Position numbers and translations under genes: made by a program
Assembly (NCBI RefSeq): GCF_011603255.1
Contig: NZ_JAANCM010000023.1
Coordinates: forward strand, 1-37,961
From: Ferranicluibacter rubi
Lineage (GTDB): Bacteria > Pseudomonadota > Alphaproteobacteria > Rhizobiales > Rhizobiaceae
Length of the DNA: 37,961 bases
Direction: 5' to 3'
In this document: positions 1 through 37,961 of the stretch, one piece after another
Layout: each line of letters begins with the position of its first letter
Numbering within the stretch: position 1 is the first letter of the stretch
The notes under the pieces: generated by a model
The model's database searches: none
Seen by the model: only the letters and a program-made list of their open reading frames with translations
What the model was told of the DNA's origin: nothing

Positions 1-527
1 CGAACGATGCCGCCGACGTATTCCCGAGCCTTTGGACGAGCGCGACCGCCGTTCGGATCGCGGCCAGCCGCCGCGCCGAGCGGGCTTTTCCCGCATTCGC
101 GGGGGGTGTTTCAGGTTCCATATATGAATCTAATATGGGGAGTGAAACACTCCCCTCATCATGGGTCCGAGTGTCCTACGAACGTCCCGCAAAGGTAGGT
201 AGTAGAGCGGGGGCGATGTGGGTTAGGCTGGAAATTGGGGACACCCTAGAGGCCGTTTCCAAGCGCGTGGGTGAGGTTCTTCCAGATGCGTGGGACTTTG
301 ACGCTATCGTGCCAGAAAACGCGCCACAGGGCCGCGCAGACGGCGCAGATCGCCGCCAGACCCGCGACGACAGGACAGGTTTCCGCTACGTCGGGCGCGA
401 CACCATCACAAGGGCGCAAATTTCGGCCGATGCCTTGCCCCGCTACCAGCCGATGAGCCATTTTCAGGGCCGCAAAAATTCGCTGACAAGTCGAGGTTTG
501 GCCCCGCCTATTCCATCCGGTTCCTGA
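1..527 (+). CDS. C-terminal part of the origin-spanning DinG/XPD-like helicase
   Basis: This is the 3' end of the gene that begins at 35911; it joins because 1-127 repeats 37835-37961. The open frame enters at base 3 and stops with TGA at 525-527. Across the join the whole product is 816 aa. This part holds no recognised motif after the helicase core and is rich in Arg, Ala and Pro, so it is probably a C-terminal extension. A weak copy of the dispersed GC-rich repeat lies near 196-215 inside the frame. An intrinsic terminator follows directly at 529-553. Continuity across the join is seen in the sequence; the helicase assignment rests on the N-terminal part. Confidence 0.75.
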   Translation, partial: NDAADVFPSLWTSATAVRIAASRRAERAFPAFAGGVSGSIYESNMGSETLPSSWVRVSYERPAKVGSRAGAMWVRLEIGDTLEAVSKRVGEVLPDAWDFDAIVPENAPQGRADGADRRQTRDDRTGFRYVGRDTITRAQISADALPRYQPMSHFQGRKNSLTSRGLAPPIPSGS

Positions 528-528
528 T

Positions 529-553
529 AACCCCTTATTATATAGGGTTTTTT
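529..553 (+). terminator. Intrinsic terminator after the helicase gene
   Basis: AACCC and GGGTT arms enclose an AT-rich loop and are followed by a run of T. It lies 2 bp after the helicase stop codon. Confidence 0.65.
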
Positions 554-618
554 CGTTGCCCCATGCTTGGCCGACAGTCAGAATCCTAGTTGGGATTTAA
601 TGGCAGGGAGGCCGACCA

Positions 619-1308
619 ATGGCGAAAGCAATAGCAAGGGCGCTCAAGCGGGCTTGGGCGATGATGAAGAAGATGGGGAGCGCAACCTATCGCGCCCTAT
701 TTGGTGGCGGCAATGGCGGCGGTGCGGTTGCCATGGAAACGCCCGACGAGGCCGACGAGCCAGAGCAGGACGACGACACGGCGGGCATGGATGCCGAACA
801 GCTTCGGGAAAAGAACGCCCTCGATCGCAAGGCGAAGGGGCTTGAGCCGCAGGACATCAAGAGCTTTGCACTCGGCCAGACCTACGAGGAACGTCAGAAG
901 TTGGGGCAGAACCTCACCAGTAAGACGCTCACCTGGGCGAACGAACTGGACGGCCCGCAAAGGTCGATCCTCGCGACGGCTCATGAAAAGGCAATCGAAC
1001 GTCACATGGCGGGAGAGCGTCACATTCAGGGACTACCGAAAGCCCCGCTCATGTTCGGCAACCACAGGCCCGACACGGCCCGCCAGATGATCAACGACCT
1101 CAAGAACGACGGCCAGCCGACCGACCTTGTTTTCGGAGCGAAGGAACTGGATCGCGTTGCGACCAACGCCGCAGGGAAGACTTTCGGCAAGAGGCCGATG
1201 CCTACGCCGTCAGGCGACTTCAAGCGTGGCACGTCGGCAACCTTCACTTACCAGCCGAAGCTACCGACACCCCCGCCGTCGATGTTTGCAAGTGCGCAAG
1301 GCGCGTGA
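619..1308 (+). CDS. Unknown protein with basic N-terminus, acidic linker and RPMPTPSG motif
   Basis: The product is 229 aa with no recognised family. The first 30 residues are basic and amphipathic. A Gly-rich hinge and an acidic stretch (about 41-58) follow, then a predominantly helical middle. Residues 192-199 are RPMPTPSG, a peptide shared with three other proteins of this plasmid; the tail is Pro-rich. The start at 619 is supported by GGGAGG seven bases upstream. A frame from 567 overlaps it but has different, Arg-rich shadow composition. The gene stands between two terminators (529-553 and 1342-1364), so it is probably monocistronic. The basic head and acidic segment would suit a nucleic-acid or partner-binding adaptor, but this is a guess. 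Confidence 0.8.
   Translation: MAKAIARALKRAWAMMKKMGSATYRALFGGGNGGGAVAMETPDEADEPEQDDDTAGMDAEQLREKNALDRKAKGLEPQDIKSFALGQTYEERQKLGQNLTSKTLTWANELDGPQRSILATAHEKAIERHMAGERHIQGLPKAPLMFGNHRPDTARQMINDLKNDGQPTDLVFGAKELDRVATNAAGKTFGKRPMPTPSGDFKRGTSATFTYQPKLPTPPPSMFASAQGA
1192..1215 (+). other. RPMPTPSG peptide motif, copy 1
   Basis: Encodes residues 192-199 of the 229-aa protein. Several codons differ synonymously from the other three copies (CCT, TCA and GGC for Pro, Ser and Gly), so the peptide rather than the DNA appears to be conserved. Confidence 0.75.
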
Positions 1309-1341
1309 TGGACAACGGCCACCATTTCAGGGATAAGTTAG

Positions 1342-1364
1342 AGGGCGGTATATCCGCCCTTTTT
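1342..1364 (+). terminator. Intrinsic terminator
   Basis: AGGGCGG and CCGCCCT arms with a five-base loop are followed by TTTTT. It ends the 619-1308 unit and lies before the start chosen for the next gene. Confidence 0.8.
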
Positions 1365-1385
1365 CACGAATCGAGAACCGCCGAC

Positions 1386-1613
1386 ATGCTGACTATGGAC
1401 CCCGCCTTTTTCGTAGCTTGGCGCAAGCGTCAGGGCTTTACCCAAGTCACCCTATCCGAGCGAATACACGTCAACCTTTTCACCGTGAAGCGTTGGGAGG
1501 GAGGCAGTCGAAAAATCCCGCCCTACATGGGGTTGATCATGGCCGCAATAGAAAATGACCTCGAACCCATAGGGACCGAGGCCATGATTGAGGTAGAAGG
1601 TTCGGACGATTAA
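1386..1613 (+). CDS. Small HTH (Cro/CI-like) transcriptional regulator
   Basis: The product is 75 aa. Residues 9-40 (AWRKRQGFTQVTLSERI followed by VNLFTVKRWEGG) have the layout of an XRE-type helix-turn-helix, with the FTQ turn and the VKRWE recognition-helix end. The frame is open upstream to 1305, but that region contains an intrinsic terminator. ATG 1386, preceded by a weak GAGAA, is therefore the more sensible start. It converges with the minus-strand Stb-like operon and overlaps its last gene by 4 bp. It is a candidate plasmid repressor, possibly for the GTGGCCA-type operators, but the sequence does not show its target. Confidence 0.75.
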   Translation: MLTMDPAFFVAWRKRQGFTQVTLSERIHVNLFTVKRWEGGSRKIPPYMGLIMAAIENDLEPIGTEAMIEVEGSDD

Positions 1614-1996
1614 CGACGGACTACAGGAGCCATCGCGACGGCTTCAATCTCAAATCGGGGAGACGGTCGCGGCAGTGCAGACCGTTCCATTTCTTCCATC
1701 GTCTCTTGCGTCAGGCGCAATCTCGTTTCCAGTTCGATGATAAGTTCGGCTTGAGCCATGACGGTATCGTTCAAGGCTCGAACGGCTTTCGTGCCATCGG
1801 CCTTGAGCCGTCGCACCCGATCATTGAGAACCCTAATTCGCTTGTTCGCCTCGTTTACAACGGCGTTCATGTCGCCTTGGCTGTAGCCGTGCCGAGCGGG
1901 AGCCGCCAGAGTGCTTTCGAGGGGCATAGACCCCACCAAAGCCGTAAAGATGCCGCCCAACTGCATTGCGGCGGAAGAAGCTGGATTGTTACTCAT
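1610..1996 (-). CDS. Small coiled-coil protein, last gene of the Stb-like operon
   Basis: The product is 128 aa beginning MSNNPASSAAMQ. The start at 1996 is chosen for its strong GGAAGGA site; the frame extends to 2095 but without a comparable ribosome site. After a low-complexity Ala/Gly head, about residues 50-110 form heptad-like helices rich in Arg, Leu and Glu, indicating a coiled coil. The Pro/Arg C-terminus is probably disordered. A copy of the dispersed GC-rich repeat (2021-2044) lies between it and the upstream gene. Function unknown. Its position suggests an accessory to partition or mobilization. Confidence 0.7.
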   Translation of the reverse strand: MSNNPASSAAMQLGGIFTALVGSMPLESTLAAPARHGYSQGDMNAVVNEANKRIRVLNDRVRRLKADGTKAVRALNDTVMAQAELIIELETRLRLTQETMEEMERSALPRPSPRFEIEAVAMAPVVRR

Positions 1997-2020
1997 CGAA
2001 TTTTCCTTCCAAGGGCCAGA

Positions 2021-2044
2021 CCCGCCCGCCGCTCTACTCTCTAA
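2021..2044 (+). repeat. Dispersed GC-rich repeat, copy with full core
   Basis: A CCCGCC-rich arm is followed by GCTCTACTCTCTAA. It lies in the gap between two minus-strand genes, upstream of the 1996 ribosome site. Confidence 0.7.
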
Positions 2045-2075
2045 CGGATCGGCCCGAAGGGCCGCTTTTGATTTT

Positions 2076-2873
2076 TTACCGAGGACGACGAACAAGCCAG
2101 CCGATTGCCAGACCGCCGAGGGCCGCTAGACCATAGCCGAGCCATCCTAGCTTGTTGGCATACTCTGCAAGGGACAAGCGCACGTAGTCCACGCCCTTAG
2201 ACGTGGCGACGGCTGGACCAGTGGCGACAGGGACAGAGCAAATCTTGCGGCCCGAGATCACCACGCCGTCATTAGGTCCGCATCCTTGCGCCATCATGCC
2301 GTCATAGTCATTCCAGCGGGCGAGGTTCAGCCACTTCGCGCCGTCTTCCAAAGTGACAACACTGGACCACCGAGCCGCATCAGCCGAGACGGCATCACGG
2401 CCGACCAGATAGCCGAGGCCGAGAGCGATCACGACGGCGAGGACACCGCCAGTCAGGACAGCCGATTTTTTGAGGCTATAGTTGCGATCAGCGTCCGCAA
2501 ACCGTTGGTCCGTCTCTTTCGAGACGGCCACGTTTACGTTCTTGACCAGATCGCCAAGGGACTTTTCCATGACGGCCGACAAGTCCTTGCGGACCTGTTG
2601 AGGGACGACCTGTAGCTTTTCATCGAGAGCCTTTGAGACAGTGAGGCCCATTGCTTCGATCAGCTTGCCACCTTCCTTGCGGATCGAGGCGGGCAACGCC
2701 TCGACCAAGTGTTCAATGCGACCAGTCGCGAGGAACAGGAGCATATATTCGTTGTCGCGATCCACCCCGAGGGCGACCATTTGAGCAACGATCTTTTCGG
2801 CCCGCTCGTTTGGAATGTCGAACGTCTCGACAGCCCTCTTATAGAACGACGGCTTGCTATCCATGCTTCCCAT
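2076..2873 (-). CDS. Two-TM membrane protein of the Stb-like operon
   Basis: The product is 265 aa. Residues 1-130 are soluble and helical. A hydrophobic segment lies at about 137-157 and a second at 242-261, close to the C-terminus and followed by VRRPR. The intervening domain (about 160-240) has two Cys (198 and 212) and may lie outside the membrane as a small disulfide-linked domain. The start at 2873 has GGGAG upstream; an alternative ATG lies three codons in. It follows the ParA-like gene by 34 bp, so co-transcription is likely. I do not recognise the family. A membrane partner for the ATPase, anchoring or positioning the plasmid, is one reading. Confidence 0.8.
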   Translation of the reverse strand: MGSMDSKPSFYKRAVETFDIPNERAEKIVAQMVALGVDRDNEYMLLFLATGRIEHLVEALPASIRKEGGKLIEAMGLTVSKALDEKLQVVPQQVRKDLSAVMEKSLGDLVKNVNVAVSKETDQRFADADRNYSLKKSAVLTGGVLAVVIALGLGYLVGRDAVSADAARWSSVVTLEDGAKWLNLARWNDYDGMMAQGCGPNDGVVISGRKICSVPVATGPAVATSKGVDYVRLSLAEYANKLGWLGYGLAALGGLAIGWLVRRPR

Positions 2874-2907
2874 TACCCCAACTCCCTACGCTTAGAAGTC
2901 GGCCCCC

Positions 2908-3726
2908 TTAGAGGCCGATCTTGTCCTTGATTTCCAGAAATGCCTCACGAGCCGCTTTCATGAACTTGGAAAGGTGAGCGCGTTCGGTGATGGAGAGATC
3001 GGGGTTGTCAGCCGCCGCCGAGAACGGAACTTGCAGGGCATCCACCTTTGCGAACGTTCCAGACTGCAGGGCGGGAAAGTGAACCTCGACACCGCCAGCC
3101 GCGAGGAAGTCGGCGCGTGTCTTGCCGCCCTTCTGCTGGCCTTCCGAGTTGGTGAAGCCATACCAGAAAGGGAAGTCGCTTTCGTCTTTGCCCCAAGCCT
3201 TGTTGACTACGACGATCTGTTGAGCGCGACCGCCAAAGGCACCCATGTAATCGCGAACCGAAGTCGTCGCGCCTTGCACGTTCGAAACAACGTTGATGAT
3301 TACGAGGCCATAGCCTTGCGCCTCGACCGCATCAATGAAGCCGTCAAAGCCGTCGCCGTCATCCACGATCCGCGAGATTTCAGCCAGAGAGCCGCCCGCC
3401 ATATCGCACACGATAACAGGGGCGTTCGAAGACAGGTTATCCAGAAGCTTCGCACGGTCCTTGTCCGAACGAATGTCGAACCAGCCGATACCGCCGTTTG
3501 CGGGGTCTTGATCCTTGAGCAAGCTTCCGTTGCTATCGCGGGAGCCGTAGGACAACAGAAGGGAGCCAGTGCCGCCGTCAGTGTCGTAGAACTGCGCGGA
3601 CTTGTTCGCGCCACGGAATACGTCGGCCATGACACGAGCAATCACGGACTTGCCAACGCCGCCCTTGTTGTTCGTGATGAGGGCGAGGATTTTCTTCGGG
3701 GTAGAGGTAGCCTTGGGTGCGGCCAT
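2908..3726 (-). CDS. parA: ParA/StbB-like deviant Walker ATPase
   Basis: The product is 272 aa. Residues 18-27 hold the deviant Walker A box (NNKGGVGKS, with the signature first Lys at 21 and catalytic Lys at 26). VIVCDMAGG matches the Walker B/switch region and IIVVNKAWG-like strands follow. These are ParA/MinD/StbB family hallmarks. The start at 3726 is chosen because AAAGGAGA lies nine bases upstream; the open frame continues upstream but overlaps the preceding gene. A small DNA-binding protein precedes it, as in stbAB of R388-type plasmids, and the operon diverges from the relaxase block in the same way. The likely role is plasmid positioning and stability. ParA family membership is firm; the specific Stb relation is inference. 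Confidence 0.88.
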   Translation of the reverse strand: MAAPKATSTPKKILALITNNKGGVGKSVIARVMADVFRGANKSAQFYDTDGGTGSLLLSYGSRDSNGSLLKDQDPANGGIGWFDIRSDKDRAKLLDNLSSNAPVIVCDMAGGSLAEISRIVDDGDGFDGFIDAVEAQGYGLVIINVVSNVQGATTSVRDYMGAFGGRAQQIVVVNKAWGKDESDFPFWYGFTNSEGQQKGGKTRADFLAAGGVEVHFPALQSGTFAKVDALQVPFSAAADNPDLSITERAHLSKFMKAAREAFLEIKDKIGL

Positions 3727-3757
3727 GATTTCAGTCTCCTTTACGCTGATACTCTGA

Positions 3758-4159
3758 TCAGACTTCATCGTTGAATGCGGCGGGTGTCGTGAGCGGCTTA
3801 CCGAGCGACTTTCCTTCTGTCCGCTTAGTATCGCTAGGCGATCCTTGCGGGCTTGCCGTCGCGGGCTTTTGCTTGTTCGCCTTGGGCTTCGCACTCTGCT
3901 TCGCATTGTCTTCGCCCTTCTCCCTTGCGATTTCGCGAAGGTATAGACCGAGGGTTTCGGGCTTGATCTCGATACCCTTGTCTTTCAGGGCAACCGCGAT
4001 TTCCGCATGAGTGTATTTGTTCTTTTCGGCTTTCCTAATGAGATCATAGGTAGCCGACTCGGCAATCATCTCTTTCAGGGTATTCCGCTTTACGTTTGGC
4101 GTCGTCGCCATCACGTCTAGCGAGATAACCCCCTTATCTTTCGTGTTATCGGCTGGCAT
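3758..4159 (-). CDS. StbA-like small DNA-binding protein
   Basis: The product is 133 aa. About residues 15-75 (TTPNVKRNTLKEMI to YLREIAREKG) look like a helical DNA-binding domain. KYTHAEIAVALKDKGIEIKP and TLGLYLREI resemble the HTH seen in StbA/TraK-type oriT-proximal proteins. The rest is a Lys/Ser/Pro-rich disordered tail. The start at 4159 has TTGGAGG eight bases upstream; a longer frame to 4222 would cover the operator. The palindromic operator at 4194-4214 lies 35 bp upstream, so the operon is probably autoregulated or coregulated with the mobilization genes. Stb-like is inferred from order and domain appearance, not from clear similarity. Confidence 0.75.
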   Translation of the reverse strand: MPADNTKDKGVISLDVMATTPNVKRNTLKEMIAESATYDLIRKAEKNKYTHAEIAVALKDKGIEIKPETLGLYLREIAREKGEDNAKQSAKPKANKQKPATASPQGSPSDTKRTEGKSLGKPLTTPAAFNDEV

Positions 4160-4193
4160 CCCTTTGGCCTCCAAATCAGTTAGCACTGAATAC

Positions 4194-4214
4194 AAGGTGA
4201 CATTTGGCCACCTT
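4194..4214. promoter_or_regulatory. Palindromic operator upstream of the Stb-like operon
   Basis: AAGGTG and CACCTT arms flank ACATTTGGC. Twenty of 21 bases recur in inverted orientation at 9661-9680 on the other side of the relaxase gene, and the GTGGCCA half-sites recur at 22416 and 26334. Confidence 0.65.
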
Positions 4215-4222
4215 CGCGTCAA

Positions 4223-4505
4223 GTATCGTTTTCAGGATTTATGGAATAAAGTTTGCCGTTGCGCTTGCTTCGCGACTTTGTCGCTACGCAATCGTGATCG
4301 TTTACGGCTATCATACGGCAATGATATGAGAACACATTAGGCACTTATCGGCCTTTCCATCTTTGCTAACTCGTAGACTATCCCCTTGACTGCAGAATGG
4401 CCTAACGTCATCATGCTGTCAGACTACGGGATTAGGTCACGGAGTTATTTTCTTTAACACACTACTCATCTAGCGATGCCTAAGTGTGGTCAAGGAACAA
4501 GCACA
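4223..4505. other. Structured AT-richer gap, candidate oriT
   Basis: This gap divides the divergent Stb-like operon and relaxase operon, the position of oriT in MobF plasmids such as R388. It holds nested inverted repeats: TTGCG 4259-4263 with CGCAA 4287-4291, enclosing GCGAC 4272-4276 with GTCGC 4280-4284. Two tandem 11-bp direct repeats follow (ACGGCTATCAT 4304-4314 and ACGGCAATGAT 4315-4325). I could not identify a nic site by sequence. Confidence 0.5.
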
Positions 4506-4901
4506 ATGCCGACGAAACAAGGGTTTTTCGTCGTCAAAAATAGGAAGAAAGCCCCGATGGCCGCGCTAAACACGAAGCCCCTTAGAGTTCAGATTGATGC
4601 CCGCCTGGTCGATGGCCTGGACGACTTGGCAAAGGTCCGCTCTGTCCTCGCTGGCAAGAAAATCACGCCAGCCGAGATCGTGGCCGAAGCCTTGCGGGCG
4701 CATTTTGATATTGTCCCGAGGCTTGAGCAAGTCGGAAACGTGGCCGACCTTATCAATAGGATCGGCAAGCTTGAGGCAAACTTGAGCGATCAGGTCGAGC
4801 GCGGTTTTGCCGCCCTTGCCGAGGTGGAAGAGTTGAAAGCCGAGAATCAAATGCTCAATGCCGCCGCCCTCTACTCTCATTCTTTCGACAGCGCAGAATA
4901 A
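4506..4901 (+). CDS. RHH relaxosome accessory protein (TrwA-like)
   Basis: The product is 131 aa. Residues 20-60 (NTKPLRVQIDARLVDGLDDL, then an A-helix and KITPAEIVAEALRAHF) fit a ribbon-helix-helix fold: a basic beta strand and two helices with a turn at KKITP. The C-terminal half (65-125) is a heptad-rich coiled coil that would make it a multimer. The start at 4506 is chosen for AAGGAA eight bases upstream; alternatives are 4476 and 4558. It lies 12 bp before the relaxase and next to the candidate oriT. The likely role is to bind oriT and recruit or regulate the relaxase, as TrwA does. The last codons overlap a partial dispersed repeat (4859-4882). Confidence 0.8.
   Translation: MPTKQGFFVVKNRKKAPMAALNTKPLRVQIDARLVDGLDDLAKVRSVLAGKKITPAEIVAEALRAHFDIVPRLEQVGNVADLINRIGKLEANLSDQVERGFAALAEVEELKAENQMLNAAALYSHSFDSAE
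4859..4882 (+). repeat. Dispersed GC-rich repeat, partial copy inside a gene
   Basis: GCCGCC followed by CTCTACTCTCATT lies in the 3' end of the RHH accessory gene, where it encodes Ala-Ala-Leu-Tyr-Ser. Confidence 0.5.
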
Positions 4902-4913
4902 GGAATAGCCGCC

Positions 4914-7900
4914 ATGATGACTTGTGAACGGATCAGCGGCATTGAGGGCGTGGCCTACTTGCATAGCCTTGAGGCTTACGCCGCGAATGAGAACAAGGGG
5001 CTTTCCGCCGCTGGCTTGGATGCGAACGTGGGTGTTCGATCCGTCCTTGAGGCGACAAGGGGAGCCGCCGTCTATGCGGAATATCTTGGCGGCAAGGCTG
5101 GCCTTGTGCAGGACAACGGCATTCATGAGAAGGAGAGCCAAGGCCGCAAACTGATCCTTGGAGAGGCACCAGTTGTTGACCTTGAGAAGTGGGCCGCAGG
5201 GAAGCGGAAGGGTAAGACCCCGCCCGAGGACGTTCCCGCATTCGGGAAGACTGGCGACGTTCTCACGTTCGAGGAAGCCTTGGCATTCGGCAAAGGCTAC
5301 CATGCGGAAACAGGCAAGGCACTCATCAAGCACACCAAGGCCGCTCGAACCGTGGGCTATGACCTACAGTTCGCGTTGCCGAAGTCGGCAAGTTTGCTTT
5401 GGGGATTGGCGGCGGATGCGTCCTATAGAGGAAGCGCAGAGGGCGCACGATACAAGGCCGAGATCGAGGAAGCACAGCGCGTCGGCGTGAGGATTGCTCT
5501 ACAGTATGCACACGCGAACGGCCTTATCATCGCCCGCCGTAGTGGCGACAAGTTCGGCCACGAGGGCGCGGGGCATGTCATGTTGGGCCAGTATGAACAC
5601 AAGACGAGCCGCGAGGGCGATCCGCAGGTTCACACTCACAACATGCTATTCAATGTCTGTATCCGAGCCGATGGCACGACAGGCACCCTAGACAACAAGG
5701 AAATCAAACGCCATGCGGGAGCGATTGCCGCCCTATACCGCATGGGAGCCGCTAACCACATGCGCCAGACGCTAGGCGTAAGAGCTTCTAAAGCCGACCG
5801 TAATTTTGAAATCGACGGCGTGGACGAAAAGCTTGTTGCCGCATTCTCTAAAAGAAGCGGACAAATGGATGACTACCTTTCGCAGTTCGGCGTTACCGAT
5901 ACCGCGATGCACCGCGAAATGGCGAAGTATGCCAACCTCAACACCCGCAAGGACAAGTCCGAACAGCCAGCCCTAACGGAACTTTATGGCCGTTGGAACA
6001 TGGAAGCGTCGGCGCTTGGATGGCGGTTTGAAACCATTGTCGAAGCCGTGCAGGAAGCCGCCGACAAGAAGAACCGCAATGAGGCGAAGGAATGGGTAGA
6101 GAAGCAGGTTGCCGCGAACATGGAAGGGGGCGAACCCCTACCCGCAGAGCGACCCGCTTTCGACATGGACGAGATCAAGGCCCGCGCATATTCGGCTTTG
6201 ATTTCCACAAACTCGGTTTTCGAAGAACGCCGAATCCTCAAAGAGGTGTTCGAGGAACTGCAGGTCTACACGGACCCCGAGACAGCCATTAAGGCGGTCG
6301 AACAGCTTATCGCATCGGGCGACCTAGTTGCCCTTAATAAGAAGGGCGACGACCTCTATTTCTCGACGGCCGAGATCATCGCGAAAGAACGCCTGATGAT
6401 CCGCAACGCCCTTTCCATGAGGGGCAACCTTGAGCCTATCGACCCTGAAACCGTAGAGCGGTTTATTCGTGGTGGCCGAGTTCTCGAAAACGGCGAACGT
6501 GGCTTCTATAAGGACGAGCAGAAGCGGGCGATCCGTTGGGCTTGTGGCCCCGATCAGATTTCGTTTGTCCAAGGCCGTGCGGGATCGGGCAAGTCGTTCA
6601 TGCTGGCGGGCGTGGCCGACATTCACCGCGCCATGGGCCGAGACGTTCACGCGATTGCCCCGAGCCATAAGGCTAAGGAAGTCGTCGCGAATGATGCACA
6701 GATCGCGCAGGACAAGGCCCGAGCCGTCGCTGGCTTCATCAACGCCTACGAGAAGGGCAAAATCACCATCGACAGCAACACCACGCTTATCCTTGATGAA
6801 GGTGGCATGGTTGGCCTGGACGACATGGAAAAGCTTATCGAGATCGCCAAGACGACAGGCGCACGGCTTATTGTGTCGGGCGATACTCGCCAGCTACAGC
6901 CGATCACGAAGGGCGCACCCATGGCCCTCTTGTCCAAGCCCGAGGTGTGCGGGCATGTGGTCCTTGGCGAGATCGTGCGCCAGAAGGACATGCGACAGCG
7001 TGAGGCTTCAATCCTCATGTCGGAAGGACGGATTACCGAGGGCTTCAAGACTTACCTCGATACCGACCGCGTGAAGTTCACCGATACCGCGCTGGACGAC
7101 ACTCGCAACGCCTACCTCAAGGACATTGACGAGAACCCGTTCTCTACCCGCATGATGGGCGTATATAGAAACGCCCATGCGATGAAGCTTAACCTATCCA
7201 CCCGCGAAATCTTCAAAGAGAGCGGATTGATCGCCTCTGTAGGCTGGACAGGCGAAGCATATACGCGAGGCATGAACCAGCGCGTAGTTGACCGCGAGTT
7301 CTGCACAGGGGAGCGGATTATCTTCGGCGAAAGCTTCAAGCTACGCGACCTCGAAATCAGCAATAACACCACCGCGACTATTCTCCGTATTGACCTAGCA
7401 GACGAGGGCGAACCGACATTCACAATCAAAACGGATGACGGCCGAACCTTCAAAGCGAAGCCGTCCGAAATGGTGGGTTATCGCGAAGAAGGATCGAACA
7501 CGAAGCATATCCCGAAAATTGACTATGCGTATGCACAGACGGTTTATAGCTTGCAGGGATCGACGTTCGACCGCATGTTTGTCTATGCGGGCGAGGCTGG
7601 CAACGCAGAGTTGGCGTATGTCATGATGACGCGCCACAAACTTGATTGTCAGGTCTTTGTCGACAAGAACCGCATTGAAGACGAGTTGGCGGCGAGTGCA
7701 GGCAAGACCATGAGCCTTAACCCGAAGACAGGCGGGGCAGACGAGAACCATACGACCGCCGAGGAAGAGATTACACTTGAACAGGTAATCGAGAAGTTCC
7801 TTGCCGAAAATCAAAAGTCGTCGGCCAAACTCAACGCTTGTGACTTTCATGATAGCGTTTCAGCATTCCTTGGCGAGAAGATCGCGAAGGAAGCCGAGCG

Positions 7901-9521
7901 GGAGGAAGTGGAAGTTATGCATAACAAACCGAAGAAAGAAGCGAAAGCCGCCGAGCCGAGCAAAGGCCCGACATTCCTTGACAATGCGAAGCCGTCGCCA
8001 TTCACGACGAGCCGCCCAATGCCTCGCGGCGTGGGCCAGATCGGACAGAAGCCCGAAGAGACTAGAGCGGGGGCGACACCAGAGGGCGTTGACCAGTTCG
8101 AGGCCGTGAAGACGTTGAGCGTTGGCGAACAGGCCAGAGCAGAGGCCGAGAAGCAGAAGCAGGATCAGAAGCCGAAGAAGACATGGGTTAACATCGACCA
8201 GCGCCATATCGACTATATCGCTCAATATCCCCTCTATAGCTACCTTTGCGAACATCACGGCTTTTCCTATGTCGAAGCCTATCAGGGCGGCGGCAAGAAG
8301 CGCGATGACGGCACGACCACGCCAACGTTCGAAGGGCATTTCCTTAGCCACCCGACCATCGGAACAGTGTCAGTTCGTCAGTCTCTTAGCGGTGGTAAAA
8401 ATCACGGCGGATGGGAGTGGACGTTGCGCGATGGCGGTGCAAGCGGTGGTTCGTTCGCCTTTGAAAATTGGCGGTATGGCGGCAAGAAGGGCGATGCAAT
8501 CCGCGCCATGTATGACAATTTGAAGCTTGGGGAAAAAGACAGCTTGAGCCGCCCGCCCGCTCTACTCTCTAAATTTGACGAGGGGCAGGAGTTCCATAGC
8601 CATTCGGAGGAAGTTCGCACCAAGCGCACGATTGCCGAGAGGATCGCGAACGGCGCACACTCCACTTATGAAGCCGTAGCGGATGGCTTGAAGAGCATTC
8701 AGAAGCGTTTCCGCGATCAGGTGGCGCAGACCCGCGATAACGGATGGGTGAATAGCTATCTGTTGCGTCGTGGAATCGATGCCGAGACACAGCGACAGTT
8801 CCGAGGACAGATCGGAACTGAAATGCCGTGGAGCCGCGACAATGCGGGCGGGGCGACGTTCGCTCACAAAGACCTTGACGGCAATATCTGGAACTACGAG
8901 CGGAAGGGCGAGAAGCAAGCGGGCCAAAAGCGGTCGTTCTCCAAAATGTGCAAGGGAACGAAACGCCTTGGCCTCTTGGGCGACATGGAGAACCCGACGC
9001 GCATTTACACGACAGAGGTTCTTGTCGATGGGCTTTCCGTCTATCAGCATGACGGCCGACCCAAGGGGCCGTTGATCGCCTCGACCTTTGGCGAGGGATC
9101 AGATGAGGGCTACCGCGACCTCTACGAGTTGTTCAAGAAATTCCCGAAAGCCGAAATTCATACGGCCATGGACAACGACAGCGCAGGGAAGAAATTCGCG
9201 GCGCGAGTGGAAGAGATCGCCATTATGGCCCGAGGCGTGGACAACAAGCTTACGTTCGACCGTGCGCCCGCACCGCAGTTCAAGGATTGGAACGACGCGA
9301 TCCAGAACAAGGTTTGGAGCAAGGAAGAAAAGCAAGTCAACGACCAGTGGGAGGCCGAGCGCGAGGCCGACCGTCTCAAGGGTGCCGTGAAGCGCGGCGA
9401 GGTTGTCGAACCTACGCCCGATCAGGGAGCCGCCGCACTGGCGAGGGCCGAGGCCGAGGCCGAACGCCGCCGCAGGAAAGAGGAACGCGAAGCAAGCGTT
9501 TCCAAGGGGCCGAGCATGTAA
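4914..9521 (+). CDS. traI: MobF relaxase-helicase with C-terminal TOPRIM (primase-like) module
   Basis: The product is 1535 aa. The N-terminal relaxase domain (1 to about 340) has candidate catalytic Tyr15 and Tyr22 and the His triad H229-x10-H240-x-H242 (DPQVHTHN), spaced as in TrwC. YDLQFALPKSASLLW is the family core strand. The SF1 helicase follows: Walker A GRAGSGKS (554-561), Walker B DEGGM (628-632), GDTRQLQP, and a UvrD-like C domain ending near VMMTRHK. A linker carries RPMPRGVG (1034-1041). The last 450 residues resemble a DUF3991-TOPRIM module, with Glu1368 (TEVLVDGLS), D1420-N-D1422 (MDNDSAG) and DWND. It nicks and unwinds transferred DNA, and the TOPRIM module may prime the complement. 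The fusion is unusual for MobF proteins. Confidence 0.93.
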   Translation: MMTCERISGIEGVAYLHSLEAYAANENKGLSAAGLDANVGVRSVLEATRGAAVYAEYLGGKAGLVQDNGIHEKESQGRKLILGEAPVVDLEKWAAGKRKGKTPPEDVPAFGKTGDVLTFEEALAFGKGYHAETGKALIKHTKAARTVGYDLQFALPKSASLLWGLAADASYRGSAEGARYKAEIEEAQRVGVRIALQYAHANGLIIARRSGDKFGHEGAGHVMLGQYEHKTSREGDPQVHTHNMLFNVCIRADGTTGTLDNKEIKRHAGAIAALYRMGAANHMRQTLGVRASKADRNFEIDGVDEKLVAAFSKRSGQMDDYLSQFGVTDTAMHREMAKYANLNTRKDKSEQPALTELYGRWNMEASALGWRFETIVEAVQEAADKKNRNEAKEWVEKQVAANMEGGEPLPAERPAFDMDEIKARAYSALISTNSVFEERRILKEVFEELQVYTDPETAIKAVEQLIASGDLVALNKKGDDLYFSTAEIIAKERLMIRNALSMRGNLEPIDPETVERFIRGGRVLENGERGFYKDEQKRAIRWACGPDQISFVQGRAGSGKSFMLAGVADIHRAMGRDVHAIAPSHKAKEVVANDAQIAQDKARAVAGFINAYEKGKITIDSNTTLILDEGGMVGLDDMEKLIEIAKTTGARLIVSGDTRQLQPITKGAPMALLSKPEVCGHVVLGEIVRQKDMRQREASILMSEGRITEGFKTYLDTDRVKFTDTALDDTRNAYLKDIDENPFSTRMMGVYRNAHAMKLNLSTREIFKESGLIASVGWTGEAYTRGMNQRVVDREFCTGERIIFGESFKLRDLEISNNTTATILRIDLADEGEPTFTIKTDDGRTFKAKPSEMVGYREEGSNTKHIPKIDYAYAQTVYSLQGSTFDRMFVYAGEAGNAELAYVMMTRHKLDCQVFVDKNRIEDELAASAGKTMSLNPKTGGADENHTTAEEEITLEQVIEKFLAENQKSSAKLNACDFHDSVSAFLGEKIAKEAEREEVEVMHNKPKKEAKAAEPSKGPTFLDNAKPSPFTTSRPMPRGVGQIGQKPEETRAGATPEGVDQFEAVKTLSVGEQARAEAEKQKQDQKPKKTWVNIDQRHIDYIAQYPLYSYLCEHHGFSYVEAYQGGGKKRDDGTTTPTFEGHFLSHPTIGTVSVRQSLSGGKNHGGWEWTLRDGGASGGSFAFENWRYGGKKGDAIRAMYDNLKLGEKDSLSRPPALLSKFDEGQEFHSHSEEVRTKRTIAERIANGAHSTYEAVADGLKSIQKRFRDQVAQTRDNGWVNSYLLRRGIDAETQRQFRGQIGTEMPWSRDNAGGATFAHKDLDGNIWNYERKGEKQAGQKRSFSKMCKGTKRLGLLGDMENPTRIYTTEVLVDGLSVYQHDGRPKGPLIASTFGEGSDEGYRDLYELFKKFPKAEIHTAMDNDSAGKKFAARVEEIAIMARGVDNKLTFDRAPAPQFKDWNDAIQNKVWSKEEKQVNDQWEAEREADRLKGAVKRGEVVEPTPDQGAAALARAEAEAERRRRKEEREASVSKGPSM
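8056..8078 (-). repeat. Dispersed GC-rich repeat, degenerate inverted copy in the relaxase
   Basis: GACTAGAGCGGGGGCGA is an inverted, degenerate copy. It falls in the linker between the helicase and TOPRIM parts. Confidence 0.4.
8551..8576 (+). repeat. Dispersed GC-rich repeat, near-consensus copy in the relaxase
   Basis: GCCCGCCCGC is followed by TCTACTCTCTAAATT. It is read in frame as RPPALLSKF just before the second part of the primase-like module, a likely flexible linker. Confidence 0.7.
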
Positions 9522-9549
9522 ACCGCCCTACCCTATAGAGATCGAGGAA

Positions 9550-9572
9550 GCCCGCCGCCGAGCGGGCTTTTT
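9550..9572 (+). terminator. Intrinsic terminator after the relaxase
   Basis: GCCCGC and GCGGGC arms with a six-base loop are followed by TTTTT. It separates the relaxase from the following operon. Confidence 0.85.
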
Positions 9573-9660
9573 CATGTTTGCTTCACTTTGAATCAACGTG
9601 CCACCTGGACGAAAACCCCATGTTTACCACGCCCGCGTGAGACTGTCGGCCAGCCCTATG

Positions 9661-9680
9661 AAGGTGGCCAAATGTCACCT
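9661..9680. promoter_or_regulatory. Palindromic operator upstream of the 57-aa RHH gene
   Basis: AAGGTGGCCAAATGTCACCT is the reverse complement of 20 of the 21 bases at 4194-4214. It lies 30 bp before the start of a small RHH protein, an arrangement typical of autoregulation. Confidence 0.65.
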
Positions 9681-9682
9681 AT

Positions 9683-9706
9683 GGTAATGAAGTAATGAGG
9701 TAATGA
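9683..9706. repeat. Triple 8-bp direct repeat (GGTAATGA type)
   Basis: GGTAATGA, AGTAATGA and GGTAATGA lie head to tail at 9683, 9691 and 9699, just before the RHH start codon. Short tandem direct repeats are a common binding pattern for ribbon-helix-helix proteins. Confidence 0.6.
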
Positions 9707-9709
9707 CGG

Positions 9710-9883
9710 ATGGCGAAAATGACCACCAGCCTAGTGATTACCGAGGAACAGCACACGCTTTTAAAGCGGGTTGCCGCTACCCGCATGATGCGGGGGAAGT
9801 CCGCGACGGCTTCTGTTTCCGACGTGATCCGCAAATTGATTGAAGACAGCACAGCCGCCTTAGAGGCGGAAATCAGGGGGTAA
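9710..9883 (+). CDS. 57-aa ribbon-helix-helix protein
   Basis: The whole small protein fits a CopG/Arc-type RHH fold. MTTSLVIT forms the beta strand. EEQHTLLKRVAATRMMRG forms helix A, SVSDVIRKLIED forms helix B, and ATASVS forms the turn between them. It starts at ATG 9710 after the palindromic operator and a triple direct repeat, and ends four bases before the next gene. It probably heads the operon with the membrane protein and coupling ATPase and represses it. Its size and context also allow a second relaxosome accessory role, like small MobF accessory proteins. The fold call is from sequence pattern only. Confidence 0.75.
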   Translation: MAKMTTSLVITEEQHTLLKRVAATRMMRGKSATASVSDVIRKLIEDSTAALEAEIRG

Positions 9884-9886
9884 TCC

Positions 9887-10621
9887 ATGACCAGACACGA
9901 GAGGGCTTTTGTAGCTGACAGCCCGCCGATCGAGGCCACTTTGACGGCAAGCCCAAAGGCACTTGATCCGACTTGGGACGTTTCCAAAATCGCGACCCGA
10001 GGCCATGTTTTGACGGCCCGCATTCAGAGGCTTTCCAAGCTTCTGTTTCTCCCCGCCCTCGCCCTTGGTTTGGTGTCGGGATACACGGTTCTTCGGAGCG
10101 CAGTCGTTCCCTCGTTCGCAACCCCGCCCGAGTGGATCGCGGAGGCGTTCACCTACGACCGCAATACGTATTTCGACCTTGGCGGCGGTCTTAAAGGCCC
10201 GCCCGAGCTGGCTTGGCTGGCGGACTATGCGCCGACCCCCGAAAGCCTCTCACAGGCCGACTATGACGCTCTGACGGCCGCCGTCGTCAAAGACGTGTCC
10301 GCCTATGGCCTTTCCCCCGAGAACTGGACCGAGCTCGGAGGCTTGAAGACCCCCGCGAAGATCACAAGCCCGCCCCGTCTACTGTCTGAATTTTCGGGCC
10401 GTCTCAAGGATGGCGTGGCCGTGGTGGACAAGGACGGCGGTAAGGTTTCGGTTGCCGCCTATGTCGGCGGGCGTTGGGCCATCACGGCTATCGGCCGTGG
10501 CCGTTGCGCTACCGTCATCGGCCCGATTGCCAAAGGTTGCGAAGACGCGACCAGCCAGCGCGGGTTCAACGAACCGACACTGGCGATCATCAACAGCTTT
10601 AAGCCAGCAGGAAAGGAATAA
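9887..10621 (+). CDS. Single-TM membrane protein upstream of the coupling ATPase
   Basis: The product is 244 aa. About 50 N-terminal cytoplasmic residues precede a hydrophobic segment (about 52-72, LLFLPALALGLVSGYTVL). The large C-terminal part is probably periplasmic. Two Cys in GRGRCATVIGPIAKGCED could form a disulfide. A copy of the dispersed repeat (10368-10394) is read in frame as SPPRLLSEF. GGGGG lies seven bases before ATG 9887. The gene is 3 bp after the RHH gene and 3 bp before the coupling ATPase, so they form one operon. Family not recognised. An adaptor linking the coupling protein to a host mating channel is possible. Confidence 0.8.
   Translation: MTRHERAFVADSPPIEATLTASPKALDPTWDVSKIATRGHVLTARIQRLSKLLFLPALALGLVSGYTVLRSAVVPSFATPPEWIAEAFTYDRNTYFDLGGGLKGPPELAWLADYAPTPESLSQADYDALTAAVVKDVSAYGLSPENWTELGGLKTPAKITSPPRLLSEFSGRLKDGVAVVDKDGGKVSVAAYVGGRWAITAIGRGRCATVIGPIAKGCEDATSQRGFNEPTLAIINSFKPAGKE
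10368..10394 (+). repeat. Dispersed GC-rich repeat in the membrane protein gene
   Basis: GCCCGCCCCG is followed by TCTACTGTCTGAATTTT, with two mismatches to the best copies. It is read in frame. Confidence 0.6.
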
Positions 10622-10624
10622 CCC

Positions 10625-12961
10625 ATGTTCGCATTTTTGAGCCGTGCCAGCGGCAAAGTCCGCGACATCGCCAACGGTTATTTCGCACGTTCGGCCAGCC
10701 CGCTTTTGCGTGGCGACCTCGTTGCATATGCCGAGCAGGAATATCCCCGCGCCGAATACGAGACGGCTTGGAAGACCATCCCCGCCGACGTGAAAAAGGG
10801 GCTTGTTTGGGACGGTAGGCTTTTGAACGGCAAGGACGTGGCGGAACTGGCGAAGGGCCAGCTTACCGACGATCACGTTTGGGCTACCGTCCGCAAGGCG
10901 GGCCGTCGTGCGGCGATCATCGCGGTTGCTCTGCCTGTTTTCTTGCTGGCGGTTTCCAGCCTGTCACAATTCGGTTTCCGTGCGTTCGGCATGACCAGCG
11001 GCGGGCAAATGACCCCCTATCCGTCGTGGGCCGATCAGGCGGGCCTTTGGTTGCCTGTCCTGTCTTGGTATGCCCTCGCCGTCATCGAGCGGGTTTGGTC
11101 CGTCGCGGCCACCGTGCTTTCGTTCGGCCCGCCGCTTCTGGCACTGTTTTTCGTGTTCTGGTGGTTTGGCTTTGTCAGGGGCATGAACCGCCTTTGGGCG
11201 AGCATGTCAGGGCCGTTGCGCGTGGCTACCCGAGACGCAAAGCTTCTCTGGAAAACCGAAATGGCATCCCGCTTGAACGACTATAAGGCTTATCGCCGTC
11301 AGGTGCTTTATGCCACCACCGCGCTCAAGCACGAGCCGCTTGTTCAGCTTGGAACGGCGACAGGGCTTCTGGAAACTCGTGGCGACCGTCGCGCACCTTT
11401 GCGCAATCAGGCCATGTCCCTTGACGGCCACAGCTTGCGTCAGCACGGAATTTTCGTCGGGCCGACAGGGGCGCAGAAAACCACCCTTGGCATCTTGCCA
11501 GTCGCTAGGGCGATCCTTCATGCTTCTTGGGGCGTGGGCCACAAGATCGGTGCGTTCGTCATGGACGGCAAGGGCGGCTTGTGGCGCGAAATGATGGAGT
11601 TCGTCAGCCACCGCAACGACGTGAAGATTATCGGTTTGGGCGACGGCCAGTATGGCGTTGACCTTCTGGCTGGCATGGCACCGCATGAAGTCGGCGCAGT
11701 CTATCAGGGCGTTTTGGGGCAGGTTTCGGGAGACAGCAAAGCGGACTTCTGGACGCGATCCAGTGCCGATTTGATCGTCCACGCCGCGACCGTCGCACAG
11801 GCTCTTGCCTACGACGAGGAAACGGTTGCCGAGTGGGTCGACGAGTTCGCCTCGCATCCCTATTCGCTCTTGGGGATCATGGCTTTGGCGACCGAACAGG
11901 CCGTCATTGAAAAGGCCGTCGAAAAACTGAAAGAGAACGCGCCGCATCTTAACGGCAAGCTTTCGGAGGCTGAAAAGGTTGAATACAAGGCGGCTTATGA
12001 TAGCGCGGCTTGGTTCATCGGAACCTTTTGGGCAGATAGCAACGCGAAGGAGACCCGTTCGGGGATCATCCAGACGCTTACGTCTGTCCTTGGCTCACTG
12101 CGCGGAGAGCGGGAACTTTTGCGTCGGTTCGGTGCTGGCACCTACGCCGACTTGATCGACGTGGACTATGCCCTCAAGGGCGGGATCGTCATGGTTGCCA
12201 TGGGACCGCAAAACTCCATCGGCTCCAAGCTGGTAACGTGCTGGCTCAAGTCCCGCCTCTACATCATGGCGTTGCGCCGCTACGAGGTTGACCCCGAGCA
12301 GTGCAAGACCTCGACTTGCCTGATGATTGCCGACGAGTTCCAATCGCTCGTTACCCAAGGCCATGACTCGGATTCCGATTTCTGGAATCGAGCCAGATCG
12401 TCGGGCCTTCTGCTTTGGGCGGCGACCCAATCGTGGGCGGCAATCGAACAGATCATCGGGGAGACGGCCACGAAGAACCTCATGGACTGCATGCGTTCCA
12501 AGGTGTTCTTTGCCAGCGAAGAAGTCTCGACAATGCAGTATTGCCAGACCATCGCGGGCAACACATGGCAGGGGCTTTCCGCCGACAACATCTATCCGAC
12601 CTATGCCGCCCGCAAGTTGGCAATGGGCGACGAGGGCGACGATACGATTTCTCTTGGCTGGCTTGGCGGCATCGTGCCGACGTGGTTCACCGCGCCGACC
12701 GAACAGGCCGAGCCTTATTCCATCGCGCACTTGCTAAAGTTCATGAAGGGAGGCGGCGAGGGAACAGGGCTTCAACTCTCGTTGCGGAACGAGGACCGCA
12801 ACCGCGCCGCTCTTGTGGAGGGCGTGACTAAACAGCCGTCCCTTGACCTCGCAGACCTTCGCATGGGGAGCGGCTTGGCGTTCGCCGTCGTCATGCGGGC
12901 GGGCGTGGCTCGAATGGACGTTATCGACCTCATCAACGAGGACTATGCCGAGGCCGCATAG
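10625..12961 (+). CDS. traD: VirD4/TraD-like type IV coupling ATPase
   Basis: The product is 778 aa. Hydrophobic segments at about 95-113, 141-155 and 160-184 precede a cytoplasmic ATPase. Walker A is GPTGAQKTT (279-287), where Gln replaces the usual small residue before Lys. Walker B is MIADEFQSLV with D570-E571. SSGLLLWAATQSWAAIEQ matches the family motif after Walker B. Such proteins hand the relaxase-DNA complex to a type IV secretion channel. Here the gene follows the RHH and membrane genes by 3 bp and ends with a terminator. No channel genes were found, so a helper channel would be needed. Membrane topology beyond the ATPase is less certain; the C-terminal half is weakly typical. Confidence 0.85.
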   Translation: MFAFLSRASGKVRDIANGYFARSASPLLRGDLVAYAEQEYPRAEYETAWKTIPADVKKGLVWDGRLLNGKDVAELAKGQLTDDHVWATVRKAGRRAAIIAVALPVFLLAVSSLSQFGFRAFGMTSGGQMTPYPSWADQAGLWLPVLSWYALAVIERVWSVAATVLSFGPPLLALFFVFWWFGFVRGMNRLWASMSGPLRVATRDAKLLWKTEMASRLNDYKAYRRQVLYATTALKHEPLVQLGTATGLLETRGDRRAPLRNQAMSLDGHSLRQHGIFVGPTGAQKTTLGILPVARAILHASWGVGHKIGAFVMDGKGGLWREMMEFVSHRNDVKIIGLGDGQYGVDLLAGMAPHEVGAVYQGVLGQVSGDSKADFWTRSSADLIVHAATVAQALAYDEETVAEWVDEFASHPYSLLGIMALATEQAVIEKAVEKLKENAPHLNGKLSEAEKVEYKAAYDSAAWFIGTFWADSNAKETRSGIIQTLTSVLGSLRGERELLRRFGAGTYADLIDVDYALKGGIVMVAMGPQNSIGSKLVTCWLKSRLYIMALRRYEVDPEQCKTSTCLMIADEFQSLVTQGHDSDSDFWNRARSSGLLLWAATQSWAAIEQIIGETATKNLMDCMRSKVFFASEEVSTMQYCQTIAGNTWQGLSADNIYPTYAARKLAMGDEGDDTISLGWLGGIVPTWFTAPTEQAEPYSIAHLLKFMKGGGEGTGLQLSLRNEDRNRAALVEGVTKQPSLDLADLRMGSGLAFAVVMRAGVARMDVIDLINEDYAEAA

Positions 12962-12990
12962 ACCGTCAGGCGATCAGATCGAGCAGGTTA

Positions 12991-13018
12991 GGGGGCTTCA
13001 CGGCCCCCTTTCTGTTTT
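12991..13018 (+). terminator. Intrinsic terminator of the coupling-protein operon
   Basis: GGGGGC and GCCCCC arms with a six-base loop are followed by TTTCTGTTTT. Confidence 0.8.
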
Positions 13019-13154
13019 CAGGGAATAGAGGCGGGGCGATCCGATGGGAGCCGTAGCCAGGCGGTTAATATAATCGCTAAAAAGCAACCTAAGTAATAAC
13101 CTGTTTCTTTACTTGTTACGCGAAGAAAAACCTAGTGATTTCAACGATTTTTTC

Positions 13155-13183
13155 TTGAAAAAGTTGACAACGGCCACTATAAT
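13155..13183 (+). promoter_or_regulatory. Candidate promoter with truncated operator
   Basis: TTGAAA and TATAAT are spaced 17 bp. Inside the spacer TTGACAACGGCCAC resembles the ardC promoter-operator with about ten bases missing, so it may be a decayed copy of that element. It precedes the gene at 13219. Confidence 0.55.
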
Positions 13184-13218
13184 AAACTTTGAAATGCGAA
13201 GTGATTATGGAGGCTAAA

Positions 13219-13413
13219 ATGATCTTTGGGTTAATCCGACTGGTTTGTGTCGGCTACCTCGCGTTCTTTGCTTTGTTCCTCGCGGCCCCCATCGTTGCGG
13301 GCATTGTGGCGCAAATGAATCTTCAAGACTGCTGGACGAAACACGGTGTCACTTTCGCTTGCCACGGCGACGGCAAGTATGACCCCGACCGTGCATTCAG
13401 AGCCACCCGCTAA
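13219..13413 (+). CDS. Small single-TM or exported protein
   Basis: The product is 64 aa. ATG 13219 is chosen because GGAGG lies five bases upstream; the frame also opens at 13189 and 13207. Residues 3-32 are hydrophobic (IFGLIRLVCVGYLAFFALFL and on), followed by a short polar tail with two Cys (DCWTKHGVTFACHGDG) that could pair. It has its own promoter and a long hairpin after it. It resembles the 82-aa gene at 16238 in layout (hydrophobic N-terminus, Cys pair near a polar tail) but not clearly in sequence. A periplasmic or membrane peptide; function unknown. Confidence 0.65.
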   Translation: MIFGLIRLVCVGYLAFFALFLAAPIVAGIVAQMNLQDCWTKHGVTFACHGDGKYDPDRAFRATR

Positions 13414-13441
13414 CGCAAAGGTTTAGTTTACCCTTTGCGTT
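13412..13441. terminator. Long hairpin after the 64-aa gene
   Basis: Perfect 10-bp arms (AACGCAAAGG and CCTTTGCGTT) enclose a ten-base loop. No T-run follows, so it may be a weak terminator or an mRNA-stabilising element. Confidence 0.5.
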
Positions 13442-13495
13442 CGCCTAATATTCAGTCCTGCCAAGTAGTTAAGAGTAAAACAGGAGAAATTCGAC

Positions 13496-14908
13496 ATGCC
13501 GCCACGCTTCACCTTTGGGAACGATCCGACCAACGAGCAGACCAAACAGCAACAGTTCAAGATTGACCCTTCCTCGGTTCCCGCTTTCACGCCTATGGGC
13601 GAGAAGGGGAGCAAGCCGAAGTCCGACGAAATCTCGCTGGAAAAGGCACAGCTTTACGTCAACAAGCATTTCCCGCAGACCGTGCAGGGTCCGACCCGCG
13701 AACAGACGGATGGACTGGAAAAGCTGGCGCAGGATCGCGCCGCCCTCGACAAGGGCCAGACGGCCGACAAGTCCAAGGCGACCGCCGACGACCTCGACCA
13801 GAAGAAGCGCGACGACATGGCTTTCCATCAGGGCCAGCTTGAAGCACTGCAGGACTACCACCGCGCCCCCGAGGGCGTGAAGTTCATGGACGTTAATGCA
13901 GATCGCGAAAGCGAATATCGCGCATGGGAGCGTGGACAGGCGACCATCCACAAGGCCGTTATCGAGGAACGTTGGGCCAAGGATACCAACATCCAGAACG
14001 TTGCCAGCAACGAGCCGATGACCTTGCCGACCGACACGCTTTCGAAGCAGGGCGACAGGGCGACCGTGACCACCTACACGGCGGACGGCGAAGCCTTGCA
14101 CAACAGCTATCGGCTGGAAAAGGATCGCGTCGTTCACACACAGCCGAACGGCTACGAAAAGACGATGACGGTTGCCGAAAGCCGCGCCCATCAGGCCGAC
14201 CGTCAGGCCGACGTGACCCGCAACACAGCCAACGCCCTTGAGGGCATGAAAGCCGATCCTAAGCTTTCATTCCGTCAGGGCGAATACACGTTCAGCGTCA
14301 CGAAGGACAAAGTTGTCCGCACCGATCTTGACGGCAACACGGCCACCATGCCCCTCGCCAAGTTCGAGGAAAACATGCGCCACCGTCAGGAGCAAGCCGC
14401 CGCGACACAGAAGCAGGCTCACCGCGACCTCAAGGCCGACAACAAGGAACGTGCCGAGATCAAGGACACGCTCGAAAAGCGTTCGGGCCGTGGGGAAAAG
14501 GCCGAGGTTGTCACTTACGACAAGGAGCGCAACCCGACCAAGTGGACGCTCGACCAGCAGGGCGAATTGCGCGGCGAGAAGGTAGCCCGCTCCACCGACC
14601 TCAACAAGGAAACCGAGCGTTTCAAGGCCAAGATCGAGGCCCACGAAGACGCAAAGGCTTTCAACGGACAGAAGACCGTTGTTGGCCGTCTTCGCGAAAA
14701 GGAAGCCGATCAGGGGCAGGGGGCGACCGTCAAGAACCCGCATAACGGCGACGTTTACCGCCTTTCCGAGGACGGCAAGAAGCTTCATTGCGAGGACAAA
14801 AACGGCAAGGCGAAGGGGGAACCCGTCGATGCCGAACAGTCGCACAAGAACCAGACCGCCCTTAACAGCGCGAAGGTTGCCGAGCAGGAAAAAGAGCGGG
14901 CCAAGTAA
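13496..14908 (+). CDS. 470-aa charged protein with degenerate beta-hairpin repeats
   Basis: The start has AGGAGA eight bases upstream. It is highly hydrophilic, with no signal peptide or TM segment. About four degenerate units alternate with long charged helices. Each unit has a short beta-like segment: ATVTTYTADGEALHNSYRLE, EYTFSVTKDKVVRTDLDGN, EVVTYDKERNPTKWTLDQQG, and TVKNPHNGDVYRLSEDGKK. The helices between are rich in Lys, Glu, Arg and Gln. The hairpin units end in Asp/Asn-Gly turns, reminiscent of YD/RHS-like strands but shorter. Family not recognised. A structural or DNA-binding scaffold carried near the mobilization genes is possible. Confidence 0.8.
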   Translation: MPPRFTFGNDPTNEQTKQQQFKIDPSSVPAFTPMGEKGSKPKSDEISLEKAQLYVNKHFPQTVQGPTREQTDGLEKLAQDRAALDKGQTADKSKATADDLDQKKRDDMAFHQGQLEALQDYHRAPEGVKFMDVNADRESEYRAWERGQATIHKAVIEERWAKDTNIQNVASNEPMTLPTDTLSKQGDRATVTTYTADGEALHNSYRLEKDRVVHTQPNGYEKTMTVAESRAHQADRQADVTRNTANALEGMKADPKLSFRQGEYTFSVTKDKVVRTDLDGNTATMPLAKFEENMRHRQEQAAATQKQAHRDLKADNKERAEIKDTLEKRSGRGEKAEVVTYDKERNPTKWTLDQQGELRGEKVARSTDLNKETERFKAKIEAHEDAKAFNGQKTVVGRLREKEADQGQGATVKNPHNGDVYRLSEDGKKLHCEDKNGKAKGEPVDAEQSHKNQTALNSAKVAEQEKERAK

Positions 14909-14941
14909 CCCGATGCAATGAGGCGTGGCAGGTAAAACAAA

Positions 14942-14968
14942 GCCCGCCCGCCTCTATTTTCTGAATTT
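14942..14968 (+). repeat. Dispersed GC-rich repeat upstream of the exported protein gene
   Basis: GCCCGCCCGCC is followed by TCTATTTTCTGAATTT. It sits just before the ribosome-binding segment GAGAGCAGGAATTAGCACG of the next gene. Confidence 0.6.
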
Positions 14969-14987
14969 GAGAGCAGGAATTAGCACG

Positions 14988-16211
14988 ATGAAGAAGACCG
15001 CGATTTCCATCACCGCCGCCATGTTTGCGATGACGGCCCTTTCCTCGCCCGCAAGGGCAGACGGCGACCTGTTGCGTCTCGGGATCGGAATCGGAGCCAC
15101 GATTTTGGGCGAGGCCATGAAGGGCGGCAAAGATCGCCAGCCCCGCCGAGGCGACAAGCTGGAAGGGCGCGTAGGCGACCGCCAGCAGACCCGCGAACGC
15201 CAGACCCGCAACACCAAGGGCAGGGAGGCCGCACCAGCGACCGCCGCCGCCGTTGCGACCCTTGCCCTTCCCGAAGTCATTCCCACGCCCGAGGCGAAGC
15301 CTACGGCCGAGGAAATGGCCGTATGGCTGGCCGATGCACCGAACCGCGAACAGGCGGAAATCGAAATTGCGGCCGATGCGGAAATGCGCGGCGTTCAGCC
15401 CGCCCTTGACCAGACGACGACAGCCGCCACAACGACCGAAGCCGCGACCGTCGAATTGGTCGACAACGACGGCAAGAGTTGGGGGAAGGTTTCGGCCGAG
15501 CAACATGCCAAGGCTATGAAGTTCGCGAGTTTGGGAATGACCCTTGCCGACGCTTACCGTGCTATCGGCCTCAAGGGTCCGATCACGGCCACGACGACGG
15601 CCGAGGCCGAAGGTATCGACCTTATCGATGAGCAAGGTAGGCTTTGGGGGAACGTTCCCGATGCCGTGGCGGATAAGGTATGGAAAGCGGTTGACCTTGG
15701 CATGAAGCCGTCCGAGGCGTTTGCCGTATTGTCGGGTTTGAAAAACCCCGACGACAAAGCGAAAGAAACCGCAAAGGCGGAAACAGCCAAGATCGAGGAA
15801 GAAGCGAAGACCCTTGCGCTTTGCCTTGAGCCTTTGCGCATGGCAGTCGCATACACGGAATGCCGCCCTTATAAGGGACAGCAGGAAGCGAAGCGGACAC
15901 AGGAAAAGGCCGAGCGTCAGGCGAAGCTTGATAAAGACCGCGCCGATGCCGAAGCCGCCGCCCGCATGACGGCGGAAGCCTATGCGAAGAAGCAGAGGGA
16001 CGAGGCCGAAGCTAAGGCGTTCGCGGACCTTCTTTCAGGCAATGGTGCGAACAAGCCCGCCCCGATTGTCGAAGCGAAGAAGCCCGAGGCCGTCGCGGAA
16101 ATCCCGCCTGTCGTCGTGGTCGATCAGACGGCGAAGACAGCCGCAGTTGAGCCGACCGCCGAGGCGAAGCCCGCCGAGAAGACTAAGCCGAAGCTTGATA
16201 TCGACCTCTGA
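14988..16211 (+). CDS. Exported Ala/Glu-rich protein with an internal duplication
   Basis: The product is 407 aa. Residues 1-24 (MKKTAISITAAMFAMTALSS then PARA) are a signal peptide with a likely signal peptidase I site after ARA. ATG 14988 is chosen because of this and the conserved AGCAGGAATTAG site; a frame extension to 14925 would mask it. A 45-residue unit is duplicated: VELVDNDGKSWGKV to AYRAIGLKGP and IDLIDEQGRLWGNV to AFAVLSGLKNP. A long charged helical stretch with two Cys (CLEPLRMAVAYTECRPY) follows, and then a Pro/Ala/Lys-rich tail. Probably periplasmic. Function unknown. Confidence 0.8.
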   Translation: MKKTAISITAAMFAMTALSSPARADGDLLRLGIGIGATILGEAMKGGKDRQPRRGDKLEGRVGDRQQTRERQTRNTKGREAAPATAAAVATLALPEVIPTPEAKPTAEEMAVWLADAPNREQAEIEIAADAEMRGVQPALDQTTTAATTTEAATVELVDNDGKSWGKVSAEQHAKAMKFASLGMTLADAYRAIGLKGPITATTTAEAEGIDLIDEQGRLWGNVPDAVADKVWKAVDLGMKPSEAFAVLSGLKNPDDKAKETAKAETAKIEEEAKTLALCLEPLRMAVAYTECRPYKGQQEAKRTQEKAERQAKLDKDRADAEAAARMTAEAYAKKQRDEAEAKAFADLLSGNGANKPAPIVEAKKPEAVAEIPPVVVVDQTAKTAAVEPTAEAKPAEKTKPKLDIDL

Positions 16212-16237
16212 AATTCGGACTCAAAGGACCGCGAGAC

Positions 16238-16486
16238 ATGGCATTTATCCGTTCCGTTCTGGCCTTGGTTTTCCTTGGCCTACTCGTCTTCAATCCGCTC
16301 ACGCTAGGCGTTGTCGGTGGCATTGTGGCGGGCCAGAGTTTCCAGAACAAAGGCCGCGATGCCGTCCGCGCTCAAGTCTACCCGACTTCATGCGCCACCT
16401 ATAAGGAGGCGACGAAGTGGGAGCGGTGGACGACATACGGGCATTGGCAGATGGGATGGTGCGAGGAATACCTTGATCGCATGTAG
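16238..16486 (+). CDS. 82-aa small membrane or exported protein
   Basis: The N-terminus (FIRSVLALVFLGLLVFNPLT and on) is hydrophobic to about residue 32. It is followed by a polar domain with two Cys and several Trp (CATYKEATKWERWTTYGHWQ then MGWCEEYLD). It follows the exported 407-aa protein by 26 bp and is closed by a terminator, so the two are likely co-transcribed. A signal-anchor or cleaved signal peptide cannot be decided here. Family not recognised. Confidence 0.75.
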   Translation: MAFIRSVLALVFLGLLVFNPLTLGVVGGIVAGQSFQNKGRDAVRAQVYPTSCATYKEATKWERWTTYGHWQMGWCEEYLDRM

Positions 16487-16496
16487 CCGACCAGAA

Positions 16497-16518
16497 GCCC
16501 GCCCCGAGCGGGCTTTTT
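16497..16518 (+). terminator. Intrinsic terminator
   Basis: GCCCGC and GCGGGC arms with a five-base loop are followed by TTTTT, 11 bp after the 82-aa gene. Confidence 0.85.
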
Positions 16519-16552
16519 CATAAGATCAGCCGAACCCGAGAGGATCGCCGTA

Positions 16553-16747
16553 ATGAGATATCTTGATGCCGTTATTTCGTCTTTCTCCCTTGACGATGCC
16601 AAGGCCGAGTTGCGCCGTCACGGTATCACCGTGACCGTCGCGGACGACGGAACTATCATCGACAACGAGACAGGGGAGCGGATCGCCACGCCGATTGAAC
16701 CCGACGTTTACGAGGGAGCCGACATTATCGGCTATCTTGGCTATTGA
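16553..16747 (+). CDS. 64-aa hypothetical protein
   Basis: Small acidic protein (MRYLDAVISSFSLDDAKAEL followed by RRHGITVTVADDGTIID and a Tyr/Gly tail). GAGAGGAT lies seven bases upstream. The alternation of a helix and two short strands suggests a compact alpha/beta fold. It ends 14 bp before the next gene. Function unknown. Confidence 0.7.
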   Translation: MRYLDAVISSFSLDDAKAELRRHGITVTVADDGTIIDNETGERIATPIEPDVYEGADIIGYLGY

Positions 16748-16761
16748 GGGGATCGGCCGAC

Positions 16762-17247
16762 ATGATGACCTTTGACGACGTGACCGCCCGCCGCCCCGAC
16801 CAGTTCGTGCCATCCTTTAAGCCCGAGTGCGGGCAGGGATGGGCGCAGATCGTCGGCCGACTACTGGACGAGGCCAGCGACGGTTTCCGCATTCAGGCCG
16901 TCTCTCAAAAGATGGGAGCCTTGCGGATCGAGGCCGACCGAGCGGACGAGGACATGCGCCCTCTCATGCTGGCAGAGTTCCGTTCGAGGGTTACATGCGA
17001 GGAATGCGGCAAGGCGGGCCACATGCGGACACTGGACGGCTGGAAGCGTTGCCGTTGTGATGACCATTCCACCGACGAGGAACGCGCACAGCCGCCACGG
17101 CCAGCGTGGACGATAGGACGGCTCACCAGCGAGGGTTTCGCGTGGTATGACCCCACGGCCGACGCTATTGAGATCGTCAGCCTGGCGCACCTGGAACAGA
17201 TCGGGATGCCAGCCGACCAGATCGAACGCCTCAAGTCCGCAAGTTAG
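16762..17247 (+). CDS. Zinc-ribbon protein, paralogue of the 21055-21489 product
   Basis: The product is 161 aa. The centre carries a four-Cys zinc-binding pattern (CEECGKAGHMRTLDGWKRCR then CDDH). The N-terminal part (ECGQGWAQIVGRLLDEASDG) matches ECRSGWRDLIEKAAGEM of the minus-strand product at 21055-21489, followed in both by a strand pair and an AEFRS/FIEDW helix. The C-terminal third is separate and ends in an EIVSLAHLEQIGMPADQIER helix. ATG 16762 is preferred over a TTG at 16744 and has GAGGGGA upstream. A structural zinc protein; function unknown. Confidence 0.8.
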   Translation: MMTFDDVTARRPDQFVPSFKPECGQGWAQIVGRLLDEASDGFRIQAVSQKMGALRIEADRADEDMRPLMLAEFRSRVTCEECGKAGHMRTLDGWKRCRCDDHSTDEERAQPPRPAWTIGRLTSEGFAWYDPTADAIEIVSLAHLEQIGMPADQIERLKSAS

Positions 17248-17456
17248 GCGGGATCGTCTTCGGGATCAGGGTCTTCCTCGTATGCGAGGGCTTGGTTTCG
17301 GGCGACCTCTTGGAGAGCCTTATAGATCACCCGAGGCGACCAGCCCGCTTGAATCGCTTTATCGACCAGATCGCGGGCGGGAAGGTCTAAGGCTTCCTCG
17401 CACGAAATCTGATAGTCGGGATGATCCGCCGCAATCTTTGGCGATGTGATTTCCAT
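17244..17456 (-). CDS. 70-aa hypothetical protein
   Basis: Acidic C-terminal tail (EEDPDPEDDPA) after a helical domain (ALDLPARDLVDKAIQAGWSP followed by RVIYKALQEVARNQ). The domain has the look of a small two- or three-helix bundle. The start at 17456 has GGGGAA close upstream; the frame opens earlier, at 17483. It is 35 bp downstream of the DNA ligase gene, whose stop is at 17491, and probably lies in the same operon. It converges with and overlaps the zinc-ribbon gene by 4 bp. Confidence 0.7.
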   Translation of the reverse strand: MEITSPKIAADHPDYQISCEEALDLPARDLVDKAIQAGWSPRVIYKALQEVARNQALAYEEDPDPEDDPA

Positions 17457-17490
17457 GGCGTTCCCCTTGCGGCTGGACTTCATGCCGCCG

Positions 17491-18555
17491 TTATTCGTCC
17501 AAGCGGTAAACGTCGGCGTTGTCTTGCCGTTCCCGTAGCCCTTTATAAGCGGAATGCCGTAGCTGGCCGTTCGCAGTCCACGCCCGAAATTCGATTTCGG
17601 CTATCAGCGTCGGCGCGACCCAGACCACCCGCCGCTTGCCGTCGTATGGCACAGGGGGAGCCTTTCGTTTCCACGTCAGCTTATCCATCATTGCCCGAAG
17701 CCGCCCCGCCTCTACTGTCTTGAAGCCAGTTCCGACCGAGCCGACATAGCGGAGGTTGTCACCGTCATATGCGGCCAGCAGGAGAGACGAGAACGGCCCG
17801 CTTGTGGACGGCTCATAGCCGACCACGAAAAACCCTTCTGACTGGACGCACTTTAGCTTGAGCCAGTCACCAGTTCGGCCGCTTCTATAGGGCGCGTCGT
17901 GGTTCTTCCCAACGATACCCTCAAGGCCGAGCCTACAGGCGTGTTCGAGTAATTCGGCGGGATCGGCCTCGATTTCGTCCGAAGTCCGGATTGCGCCGCC
18001 GTCCACGTCGTCTAATACGTCTTCAAGCAGTTGCCGCCGCGACTTGTATTCCATCCCTCGCAGGTCGTGACCATCGAGATAGAGCAAGTCGAACGCCATC
18101 ATGACGGCGGGCGAGATCAGGTTTCCGCTCTTTCGGCCGTTCGCGCCAAGCGACGACTGCAGGAGGTTGAAATCAGATCGCCCTTGTTCATCGAGCATGA
18201 CGGCCTCGCCATCAAGTATCATGCTGGCAGGGCCGAGCGATCGAGCCGCCTCGACTATCGCGGGGAAACGGTTCGACCAGTCATAGCCGCCTCGCGTCAG
18301 GACACGGACACGGCCCGCCTCGATATGAACGTGGATTCGATAGCCGTCCCACTTGATTTCCCAGCCCCACGACGCGCCGCCGGCGGGCGGCTTTTGGGCG
18401 AGGGTGGCAAGGGCGGGTTCGACCCTTGGGGGCATGGGATCGAACGGCAATCGGGGTTGCGCTGGATTGCGTCTCTGTATCGGCCGAGACTGCAAAGCCC
18501 CGCCGTCGTCGCGTAGCAACGGCTTAGTGCGCGGGGTTTTCGGCGGCTTTGTCAT
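17491..18555 (-). CDS. ATP-dependent DNA ligase (LigD ligase-domain type)
   Basis: The product is 354 aa. The nucleotidyltransferase motif I is WEIKWDGYR with catalytic Lys68. DGEAVMLDEQGRSDF is motif III, MAFDLLYLDGHDL lies after it, EGIVGKN is motif IV, and WLKLKC is motif V. The C-terminal OB-fold (FVVGYEPSTSGPFSSLLLAA onwards) is complete. It seals nicks by adenylating itself with ATP. The length matches the stand-alone ligase domain of LigD, without polymerase or nuclease domains. A ligase on a small plasmid may serve recircularisation after transfer or repair, by inference. A dispersed repeat lies inside the gene at 17701-17720. Confidence 0.92.
   Translation of the reverse strand: MTKPPKTPRTKPLLRDDGGALQSRPIQRRNPAQPRLPFDPMPPRVEPALATLAQKPPAGGASWGWEIKWDGYRIHVHIEAGRVRVLTRGGYDWSNRFPAIVEAARSLGPASMILDGEAVMLDEQGRSDFNLLQSSLGANGRKSGNLISPAVMMAFDLLYLDGHDLRGMEYKSRRQLLEDVLDDVDGGAIRTSDEIEADPAELLEHACRLGLEGIVGKNHDAPYRSGRTGDWLKLKCVQSEGFFVVGYEPSTSGPFSSLLLAAYDGDNLRYVGSVGTGFKTVEAGRLRAMMDKLTWKRKAPPVPYDGKRRVVWVAPTLIAEIEFRAWTANGQLRHSAYKGLRERQDNADVYRLDE
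17701..17725 (+). repeat. Dispersed GC-rich repeat in the ligase gene
   Basis: CCGCCCCGCC is followed by TCTACTGTCTTGAA. It is inverted relative to the ligase gene and lies in its C-terminal domain. Confidence 0.55.
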
Positions 18556-18610
18556 CCAGACATGCCACCATGAAACCCTTAAAATGCCGTCTACCCCGTG
18601 TTCTATGCTC

Positions 18611-18664
18611 GTAGTAGGAGCTTCCTACTACCCGCTTCTACTAGGCGGCTCTTACTACCGCCGT
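18611..18664. other. Stacked and mutually exclusive hairpins upstream of the DUF3800 gene
   Basis: A perfect 9-bp inverted repeat (GTAGTAGGA and TCCTACTAC, 18611-18631) is followed by CCCGC, then GGCGG, then CCGCC. GGCGG can pair with either neighbour. The loops carry TACTA, which is complementary to the TAGTA arms of the first hairpin. It could be an attenuator, a structured RNA or an iteron-like site. Confidence 0.5.
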
Positions 18665-18673
18665 TCACTGCCC

Positions 18674-18702
18674 TTGACGTGCATGATGTCAACAGCTATT
18701 TA
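18674..18702 (+). promoter_or_regulatory. Candidate promoter of the DUF3800 gene
   Basis: TTGACG and TATTTA are 17 bp apart. The -35 region is part of the inverted repeat TTGAC to GTCAA (18674-18692), which could be an operator. Confidence 0.5.
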
Positions 18703-18742
18703 TATGACCGAGGCGCAATGAGTTGTTGCCCTCTTTCCGAGG

Positions 18743-18765
18743 CCCACGTTAACAGCGTGGGTTTT
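18743..18765 (+). terminator. Terminator-like hairpin just before the DUF3800 start
   Basis: CCCACG and CGTGGG arms with a seven-base loop are followed by TTTT. It sits between the promoter and the GTG start, so it may act as an attenuator or block ribosome access. Confidence 0.5.
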
Positions 18766-18766
18766 C

Positions 18767-19531
18767 GTGTATCTGGGGCATACTCAACTGACTTATGTAG
18801 CTTACCTCGACGAGTTCGGCCACATCGGACCATATGTCGCCCGCACTGACCCCAAATTCAAAGAAAGCCCTGTATTCGGCCTTGCTGGCTTGGTTTTGCC
18901 AGCAGATCAGGTGCGCGGCTTTGGAACGTGGTTTTACCAGCGGAAATGCGAATTGCTTGATTGGGAGATCAAGCGGGCGGGCGCTCACCCCGCGACGTGG
19001 GAGAAGAAGGGCGCAAGCCTCTACACCGCTCATAACGTGGCCGAATATGCCGAACTTCGGAAATTCACCAATCGGTTTTTCAACAAGATTCAAACCGTTG
19101 GCGGCTTTGTCTTTTACGTCGGCATCAAGAAGACGCAGACACCCGACAGGCATAACCCGAACAACCTTTATGTGCGGGTCTTATTGGAGGCGATCAAACG
19201 CGTAAATTCGTTTTGCGAGGTGGATTGTAACCCGCCTAGCAACTTCATTTTGGCACTTGATGAGCATGACCAGCGGGACAACCTTATCACCGCCTCGTCG
19301 CGCTCGATGTATGCCAACAAGCTACCCATGCGGGCTTTGATCGAGCCGCCTTTCCAGTTGGAAAGCCACCGCTATCAGACCATGCAAGCGGCCGATTGGA
19401 TCGCTGGCCTTGTCGGCCGTTTCGGCGCGATATGGTGCGACCCCGCCGCCTATCCAGAGAACGTCGTCTTTCGAACCTATTTCGAGGCACGGCTAAAGCA
19501 GTCCACCCGCAGGAGCGGAATCCGAAGCTAA
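18767..19531 (+). CDS. DUF3800 family protein
   Basis: The product is up to 254 aa. AYLDEFGHIG near the N-terminus and the C-terminal YQTMQAADWIAGLVGR, with LALDEHDQ between, are the conserved acidic-core motifs of DUF3800, thought to be an RNase H-like fold. No GTG-proximal ribosome site is convincing. The core starts at about residue 10, so a start at a non-AUG codon nearer 18788 is possible. The gene stands alone behind a promoter, stacked hairpins and an attenuator-like hairpin. DUF3800 genes are common in mobile elements and defence islands. Its role here is unknown. Confidence 0.78.
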   Translation: MYLGHTQLTYVAYLDEFGHIGPYVARTDPKFKESPVFGLAGLVLPADQVRGFGTWFYQRKCELLDWEIKRAGAHPATWEKKGASLYTAHNVAEYAELRKFTNRFFNKIQTVGGFVFYVGIKKTQTPDRHNPNNLYVRVLLEAIKRVNSFCEVDCNPPSNFILALDEHDQRDNLITASSRSMYANKLPMRALIEPPFQLESHRYQTMQAADWIAGLVGRFGAIWCDPAAYPENVVFRTYFEARLKQSTRRSGIRS

Positions 19532-19532
19532 T

Positions 19533-20120
19533 TCACGGCCCCGCAGGAGCGGCCAGAACGCCGTTTCGCGGCATTCCTATACGTCGCGTCGGCTTCATCC
19601 GCCCTTCGGCTTGGAGGGTCTTTTTCATTGACGGCCCGAGGGATCGGGAGAAGTTCGAGCGGTTTCCGATGACCTCGCCTTGATCGCTTTGGCGAATGCC
19701 ATAGAGCGGCGCATAGAACGGGTCGATCCCCTTAATAAGATATTTGACCGCGCCCCGAGGCGTCGGAGCCTTGCGGACATGGATAGCGCCTTTCGCGTCG
19801 TGAACCGCGCCAGCCACCTTTGCCAGCCAGAGCGGGAGCCGTTCTTTGAAATCCTCTATTCGGCCCGCTGGCAGATGGACAAGCCAATGGACATGAAGAC
19901 AGCCGCCCGAGTTCTCGATTGCCCATATAAACGTCGGCGGGCCTTCCTTGCGACCATTCGGCGCGTTTCTACGGAGCCACGGCCCGAAATGGTTGTCTCG
20001 TAGCCGCTCGAACCGTTCGCTCACCTCGTCAGGCGGGCAATCCGTATGAGCGAGATTCAGCGTTACAAGGCAATTCAAAGATCGCCCGACTATTTCCGCG
20101 ACGTTTACTGCATGAAGCAA
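19533..20120 (-). CDS. HUH Rep-like protein, in-frame C-terminal part
   Basis: About 195 aa. GCLHVHWLVHLP holds the HUH metal-binding motif (H76, H78, H82). RGAVKYLIKG gives Tyr127 with Lys130, the Y-x2-K arrangement of rolling-circle initiators. ENSGG before the His motif also fits. The only start in this frame is TTG 20120. The frame continues upstream without a stop to about 20190 but has no start there. A ribosome site and ATG lie in another frame at 20277. The gene therefore appears frameshifted. It may initiate plasmid replication or be a relic from an integrated rolling-circle element. Confidence 0.7.
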   Translation of the reverse strand: MLHAVNVAEIVGRSLNCLVTLNLAHTDCPPDEVSERFERLRDNHFGPWLRRNAPNGRKEGPPTFIWAIENSGGCLHVHWLVHLPAGRIEDFKERLPLWLAKVAGAVHDAKGAIHVRKAPTPRGAVKYLIKGIDPFYAPLYGIRQSDQGEVIGNRSNFSRSLGPSMKKTLQAEGRMKPTRRIGMPRNGVLAAPAGP

Positions 20121-20277
20121 GTTCGCGGCTGGCTTGCGATTTATGAAATGTGAAACCTTTGGAATGGCTTCCGCCCTCTTGCTGAATCAATGTCTCTAAC
20201 TCGGCCATATATACTATAGAAGCGCGGTGCGCTGGATTGTGCCCGCCTGTAATCCACAACCAAATTTGTTCACTCAT
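20029..20277 (-). pseudogene. N-terminal part of the HUH Rep-like gene in a different frame
   Basis: ATG 20277 has an AAAAGGAAC site (short spacer). The first 45 residues (to MAELETLIQQEGG and SHSK) read like a genuine N-terminus. A single-base forward shift at the TCCAAAGG stretch near 20165 would continue it into VSHFINRKPAANLLHAVNVA of the Rep frame. The remainder of the 82-residue frame is low quality. This suggests a frameshift mutation, programmed shift or assembly error. Confidence 0.5.
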
Positions 20278-20311
20278 TGTTCCTTTTCAAGGTCCGCGCT
20301 AGGTATCTGAC

Positions 20312-20584
20312 ATGAGCGCGATAGAGACATTGGGCGAAGCCCTGAATTCAGGATGGGAAATGTCGGCCAGTTGCCGAGGCGGCACGATGGACACTGGCAT
20401 GTCGTCGCGTAAGTGCGACTGGAAATATGCGCTCGACATGACAACCCTAGTTGCCACCCGAGGCCGTGATTTCCCTGTCATGAATCTAGCCGACAGATTG
20501 CGTTGCCCTCGATGTGGCAACCGCAAGATTTCCGTGCTTCTCGTCACGCCGTCGAACGGATCGCGACGGACTGCAGGGCGTTAG
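20312..20584 (+). CDS. 90-aa zinc-ribbon hypothetical protein
   Basis: The C-terminal part has RCPRCGNRKISVLLVTPSN, half of a zinc ribbon. Two further Cys at 21 and 35 (SCRGG, KCDWKYALDM) could complete it. The middle (TLVATRGRDFPVMNLADRL) reads like one strand and a helix. It lies divergently from the Rep-like gene, whose start is at 20277, with about 35 bp between. The family looks like a small protein common in alphaproteobacterial accessory regions, but I cannot name it. Function unknown. Confidence 0.72.
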   Translation: MSAIETLGEALNSGWEMSASCRGGTMDTGMSSRKCDWKYALDMTTLVATRGRDFPVMNLADRLRCPRCGNRKISVLLVTPSNGSRRTAGR

Positions 20585-20815
20585 GCCCGTCGTCCTGGAG
20601 CGGGCGGCTACGCCTCGACCGCAAGCGGCCGAACTCGCCTGAAAATGCCCGACGACAGGGGCTTTTCGCTCCCGCGACCGCGCCTTAGTGAACCTGGGCG
20701 GCTTTAGGTACAAAAGTCGGATATGGGTTTCGGCAATGTCTGACTACCGATAACCTTCATTATTGGAACCTAGAAAACGAACGATCGAGGGGCTAGAAGC
20801 CCGCCCATGCGGCCC

Positions 20816-21064
20816 TCAAAAATCGGGGCCGTCGTCGTCGCTCAAGACGGAAAACCCCGCCTCTTGAGCGGCGGCAATGAAAGCCGCCCTCGCGTCTTCG
20901 GCCGTATCGTCTTCGCTACCGCGCAAGACCGCCTCACAGACCATCAAGGCCGTAAGGTATGCCTCACCAGCCGAGGCGGGCCATTTCGTCGTCAGGTAAG
21001 CCGCAAGCTCGTCAACCGTATTAAGCGGATCGGACCACCCGATTTGCACAGGCTCTATCCGCAT
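20816..21064 (-). CDS. DUF982 domain protein
   Basis: The product is 82 aa. The layout VDELAAYLTTKWPASAGEAY and LTALMVCEAVLRG and DARAAFIAAAQEAGFSV matches DUF982, a small alphaproteobacterial family. The order is a helix, WP-x-G, a helix with Cys, and AR-x-AFI-x-AA-x-EAGF. It overlaps the end of the upstream zinc-ribbon gene by about 10 bp and is probably co-transcribed with it. Function of the family is unknown; such genes abound on rhizobial and sphingomonad plasmids. Confidence 0.82.
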   Translation of the reverse strand: MRIEPVQIGWSDPLNTVDELAAYLTTKWPASAGEAYLTALMVCEAVLRGSEDDTAEDARAAFIAAAQEAGFSVLSDDDGPDF

Positions 21065-21489
21065 GGCGAATAGGAGGCTTTGCGACCGTCTTTCCAGACA
21101 GGCCCGCCAGTCGGCGGCAGATCGAGGATTTCGCCGTCCTCGTCACGGAAGGGCGCGACGAAATCGGCGTGATCCTCGCACCGTGTCGCGGCGACGACAC
21201 CGAGCCGTAGACGGCCCGCCGATCCGCATTCCTCACATACGGCAAGGGATGCCTTGCGCCAGTCTTCAATGAAGTATTCGACAGGCTCGACAGGCCAGCG
21301 GCCGACGTAGGAGACGGACAGGACAAGCCCACCCATCTTCTCCTTGCCGCCAGCGATCACCACGCGCCAGTCGTCGGGATAGTCGGCCATTTCACCCGCC
21401 GCTTTCTCGATCAGATCGCGCCAGCCCGAGCGGCATTCAAATTCGGCGTTCGGGGCAATGCCCGCCACGTTCTCAAAAGTCAGTCCCAT
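21055..21489 (-). CDS. Zinc-ribbon protein, paralogue of the 16762-17247 product
   Basis: The product is 144 aa. CEECGSAGRLRLGVVAATRC then EDH gives the same Cys-x2-Cys and Cys/His pattern as the plus-strand product at 16762. FECRSGWRDLIEKAAGEM and the central strand pair also match. The C-terminal part (DEDGEILDLPPTGGPVWKDG) is acidic and distinct. It precedes the DUF982 gene in one operon. Both copies are probably structural zinc proteins of the same unknown function that diverged after duplication. Confidence 0.8.
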   Translation of the reverse strand: MGLTFENVAGIAPNAEFECRSGWRDLIEKAAGEMADYPDDWRVVIAGGKEKMGGLVLSVSYVGRWPVEPVEYFIEDWRKASLAVCEECGSAGRLRLGVVAATRCEDHADFVAPFRDEDGEILDLPPTGGPVWKDGRKASYSPCG

Positions 21490-21681
21490 GTTGTCCCTTC
21501 ACGAAAAAGGTAGGCAAGAATACGGAACGCCCGAGCGGCGAGGGTCGGTCCCGACTTGCGCTTTGCGCCGCTACGCTAAGTCTCCTGCGGCACTCTTTTT
21601 CCGCTCTAAAGCGTGACGCGAATTCCCGAAATCCCGCCCCAAAAGGCGGCGCTATGCTGATTTCTCCGATATGCTCCAATG

Positions 21682-22266
21682 TTAGCCTTGGCCCTCGCCC
21701 GAGGGCGGTTGAGCCAAGGACGGCGGGCTTTCCATTCCCGCCGTGATTTCCGAGAAACGCCGAGGGCCAAAGCCCATGTCAGGCAGATCAACCCCCACGT
21801 CACGAGATAGCCCGACAGGGCCAAGATTGCCGTGGCTGTGGCCGTAGAAATGGAACGCGCCGTAGTGGCTGGCGGGCCAGACCCTATGCGCGTAGTGCGA
21901 CAGCCATAGCCGCTTGCCGCCGTCCTTTGTTTCGAGCGCGTGAGCGGGCGGCACGTCCCAAGGGAGAGCCGCCAGAGACGCTTTCACTTGCCCTTTGTTG
22001 TCCACGTCATGATTGCCGAGCAACAACACCTTGCGCCCTTTCAGGGCGTGGAAGACGTGCGCCACATAGTCGGGATCGGCCGACACGGCGAAATCACCGA
22101 CGATATAGAGCAGATCGGACACGGCCAGCCGTTCGTTGACGGCCTCGATCATCGCCTTGTCCATGTCCTCGACCGACGCGAAAGACCGCGACGGCAGACC
22201 CCACGACAGGGCCGCGGCATGTCCGAAATGGAAGTCGGCCGCATACCATTTTGTCGTGAAAGCCAT
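21682..22266 (-). CDS. Calcineurin-like metallophosphoesterase
   Basis: The product is 194 aa. The metal-binding motifs are in order: DFHFGH (D11, H13, H16), GDFA, GNHD, the His of SHYAHR and GHSHG. This is a typical small calcineurin-like phosphoesterase domain (two-metal site). The family hydrolyses phosphodiesters and phosphomonoesters, including nucleic-acid ends and nucleotides. Substrate cannot be told from sequence. It stands alone, with a GC-rich gap on each side and the ardC promoter divergent upstream. A role in nucleic-acid processing or anti-phage signalling is possible but unproven. Confidence 0.88.
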   Translation of the reverse strand: MAFTTKWYAADFHFGHAAALSWGLPSRSFASVEDMDKAMIEAVNERLAVSDLLYIVGDFAVSADPDYVAHVFHALKGRKVLLLGNHDVDNKGQVKASLAALPWDVPPAHALETKDGGKRLWLSHYAHRVWPASHYGAFHFYGHSHGNLGPVGLSRDVGVDLPDMGFGPRRFSEITAGMESPPSLAQPPSGEGQG

Positions 22267-22326
22267 GCTCGAAACTCCGTTCTCTCAATGCACCTGGTCG
22301 GATGACCAAGGAAGGTTGCGCTTCGC

Positions 22327-22350
22327 GAGAAAGTAGAGCGGGGGGGGGCG
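22327..22350 (-). repeat. Dispersed GC-rich repeat, inverted copy upstream of ardC
   Basis: AGAAAGTAGAGCGGGGG is the reverse complement of the CTCTACT core with substitutions. Confidence 0.5.
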
Positions 22351-22364
22351 GTTATGTCCAGTCC

Positions 22365-22379
22365 AAAATTCGTTGACGC
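22365..22379 (+). promoter_or_regulatory. AAAATTCGTTGAC block
   Basis: This block recurs as AAAATTCGTTACC or AAAATTCGTTGAC at 28698, 30740 and 31791. Weaker forms are at 27273, 26277 and 33173. All lie upstream of transcription units of the array. Confidence 0.45.
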
Positions 22380-22409
22380 AAAATAATTCGCAAAATCCCA
22401 TAATTTATC

Positions 22410-22439
22410 TTGACAAAGGTGGCCATTGGCCACTATTAT
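22410..22439 (+). promoter_or_regulatory. ardC promoter with perfect palindromic operator
   Basis: TTGACA (22410-22415) and TATTAT (22434-22439) are 18 bp apart. The spacer is almost filled by the 15-bp palindrome GTGGCCATTGGCCAC (22419-22433). A bound repressor would block RNA polymerase. The same half-sites occur at 4194, 9661 and 26334. Confidence 0.8.
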
Positions 22440-22445
22440 ATAGGT

Positions 22446-22496
22446 GTTCCCAAGCGAAACGGAACGGAAATTCTAACCGAGAGCGGAGATTAGCAG
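22446..22496 (+). ncRNA. ardC 5' leader hairpin with the GCGAA loop
   Basis: GTTCC (22446-22450) and GGAAC (22461-22465) pair around CAAGCGAAAC. The loop is identical to that of the leaders at 27390, 28827 and 33303, while the stem sequence differs by compensating changes. The ribosome segment GCGGAGATTAGCAG follows. Confidence 0.65.
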
Positions 22497-23441
22497 ATGA
22501 CCAAGGCAATTAAAAACAACACTTTCGTTTCCCCTTATAAGCAGATCACAGACGCGATCCTCGCAGACCTCAAGGCTGGCGTAGCGTCGTGGGCGAGGCC
22601 GTGGAAGGTGGACGGCAAGGGCCAGAAGGTAGCTGTTACGAGCGGTTTCCCAATGAACTTTGCGACCCGCAAGCAGTATCGCGGCGCGAACATTTGGCTT
22701 CTTCTTGGAGCAGCACAGGCAAACGGTTTTACCCGCAACGCATGGGCCACGTTCAAGCAGATCGCCGCCATGGGTGGCACGGTTAAGAAGGGGAGCAAGG
22801 CCGAGCGCGTGTTTTTCATGAGCAAGATCGAGAAGACCCCGACAGGTGCCGAGGGCGAGAAGATCAACGAAAACGGCATGGCCGAGTTTTGGGTTCTCAA
22901 GGGCTATTCCGTTTTCAACCTCGACCAGTGCGAGAACATCGAGATCAAGGCGGAAGAACTGGCTATCGCGTCGAACCTTCCCGAGGACACGGCCGAACTC
23001 GTGGACGCTATCGCCCTCGACCTTCGCCATGGTGGCGACCAAGCTTTTTACTCCCCAAAGGGCGACTTTATCGCAATGCCGAAGCCCGAAGCTTTCGTTT
23101 CCCTCGACCACTACAAGGCGACCTTGTTTCACGAAATCGGCCACTGGACAGGCGCAGACAGCCGCTTGAAGCGCGAGTTTGGAAAGCGTTTCGGAGACAA
23201 GGCATATGCCGCCGAGGAATTGGTTGCCGAGTTGAGCGCCGCTTTCCTCGCCATGGAATACGGTATCGAGGCGAAGCTACAGCACGCCGAATATATCGGC
23301 CATTGGATCAAGCTTCTTGAGAACCACGAACAGGCGTTTTTCCGCGCCGCTTCCGAGGCTCAAAAGGTTCTCGACTTCATCCGCGAAAGGGCAGGGAGCG
23401 CAACCAGCGCCGAAGCCGAAGACATGAGGGAGGCGGCTTAG
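22497..23441 (+). CDS. ardC: ArdC antirestriction protein
   Basis: The product is 314 aa. The N-terminal ssDNA-binding domain (about 10-130; SPYKQITDAILADLKAGVAS then WARPW, NFATRKQYRGANIW, and TFKQI) is the ArdC N-domain. The C-terminal zincin domain has TLFHEIGHW (H212, E213, H216) and EELVAELSAAFLA with the downstream Glu. ArdC protects incoming DNA from type I/II restriction and is common near transfer regions. Its promoter carries a perfect palindromic operator and its leader has the shared GCGAA-loop hairpin, so expression is probably burst-like on entry. Its length is near that of ArdC of IncW plasmids. Confidence 0.92.
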   Translation: MTKAIKNNTFVSPYKQITDAILADLKAGVASWARPWKVDGKGQKVAVTSGFPMNFATRKQYRGANIWLLLGAAQANGFTRNAWATFKQIAAMGGTVKKGSKAERVFFMSKIEKTPTGAEGEKINENGMAEFWVLKGYSVFNLDQCENIEIKAEELAIASNLPEDTAELVDAIALDLRHGGDQAFYSPKGDFIAMPKPEAFVSLDHYKATLFHEIGHWTGADSRLKREFGKRFGDKAYAAEELVAELSAAFLAMEYGIEAKLQHAEYIGHWIKLLENHEQAFFRAASEAQKVLDFIRERAGSATSAEAEDMREAA

Positions 23442-23510
23442 GCCGCTTCCTAACCCCGATTTCCAGCCGCGCCGCAAGCGGCGGGAGGGTTCCGATTTCC
23501 CACCTCACCA

Positions 23511-23536
23511 GCCCGCCGCCCGCTCTACTCTCTAAA
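23511..23536 (+). repeat. Dispersed GC-rich repeat between ardC and the next gene
   Basis: GCCCGCCGCC is followed by CGCTCTACTCTCTAAA. It lies about 35 bp before the start of the 89-aa gene. Confidence 0.7.
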
Positions 23537-23570
23537 CCCTGAAATCGTATCGCATACAGGACACGCCGAC

Positions 23571-23840
23571 ATGACCAAGCCGACACTTTGCCGCCGCCAG
23601 ATCGCAGACCAGATTTCCGACCTTCGCCAGATGCGGGGAGCCTTGAACGACCTGATTTCCGCCGCTTGCGGGCTTATGTCCCAAGCACAGGCCGCGCAGG
23701 TTCCCGACCTTGTGCGCCTGGAATTGTTGGCCGCGCTTTCCCATGCCGAGAACGCCGACCAGATCGCGCAGGGGCTTATGCGCCAGCTTTACGACACGCC
23801 GACCCCGAGGGCCGCGAACGCGAACGAGGCGGCGGCTTAG
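23571..23840 (+). CDS. 89-aa helical hypothetical protein
   Basis: Predominantly helical (RRQIADQISDLRQMRGALND then LISAACGLMSQ and LVRLELLAALSHAENADQI), ending in an Ala/Asn-rich tail. It is the first gene of a run of seven small genes to 26085 with short gaps or overlaps, so one transcript is likely. No recognised family. Confidence 0.72.
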   Translation: MTKPTLCRRQIADQISDLRQMRGALNDLISAACGLMSQAQAAQVPDLVRLELLAALSHAENADQIAQGLMRQLYDTPTPRAANANEAAA

Positions 23841-23881
23841 GCCGTCGCAATCCCCCTTATAGAGGACAGGAGACTTCCCCG

Positions 23882-24334
23882 ATGACCTTTTTTGAAGCCC
23901 GCGCCGCCGATGTCGCACAGCTTGAAGCCGAACAGGCTTTTGCCCTTGCAGACGGACGCGCCGATTTCGCCGCTATCTATGCGGAGGCAATCGAGACGAC
24001 GGCCCGCCAGCTTATGACCTACTCGCCAGAGGCGGGCGAGGCTCACTTTCTCAATGCGGACGGCTGGACGGCCGCGACGATGGCCTTTGCCAAGGTTGCC
24101 GAGTTGCGGATTCAGGAGGCCGTAGAACAGGAGATCGTGGACACGTTCGAGCGTGGCGAGATCACCAAGCCGAACATTTTCGTTGGCATCCTTGAAGAAC
24201 TGCAGGAGGACGGCGAGGGAGCCTTTATCAACGTTCGCGGTTTTAAGATCACCGCCGAGGGCGACCGCCTAATCATGACAGCCGAGGACGGCGAACGCCG
24301 TTCCTTTCCTACCGACAACCTCGACACGGAATAG
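23882..24334 (+). CDS. 150-aa hypothetical protein
   Basis: AGGAGA lies eight bases before ATG 23882, which decides the start over an upstream Arg-rich shadow. The N-terminal two-thirds is helical (TFFEARAADVAQLEAEQAFA onwards). The C-terminal third is strand-rich (FINVRGFKITAEGDRLIMTA then EDGERRSF), like a small beta-barrel or hairpin. Second gene of the array unit. Family unknown. Confidence 0.76.
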   Translation: MTFFEARAADVAQLEAEQAFALADGRADFAAIYAEAIETTARQLMTYSPEAGEAHFLNADGWTAATMAFAKVAELRIQEAVEQEIVDTFERGEITKPNIFVGILEELQEDGEGAFINVRGFKITAEGDRLIMTAEDGERRSFPTDNLDTE

Positions 24335-24339
24335 CCCAG

Positions 24340-24720
24340 ATGACCCGCCGCCTTGCCCTTGCCGTCCTTGCGTCGCTTCTCCCTTCACTGGCTATCGCCA
24401 GCGAGACAGAGCGGAGCTTTGACGGCCGATTTACGACGAATTGCCCGAGTGCCGCGCACCAGTGCAGCTTGCGGATTTACGAGCGTGGCGACCTTGGAAA
24501 GACGGTTGCCGTCTTCTTGGTGCAGACCCGCGATGTTGCCGCCGACGTGGTTTGTGGACTGACGGTTCCAGTGTCGGCGCAGGGCGACGTTTTGATTTCC
24601 GATGATAAGACTTTTGTCGTCGGAATCGGACGGACGAGCGACGGCCTTTATGTTTCGGGCGTACCGTTCGCGGCATGTAAGACCGTCCTAAACGGCCACT
24701 ACATGACCATTGGAGACTAA
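24340..24720 (+). CDS. Exported 126-aa protein with four Cys
   Basis: Residues 1-20 (MTRRLALAVLASLLPSLAIA) are a signal peptide, with cleavage likely after AIA. The mature part has four Cys (about 35, 42, 72 and 111) that could form two disulfides in a small beta-rich domain. It follows the previous gene by 5 bp. Exported proteins encoded in the middle of an establishment-type array are unusual. Function unknown. Confidence 0.76.
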   Translation: MTRRLALAVLASLLPSLAIASETERSFDGRFTTNCPSAAHQCSLRIYERGDLGKTVAVFLVQTRDVAADVVCGLTVPVSAQGDVLISDDKTFVVGIGRTSDGLYVSGVPFAACKTVLNGHYMTIGD

Positions 24721-24724
24721 GCCC

Positions 24725-25000
24725 ATGGCTTTGCGCCTACTCGAATTGTCGTGGACCGAGGCCGAGGGTATTTTTACCCTTGCCGTCAGTTCTACGGTTC
24801 CTTTGTTGCAGTTCGAGCGCGGCGAGATCGCGGACTTGATCGAGCGGCACGGCTTCAAGCCGTTGTCGGCCGACCGCTGGACGGCTCCCGCAGACGATCC
24901 AAAGGCACCCCTGAAAATGTGGGGGGCTTTGAGCGCGACAGGCTACAGCCTGACAATGGACATGCGGACCTTGCCGCCGAGCCTTGAGGGCGTGGCATGA
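24725..25000 (+). CDS. Small paralogous protein 1 (DRWTAP family)
   Basis: The product is 91 aa. ATG 24725 is chosen over a TTG at 24710; GGAGACTAAGCCC lies before it. FERGEIADLIERHGFKP, DRWTAPADDPKAPLKMWGAL and TMDMRTLPPSLEG also occur, with changes, in the 99-aa product at 25238. A looser version (GGDRRTAPSS) is in the gene between. Stop and next start overlap as ATGA. The unit looks like two strands, a helix and two strands. No known function. Confidence 0.76.
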   Translation: MALRLLELSWTEAEGIFTLAVSSTVPLLQFERGEIADLIERHGFKPLSADRWTAPADDPKAPLKMWGALSATGYSLTMDMRTLPPSLEGVA

Positions 25001-25254
25001 AGACAATCGTTATCGAATGGCACTTTGACGGCCAGACCGCCTTTGCTCACTTCCCCGAGCCGTTCCCCATGGACCCGCAGGAATGGGAGGCGTTCGCGTC
25101 CGTCTTTGACGAACTCGGGTTTACCCCCGACCAGTCGGGCGGGGATCGCCGCACCGCTCCATCATCCGCCGCTACCCGCGAACGCCTCACGGCTGGCTTG
25201 AAAGCCCTTGGCTATGCCGTCGAAGAAAGGACCGCCAATGTTGAACACCGTTGA
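24997..25254 (+). CDS. Small paralogous protein 2 (divergent)
   Basis: The product is 85 aa. IEWHFDGQTAFAHFPEPFPM then EWEAFASVFDELGFTPDQSG and GGDRRTAPSS and LKALGYAVEERT keep the order of its two neighbours. The order is a strand, an acidic helix ending GF, D-R-x-TAP and a GY strand. The sequence is strongly diverged. Its start overlaps the previous stop (ATGA), and its end overlaps the next gene by 17 bp. Confidence 0.72.
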   Translation: MKTIVIEWHFDGQTAFAHFPEPFPMDPQEWEAFASVFDELGFTPDQSGGDRRTAPSSAATRERLTAGLKALGYAVEERTANVEHR

Positions 25255-25537
25255 AATTTCGTGGATCGAAGACGGCGGCGAATATACGCTTGTCGTCGGC
25301 TGGCATGAGGACATGCAGGAGTTCGAGCGCGAGGAAGTCGAGCGTATTCTCCATGTCCACGGCTTTGTTTCGCAGGGCAACGACCGCTGGACAGCCCCCG
25401 AAGACCCGACCGCCCCCTTGGAGGCTTGGGAGGAAATCGGCCGCTACGGTTACGCCGTTCAGATGGATTTGGAGACTTTGCCGCCAGCGATCGAGGCCAA
25501 GGTTTTGGCCGACCTCGAACGCCTACCCCTGATTTGA
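25238..25537 (+). CDS. Small paralogous protein 3 (DRWTAP family)
   Basis: The product is 99 aa. AAAGGA lies six bases before ATG 25238. EFEREEVERILHVHGFVSQG, DRWTAPEDPTAPLEAWEEIG and MDLETLPPAIEA match the product at 24725. A tail LADLERLPLI is unique. Together with its two neighbours it gives a tandem expansion. Functions unknown; such tandem copies could bind the same ligand or target with different specificities. Confidence 0.76.
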   Translation: MLNTVEISWIEDGGEYTLVVGWHEDMQEFEREEVERILHVHGFVSQGNDRWTAPEDPTAPLEAWEEIGRYGYAVQMDLETLPPAIEAKVLADLERLPLI

Positions 25538-25548
25538 GGGGTTGCTAA

Positions 25549-26085
25549 ATGCCGTTTGTCACAATTTGTCGAACAGGTGCAGACCTTCCCGTTTCCAAAC
25601 TAGAGACGGCCAGCTTTGCCCGCGCCGACATTATCGCCGCTATCGCACGGTTCGAGGGCGATCAGCCGTTGAAGCCTTATAAAGGCTGGCGGGGCTACGT
25701 CGTCCACGAATACGGCGGGGCATATCTTGGCATCATGTCCACCCTAGAGCGCGACGGCGACGACGCGACAGGTCCGCAAGAGCTTTATATTGAATGCGTC
25801 TTGCCAGAGGGCGCGGCTTTCGGGTTCAGGACCGTATTCCAGAACATACCCGCCAGCCAGCGCGACCAGATCAGGCGAGAGATCGCCGCGCACGGTTTCC
25901 GCTACGATAGCGACCTTGACGCTTTCGTGCGGGCCGACGTGAGCGCGGCCGAGGGTATCGAGTTTCTTTATTGCCTTGGCGACTACGGCATGAAGATCAC
26001 CCTTGGCGGCTTGCTTCCCGAGTGGGCCGAAACCATGCCACCGCGACCCAAGAGCAGGGGCGGGAAGGGCGACGTTCCTTATTGA
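25549..26085 (+). CDS. 178-aa hypothetical protein, last in the array unit
   Basis: Alpha/beta composition (WRGYVVHEYGGAYLGIMSTL onwards, LYIECVLPEGAAFGFRTVFQ, FVRADVSAAEGIEFLYCLGD). The tail (PRPKSRGGKGDVPY) is basic and likely disordered. It is 11 bp after the previous gene and ends before a terminator. I do not recognise the family. Confidence 0.74.
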   Translation: MPFVTICRTGADLPVSKLETASFARADIIAAIARFEGDQPLKPYKGWRGYVVHEYGGAYLGIMSTLERDGDDATGPQELYIECVLPEGAAFGFRTVFQNIPASQRDQIRREIAAHGFRYDSDLDAFVRADVSAAEGIEFLYCLGDYGMKITLGGLLPEWAETMPPRPKSRGGKGDVPY

Positions 26086-26170
26086 GCTTGACCGCCTTTC
26101 GGCCGACAAGCAGACTTGAATCGTCATGTCCGACTGCAGGACATGACCGCCTGTATCCACCCCCCTTAAA

Positions 26171-26204
26171 CCCATGTCCCTTTTGATCGAGGGCATGGGT
26201 TTTT
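26171..26204 (+). terminator. Intrinsic terminator of the 23571-26085 unit
   Basis: CCCATG and CATGGG arms, extended internally by CCCT and AGGG, are followed by TTTTT. Confidence 0.8.
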
Positions 26205-26236
26205 GCTTGTCCGTTTTCTCTGACGCTCGCGGCGCG

Positions 26237-26262
26237 AGAGAGTAGAGCGGCGGGCGGGGCGT
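26237..26262 (-). repeat. Dispersed GC-rich repeat, inverted near-consensus copy
   Basis: AGAGAGTAGAGCGG is followed by CGGGCGGGGCG, the reverse complement of the copies at 8551, 23511 and 31654. Confidence 0.7.
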
Positions 26263-26328
26263 TAGGATCGAGCCAAATAAGTTGACGAATTATTCAATCT
26301 TTTCCGTAACTTATCGTTCCATCGGCTA

Positions 26329-26358
26329 TTGACAAGGTGGCCGTTGGACACCCATTAT
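26329..26358 (+). promoter_or_regulatory. Promoter with GTGGCC operator upstream of the 140-aa gene
   Basis: TTGACA (26329-26334) and CATTAT are 18 bp apart. The spacer holds GTGGCCGTTGGACAC, a one-sided variant of the ardC palindrome. Confidence 0.7.
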
Positions 26359-26404
26359 ATAAGCAGTTCCGAGCCAATCGGACGCTTAGAAAAGGGGGAA
26401 TACC

Positions 26405-26827
26405 ATGGAACTAGAGGTTATTTGGCACCATCAGGGCCACCAGATTTCGTTTGATGTCGTCTATCAGGGCAAGCGTTGGGCCGACCACAACGCGACCGCC
26501 GAGGGGCTGAAATTCGCGGCCGACGTAAACGCCACAGCGCGGCGTTTCGGAGGCTTTTGCCGCATCAAGGCCAGCCAGCGTTTCACGACGACGCGCCCGC
26601 TACAGGGCGACGAACAGGCCCGCCTTATCGACGCTTTCCAGCGTGAGGGCTATACCGTCAAAGAGAACGCCCGAAACCCGCACAAGCCCGCCGAGGCATC
26701 CGCCGACTGGACGGCCGAGAAGAAGCCGCAGGAGACACGGAAGCCAGACCGCCGACCAATGCCGACCCCGAGCGGATCGCGCCAGAGGATCGCCGTTAAG
26801 GCTCCCGCGCTGGCCTATGGAATGTGA
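26405..26827 (+). CDS. 140-aa protein ending in the RPMPTPSG region
   Basis: The N-terminal domain (about 1-85) is strand- and helix-rich: ELEVIWHHQGHQISFDVVYQ, FAADVNATARRFGGFCRIK and QARLIDAFQREGYTV. It is followed by a basic, Pro-rich linker with RPMPTPSG at 117-124 and a hydrophobic end (VKAPALAYGM). It has its own operator-controlled promoter, and its stop overlaps the region of the next gene's ribosome site. The domain is not recognised. Confidence 0.76.
   Translation: MELEVIWHHQGHQISFDVVYQGKRWADHNATAEGLKFAADVNATARRFGGFCRIKASQRFTTTRPLQGDEQARLIDAFQREGYTVKENARNPHKPAEASADWTAEKKPQETRKPDRRPMPTPSGSRQRIAVKAPALAYGM
26753..26776 (+). other. RPMPTPSG peptide motif, copy 2
   Basis: Encodes residues 117-124 of the 140-aa protein; the next residues are Ser-Arg, as in copy 3. 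Confidence 0.75.
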
Positions 26828-26841
26828 GAGAGGGCGAACCG

Positions 26842-27195
26842 ATGACCAAAGACAAGAAGCACCAGTTCGACCGCCAGGACTACGGCCCCGAGGCCCGCAA
26901 AATCCTTGAGGGCTTAGAGCCAGCGAAGAAGCGGCCCGAGGTCTTTATAACTGGCGACGACATACCGAGGAAGCCAACCACCATTGACGACCTACCAGAG
27001 CCAGACCGCCAACAGGCCCGCGACTTCCTAGACGACGTGCGACGGACTGGACAGCGGCCCAAGACGGCTAAGGAAATCGCAATCGAGACCGCCGCCCGCG
27101 ATTTCCACGAACCCCGACCCATGCCGACCCCGAGCGGATCGAGGCCGACCAGATCGGCCGATGACCCGCCGACCAGCCCCAAGCCAAAACGTTGA
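26842..27195 (+). CDS. 117-aa disordered protein with RPMPTPSG
   Basis: ATG 26842 is chosen because GAGAGGG lies upstream; an earlier in-frame ATG at 26824 overlaps the previous stop. The protein is highly charged and Pro-rich. Segments such as DYGPEARKILEGLEPAKKRP and LPEPDRQQARDFLDDVRR are likely short helices. Residues 92-99 are RPMPTPSG, near the C-terminus. It is probably co-transcribed with the 140-aa gene. The two share only this motif. No known family. Confidence 0.74.
   Translation: MTKDKKHQFDRQDYGPEARKILEGLEPAKKRPEVFITGDDIPRKPTTIDDLPEPDRQQARDFLDDVRRTGQRPKTAKEIAIETAARDFHEPRPMPTPSGSRPTRSADDPPTSPKPKR
27115..27138 (+). other. RPMPTPSG peptide motif, copy 3
   Basis: Encodes residues 92-99 of the 117-aa protein, followed by Ser-Arg and a basic tail. 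Confidence 0.75.
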
Positions 27196-27205
27196 CACTG
27201 ACTAA

Positions 27206-27229
27206 CCCCGCCAACAAAGCGGGGTTTTT
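27206..27229 (+). terminator. Intrinsic terminator
   Basis: CCCCGC and GCGGGG arms with a seven-base loop are followed by TTTTT. Confidence 0.85.
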
Positions 27230-27313
27230 CTTTGCCTACAGAAAGCAAACAGAACCATTCCGGCAATAAAAAAACTTTGTTACCAAATCTAGCGTGTGCG
27301 TTGCTTTCCATTT

Positions 27314-27360
27314 TTGTCAATTTTTTAGTGCTGGACGCCGTTTATATTGAATGAGACTAT
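27314..27360 (+). promoter_or_regulatory. Shared upstream promoter block, copy a
   Basis: TTGTCAATTTTTTAG begins at 27314 and matches the start of the blocks at 28752, 31854 and 33227. TTTATATTG and GACTATATAG lie downstream as -10 candidates. This copy has diverged after the shared segment. Confidence 0.55.
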
Positions 27361-27367
27361 ATAGTTA

Positions 27368-27437
27368 CTGGATCGCAAGGGCGATCCAGCCGCCCAAGCG
27401 AAACGGCGGAAACCAGAGCAGAACAAGGAATTACACC
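27368..27437 (+). ncRNA. Structured leader of the 259-aa gene
   Basis: Hairpin I is CTGGATCGC (27368-27376) with GCGATCCAG (27381-27389). The last hairpin is CCGCC (27390-27394) with GGCGG (27405-27409) around CAAGCGAAAC. AGAGCAGAACAAGGAATTAC and ACC then lead to ATG. Hairpin I has a different sequence but the same form as in the 28805 and 33281 leaders. Confidence 0.75.
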
Positions 27438-28217
27438 ATGGAAAACGCAATCAACAACACCGCCAAGATCGACCTCGTAGCCCTCGCCGCCGAGGTAATC
27501 GCCAAGCTGACGGCCGTTCATGACGGCCTAGCCGACCTTGAAAAGGTCTCCCTCGAAATCGCGGAAGCGACTGACACCGCCTATCACAACCATGAGCGGG
27601 GAACAGATCGCCCCTTCTGCATGGTTAGCGGCGATTTCTGGCTTGCAAAGGCCATCCTTGACGGTGTGCAGGGTGTTCGCGAAAAGATCGTTCATCCTCG
27701 TTTTAGGTCTTCAGGCGCGATTGAAGCAATCACACAAAAGATCGCGGATCGCGAAGAGCAGTATGCCCGCGCAGAAGAGGACCGTATTCGCGAAGCCGAA
27801 ATGGCCGCACGTCAGGCCGTGGCAATGGCCCGCGAAGCAAACGCCGAAGCCGCCGAAAAGGCCGAGCGCATCGTTTCCGACTTCCTCAAGATCAGTGGCA
27901 CAACGAAAATGGTTGGCAAGGGTAGGTTCAAGCGCGGGGTTGCTACCGTCGTCTTCCTTTTCAACGGAAACGTCTACGAGGTGGAAAGCGATTTCGACAA
28001 AGCCACCCTCGAATTTTCGGGCGTAGACCACAGGAACGGCCGACAGGGCTACCTAGTCATTGATCGCCGCGAGTTGAAAGCGGTTCCCCTTTTCAAGCCC
28101 GAGATGACCGCCGAGGAAATCGGCAAGACGGCCCACGCGCTCGATTGCATCCGCGCCGCACTCCGCGAAGTGGCAGGACCAGTTGCCGCCCCCGCCGTCG
28201 AAGAAGTCGCCGCCTAA
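27438..28217 (+). CDS. 259-aa protein with central coiled coil
   Basis: ATG 27438 follows the structured leader and AAGGAATTACACC. Residues 1-90 are helical, about 105-155 form a charged Ala/Glu/Arg coiled coil (EEQYARAEEDRIREAEMAAR onwards). Residues 155-235 are strand-rich (GVATVVFLFNGNVYEVESDF then QGYLVIDRRELKAVPLF) and look like a small globular domain. The C-terminal tail is Ala/Val/Pro-rich. It is followed by the 86-aa gene in the same unit. Unknown function. Confidence 0.8.
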   Translation: MENAINNTAKIDLVALAAEVIAKLTAVHDGLADLEKVSLEIAEATDTAYHNHERGTDRPFCMVSGDFWLAKAILDGVQGVREKIVHPRFRSSGAIEAITQKIADREEQYARAEEDRIREAEMAARQAVAMAREANAEAAEKAERIVSDFLKISGTTKMVGKGRFKRGVATVVFLFNGNVYEVESDFDKATLEFSGVDHRNGRQGYLVIDRRELKAVPLFKPEMTAEEIGKTAHALDCIRAALREVAGPVAAPAVEEVAA

Positions 28218-28271
28218 GCCAACAGGGGAAGGGCGCAACCCTTCCCCACCTTTCCCGCAGGAGACACCCCC

Positions 28272-28532
28272 ATGACCACCGCTATAATCGGCGTTCGCTG
28301 GACAGACACAAACCGAGTTGTCGGCACCTTCCCCCTGACCGCCCCGAACCTTTGCGAAGCTTGCAAGCTGGCAGTGCGCCACTATTCGGAAATCTACATC
28401 GAGCGCGACGGCGTGAAGATCAGGACGCTAACGAGGCCCGAGCGCGGAGCCTTGATCGACTTGAGCCGCCGTCGCGAAATGGCCTATGCGATCCGCGACG
28501 AGATCGAACCCGAGACGGCCAATAGTCATTGA
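28272..28532 (+). CDS. 86-aa hypothetical protein
   Basis: AGGAGA lies seven bases before ATG 28272. IIGVRWTDTNRVVGTFPLTA then LCEACKLAVRHYSEIYIERD and IRTLTRPERGALIDLSRRRE suggest a strand, a Cys-x2-Cys helix start and an extended strand. The Cys pair is isolated. It is second gene of the 27438 unit and is closed by the terminator at 28558. Confidence 0.74.
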   Translation: MTTAIIGVRWTDTNRVVGTFPLTAPNLCEACKLAVRHYSEIYIERDGVKIRTLTRPERGALIDLSRRREMAYAIRDEIEPETANSH

Positions 28533-28557
28533 CCTGGTGTTAGCCTGGTGCATCGAA

Positions 28558-28581
28558 CCCCGCCCCCACAGCGGGGTTTTT
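28558..28581 (+). terminator. Intrinsic terminator
   Basis: CCCCGC and GCGGGG arms are followed by TTTTT. It is nearly identical to the terminator at 31728-31751. Confidence 0.85.
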
Positions 28582-28588
28582 CGTTGCT

Positions 28589-28653
28589 CGCGTTTTTTGA
28601 CCGCATCGGCCGATAGCGCGCGTTTTTTGACGGTAGCACACGTTTTTTGACGG
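28589..28653. repeat. Three iteron-like direct repeats (CGTTTTTTGAC type)
   Basis: CGCGTTTTTTGACCG at 28589, CGCGTTTTTTGACGG at 28619 and CACGTTTTTTGACGG at 28639 lie in the same orientation, 30 and 20 bp apart. Confidence 0.65.
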
Positions 28654-28751
28654 CGGATCGGCCGACGATCGAGGCCCGCCAAGCCCTTTATAGAGGAAAA
28701 ATTCGTTACCAAATGGCGCCAGTCCGGACGCTCTTATTTCCACTCTTGCAG

Positions 28752-28802
28752 TGTCAATTTTTTAGTTATTGCGGCCAATCGGAACGGCCAGCATACTATA
28801 AT
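28752..28802 (+). promoter_or_regulatory. Shared upstream promoter block, copy b
   Basis: TGTCAATTTTTTAG then TTATTGCGGCC precede TATAAT at 28797-28802. Copies c and d share both the left block and the TATAAT. Confidence 0.6.
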
Positions 28803-28804
28803 TA

Positions 28805-28874
28805 CTAAGTCGGCAGAACGACTTAGCCGCCCAAGCGAAACGGCGGACACCAGAGCAGAAAAAGGAATTGCACC
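28805..28874 (+). ncRNA. Structured leader of the 90-aa gene
   Basis: CTAAGTCG (28805-28812) pairs with CGACTTAG (28819-28826). CCGCC (28827-28831) pairs with GGCGG (28842-28846) around CAAGCGAAAC. AAAGGAATTGCACC then leads to ATG. Confidence 0.78.
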
Positions 28875-29147
28875 ATGAACAAAGCCCGCAGAAACACCCT
28901 CTCCAAGGTTCAGACCCGCCTTGAAGAACTGGCCGCACTCGCCAGCGAAATCCGCGAACTGATCGAAGCCGCCCGCGACGAAGAACAGGAATATCGGGAC
29001 AACATGCCCGAGAGCTTCGCAGACGGCGAGAAGGGCGAAGCCGCCGACAACGCGATTGCCGCGATGGAAGAAGCCATGTCGGTTCTCGAAACCATCGAGG
29101 GCGAAGCCACCGAGGCCAGCGAACACCTCGACACCGCCGCCGCCTAA
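28875..29147 (+). CDS. 90-aa coiled-coil acidic protein
   Basis: Nearly all helical and acidic: LSKVQTRLEELAALASEIRE, LIEAARDEEQEYRDNMPES and AADNAIAAMEEAMSVLETIE. It probably folds as a helical hairpin that dimerises. It begins a unit (28875 to 30659) whose later genes each have a structured leader of their own. Function unknown. Small acidic helical proteins in such arrays sometimes mimic DNA or inhibit host proteins, but that is a guess. Confidence 0.75.
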   Translation: MNKARRNTLSKVQTRLEELAALASEIRELIEAARDEEQEYRDNMPESFADGEKGEAADNAIAAMEEAMSVLETIEGEATEASEHLDTAAA

Positions 29148-29194
29148 GCGGCCAAGGGAAGGGCCACCGAGCGCCCTTCCCGCCCGAGGCTTCA

Positions 29195-29290
29195 TAGCAT
29201 CGGCCGACAGGTGAACGGCCGATATTGGGGAGCCTCCCCGCCCCGCCCGAGCGAAACGGCGGAAACCAGAGAGAGCAGGAGTTAGCCAGC
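29195..29290 (+). ncRNA. Structured leader of the 185-aa gene (internal type)
   Basis: Hairpin I: ATCGGCCG (29199-29206) with CGGCCGAT (29216-29223). Hairpin II: GGGGA with TCCCC. Hairpin III: CCGCC (29243-29247) with GGCGG (29258-29262) around CGAGCGAAAC. GAGCAGGAGTTAGCCAGC leads to ATG. It lies between genes of one unit without an evident promoter, so it acts as RNA. Confidence 0.75.
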
Positions 29291-29848
29291 ATGTCCACCA
29301 CACACGAAACCATCGCCCTTATCGACGGCAGAACCAAGGCAAACGGCCTTGCTTACACCGCCCGCGTCATCCGCGAGGGCAGGCCCGCAGGGGATCGCTT
29401 TATGCAATATTTCGACAACGGCCAAGTTCTCGCAGACGTAATCAGGGCGGGCCTTTACCGCATTGCGAAGGAAGACGAACAGGTCGCGGAAAACATCTTC
29501 AAGTACCTTTGCGACGAGGATGTTTTGGCTTCTGTTGTTGCCGTTGAAAAGGCCGAGAAGACGGCCGAGGGAATGACCCAGAAACCGAGAATGGAAGTTC
29601 TCGACCTCATGGCTCAATGGGCGGCGGACTCTTGGGATTACGACCTTGAAGACACCGAGGGTTTCGAGTTCCACCGCAACGAATTGCGAGAATACCGAAT
29701 CCGCCTTGAGCAGGAGCGCGAGGCAGAGGAAGCCGCCCGAATACTGGCTTTCGCAAAATCCATCGGTTGCGCGAACAACCTCCCCCTTGCCCGCAAGCTG
29801 GACAGCTTCGAAAAGCGTTTGAACGCTGGATTTTCCACCCGCCGTTGA
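29291..29848 (+). CDS. 185-aa hypothetical protein
   Basis: Helical throughout (LIDGRTKANGLAYTARVIRE, QVLADVIRAGLYRIAKEDEQ, LDLMAQWAADSWDYDLEDTE). The charged C-terminal helix is EYRIRLEQEREAEEAARIL. No metal or nucleotide motif was seen. It follows a structured leader and is followed without a terminator by another. Family not recognised. Confidence 0.77.
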   Translation: MSTTHETIALIDGRTKANGLAYTARVIREGRPAGDRFMQYFDNGQVLADVIRAGLYRIAKEDEQVAENIFKYLCDEDVLASVVAVEKAEKTAEGMTQKPRMEVLDLMAQWAADSWDYDLEDTEGFEFHRNELREYRIRLEQEREAEEAARILAFAKSIGCANNLPLARKLDSFEKRLNAGFSTRR

Positions 29849-29854
29849 TGCCTC

Positions 29855-29950
29855 ATTCTATCGGCCGTGACCCCACGGCCGATATTGGGAAGCATCCCAC
29901 CGCCGATTGCGAACGGCGACCACCCACCGAGAGCCACAGGAATTAGACCA
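29855..29950 (+). ncRNA. Structured leader of the 153-aa gene (internal type)
   Basis: Hairpin I: TATCGGCCG (29859-29867) with CGGCCGATA (29876-29884). Hairpin II: GGG-AAGCAT-CCC. Hairpin III: CGCCG (29901-29905) with CGGCG (29914-29918) around ATTGCGAA. CACAGGAATTAGACC leads to ATG. The last stem differs from the usual CCGCC/GGCGG. Confidence 0.72.
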
Positions 29951-30412
29951 ATGCCGACGAAGACCAAGACACCGCTTAACCCCGCCTTTCACCCGCCGAC
30001 CATGCCACCCGAGGGCATTCCAGTGAAGAACACATGGAAAGTCGGCGTGTATCTCAAGGAAGTCCACGGCAAGGCCGTCAGATGGACGGCCAAGGCCGAG
30101 GACATAACCGCCGCCGCCAAGAGGGCCGAGGACCAGCTTAGAAGAAAGCCGATGGACCCCGCCCACTACGTCGGAGCCGTCGCGGAGTTCGTCACTGCAG
30201 GGCCGACCGCGCCGACCTACACCCAAGCCGTCGCAGGGACGAGGGCGACCCTAATTCGCGGGCCGAATGGCTGGCGGCTCATCAAGGCGCAGACCGTGAA
30301 TAGGTTCGCCCGCGACCGTTCGAATGTCGAACTATTGCTTACTTTCGAGCAGATGGAAGCCATGGCCGCGACGACCCTTTATAGGGCAACAGGAGAACGG
30401 GCCGATGCTTGA
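29951..30412 (+). CDS. 153-aa hypothetical protein
   Basis: After a Pro/Lys-rich head (about 1-25) comes a folded part: KNTWKVGVYLKEVHGKAVRW, ITAAAKRAEDQLRRKPMD, GTRATLIRGPNGWRLIKAQ and ELLLTFEQMEAMAATT. It overlaps the next gene by 8 bp, suggesting translational coupling. No family recognised. Confidence 0.76.
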   Translation: MPTKTKTPLNPAFHPPTMPPEGIPVKNTWKVGVYLKEVHGKAVRWTAKAEDITAAAKRAEDQLRRKPMDPAHYVGAVAEFVTAGPTAPTYTQAVAGTRATLIRGPNGWRLIKAQTVNRFARDRSNVELLLTFEQMEAMAATTLYRATGERADA

Positions 30413-30659
30413 GGATCACACAGCGCGGGCTTGCCGCTTGCTTCCGATGATAGCCGACGAGTTGGCCGACTTCATCCCCAAGATCGTCCTTCACACGACG
30501 AGGGACACCGACGACAAAGCTTTCGTCGGCCTAGTCCTAACCGCCCTCGCGACCCGCTCCCTTCTGTCCTACGAATGGCAGGAGCAAGGCAGGGCCGAGG
30601 CCGTCAAGCGCGGTTTTATCTACCATGCAGGCCGTCACTACTACGTCTCGCCAGCCTGA
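30405..30659 (+). CDS. 84-aa hypothetical protein
   Basis: Helical (MLEDHTARACRLLPMIADEL then LADFIPKIVLHTTRDTDDKA and LVLTALATRSLLSYEWQEQG), ending in an aromatic strand (GRHYYVSPA). GGAGAACGGGCCG is close upstream, inside the end of the previous gene. It closes the 28875 unit before a terminator. Confidence 0.73.
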   Translation: MLEDHTARACRLLPMIADELADFIPKIVLHTTRDTDDKAFVGLVLTALATRSLLSYEWQEQGRAEAVKRGFIYHAGRHYYVSPA

Positions 30660-30685
30660 AATTCAGCGATCGACGAGGACGATCA

Positions 30686-30707
30686 GCCCGCCGCCGGCGG
30701 GCTTTTT
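30686..30707 (+). terminator. Intrinsic terminator
   Basis: GCCCGCC and GGCGGGC arms with a three-base loop are followed by TTTTT. Confidence 0.85.
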
Positions 30708-30882
30708 GTTGACCAGAGATTAGAGGCCGGGCGGCATGGAAAATTCGTTACCGTCGTCAGCGTTGGAGCAAGGATTTCCCGCAAGTCTTTGACGGCCTTT
30801 GATTTTCAGGCAATCGGCGTTTTGTGCCTTGCGTCCTTTGATAGCAGAATCGGATTGCAACCTATGGAGAGGGGAAAAACCG

Positions 30883-31653
30883 ATGATGCAGAACAAGCCG
30901 AAAATGACAGATGCCGTCCGCTATTTCGACGCGCCACAGCTAGACCGTGACCTTGAGGCCAGACTACAGGCCGAGTTCGAGGCCAAGAGGACGGCCAGCC
31001 GTTTCCTCGCAGAAGGTCCGAACGGCAACCGTCCGACACTGGCAGACATTCCGACCGTCGCGCCGATCCGTGTTCCAGTTTCCGAGGTTTCCGATATTAC
31101 CTCGCAGATACTTCGCAAGAATGCCGACGCTTGCGGCACGGCCATAGCGCAAGGATTGAGGCCCTATAATTTCGAGGTAAGGAAGGGCGATCCGACCGTT
31201 TCAACGCCGTTCGAGAAGGCCCCGCACCTGAAGGAAACCGAGGCTTGCCGTATCAAGATCGTCAACCCCGACGGCTCCCATGGCCTTATCGTCGTGAAGG
31301 TTACGAACTTCAATAAGGGCCATGCCGTCGTGACACCTAGCGGCTTGCGCTACGACGGAGTGAAACCCGAATTGATGACGAAGAACGAGCGGCCCGCTTG
31401 TCGTGTTCTCGGTTTCCACGCCGACGAGAACGGCAAAATCCTGTCCGTCGATCCAGCGTTGACCAATAAGGGCGTTGCCTGGACGACTGGTAGCGTCAAG
31501 GAGATCGTGGACAAGGTGGCGCGATCCGCCATCAACGCTCAGAAGCAACAGGCCGTGACGGCAAAGAAGGATAGCCGACCCATGCCGACCCCGAGCGGAC
31601 GTTTCAGCACCCAGCCCGCCGACCGCAAGCCGTCGTCAGGGATGAAGTTCTAA
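30883..31653 (+). CDS. 256-aa protein ending in the RPMPTPSG region
   Basis: ATG 30883 has GAGAGGGGAAAAACCG upstream; the frame extends to 30799 without such a site. The product has a helical N-terminus (VRYFDAPQLDRDLEARLQAE) and a central strand-rich domain (CRIKIVNPDGSHGLIVVKVT, FNKGHAVVTPSGLRYDGV). A helical segment follows (VKEIVDKVARSAINAQKQQA) and then a basic tail with RPMPTPSG at 232-239 and SSGMKF at the end. It is monocistronic between terminators, preceded by an AAAATTCGTTACC block but no structured leader. Unknown family. Confidence 0.78.
   Translation: MMQNKPKMTDAVRYFDAPQLDRDLEARLQAEFEAKRTASRFLAEGPNGNRPTLADIPTVAPIRVPVSEVSDITSQILRKNADACGTAIAQGLRPYNFEVRKGDPTVSTPFEKAPHLKETEACRIKIVNPDGSHGLIVVKVTNFNKGHAVVTPSGLRYDGVKPELMTKNERPACRVLGFHADENGKILSVDPALTNKGVAWTTGSVKEIVDKVARSAINAQKQQAVTAKKDSRPMPTPSGRFSTQPADRKPSSGMKF
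31576..31599 (+). other. RPMPTPSG peptide motif, copy 4
   Basis: Encodes residues 232-239 of the 256-aa protein, in a basic C-terminal tail. Confidence 0.75.
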
Positions 31654-31680
31654 GCCCGCCCCGCTCTACTCTCTGAATCC
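31654..31680 (+). repeat. Dispersed GC-rich repeat after the 256-aa gene
   Basis: GCCCGCCCCG is followed by CTCTACTCTCTGAAT. It begins right after the stop codon. Confidence 0.7.
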
Positions 31681-31727
31681 AGATCGTCGGCCGCATGGCC
31701 TCCCGCCAATGGCCGACCGATAGAGAA

Positions 31728-31751
31728 CCCCGCCCCCACAGCGGGGTTTTT
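31728..31751 (+). terminator. Intrinsic terminator
   Basis: CCCCGC and GCGGGG arms are followed by TTTTT. With its flanks it is nearly identical to 28558-28581. Confidence 0.85.
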
Positions 31752-31853
31752 CTTTGTCTTCCCGCCGACGATCGAGGCCGCGGAACTGCAAAAATTCGTT
31801 GACCTATCGAGAGCCAGGGCGGGCCATTCCTTCCGGTCTTGTCGTGTCAATTT

Positions 31854-31895
31854 TCTAGTTGTTGCGGCCGATCAGAACGGCCCGCATCCTATAAT
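31854..31895 (+). promoter_or_regulatory. Shared upstream promoter block, copy c
   Basis: GTGTCAATTTTCTAG then TTGTTGCGGCC precede TATAAT at 31890-31895. Confidence 0.6.
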
Positions 31896-31897
31896 TA

Positions 31898-31968
31898 CTA
31901 AGTCGATGGCGACTTAGCGGGAGCCGCGAAACACTCCCGACCCACCGAGAGAGCAGGAGTTAACCAGC
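31898..31968 (+). ncRNA. Structured leader of the 144-aa gene, with altered last stem
   Basis: CTAAGTCG (31898-31905) pairs with CGACTTAG (31910-31917). CGGGAG (31918-31923) pairs with CTCCCG (31934-31939) around CCGCGAAACA. The loop motif is kept while every stem pair differs from the usual CCGCC/GGCGG. GAGCAGGAGTTAACCAGC leads to ATG. Confidence 0.75.
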
Positions 31969-32403
31969 ATGGCCCGAGCCAAGAAATCCACGAAGACGAC
32001 CGCCGCGAAAACCACTATCCAGAAGACGGCCGACCGTCTCAGGGGCGCGGTTCATGACCACCTCGACATATCCGCTCACATCAAGCCCGAGGCCCGAACC
32101 GCAACCAAGGCCAAGACGGTAGGTTGCGATATTGAGATTTCGGCCGAGAAGGCCCGCCGACTGGCTACCGCCGTGAGCCTTTACAAGACTGCAGAGAGCG
32201 GGAGCCGAGCAACCAAGTATCACCCGCAGATGAGGGTAACGCCTAGCCCCGAGGCCGTCAGGATCGCCAAGGCAATCAAGGCCGCGATGCCCGCCCACTA
32301 CGTCGCGGAATCTACCTTGGATGTCGTCGCCATCTCCCGCCGCCAGACCAGCGACGAACCCCGCATGATGCAACATTCGGTAATGCCCTACGTCGGCAGA
32401 TGA
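31969..32403 (+). CDS. 144-aa basic hypothetical protein
   Basis: The N-terminus is Lys/Thr/Ala-rich (ARAKKSTKTTAAKTTIQKTA), as in many nucleic-acid-binding tails. A folded part follows: VGCDIEISAEKARRLATAVS and VRIAKAIKAAMPAHYVAEST. The end is Arg/Met-rich. It begins a unit with the 187-aa gene. No family recognised; a DNA- or RNA-binding role would fit the composition. Confidence 0.75.
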   Translation: MARAKKSTKTTAAKTTIQKTADRLRGAVHDHLDISAHIKPEARTATKAKTVGCDIEISAEKARRLATAVSLYKTAESGSRATKYHPQMRVTPSPEAVRIAKAIKAAMPAHYVAESTLDVVAISRRQTSDEPRMMQHSVMPYVGR

Positions 32404-32420
32404 TCCGCCGTTGATGCCGC

Positions 32421-32527
32421 ATTCTATCCCGCCGTCATCGAGCGGCGGGATATTGGGCGGCACCCCATAGACCCAGCCACCCCCGCCCAGCGAAGCGGCG
32501 GAAACCAGAGAGCACGAGAATTAGCAC
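32421..32527 (+). ncRNA. Structured leader of the 187-aa gene (internal type)
   Basis: Hairpin I: TATCCCGCCG (32425-32434) with CGGCGGGATA (32443-32452). Hairpin II: GGG-CGGCA-CCC. Hairpin III: CCGCC (32483-32487) with GGCGG (32497-32501) around CAGCGAAGC. GAGCACGAGAATTAGCAC leads to ATG. Hairpin I is identical to that at 33998. Confidence 0.75.
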
Positions 32528-33091
32528 ATGGACGACCACTATAATAACCGAGGTTCGCACGAACCAGATTTGGCGGCGCTGGCCGCAGAGATCGCCAATA
32601 ACAGGGCAGTCATGACGGCCCTTGCCAGCCTTGAGTTCGACCCCGAGCGGATCGAGGCCGACACGCCTATTATCGTAGACGAGGCGGGCATGACGGACTT
32701 TGATTTCGAGGACGACCGAGACGGCTTCCCCGCCGACGAATGGAAGGTGTCACCCTTCACCGACGAACTGGAAAAAGCCCGCCAGATGATCGGCCCTCTA
32801 TGCCGACAGATGGAAGGGATCGAAGATCGGCGCGTGAGGATCGCCCGCGACCTCGCAGAAGTCTATGCCGCCCTTCAAGGTGTTATCGCCAGTGTCGAAA
32901 CGACAGCCGACCAAGTGGCCGATTTCCCCGACGAGACGATGGCGAAGCTTGACGCGCTGGAAAACGTGCGCCGCGCCATATGGCAATTCAAGCGGGCGGT
33001 GGATTCCGATGCCTTGAGCGATACCATCGCCCAAGCGTGGCTTGCAGACTTGAGCCTGACGGCCGCCGCGCCCGGGTTTCTTAGAAAATAG
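32528..33091 (+). CDS. 187-aa acidic helical protein
   Basis: Residues 12-40 and 78-175 are helical (DLAALAAEIANNRAVMTALA, DELEKARQMIGPLCRQMEGI, LAEVYAALQGVIASVETTAD). The middle is a very acidic loop (DEAGMTDFDFEDDRDGFPAD). A long coiled-coil-like C-terminal half suggests oligomerisation or partner binding. It ends before the terminator at 33122. Function unknown. A degenerate inverted dispersed repeat overlaps its last codons (33080-33101). Confidence 0.77.
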   Translation: MDDHYNNRGSHEPDLAALAAEIANNRAVMTALASLEFDPERIEADTPIIVDEAGMTDFDFEDDRDGFPADEWKVSPFTDELEKARQMIGPLCRQMEGIEDRRVRIARDLAEVYAALQGVIASVETTADQVADFPDETMAKLDALENVRRAIWQFKRAVDSDALSDTIAQAWLADLSLTAAAPGFLRK

Positions 33092-33121
33092 AGCGGGGGC
33101 GAACCGCCGACCGATGACAGA

Positions 33122-33145
33122 AGCCCGCCGACCGTGCGGGCTTTT
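33122..33145 (+). terminator. Intrinsic terminator
   Basis: GCCCGC and GCGGGC arms with a seven-base loop are followed by TTTTT. Confidence 0.85.
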
Positions 33146-33226
33146 TCTTGTCAACAGAATGTCAGTATAAAACTAAATTAGTTGACTACCGTAGATATTC
33201 CCGGCGTGACTACTTCCGTTTTTGAA

Positions 33227-33278
33227 GTGTCAATTTTTTAGTTGTTGCGGCCCGCAAATATCGGTGTCAATCTATAAT
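33227..33278 (+). promoter_or_regulatory. Shared upstream promoter block, copy d
   Basis: GTGTCAATTTTTTAG then TTGTTGCGGCC precede TATAAT at 33273-33278. Confidence 0.6.
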
Positions 33279-33280
33279 TA

Positions 33281-33348
33281 CTAAGTCGGCAGAACGACTT
33301 AGCCGCCCAAGCGAAACGGCGAAACCAGAGCCAACAAGGAAAATGCAG
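33281..33348 (+). ncRNA. Structured leader of the 100-aa gene
   Basis: CTAAGTCG (33281-33288) pairs with CGACTTAG (33295-33302). CCGCC (33303-33307) faces GGCG (33318-33321) around CAAGCGAAAC, one pair shorter than other copies. CAAGGAAAATGCAG leads to ATG 33349. Confidence 0.75.
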
Positions 33349-33651
33349 ATGAACGAGATCACCGAAAAAGCCGCCGCCGCCTACCTCACGTTCCAGGCCC
33401 ACGCGCCCGAGGGCTACCTAGCCGACGCGATCAGCGAGGCCGTCAGGGGCGAGAGGACCGAAATCGAATTTTGGCTCCAGATGGACGAGGATTCGAGCGA
33501 CGAGGAAGACGCTTTCGAGTTCGGAGACGTGGACAGCGAAGACATGCGCCACGCCGTCGTCAGGGCCACGGTAGGCAAGACCCTCAAGCGCATTCAGGCC
33601 GCTTCCGAGCCGTCCTATGACGCGACTTATGCGGGCTACCTAGCCGCCTAA
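33349..33651 (+). CDS. 100-aa acidic hypothetical protein
   Basis: ATG 33349 is preferred over 33343 because AAGGA is properly spaced from it. The protein is acidic (MDEDSSDEEDAFEFGDVDSE in the middle) with helices on each side (AAAAYLTFQAHAPEGYLADA and RHAVVRATVGKTLKRIQAAS). Strongly acidic small proteins of this kind can mimic DNA, but no anti-restriction family is recognised. It shares a unit with the next two genes. Confidence 0.75.
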   Translation: MNEITEKAAAAYLTFQAHAPEGYLADAISEAVRGERTEIEFWLQMDEDSSDEEDAFEFGDVDSEDMRHAVVRATVGKTLKRIQAASEPSYDATYAGYLAA

Positions 33652-33664
33652 CCCGAGATCGAGC

Positions 33665-33681
33665 GGGCGGCTTTGCCGCCC
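33665..33681 (+). other. Intergenic hairpin before the 81-aa gene
   Basis: GGGCGGC and GCCGCCC arms with a TTT loop lie between two genes of one unit. No T-run follows, so it may be an internal processing or stability element. Confidence 0.5.
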
Positions 33682-33735
33682 CTCACCTTCCCGACGACCC
33701 GAACCGACAGATCAACGAGAGCAGGAATTAGCACC

Positions 33736-33981
33736 ATGAACACCGAAATCCAGAAAGCCGCCCGCCAGATCGGACCCGCCTTTGAAGCCTATAAAGCCGC
33801 CGTCGAACGGATGAGCGACCTTTGCGACACGCTTTCATGCGCGTTCGAAATGGACACGCCGGAATTTCAGTCGCTGTCCGAGGACTGCCAGAGGTTCGCC
33901 CTCGTGATCCGAGGCAACAACCTTCACGACTACGACGACATAGCCGCCAAGGCCATGACCGCCGCGCCGATCGAGGCTTGA
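33736..33981 (+). CDS. 81-aa helical hypothetical protein
   Basis: GAGAGCAGGAATTAGCACC, the leader-type ribosome segment, lies before ATG 33736, though without the full hairpin set. The protein is helical with two Cys (NTEIQKAARQIGPAFEAYKA, DLCDTLSCAFEMDTPEFQSL, EDCQRFALVIRGNNLHDYDD). No family recognised. Confidence 0.74.
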   Translation: MNTEIQKAARQIGPAFEAYKAAVERMSDLCDTLSCAFEMDTPEFQSLSEDCQRFALVIRGNNLHDYDDIAAKAMTAAPIEA

Positions 33982-33993
33982 ACCTGATGCTTC

Positions 33994-34082
33994 ATTCTAT
34001 CCCGCCGTCATCGAGCGGCGGGATATTGGGAAGCACCCCCGCCAATGCGAACGGCGGAAACCAGAGAGCAGGAGAATTAGCA
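33994..34082 (+). ncRNA. Structured leader of the 243-aa gene (internal type)
   Basis: Hairpin I: TATCCCGCCG (33998-34007) with CGGCGGGATA (34016-34025). Hairpin II: GGG-AAGCA-CCC. Hairpin III: CCGCC (34039-34043) with GGCGG (34053-34057) around AATGCGAAC. GAGCAGGAGAATTAGCA leads to ATG. Confidence 0.75.
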
Positions 34083-34814
34083 ATGTCCGATATCTACGTA
34101 AACAGCCCCGCATGGATGAGGCCCGAGTTGCCCCTACCCCGCCACATCGTCGGTTCGCGGATCGTCGGCGGCAAGAAGGAAGCCGTTACCGAAGTGAGCA
34201 ACTACATCGCGGAGCGGATCGAGGAATCCGAGTTTCGCCGTCCGACCTTCATTGTGAAGGACGGCCCCGAAGACCTCAACGCCTACGACTACGTTGCAGA
34301 CGTTTGGGACATGGTGCAGCGGATGGTTCCATGGGCGCGTTGCGTCCAAGGTCCGACCCTCAAGACGCTAGACCGCTTGGGACAGGTCCACAGCCCGAAA
34401 AGCTTCATTGCCGACAGCATCGAGCAGATCGAGGGGAGCGGCCTAAGCCACAGGATCACCAACCTTGTGATTTCCACGACACTCAAGAAGCCCGAGGCGA
34501 TCCGCGCCGTCCTGGCACTCATTTGGCGGGAACTGGAAACCGTGGCGACCCATGGCGACGCTTACGGCCACGAATGGGCCGAGGCCGTGACCGCCAGCCT
34601 CAACGAGGTTCAGGCTTACGTCATGCTGGACGGAGAGCAAGCCGCCGCCGACAGGCGCACCGACGCTTTCGTTGTCTTCGCCCTTAACACCTTCAACGGC
34701 GGCGACACCGCCGACAGGTCCACCGAGCCAGCACTTTGCTATCGGGTTTTCGCGTCCGTCCTTGACGGCGGGCTAGGCGAACACCTCGCAATGCACCGCA
34801 ACGGCTTTGAGTGA
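34083..34814 (+). CDS. 243-aa hypothetical protein
   Basis: Alpha/beta N-terminus (GSRIVGGKKEAVTEVSNYIA, FIVKDGPEDLNAYDYVADVW) and a helical C-terminal half (NLVISTTLKKPEAIRAVLAL, IWRELETVATHGDAYGHEWA, TASLNEVQAYVMLDGEQAAA). No metal or nucleotide motif was seen. It is the last gene of the array and ends 9 bp before the res-like repeats of the resolvase. Function unknown. Confidence 0.77.
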   Translation: MSDIYVNSPAWMRPELPLPRHIVGSRIVGGKKEAVTEVSNYIAERIEESEFRRPTFIVKDGPEDLNAYDYVADVWDMVQRMVPWARCVQGPTLKTLDRLGQVHSPKSFIADSIEQIEGSGLSHRITNLVISTTLKKPEAIRAVLALIWRELETVATHGDAYGHEWAEAVTASLNEVQAYVMLDGEQAAADRRTDAFVVFALNTFNGGDTADRSTEPALCYRVFASVLDGGLGEHLAMHRNGFE

Positions 34815-34823
34815 GCGGGCCAG

Positions 34824-34918
34824 CGTGGACATAAAGTGTTCTTTGTGTCCACGTTCTCACCCCTTTAAAACGTCGAACTAAAACAAACCCTCTTGTGGAC
34901 ATAAGGTGTGGACATAAG
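34824..34918. repeat. Candidate res site upstream of the resolvase
   Basis: A 30-bp imperfect inverted repeat (34824-34853) has arms CGTGGACA and TGTCCACG. It is followed by two direct copies of TGTGGACATAAG (34894-34905 and 34907-34918). This set of subsites upstream of a serine resolvase gene is the usual res arrangement, and the resolvase would also repress its own gene here. Confidence 0.75.
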
Positions 34919-34976
34919 TTGGAGGAACGAACCAGCCCGATTCGTGCTTTCAGAGATCAGAAGGAGGGGCGCACAG

Positions 34977-35552
34977 ATGACCCTTTACGGATATGCCCGA
35001 GTTAGCACGAAGGGCCAAAATCTCGTCAGCCAGATAGACGCGCTCACCAAGGCGGGCGTTGCCAAGACGAACCTGTATCAAGAGAAGATCAGCGGAGCCG
35101 AGCGCACTAGGCAATCCCTTCAATCGCTACTCGACACCACGAAGGACGGCGACACCATTGTTGTTGCCCGCCTCGACAGGCTAGGCCGAAGCCTTGCCGA
35201 CCTCATCAAGATCATTGAGGACTTGAGAGCGCGAGGCATTCATTTCGTGTCGCTGGCAGAGCAGATCGACACGCGAACGGCTATTGGAGAGTTGTTTTTC
35301 CACATATCGGGAGCATTCGCGCAATACGAGCGGAGCCTTATAAAGGAGCGCGTAAAGGCGGGGATGCAAGCCCGTATGGCCGAGGGCGTGAAGATGGGGC
35401 CGAAAGAGAAGATGACCCCCGAACAGGCCGTCCTTGCCAGAAAATTAATCGAATCAGGGACGCACGTTAAAGAGGTTGCGGCCGGATTTAACGTTCATCC
35501 GAAAACGATTTACCGAAGCATAGACCGCCTCGCGCCTCAAAATTCGCTTTGA
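34977..35552 (+). CDS. Serine resolvase/invertase
   Basis: The product is 191 aa. YARVSTKGQNLVSQIDAL holds the nucleophile Ser10 with Arg8. VARLDRLGRSLADL is the second catalytic Arg region. EQIDTRTAIGELFFHISGAFA and YERSLIKERVKAGM form the E helix region. The C-terminal HTH is KEVAAGFNVHPKTIYRSIDR. ATG 34977 is chosen for AAGGAGG nine bases upstream; the frame extends to 34908 into the res repeats. It is a small resolvase of the Tn3/Hin type. With the res-like site it probably resolves plasmid multimers; no transposase is present. Confidence 0.93.
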   Translation: MTLYGYARVSTKGQNLVSQIDALTKAGVAKTNLYQEKISGAERTRQSLQSLLDTTKDGDTIVVARLDRLGRSLADLIKIIEDLRARGIHFVSLAEQIDTRTAIGELFFHISGAFAQYERSLIKERVKAGMQARMAEGVKMGPKEKMTPEQAVLARKLIESGTHVKEVAAGFNVHPKTIYRSIDRLAPQNSL

Positions 35553-35910
35553 TAACAAACGCTTGGAAAATTTAGGGATTTTTCTTTTCGTCGGCTATTG
35601 CGCGACTCATGTCCCACGCGCAAACTAAAAGGGCTTCCTGATTCCTTTGGCGAGGAAAGAGGAAGCCCTTCAAAAGCGATTGCGAAGGCCCGAGCAAACC
35701 GAAACGATGTTTTTGCGAAACTTTCGGTAGGCCCAAGTTTTGAGAGCATTAGGGACAGGGAATTAGCTAACCTGCCTCGAAGCCCTCGCATGTCTTGAAT
35801 ATAGCGTTTCCCATGTGTGAGAGCAAGAGGGAGCCGCGATAGGACCGCTATTTTTTTAGCGATCCACAAGCGTAACATGGGTTTGCCGTCCGCTTCAGAA
35901 CGGACGATAG
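35553..35910. other. Gap after the resolvase
   Basis: AT-richer than its surroundings. It holds the hairpin 35631-35668, the palindrome CGCTATTTTTTTAGCG (near 35847-35862) and an inverted repeat GTCCG to CGGAC just before the helicase start (35888-35905). Open frames of 66 codons (plus) and 147 codons (minus) cross it but overlap in opposite strands and resemble no family, so none is called. Confidence 0.5.
35631..35670. terminator. Long hairpin after the resolvase
   Basis: GGGCTTCCT (35631-35639) and AGGAAGCCC (35660-35668) pair around a 20-base loop, preceded by AAAA and followed by TT. It may be a bidirectional terminator. Confidence 0.5.
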
Positions 35911-37961
35911 ATGAACACGAATAGCGCCCCGATTGCGCCCGCACTCCCCCCGCGTATGCCCCGAATGGAGGCAACGACAAGTCTACATAAAGCCGTCTTG
36001 ACGTTCGGCCAGGTAGCGACCGATTTCCTCGCGACGGATCGCGAAGGACAGCCGCCAGTCAGGGTTATCAAGGCCGAGGCTGGACTAGGAAAATCAACCG
36101 CAGTGCTTGCCGAGATCAGGAAGCAGTTGCGCGATAATCCCGCCCTACGCTTCCTTTATATGGTTCCGTCGCTCGACCTAGCCGACGAACTGGCGACCAA
36201 GGCACTAGCTGATTTCGGGATTGAGGCGCGAGTGATGCGCGGCCGAAGCCAGAGACAGCCGAACAGCACGGCGACCATGTGCGCCAAGTCGGACATTGCC
36301 GAGGCATTGGCCACTCAAAACGTTTCCGTCACCACGACGCTTTGCCGATCCGAGGACGATCAGGGCAACGTTTCCGAATGCCCCTTCTATGCAACTTGCC
36401 CCTACATCGCCCAGCTTCAAGCCGCCAAGGCTGGCGGGCTTGTGATCGCCTCGCACCAGTATCTTTCGGTTCGGATGGAAGCCCTCAAGGACGTGGACTG
36501 GCTCATCATTGACGAAAGCTTTTGGCAGGTTCTTTGCGCTCAAAAGCTTGTGGACCTTGGACGGTTCACGACCTATCGCGGCGTTGGCGACAGCTTCCGA
36601 GGACGGAAAGGCGAGAGCCGCCCCGAGTTCGACCAGCGCACCGCCGCCGCGACCGAGAAGATGATTGATGCCGTCGCCCGCTTTGCCAACGTCGTAGACG
36701 ATGCCGCCCGCGCCGACCGCCAGCCCACCCTTGCCGACTTCGCGGCCGAGGGTTTCACGGCCGAGGAATGCGACGACCTCGCGACCCTCGAATATAGCCG
36801 TATCACCACGCCCGAAATCACGGCGGGCATGGACGAGGACATGCAACGCAGTCTGTTGGAAAAGGCCCACGTTCAGGAGGCATATGGTTTCGTCCGGATT
36901 TGGAAAATCCTAGCGGCCGAGTTGAGATCGGGCCGACAGGGCGAGAGCCACGGCCTTGTCATCGAATGGGGAGTTTTGGACCCCAAGACGAACAAGCCCG
37001 CGAACTTCATTCACGCGCATTGGTCCCGCGATCCGCGCTTTAAGGAAGTCCCTACCCTTATCATCGACGCAGACGCAGACCCCGAAATCATCGGGCGTTT
37101 CTACCCGACCGCCGAGACGGTTCAGATCGCGGCCGAGTGGCAGAACGTCGAAATCGTTCAGGTGACGGACAAGACAGGTTCCGCGCAATCGCTCAAGGGC
37201 GAACGCCGCCGCGACGACGTATATAATACCGCGCTGGACATGGCCGACCGCCTCGCGTCCGTCATCGGGAACGATCCAGCCCGCCGCCCTCTACTCGTCT
37301 CACAGAAAGCCGTGATCCAAGCTTATAGCGAAGCTGGCGACCTCGACCGTGCGCCGTTCGATACGGCTTGGTTCGGGAATACCCGAGGCAAGGACCAGTG
37401 GAAGCAGACGGCGGGGATCGTGGTAGCTGGACGGATCGAGCCAAGCCCGCAAGCCCTTGAGGCAATGGCCCGCTCAATTTGGTTCGGTTCCGAGGAAGCC
37501 TTGACCTTTATGGAGCCGAACGCCGAGGGCCGTTTTATGCTTCCGAAATGTCAACACTGGACGACGGCCAAGAGCGGTCAGTCGGCCACCGTCGCCGTGT
37601 CGTATCATCCAGACAGGCGGGCGGATCGCGTGTTGCGTCAGGTCCGCGAGGCGGAACTTATGCAAGCCCTCGCCCGAGTGCGGCCGATCCACCGAGGCGC
37701 AGACAACCCTTGCCAGATCATCGTTTTGACGAACGTTCCATTGCCGATCGAGGCCGACAGGTTCGCGACGTGGAACGAGGTTGTTCCCGACCGCCACGAC
37801 CTCATGCGCCTTGCGGGTTTCATTCCCGAGAAGTCGAACGATGCCGCCGACGTATTCCCGAGCCTTTGGACGAGCGCGACCGCCGTTCGGATCGCGGCCA
37901 GCCGCCGCGCCGAGCGGGCTTTTCCCGCATTCGCGGGGGGTGTTTCAGGTTCCATATATGA
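35911..37961 (+). CDS. DinG/XPD-like helicase-type ATPase, 5' part; continues across the join
   Basis: The frame runs off the window and continues at base 1 to 527, giving 816 aa. Walker A is EAGLGKST (K61). Four Cys (124, 145, 157 and 163), ending CPFYATCPY, precede VIASHQYLS and WLIIDESF (D201, E202). This order (cysteines, then a VxNHxLL-like strand, then Walker B) matches DinG/XPD Fe-S helicases; the last C-x5-C agrees with DinG. QALARVRPIHRG is a motif VI candidate. ATG 35911 has CGGAC upstream; 35956 and 35965 are alternatives. It may act in replication or DNA processing. Family resemblance is from motif order, not strong similarity. Confidence 0.78.
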   Translation, partial: MNTNSAPIAPALPPRMPRMEATTSLHKAVLTFGQVATDFLATDREGQPPVRVIKAEAGLGKSTAVLAEIRKQLRDNPALRFLYMVPSLDLADELATKALADFGIEARVMRGRSQRQPNSTATMCAKSDIAEALATQNVSVTTTLCRSEDDQGNVSECPFYATCPYIAQLQAAKAGGLVIASHQYLSVRMEALKDVDWLIIDESFWQVLCAQKLVDLGRFTTYRGVGDSFRGRKGESRPEFDQRTAAATEKMIDAVARFANVVDDAARADRQPTLADFAAEGFTAEECDDLATLEYSRITTPEITAGMDEDMQRSLLEKAHVQEAYGFVRIWKILAAELRSGRQGESHGLVIEWGVLDPKTNKPANFIHAHWSRDPRFKEVPTLIIDADADPEIIGRFYPTAETVQIAAEWQNVEIVQVTDKTGSAQSLKGERRRDDVYNTALDMADRLASVIGNDPARRPLLVSQKAVIQAYSEAGDLDRAPFDTAWFGNTRGKDQWKQTAGIVVAGRIEPSPQALEAMARSIWFGSEEALTFMEPNAEGRFMLPKCQHWTTAKSGQSATVAVSYHPDRRADRVLRQVREAELMQALARVRPIHRGADNPCQIIVLTNVPLPIEADRFATWNEVVPDRHDLMRLAGFIPEKSNDAADVFPSLWTSATAVRIAASRRAERAFPAFAGGVSGSIY
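37279..37305 (+). repeat. Dispersed GC-rich repeat, partial copy in the helicase gene
   Basis: GCCCGCCGCC is followed by CTCTACTCGTCTCA. It is read in frame as PARRPLLVS. Confidence 0.5.
37835..37961. repeat. Terminal duplication of bases 1-127
   Basis: All 127 bases match 1-127. The helicase frame continues through the join, so this is an overlap of a circular sequence rather than a biological repeat; 127 is also a common assembler k-mer length. Confidence 0.92.

Follow-up and report, generated by a model that had tools for sequence, protein, structure and literature searches.

A structured leader is reused before nine genes of the plasmid analysed here (ardC and genes 27438, 28875, 29291, 29951, 31969, 32528, 33349 and 34083). 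It occurs on the + strand only, its stems vary in sequence yet still pair, and a like architecture is found on three related plasmids. The leaders may form the RNA component of a modular cassette for expression, in which mRNA-protecting hairpins serve a regulon of small accessory genes, a reading to which we give about an even chance. The presence of ardC in this set makes an establishment (anti-defence) function of the genes probable. The window, i.e. the whole stretch of DNA that was analysed (37,961 nt), is a complete circular 37,834-bp plasmid of the MOBF relaxase class, which is also that of R388. Most of the genes behind the leaders have no assigned family. Recognisable genes of the plasmid include:

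4914..9521, + strand: MOBF relaxase (TrwC domain), by domain match
22497..23441, + strand: ardC, ArdcN and zincin-like metallopeptidase (Pfam)
35911..37961, + strand: conserved helicase-like gene 3' of the array, spanning the contig ends; backbone marker for finding relatives

All nine leaders share a last hairpin (hairpin III) with GCGAA in its loop, whose end lies 25-31 nt from the ATG in every copy. The nine hairpins are present where the initial annotation had placed them, with GCGAA at 22454, 27398, 28835, 29251, 29909, 31926, 32490, 33311 and 34047. All but the ardC copy, for which the sequence was also used, are listed from the strict scan described below:

22446..22465, + strand: ardC leader, GTTCC-CAAGCGAAAC-GGAAC (sequence and strict scan)
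27390..27409, + strand: gene 27438
28827..28846, + strand: gene 28875
29243..29262, + strand: gene 29291
29900..29919, + strand: gene 29951, outer pair lost
31918..31939, + strand: gene 31969, CGGGAG-CCGCGAAACA-CTCCCG
32483..32501, + strand: gene 32528, absent from the minimum-energy fold
33303..33322, + strand: gene 33349, outer pair lost, absent from the minimum-energy fold
34039..34057, + strand: gene 34083

The strict scan (Watson-Crick stem of at least 4, loop of 8-10 including GCGAA, an SD-like triplet, ATG 20-33 nt past the stem) returned nine hairpins on the + strand of the plasmid and none on the - strand, against a mean of 0.26 per plasmid and a maximum of 4 in 100 dinucleotide shuffles; its definition was drawn up after the copies were known, and GCGAA was also the search word. 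The stem is paired in 43 of 45 cells, the two non-standard cells both being C-A. Both-sided change occurs at 5/5 pairs and is contributed by two of the nine sequences only, ardC (GTTCC/GGAAC) and 31969 (GGGAG/CTCCC); stem letters are identical or near-identical in seven of the nine copies. The covariation first reported for this stem therefore stands for ardC and 31969 but not for CGCCG/CGGCG (29951), which was rejected as an independent change, being the common CCGCC/GGCG(A) stem minus its outer pair.

Hairpin I falls into two classes, A and B, recognised by folding and stem comparison:

27368..27389, + strand: class A, gene 27438, CTGGATCGC-AAGG-GCGATCCAG
28805..28826, + strand: class A, gene 28875, CTAAGTCG/CGACTTAG
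31898..31917, + strand: class A, gene 31969, 4-nt loop
33281..33302, + strand: class A, gene 33349
29199..29223, + strand: class B, gene 29291, intercistronic
29859..29884, + strand: class B, gene 29951
32425..32452, + strand: class B, gene 32528
33998..34025, + strand: class B, gene 34083

Each class has two stem types, and the covariation initially claimed for hairpin I is seen in both: class A shows both-sided change at three of eight pairs, and class B, with 32 of 32 cells paired, shows a second pair type at four of eight. In class A, some of the covariation may have a cause other than RNA folding, because the outer three to four pairs lie upstream of the RNA start expected from the usual spacing rule. 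The small GGG/CCC hairpin noted earlier in some leaders does exist and is confined to class B, but it is missing from the minimum-energy fold of 32528.

It had been argued that copies inside operons speak against a promoter role. This does not hold for the set as a whole, since only four of the nine copies are intercistronic and the other five directly follow a promoter-like -10 box. A repeated candidate promoter precedes four of the nine copies, as a 75-nt unit present three times and ending in TATAATTACTAAGTCG, plus a diverged fourth; no -35 box is recognisable in these class A promoters. A terminator-like repeat lies 77-166 nt upstream of each of the four:

22410..22439, + strand: ardC promoter, TTGACA, 18-nt spacer with palindrome GTGGCCATTGGCCAC, TATTAT (sequence, operator scan)
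27203..27234, + strand: terminator repeat before class A promoter 1 (repeat D5)
27315..27365, + strand: class A promoter copy 1, diverged, TGTCAATTTTTTAGT ... TATAGT (repeat family D9)
28555..28586, + strand: terminator repeat before class A promoter 2 (repeat D5)
28738..28812, + strand: class A promoter repeat copy 2, TATAAT at 28797-28802 (repeat D1)
31725..31756, + strand: terminator repeat before class A promoter 3 (repeat D5)
31831..31905, + strand: class A promoter repeat copy 3 (repeat D1)
33120..33151, + strand: terminator repeat before class A promoter 4, 69% identical (repeat D5)
33214..33288, + strand: class A promoter repeat copy 4 (repeat D1)

Because promoter-like sites (at five of nine copies) and terminator repeats (at four) precede the leaders, coordination is more simply explained at the level of transcription, and shared promoters can account for the coordination of the array genes. 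A scan for ardC-type operators found 5 against 3.55 expected in mononucleotide shuffles (at most 3 mismatches), which is not clearly above expectation.

Out of 200 shuffles, 198 or more fold less well than the native leader in seven of the nine cases, the exceptions being ardC (z 0.74) and 29291 (z -0.81). Measured against shuffles, the eight leader gaps after ardC have z values of -4.63, -4.02, -1.43, -5.67, -2.13, -3.45, -1.44 and -5.06. The gaps before 23571, 23882, 30883 and 34977 show no fold excess (z 0.08, 0.08, 1.06 and -0.47), and those before 26405, 28272 and 33736, which hold hairpins of other kinds, have z values of -3.53, -3.46 and -1.83. For example:

28225..28247, + strand: gene 28272, intercistronic hairpin GGGGAAGGG-CGCAA-CCCTTCCCC, of differing sequence in a similar position
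33717..33735, + strand: gene 33736, shared SD box GAGAGCAGGAATTAGCACC without the GCGAA hairpin; GGGCGGC-TTT-GCCGCCC hairpin upstream

An excess of intergenic over coding structure is not true of every array: z below -2 was found in 3/14 gaps versus 0/20 coding segments on pAt2, 5/11 versus 3/16 on pNYY1_6, and 1/8 versus 2/15 in L007, which is the exception. The computations showed no opening of the ribosome site, the unpaired probability of positions -20 to -1 being 0.61 for the native leaders and 0.62 with the hairpin block shuffled; a version in which the hairpins act as insulators that free this site is unsupported.

The leader matched no Rfam family. No match reached the curated threshold in the window or in four related loci, and the best sub-threshold match near a leader, L2-Alphaproteobacteria (18.3 versus 37.8 bits, E 0.85), is at chance level. 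The expectation that a covariance model would find copies elsewhere was disappointed: the model, built from seven copies, hit one of 397 order-level genomes (E 5e-4), the plasmid's own, and no array of this kind outside the plasmid; the GCGAA-leader sequence was likewise found on this plasmid only in the searches made. Three plasmids with a related backbone, recognised by a related helicase, carry their own repeated promoter-plus-hairpin cassettes, with differing hairpin sequences and some compensating changes. On pAt12D13c the promoter occurs five times, and an intercistronic hairpin recurs across five gaps. On pNYY1_6 there are again five promoter copies, of which four run on into a leader; four gaps contain a second hairpin, and in one of these gaps a promoter copy is present as well. 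Repeated intercistronic hairpins are thus present on two of the three. On pAt2, with five promoter copies, a leader hairpin with covarying stems is found at three and was read by eye at a fourth. In the related loci L033 and L035 no 13-base word is repeated three or more times.

As initially proposed, an RNA-binding protein or sRNA, encoded by the plasmid or its host, could recognise the constant GCGAA loop and set translation across the array. We regard this as unlikely. GCGAA occupies 9/9 loops (it was also the search word) despite two replaced stems, but seven of the nine copies hardly differ in their stem letters, and loop identity may reflect recent descent. The hairpin, 25-31 nt from the ATG, lies at what we take to be a position just outside the ribosome footprint, and the copies include intercistronic ones, where a promoter cannot be the reason; however, the loops of pAt2, pAt12D13c and pNYY1_6 are different, and no RNA-binding domain scored above the Pfam cut-off among the 39 ORFs scanned, most of them orphans. 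A dedicated factor may bind the leaders. As an extension of this idea, each plasmid of the backbone family might mark its establishment-regulon genes with a private leader signature read by its own factor, signatures being swapped wholesale within a constant architecture, which would prevent cross-regulation between plasmids in one cell; we consider this rather improbable.

It is unlikely that the inverted repeats act as DNA, either as promoter operators or as Frpo-like hairpin promoters in the incoming single strand. Class A hairpin I does overlap the expected transcription start, but its loop of 4 or 6 nt is hard to fit to a dimer site of fixed spacing, hairpin III lies within the transcribed leader, and no promoter box accompanies the four intercistronic copies. 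Palindromes occur upstream of the -10 box at 28875 and 31969, as well as at ardC, at 26405 and in the promoters of pAt2 and pNYY1_6. Judging from gene layout, the array genes point to the side of the putative oriT, an orientation that would make the transferred strand their template. When both DNA strands of six promoters were folded, part of the -10 region was paired in one strand or both for 26405, 27438, 28875 and 33349, whereas the -10 boxes of ardC and 31969 are unpaired in both strands and no complete -35 hexamer lies in a stem. Compared with Frpo, where -35 and -10 lie in a stem of the folded transferred strand, ardC has clear boxes and an unpaired -10, and class A lacks a recognisable -35 and has its -10 partly paired in some folds. 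Moreover, coding-strand mismatches in non-terminator gap stems of five plasmids lean to G-T: there are 11 G-T and 4 A-C, the corresponding figures for coding sequence being 10 and 23 (Fisher p 0.011). The excess is small, with a binomial p of 0.12 when taken by itself and a Fisher p of 0.09 when 6-bp stems are used. This lean is as expected if the sense RNA folds; the C-A cells of hairpin III point the opposite way.

That the leaders are passengers duplicated with their genes, or recombination points for gene swapping, with no present regulatory role, is quite improbable: several copies are near-identical over 50-75 nt in the repeat search and most genes behind them lack a family, but changed stems still pair (43/45, 32/32 and 32/32 cells), position and strand are fixed, and three further plasmids have a like architecture with different hairpin sequences. 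Integron attC sites, with their conserved core sites and integron integrase, were weighed as a comparison; the sole recombinase recognised by Pfam on the plasmid is a serine resolvase.

In the expression-cassette reading, five copies would start at a promoter, either the repeated one or that of ardC with its palindrome between -35 and -10. Regulation would most likely take place at these promoters, through a plasmid repressor that is missing when the DNA enters a new cell, and we infer a transient expression after transfer. Each of the four remaining copies follows the stop codon of one gene and precedes the next gene. On the mRNA, the hairpins would form the 5' end, or a new end once it is cleaved between genes, and would protect the coding segment behind them against decay that depends on the 5' end, making each gene its own well-expressed unit. 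The 5'-terminal stabilising stem-loops of ompA and papA and the intercistronic hairpin of Rhodobacter puf alter the decay of the adjoining segment, and resemble the leaders in lying at a 5' end or between cistrons. To our knowledge, these are single natural cases rather than a cassette reused ahead of many unrelated genes. A role in decay does not explain the constancy of GCGAA; recent duplication might.

For the Bacillus plasmids pLS20 and p576, repeats that precede ardC and operons of establishment genes are described (PMC8708921), and the likeness includes plasmid-specific upstream repeats before operons of ardC and variable genes in one plasmid region; here such repetition is found in nine copies, including that of ardC. 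EGeRS1 is located immediately upstream of the RBS, rich in inverted repeats, 420-750 bp long, without a detectable sigma-A-type promoter, and blocks read-through (PMC8708921). In contrast, the leaders are short (about 50-105 nt), follow a promoter-like site at five of nine copies and lie inside operons at four. EGeRS2 elements are strong promoters with repressor sites, and related plasmids use EGeRS1 or EGeRS2 (PMC8708921). Of an operator-flanked promoter under a common repressor, the boxes and palindromes are present here, with operators not clearly above shuffles and no repressor gene found; the Pfam scan of the 39 ORFs identified no regulator, giving sub-threshold hints only, such as PF06971 (E 0.002) in 2076-2873. 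For R388, a repressor-driven overshoot after conjugation that includes ardC has been reported (PMC3937220). The ArdK regulon resembles our proposal in its set of promoters, PardC among them, under one repressor with a post-transfer burst; here no repressor was identified, and the account of that regulon does not mention repeated leader hairpins (PMC3937220). The SAS/ESAS elements of cluster K mycobacteriophages likewise place a short conserved box by many start codons, with a variable-spacer inverted repeat just upstream in about half, a genome-specific repeat consensus and an unclear function (PMC3203893). The SAS consensus GGGATAGGAGCCC was not seen near the starts here, where the box, read by eye, is AGCAGGARTTAGC and variants; an inverted repeat lies upstream of the box in 9/9 (hairpin III). 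The arms of ESAS, known from actinobacterial phages, retain a consensus of 17 bp; in the leaders, by contrast, the last stem has been replaced in two of nine copies and the loop kept. The description of these elements mentions no link to promoters (PMC3203893).

What is new here is that plasmids of related backbone have their own promoter-plus-hairpin cassettes, which suggests a reusable expression module for settling in a new cell. The four plasmids (the source and three relatives), with like architecture and different sequences, offer a natural experiment in which effects of structure and of sequence are separable. If the reading is true, repeated leaders would provide a handle for spotting establishment and anti-defence regulons on alphaproteobacterial plasmids, most of whose genes are orphans, and the genes under one plasmid's cassette would be likely to cooperate at entry.

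Nine genes of the plasmid are preceded by a GCGAA-loop hairpin (hairpin III), which ends 25-31 nt before the ATG, with an SD box in between. Naming genes by start coordinate, four leaders (class A: 27438, 28875, 31969 and 33349) follow a repeated promoter, four (class B: 29291, 29951, 32528 and 34083) are intercistronic, and the ninth belongs to ardC. A strict scan, whose definition was drawn up only after the copies had been seen, returns nine sites on the + strand and none on the - strand, against a mean of 0.26 (maximum 4) per shuffle over 100 dinucleotide shuffles. The SD box occurs alone at a tenth gene, 33736, and at position 14972.

As MAFFT left 31969 unaligned, the stems were registered by hand and their pairs tallied by script. 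The initial annotation had described a reused leader with covarying stems. Reuse and pairing hold over the nine copies: 43 of 45 cells (one base pair position in one sequence) are paired in hairpin III and 32 of 32 in the upstream, variable hairpin I of class B. The changing stems hold less well, since the both-sided changes seen at all five hairpin III pairs come from ardC and 31969 only. When entire 3' arms of hairpin III are permuted between copies, 32 of 2000 trials pair as well as the real set, and swapping arms between the two class B hairpin I stem types leaves 8 of 16 cells paired. Class A hairpin I is fully paired and changed on both sides at 3/8 pairs (three distinct sequences); 16 of 500 shuffles score as high, and whole-arm permutation gives as much pairing in 525 of 2000 trials because three of the four copies are alike. 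Seven leaders fold better than their shuffles (z -3.96, -3.23, -5.43, -2.67, -3.27, -3.13 and -2.82); those of ardC (0.74) and 29291 (-0.81) show no such gain. Drawn from few sequences that are close paralogues, this evidence is good but not overwhelming.

In class B the order is hairpin I, as a rule a small GGG/CCC hairpin, hairpin III and the SD box, with hairpin I starting 51 (29291), 10 (29951), 21 (32528) and 16 nt (34083) past the preceding stop codon. At gene 28272 a different hairpin sits at a comparable place (GGGGAAGGG-CGCAA-CCCTTCCCC; z -3.17 and -3.46). No folding gain over shuffles is seen for the gaps before 23571, 23882, 30883 and 34977 (z 0.08, 0.08, 1.06 and -0.47).

By repeat analysis, a unit of 75 nt is present at 28738, 31831 and 33214, and a fourth, diverged copy at 27315. 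Its last bases are TATAATTACTAAGTCG (in the 27315 copy, TATAGTTACTGGATCG), and it leads directly into hairpins I and III; none of these four class A promoter copies has a recognisable -35 box. A copy of a single terminator repeat lies 77-166 nt upstream of each (27203, 28555, 31725 and 33120), so that the repeating module comprises terminator, promoter, hairpins and SD box. The ardC promoter, TTGACA-18-TATTAT, carries a palindrome within its spacer; hairpin III of ardC starts at the seventh base past its -10 box. Gene 26405 has a similar promoter and palindrome, followed by another small start hairpin with a GCCAA loop. Both promoters hold a one-mismatch version of the ardC-type operator GGTGGCCNNNGGCCACC; when up to three mismatches are allowed, its five sites are not clearly more than the 3.55 in shuffles. 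As read from the sequence, the array is a series of units with shared promoters, so its coordination would need no RNA factor. Copies inside operons had been taken to argue against a promoter role; the four intercistronic copies agree with this, and the argument gives way at ardC and at the four leaders behind repeated promoters.

RNA normally starts 6-8 nt past the -10 box, which would place the outermost 3-4 pairs of class A hairpin I outside the RNA. Their pairing must have a DNA-level cause or reflect another RNA start. In DNA folds of both strands of six promoters, a complete -35 is never held in a stem; some promoters have part of the -10 region paired, and ardC and 31969 have it unpaired. 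Across five plasmids long stems are commoner in intergenic than in coding sequence (7.58 versus 2.21 per kb in the window, terminators included). Single mismatches in stems of at least 7 WC pairs, 20 terminator-like stems excluded, are G-T in 11 and A-C in 4 cases on the coding strand of intergenic regions, against 10 and 23 in coding sequence (Fisher p 0.011, in a sample that takes in L005, a plasmid outside this backbone family). The binomial test alone gives p 0.12, and with 6-bp stems the counts are 14 and 7 (Fisher 0.09). This G-T excess leans weakly towards sense RNA as the folding molecule, whereas both non-standard hairpin III cells are C-A on the coding strand and point away from it. 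Separately, in the class A promoters at 28752-28803, 31845-31896 and 33228-33279 the arms AATTTTTTAG and CTATAATT flank a GC-rich inner part and, read from the sequence, can form one long imperfect hairpin enclosing the -10 box, partly present in the DNA folds of the 28875 and 33349 copies.

The first and last 127 bases of the contig are identical (1-127 = 37835-37961) and the window spans the whole contig, so it represents a complete replicon, circular and 37,834 bp long, within a genome of 5.47 Mb in 42 contigs. Its principal features are:

4914-9521, MOBF relaxase
10625-12961, coupling protein
17491-18555, - strand, ATP-dependent DNA ligase
22497-23441, ArdC
34977-35552, serine resolvase
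3' of the array, helicase-like gene

The longest listed ORF other than those of the relaxase, coupling protein and helicase encodes 470 aa, which leaves no space for a full type IV secretion ATPase; the plasmid is thus probably mobilisable and not self-transmissible. The motif RPMPTPSG occurs, no more than about 40 residues from the C-terminus, in four otherwise unlike proteins (619-1308, near 1195; 26405-26827; 26842-27195; 30883-31653), and this common tail could be a sorting or secretion signal. Between two operons, three direct copies of GTTTTTTGAC (28592, 28622 and 28642) within 60 bp are possibly iterons of a replication origin. The 90-aa protein 28875-29147 matches phrog_4068 (E 2.8e-21), and 29 plasmid records contain a small gene that it also matches. 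One of these records is pIPO2T, a PromA type plasmid, in which the homologue likewise opens an array of small unnamed genes.

No close DNA match to 26300-34900 was found among 72,556 plasmids. With up to three mismatches, the pattern AGCGAAACGGCGGAAACCAGAG has 29 occurrences, spread over 26 of 296 family genomes, own genome excluded (one with two mismatches, the others with three; reversed control 16), and none but the own genome has more than two. The initial annotation had proposed searching alphaproteobacterial plasmids with a covariance model of the nine copies. Such a model built from seven copies (R1) picked out, of 397 order-level genomes, none but the own (E 5e-4, strict filters). At E 0.01 it gave single weak matches (23-30 bits) in 7/120 relatives, and across 13 sources, its own seven copies aside, the best score was 18.8 bits, within a recombinase gene of pAt2 (one source, L037, served only in R1 searching). 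The held-out ardC and 31969 copies receive only 12 bits, so R1 for the most part recognises sequence and would overlook distant leaders. An exact 19-mer has no match in viral contigs. With no such array elsewhere in the pattern, R1 and 19-mer searches, a widespread RNA family was rejected. No GCGAA hairpin precedes the 28875 homologue in six plasmids (L004-L009, of which L008 and L009 served this check only) of the 29 records. Proteins 34083 and 29291 have no match in plasmids, 34083 and 27438 no confirmed match in viral contigs, and 27438 none in six other genomes of the genus.

Direct leader searches having been unsuccessful, relatives were sought through the backbone helicase. It matches 30 plasmid records, all below 60% identity, and at E 1e-100 is found in 2 of 394 family genomes, own included. 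The protein is 45-48% identical in pNYY1_6 (Methylobacterium radiotolerans) and pAt2 (Agrobacterium tumefaciens), which share the plan of relaxase, coupling protein, helicase and a one-strand array of small, mostly nameless genes. A homologue of ArdC with 38% identity lies in the pNYY1_6 array. In pAt2 there is also a gene for a non-homologous end-joining ligase, as the window plasmid carries an ATP-dependent ligase.

In pNYY1_6 a promoter (TATTGACT..TATTTA, spacer palindrome TAGGC..GCCTA) has five copies, of which four run on into GTGTCGGC or a version of it; four gaps contain a separate hairpin (ATCGGTGTC..GACACCGAT), in one of them behind a promoter copy. In pAt2, three of five promoter copies have a leader hairpin (GGCAAG/CTTGCC, GTCAAG/CTTGAC and GATAAG/CTTATC), changed on both sides at 2/6 pairs in these three sequences (32 of 500 shuffles score as high in covariation); a fourth, GTCAAG/CTTGAT, was read by eye. 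Plasmid pAt12D13c, likewise from Agrobacterium, also has five promoter copies; GGGAGCG/CGCTCTC and AGAGGC/GCCTC are examples of its leader hairpins. Its promoters resemble those of pAt2 (CGCCGCCGACAGCAATCAT); the leader hairpins of the two differ. An intercistronic hairpin, GGGCGGC-AGGAGGA-GCCGCCC, recurs in five of its gaps, with 26 of 28 cells paired over four copies; the fifth, GGGGC..GCCCC, was excluded as being in another register. At gaps 10341, 10907 and 7481 its loop is SD-like (AGGAGGA or GGGAGG).

No 13-base word in three copies occurs in two further loci, L033 and L035. L034, in which repeats were seen, and L053 stand outside the five judged relatives. In L053, a family genome whose helicase is 39% identical, a hairpin followed by an SD-like stretch occurs twice (2512-2563 and 4874-4925); L053 was not counted as a fourth relative, one copy lacking a start codon and the other having only a possible GTG. 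Three of the five judged relatives thus carry cassettes of their own with hairpins unlike those of the window, the strongest argument that the architecture, and not the window's sequence, is kept.

The leaders resemble EGeRS1/2 in genetic logic, the SAS/ESAS of cluster K mycobacteriophages in layout and puzzling role (PMC3203893, PMC12699233) and leading-region anti-defence islands with Frpo promoters in biological setting (PMC11541004). They are placed under none of EGeRS1, EGeRS2, SAS and Frpo: they depart from EGeRS1 in length and in having promoter-like sites where EGeRS1 has no promoter, and from SAS in consensus. No description of such leaders on alphaproteobacterial plasmids was found in the open-licence literature.

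Insulation or opening of the ribosome site by the hairpins was dropped, as shuffling or removing the hairpin block had no effect (partition-function unpaired probability 0.61 native, 0.62 shuffled); the SD linker alone is unstructured. It is possible that the GCGAA loop is read by a binding factor, a reading supported mainly by the constancy of the loop. The RNA role left for the hairpins would be the shaping of transcript ends. Hairpins at 5' ends or between cistrons are known to shape decay in ompA, papA and puf. Those at or near the 5' end may similarly hinder decay starting there, and intercistronic ones may mark off segments that decay separately. An entry burst followed by shutdown is reported for p576 and presumed for pLS20 (PMC8708921), and was measured for R388, ardC included (PMC3937220). 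Palindrome-bearing promoters and hairpins would together form a cassette for genes made fast and abundantly at entry and then shut down. The leader array is real, non-random and plasmid-specific, and belongs to a broader pattern among related plasmids.
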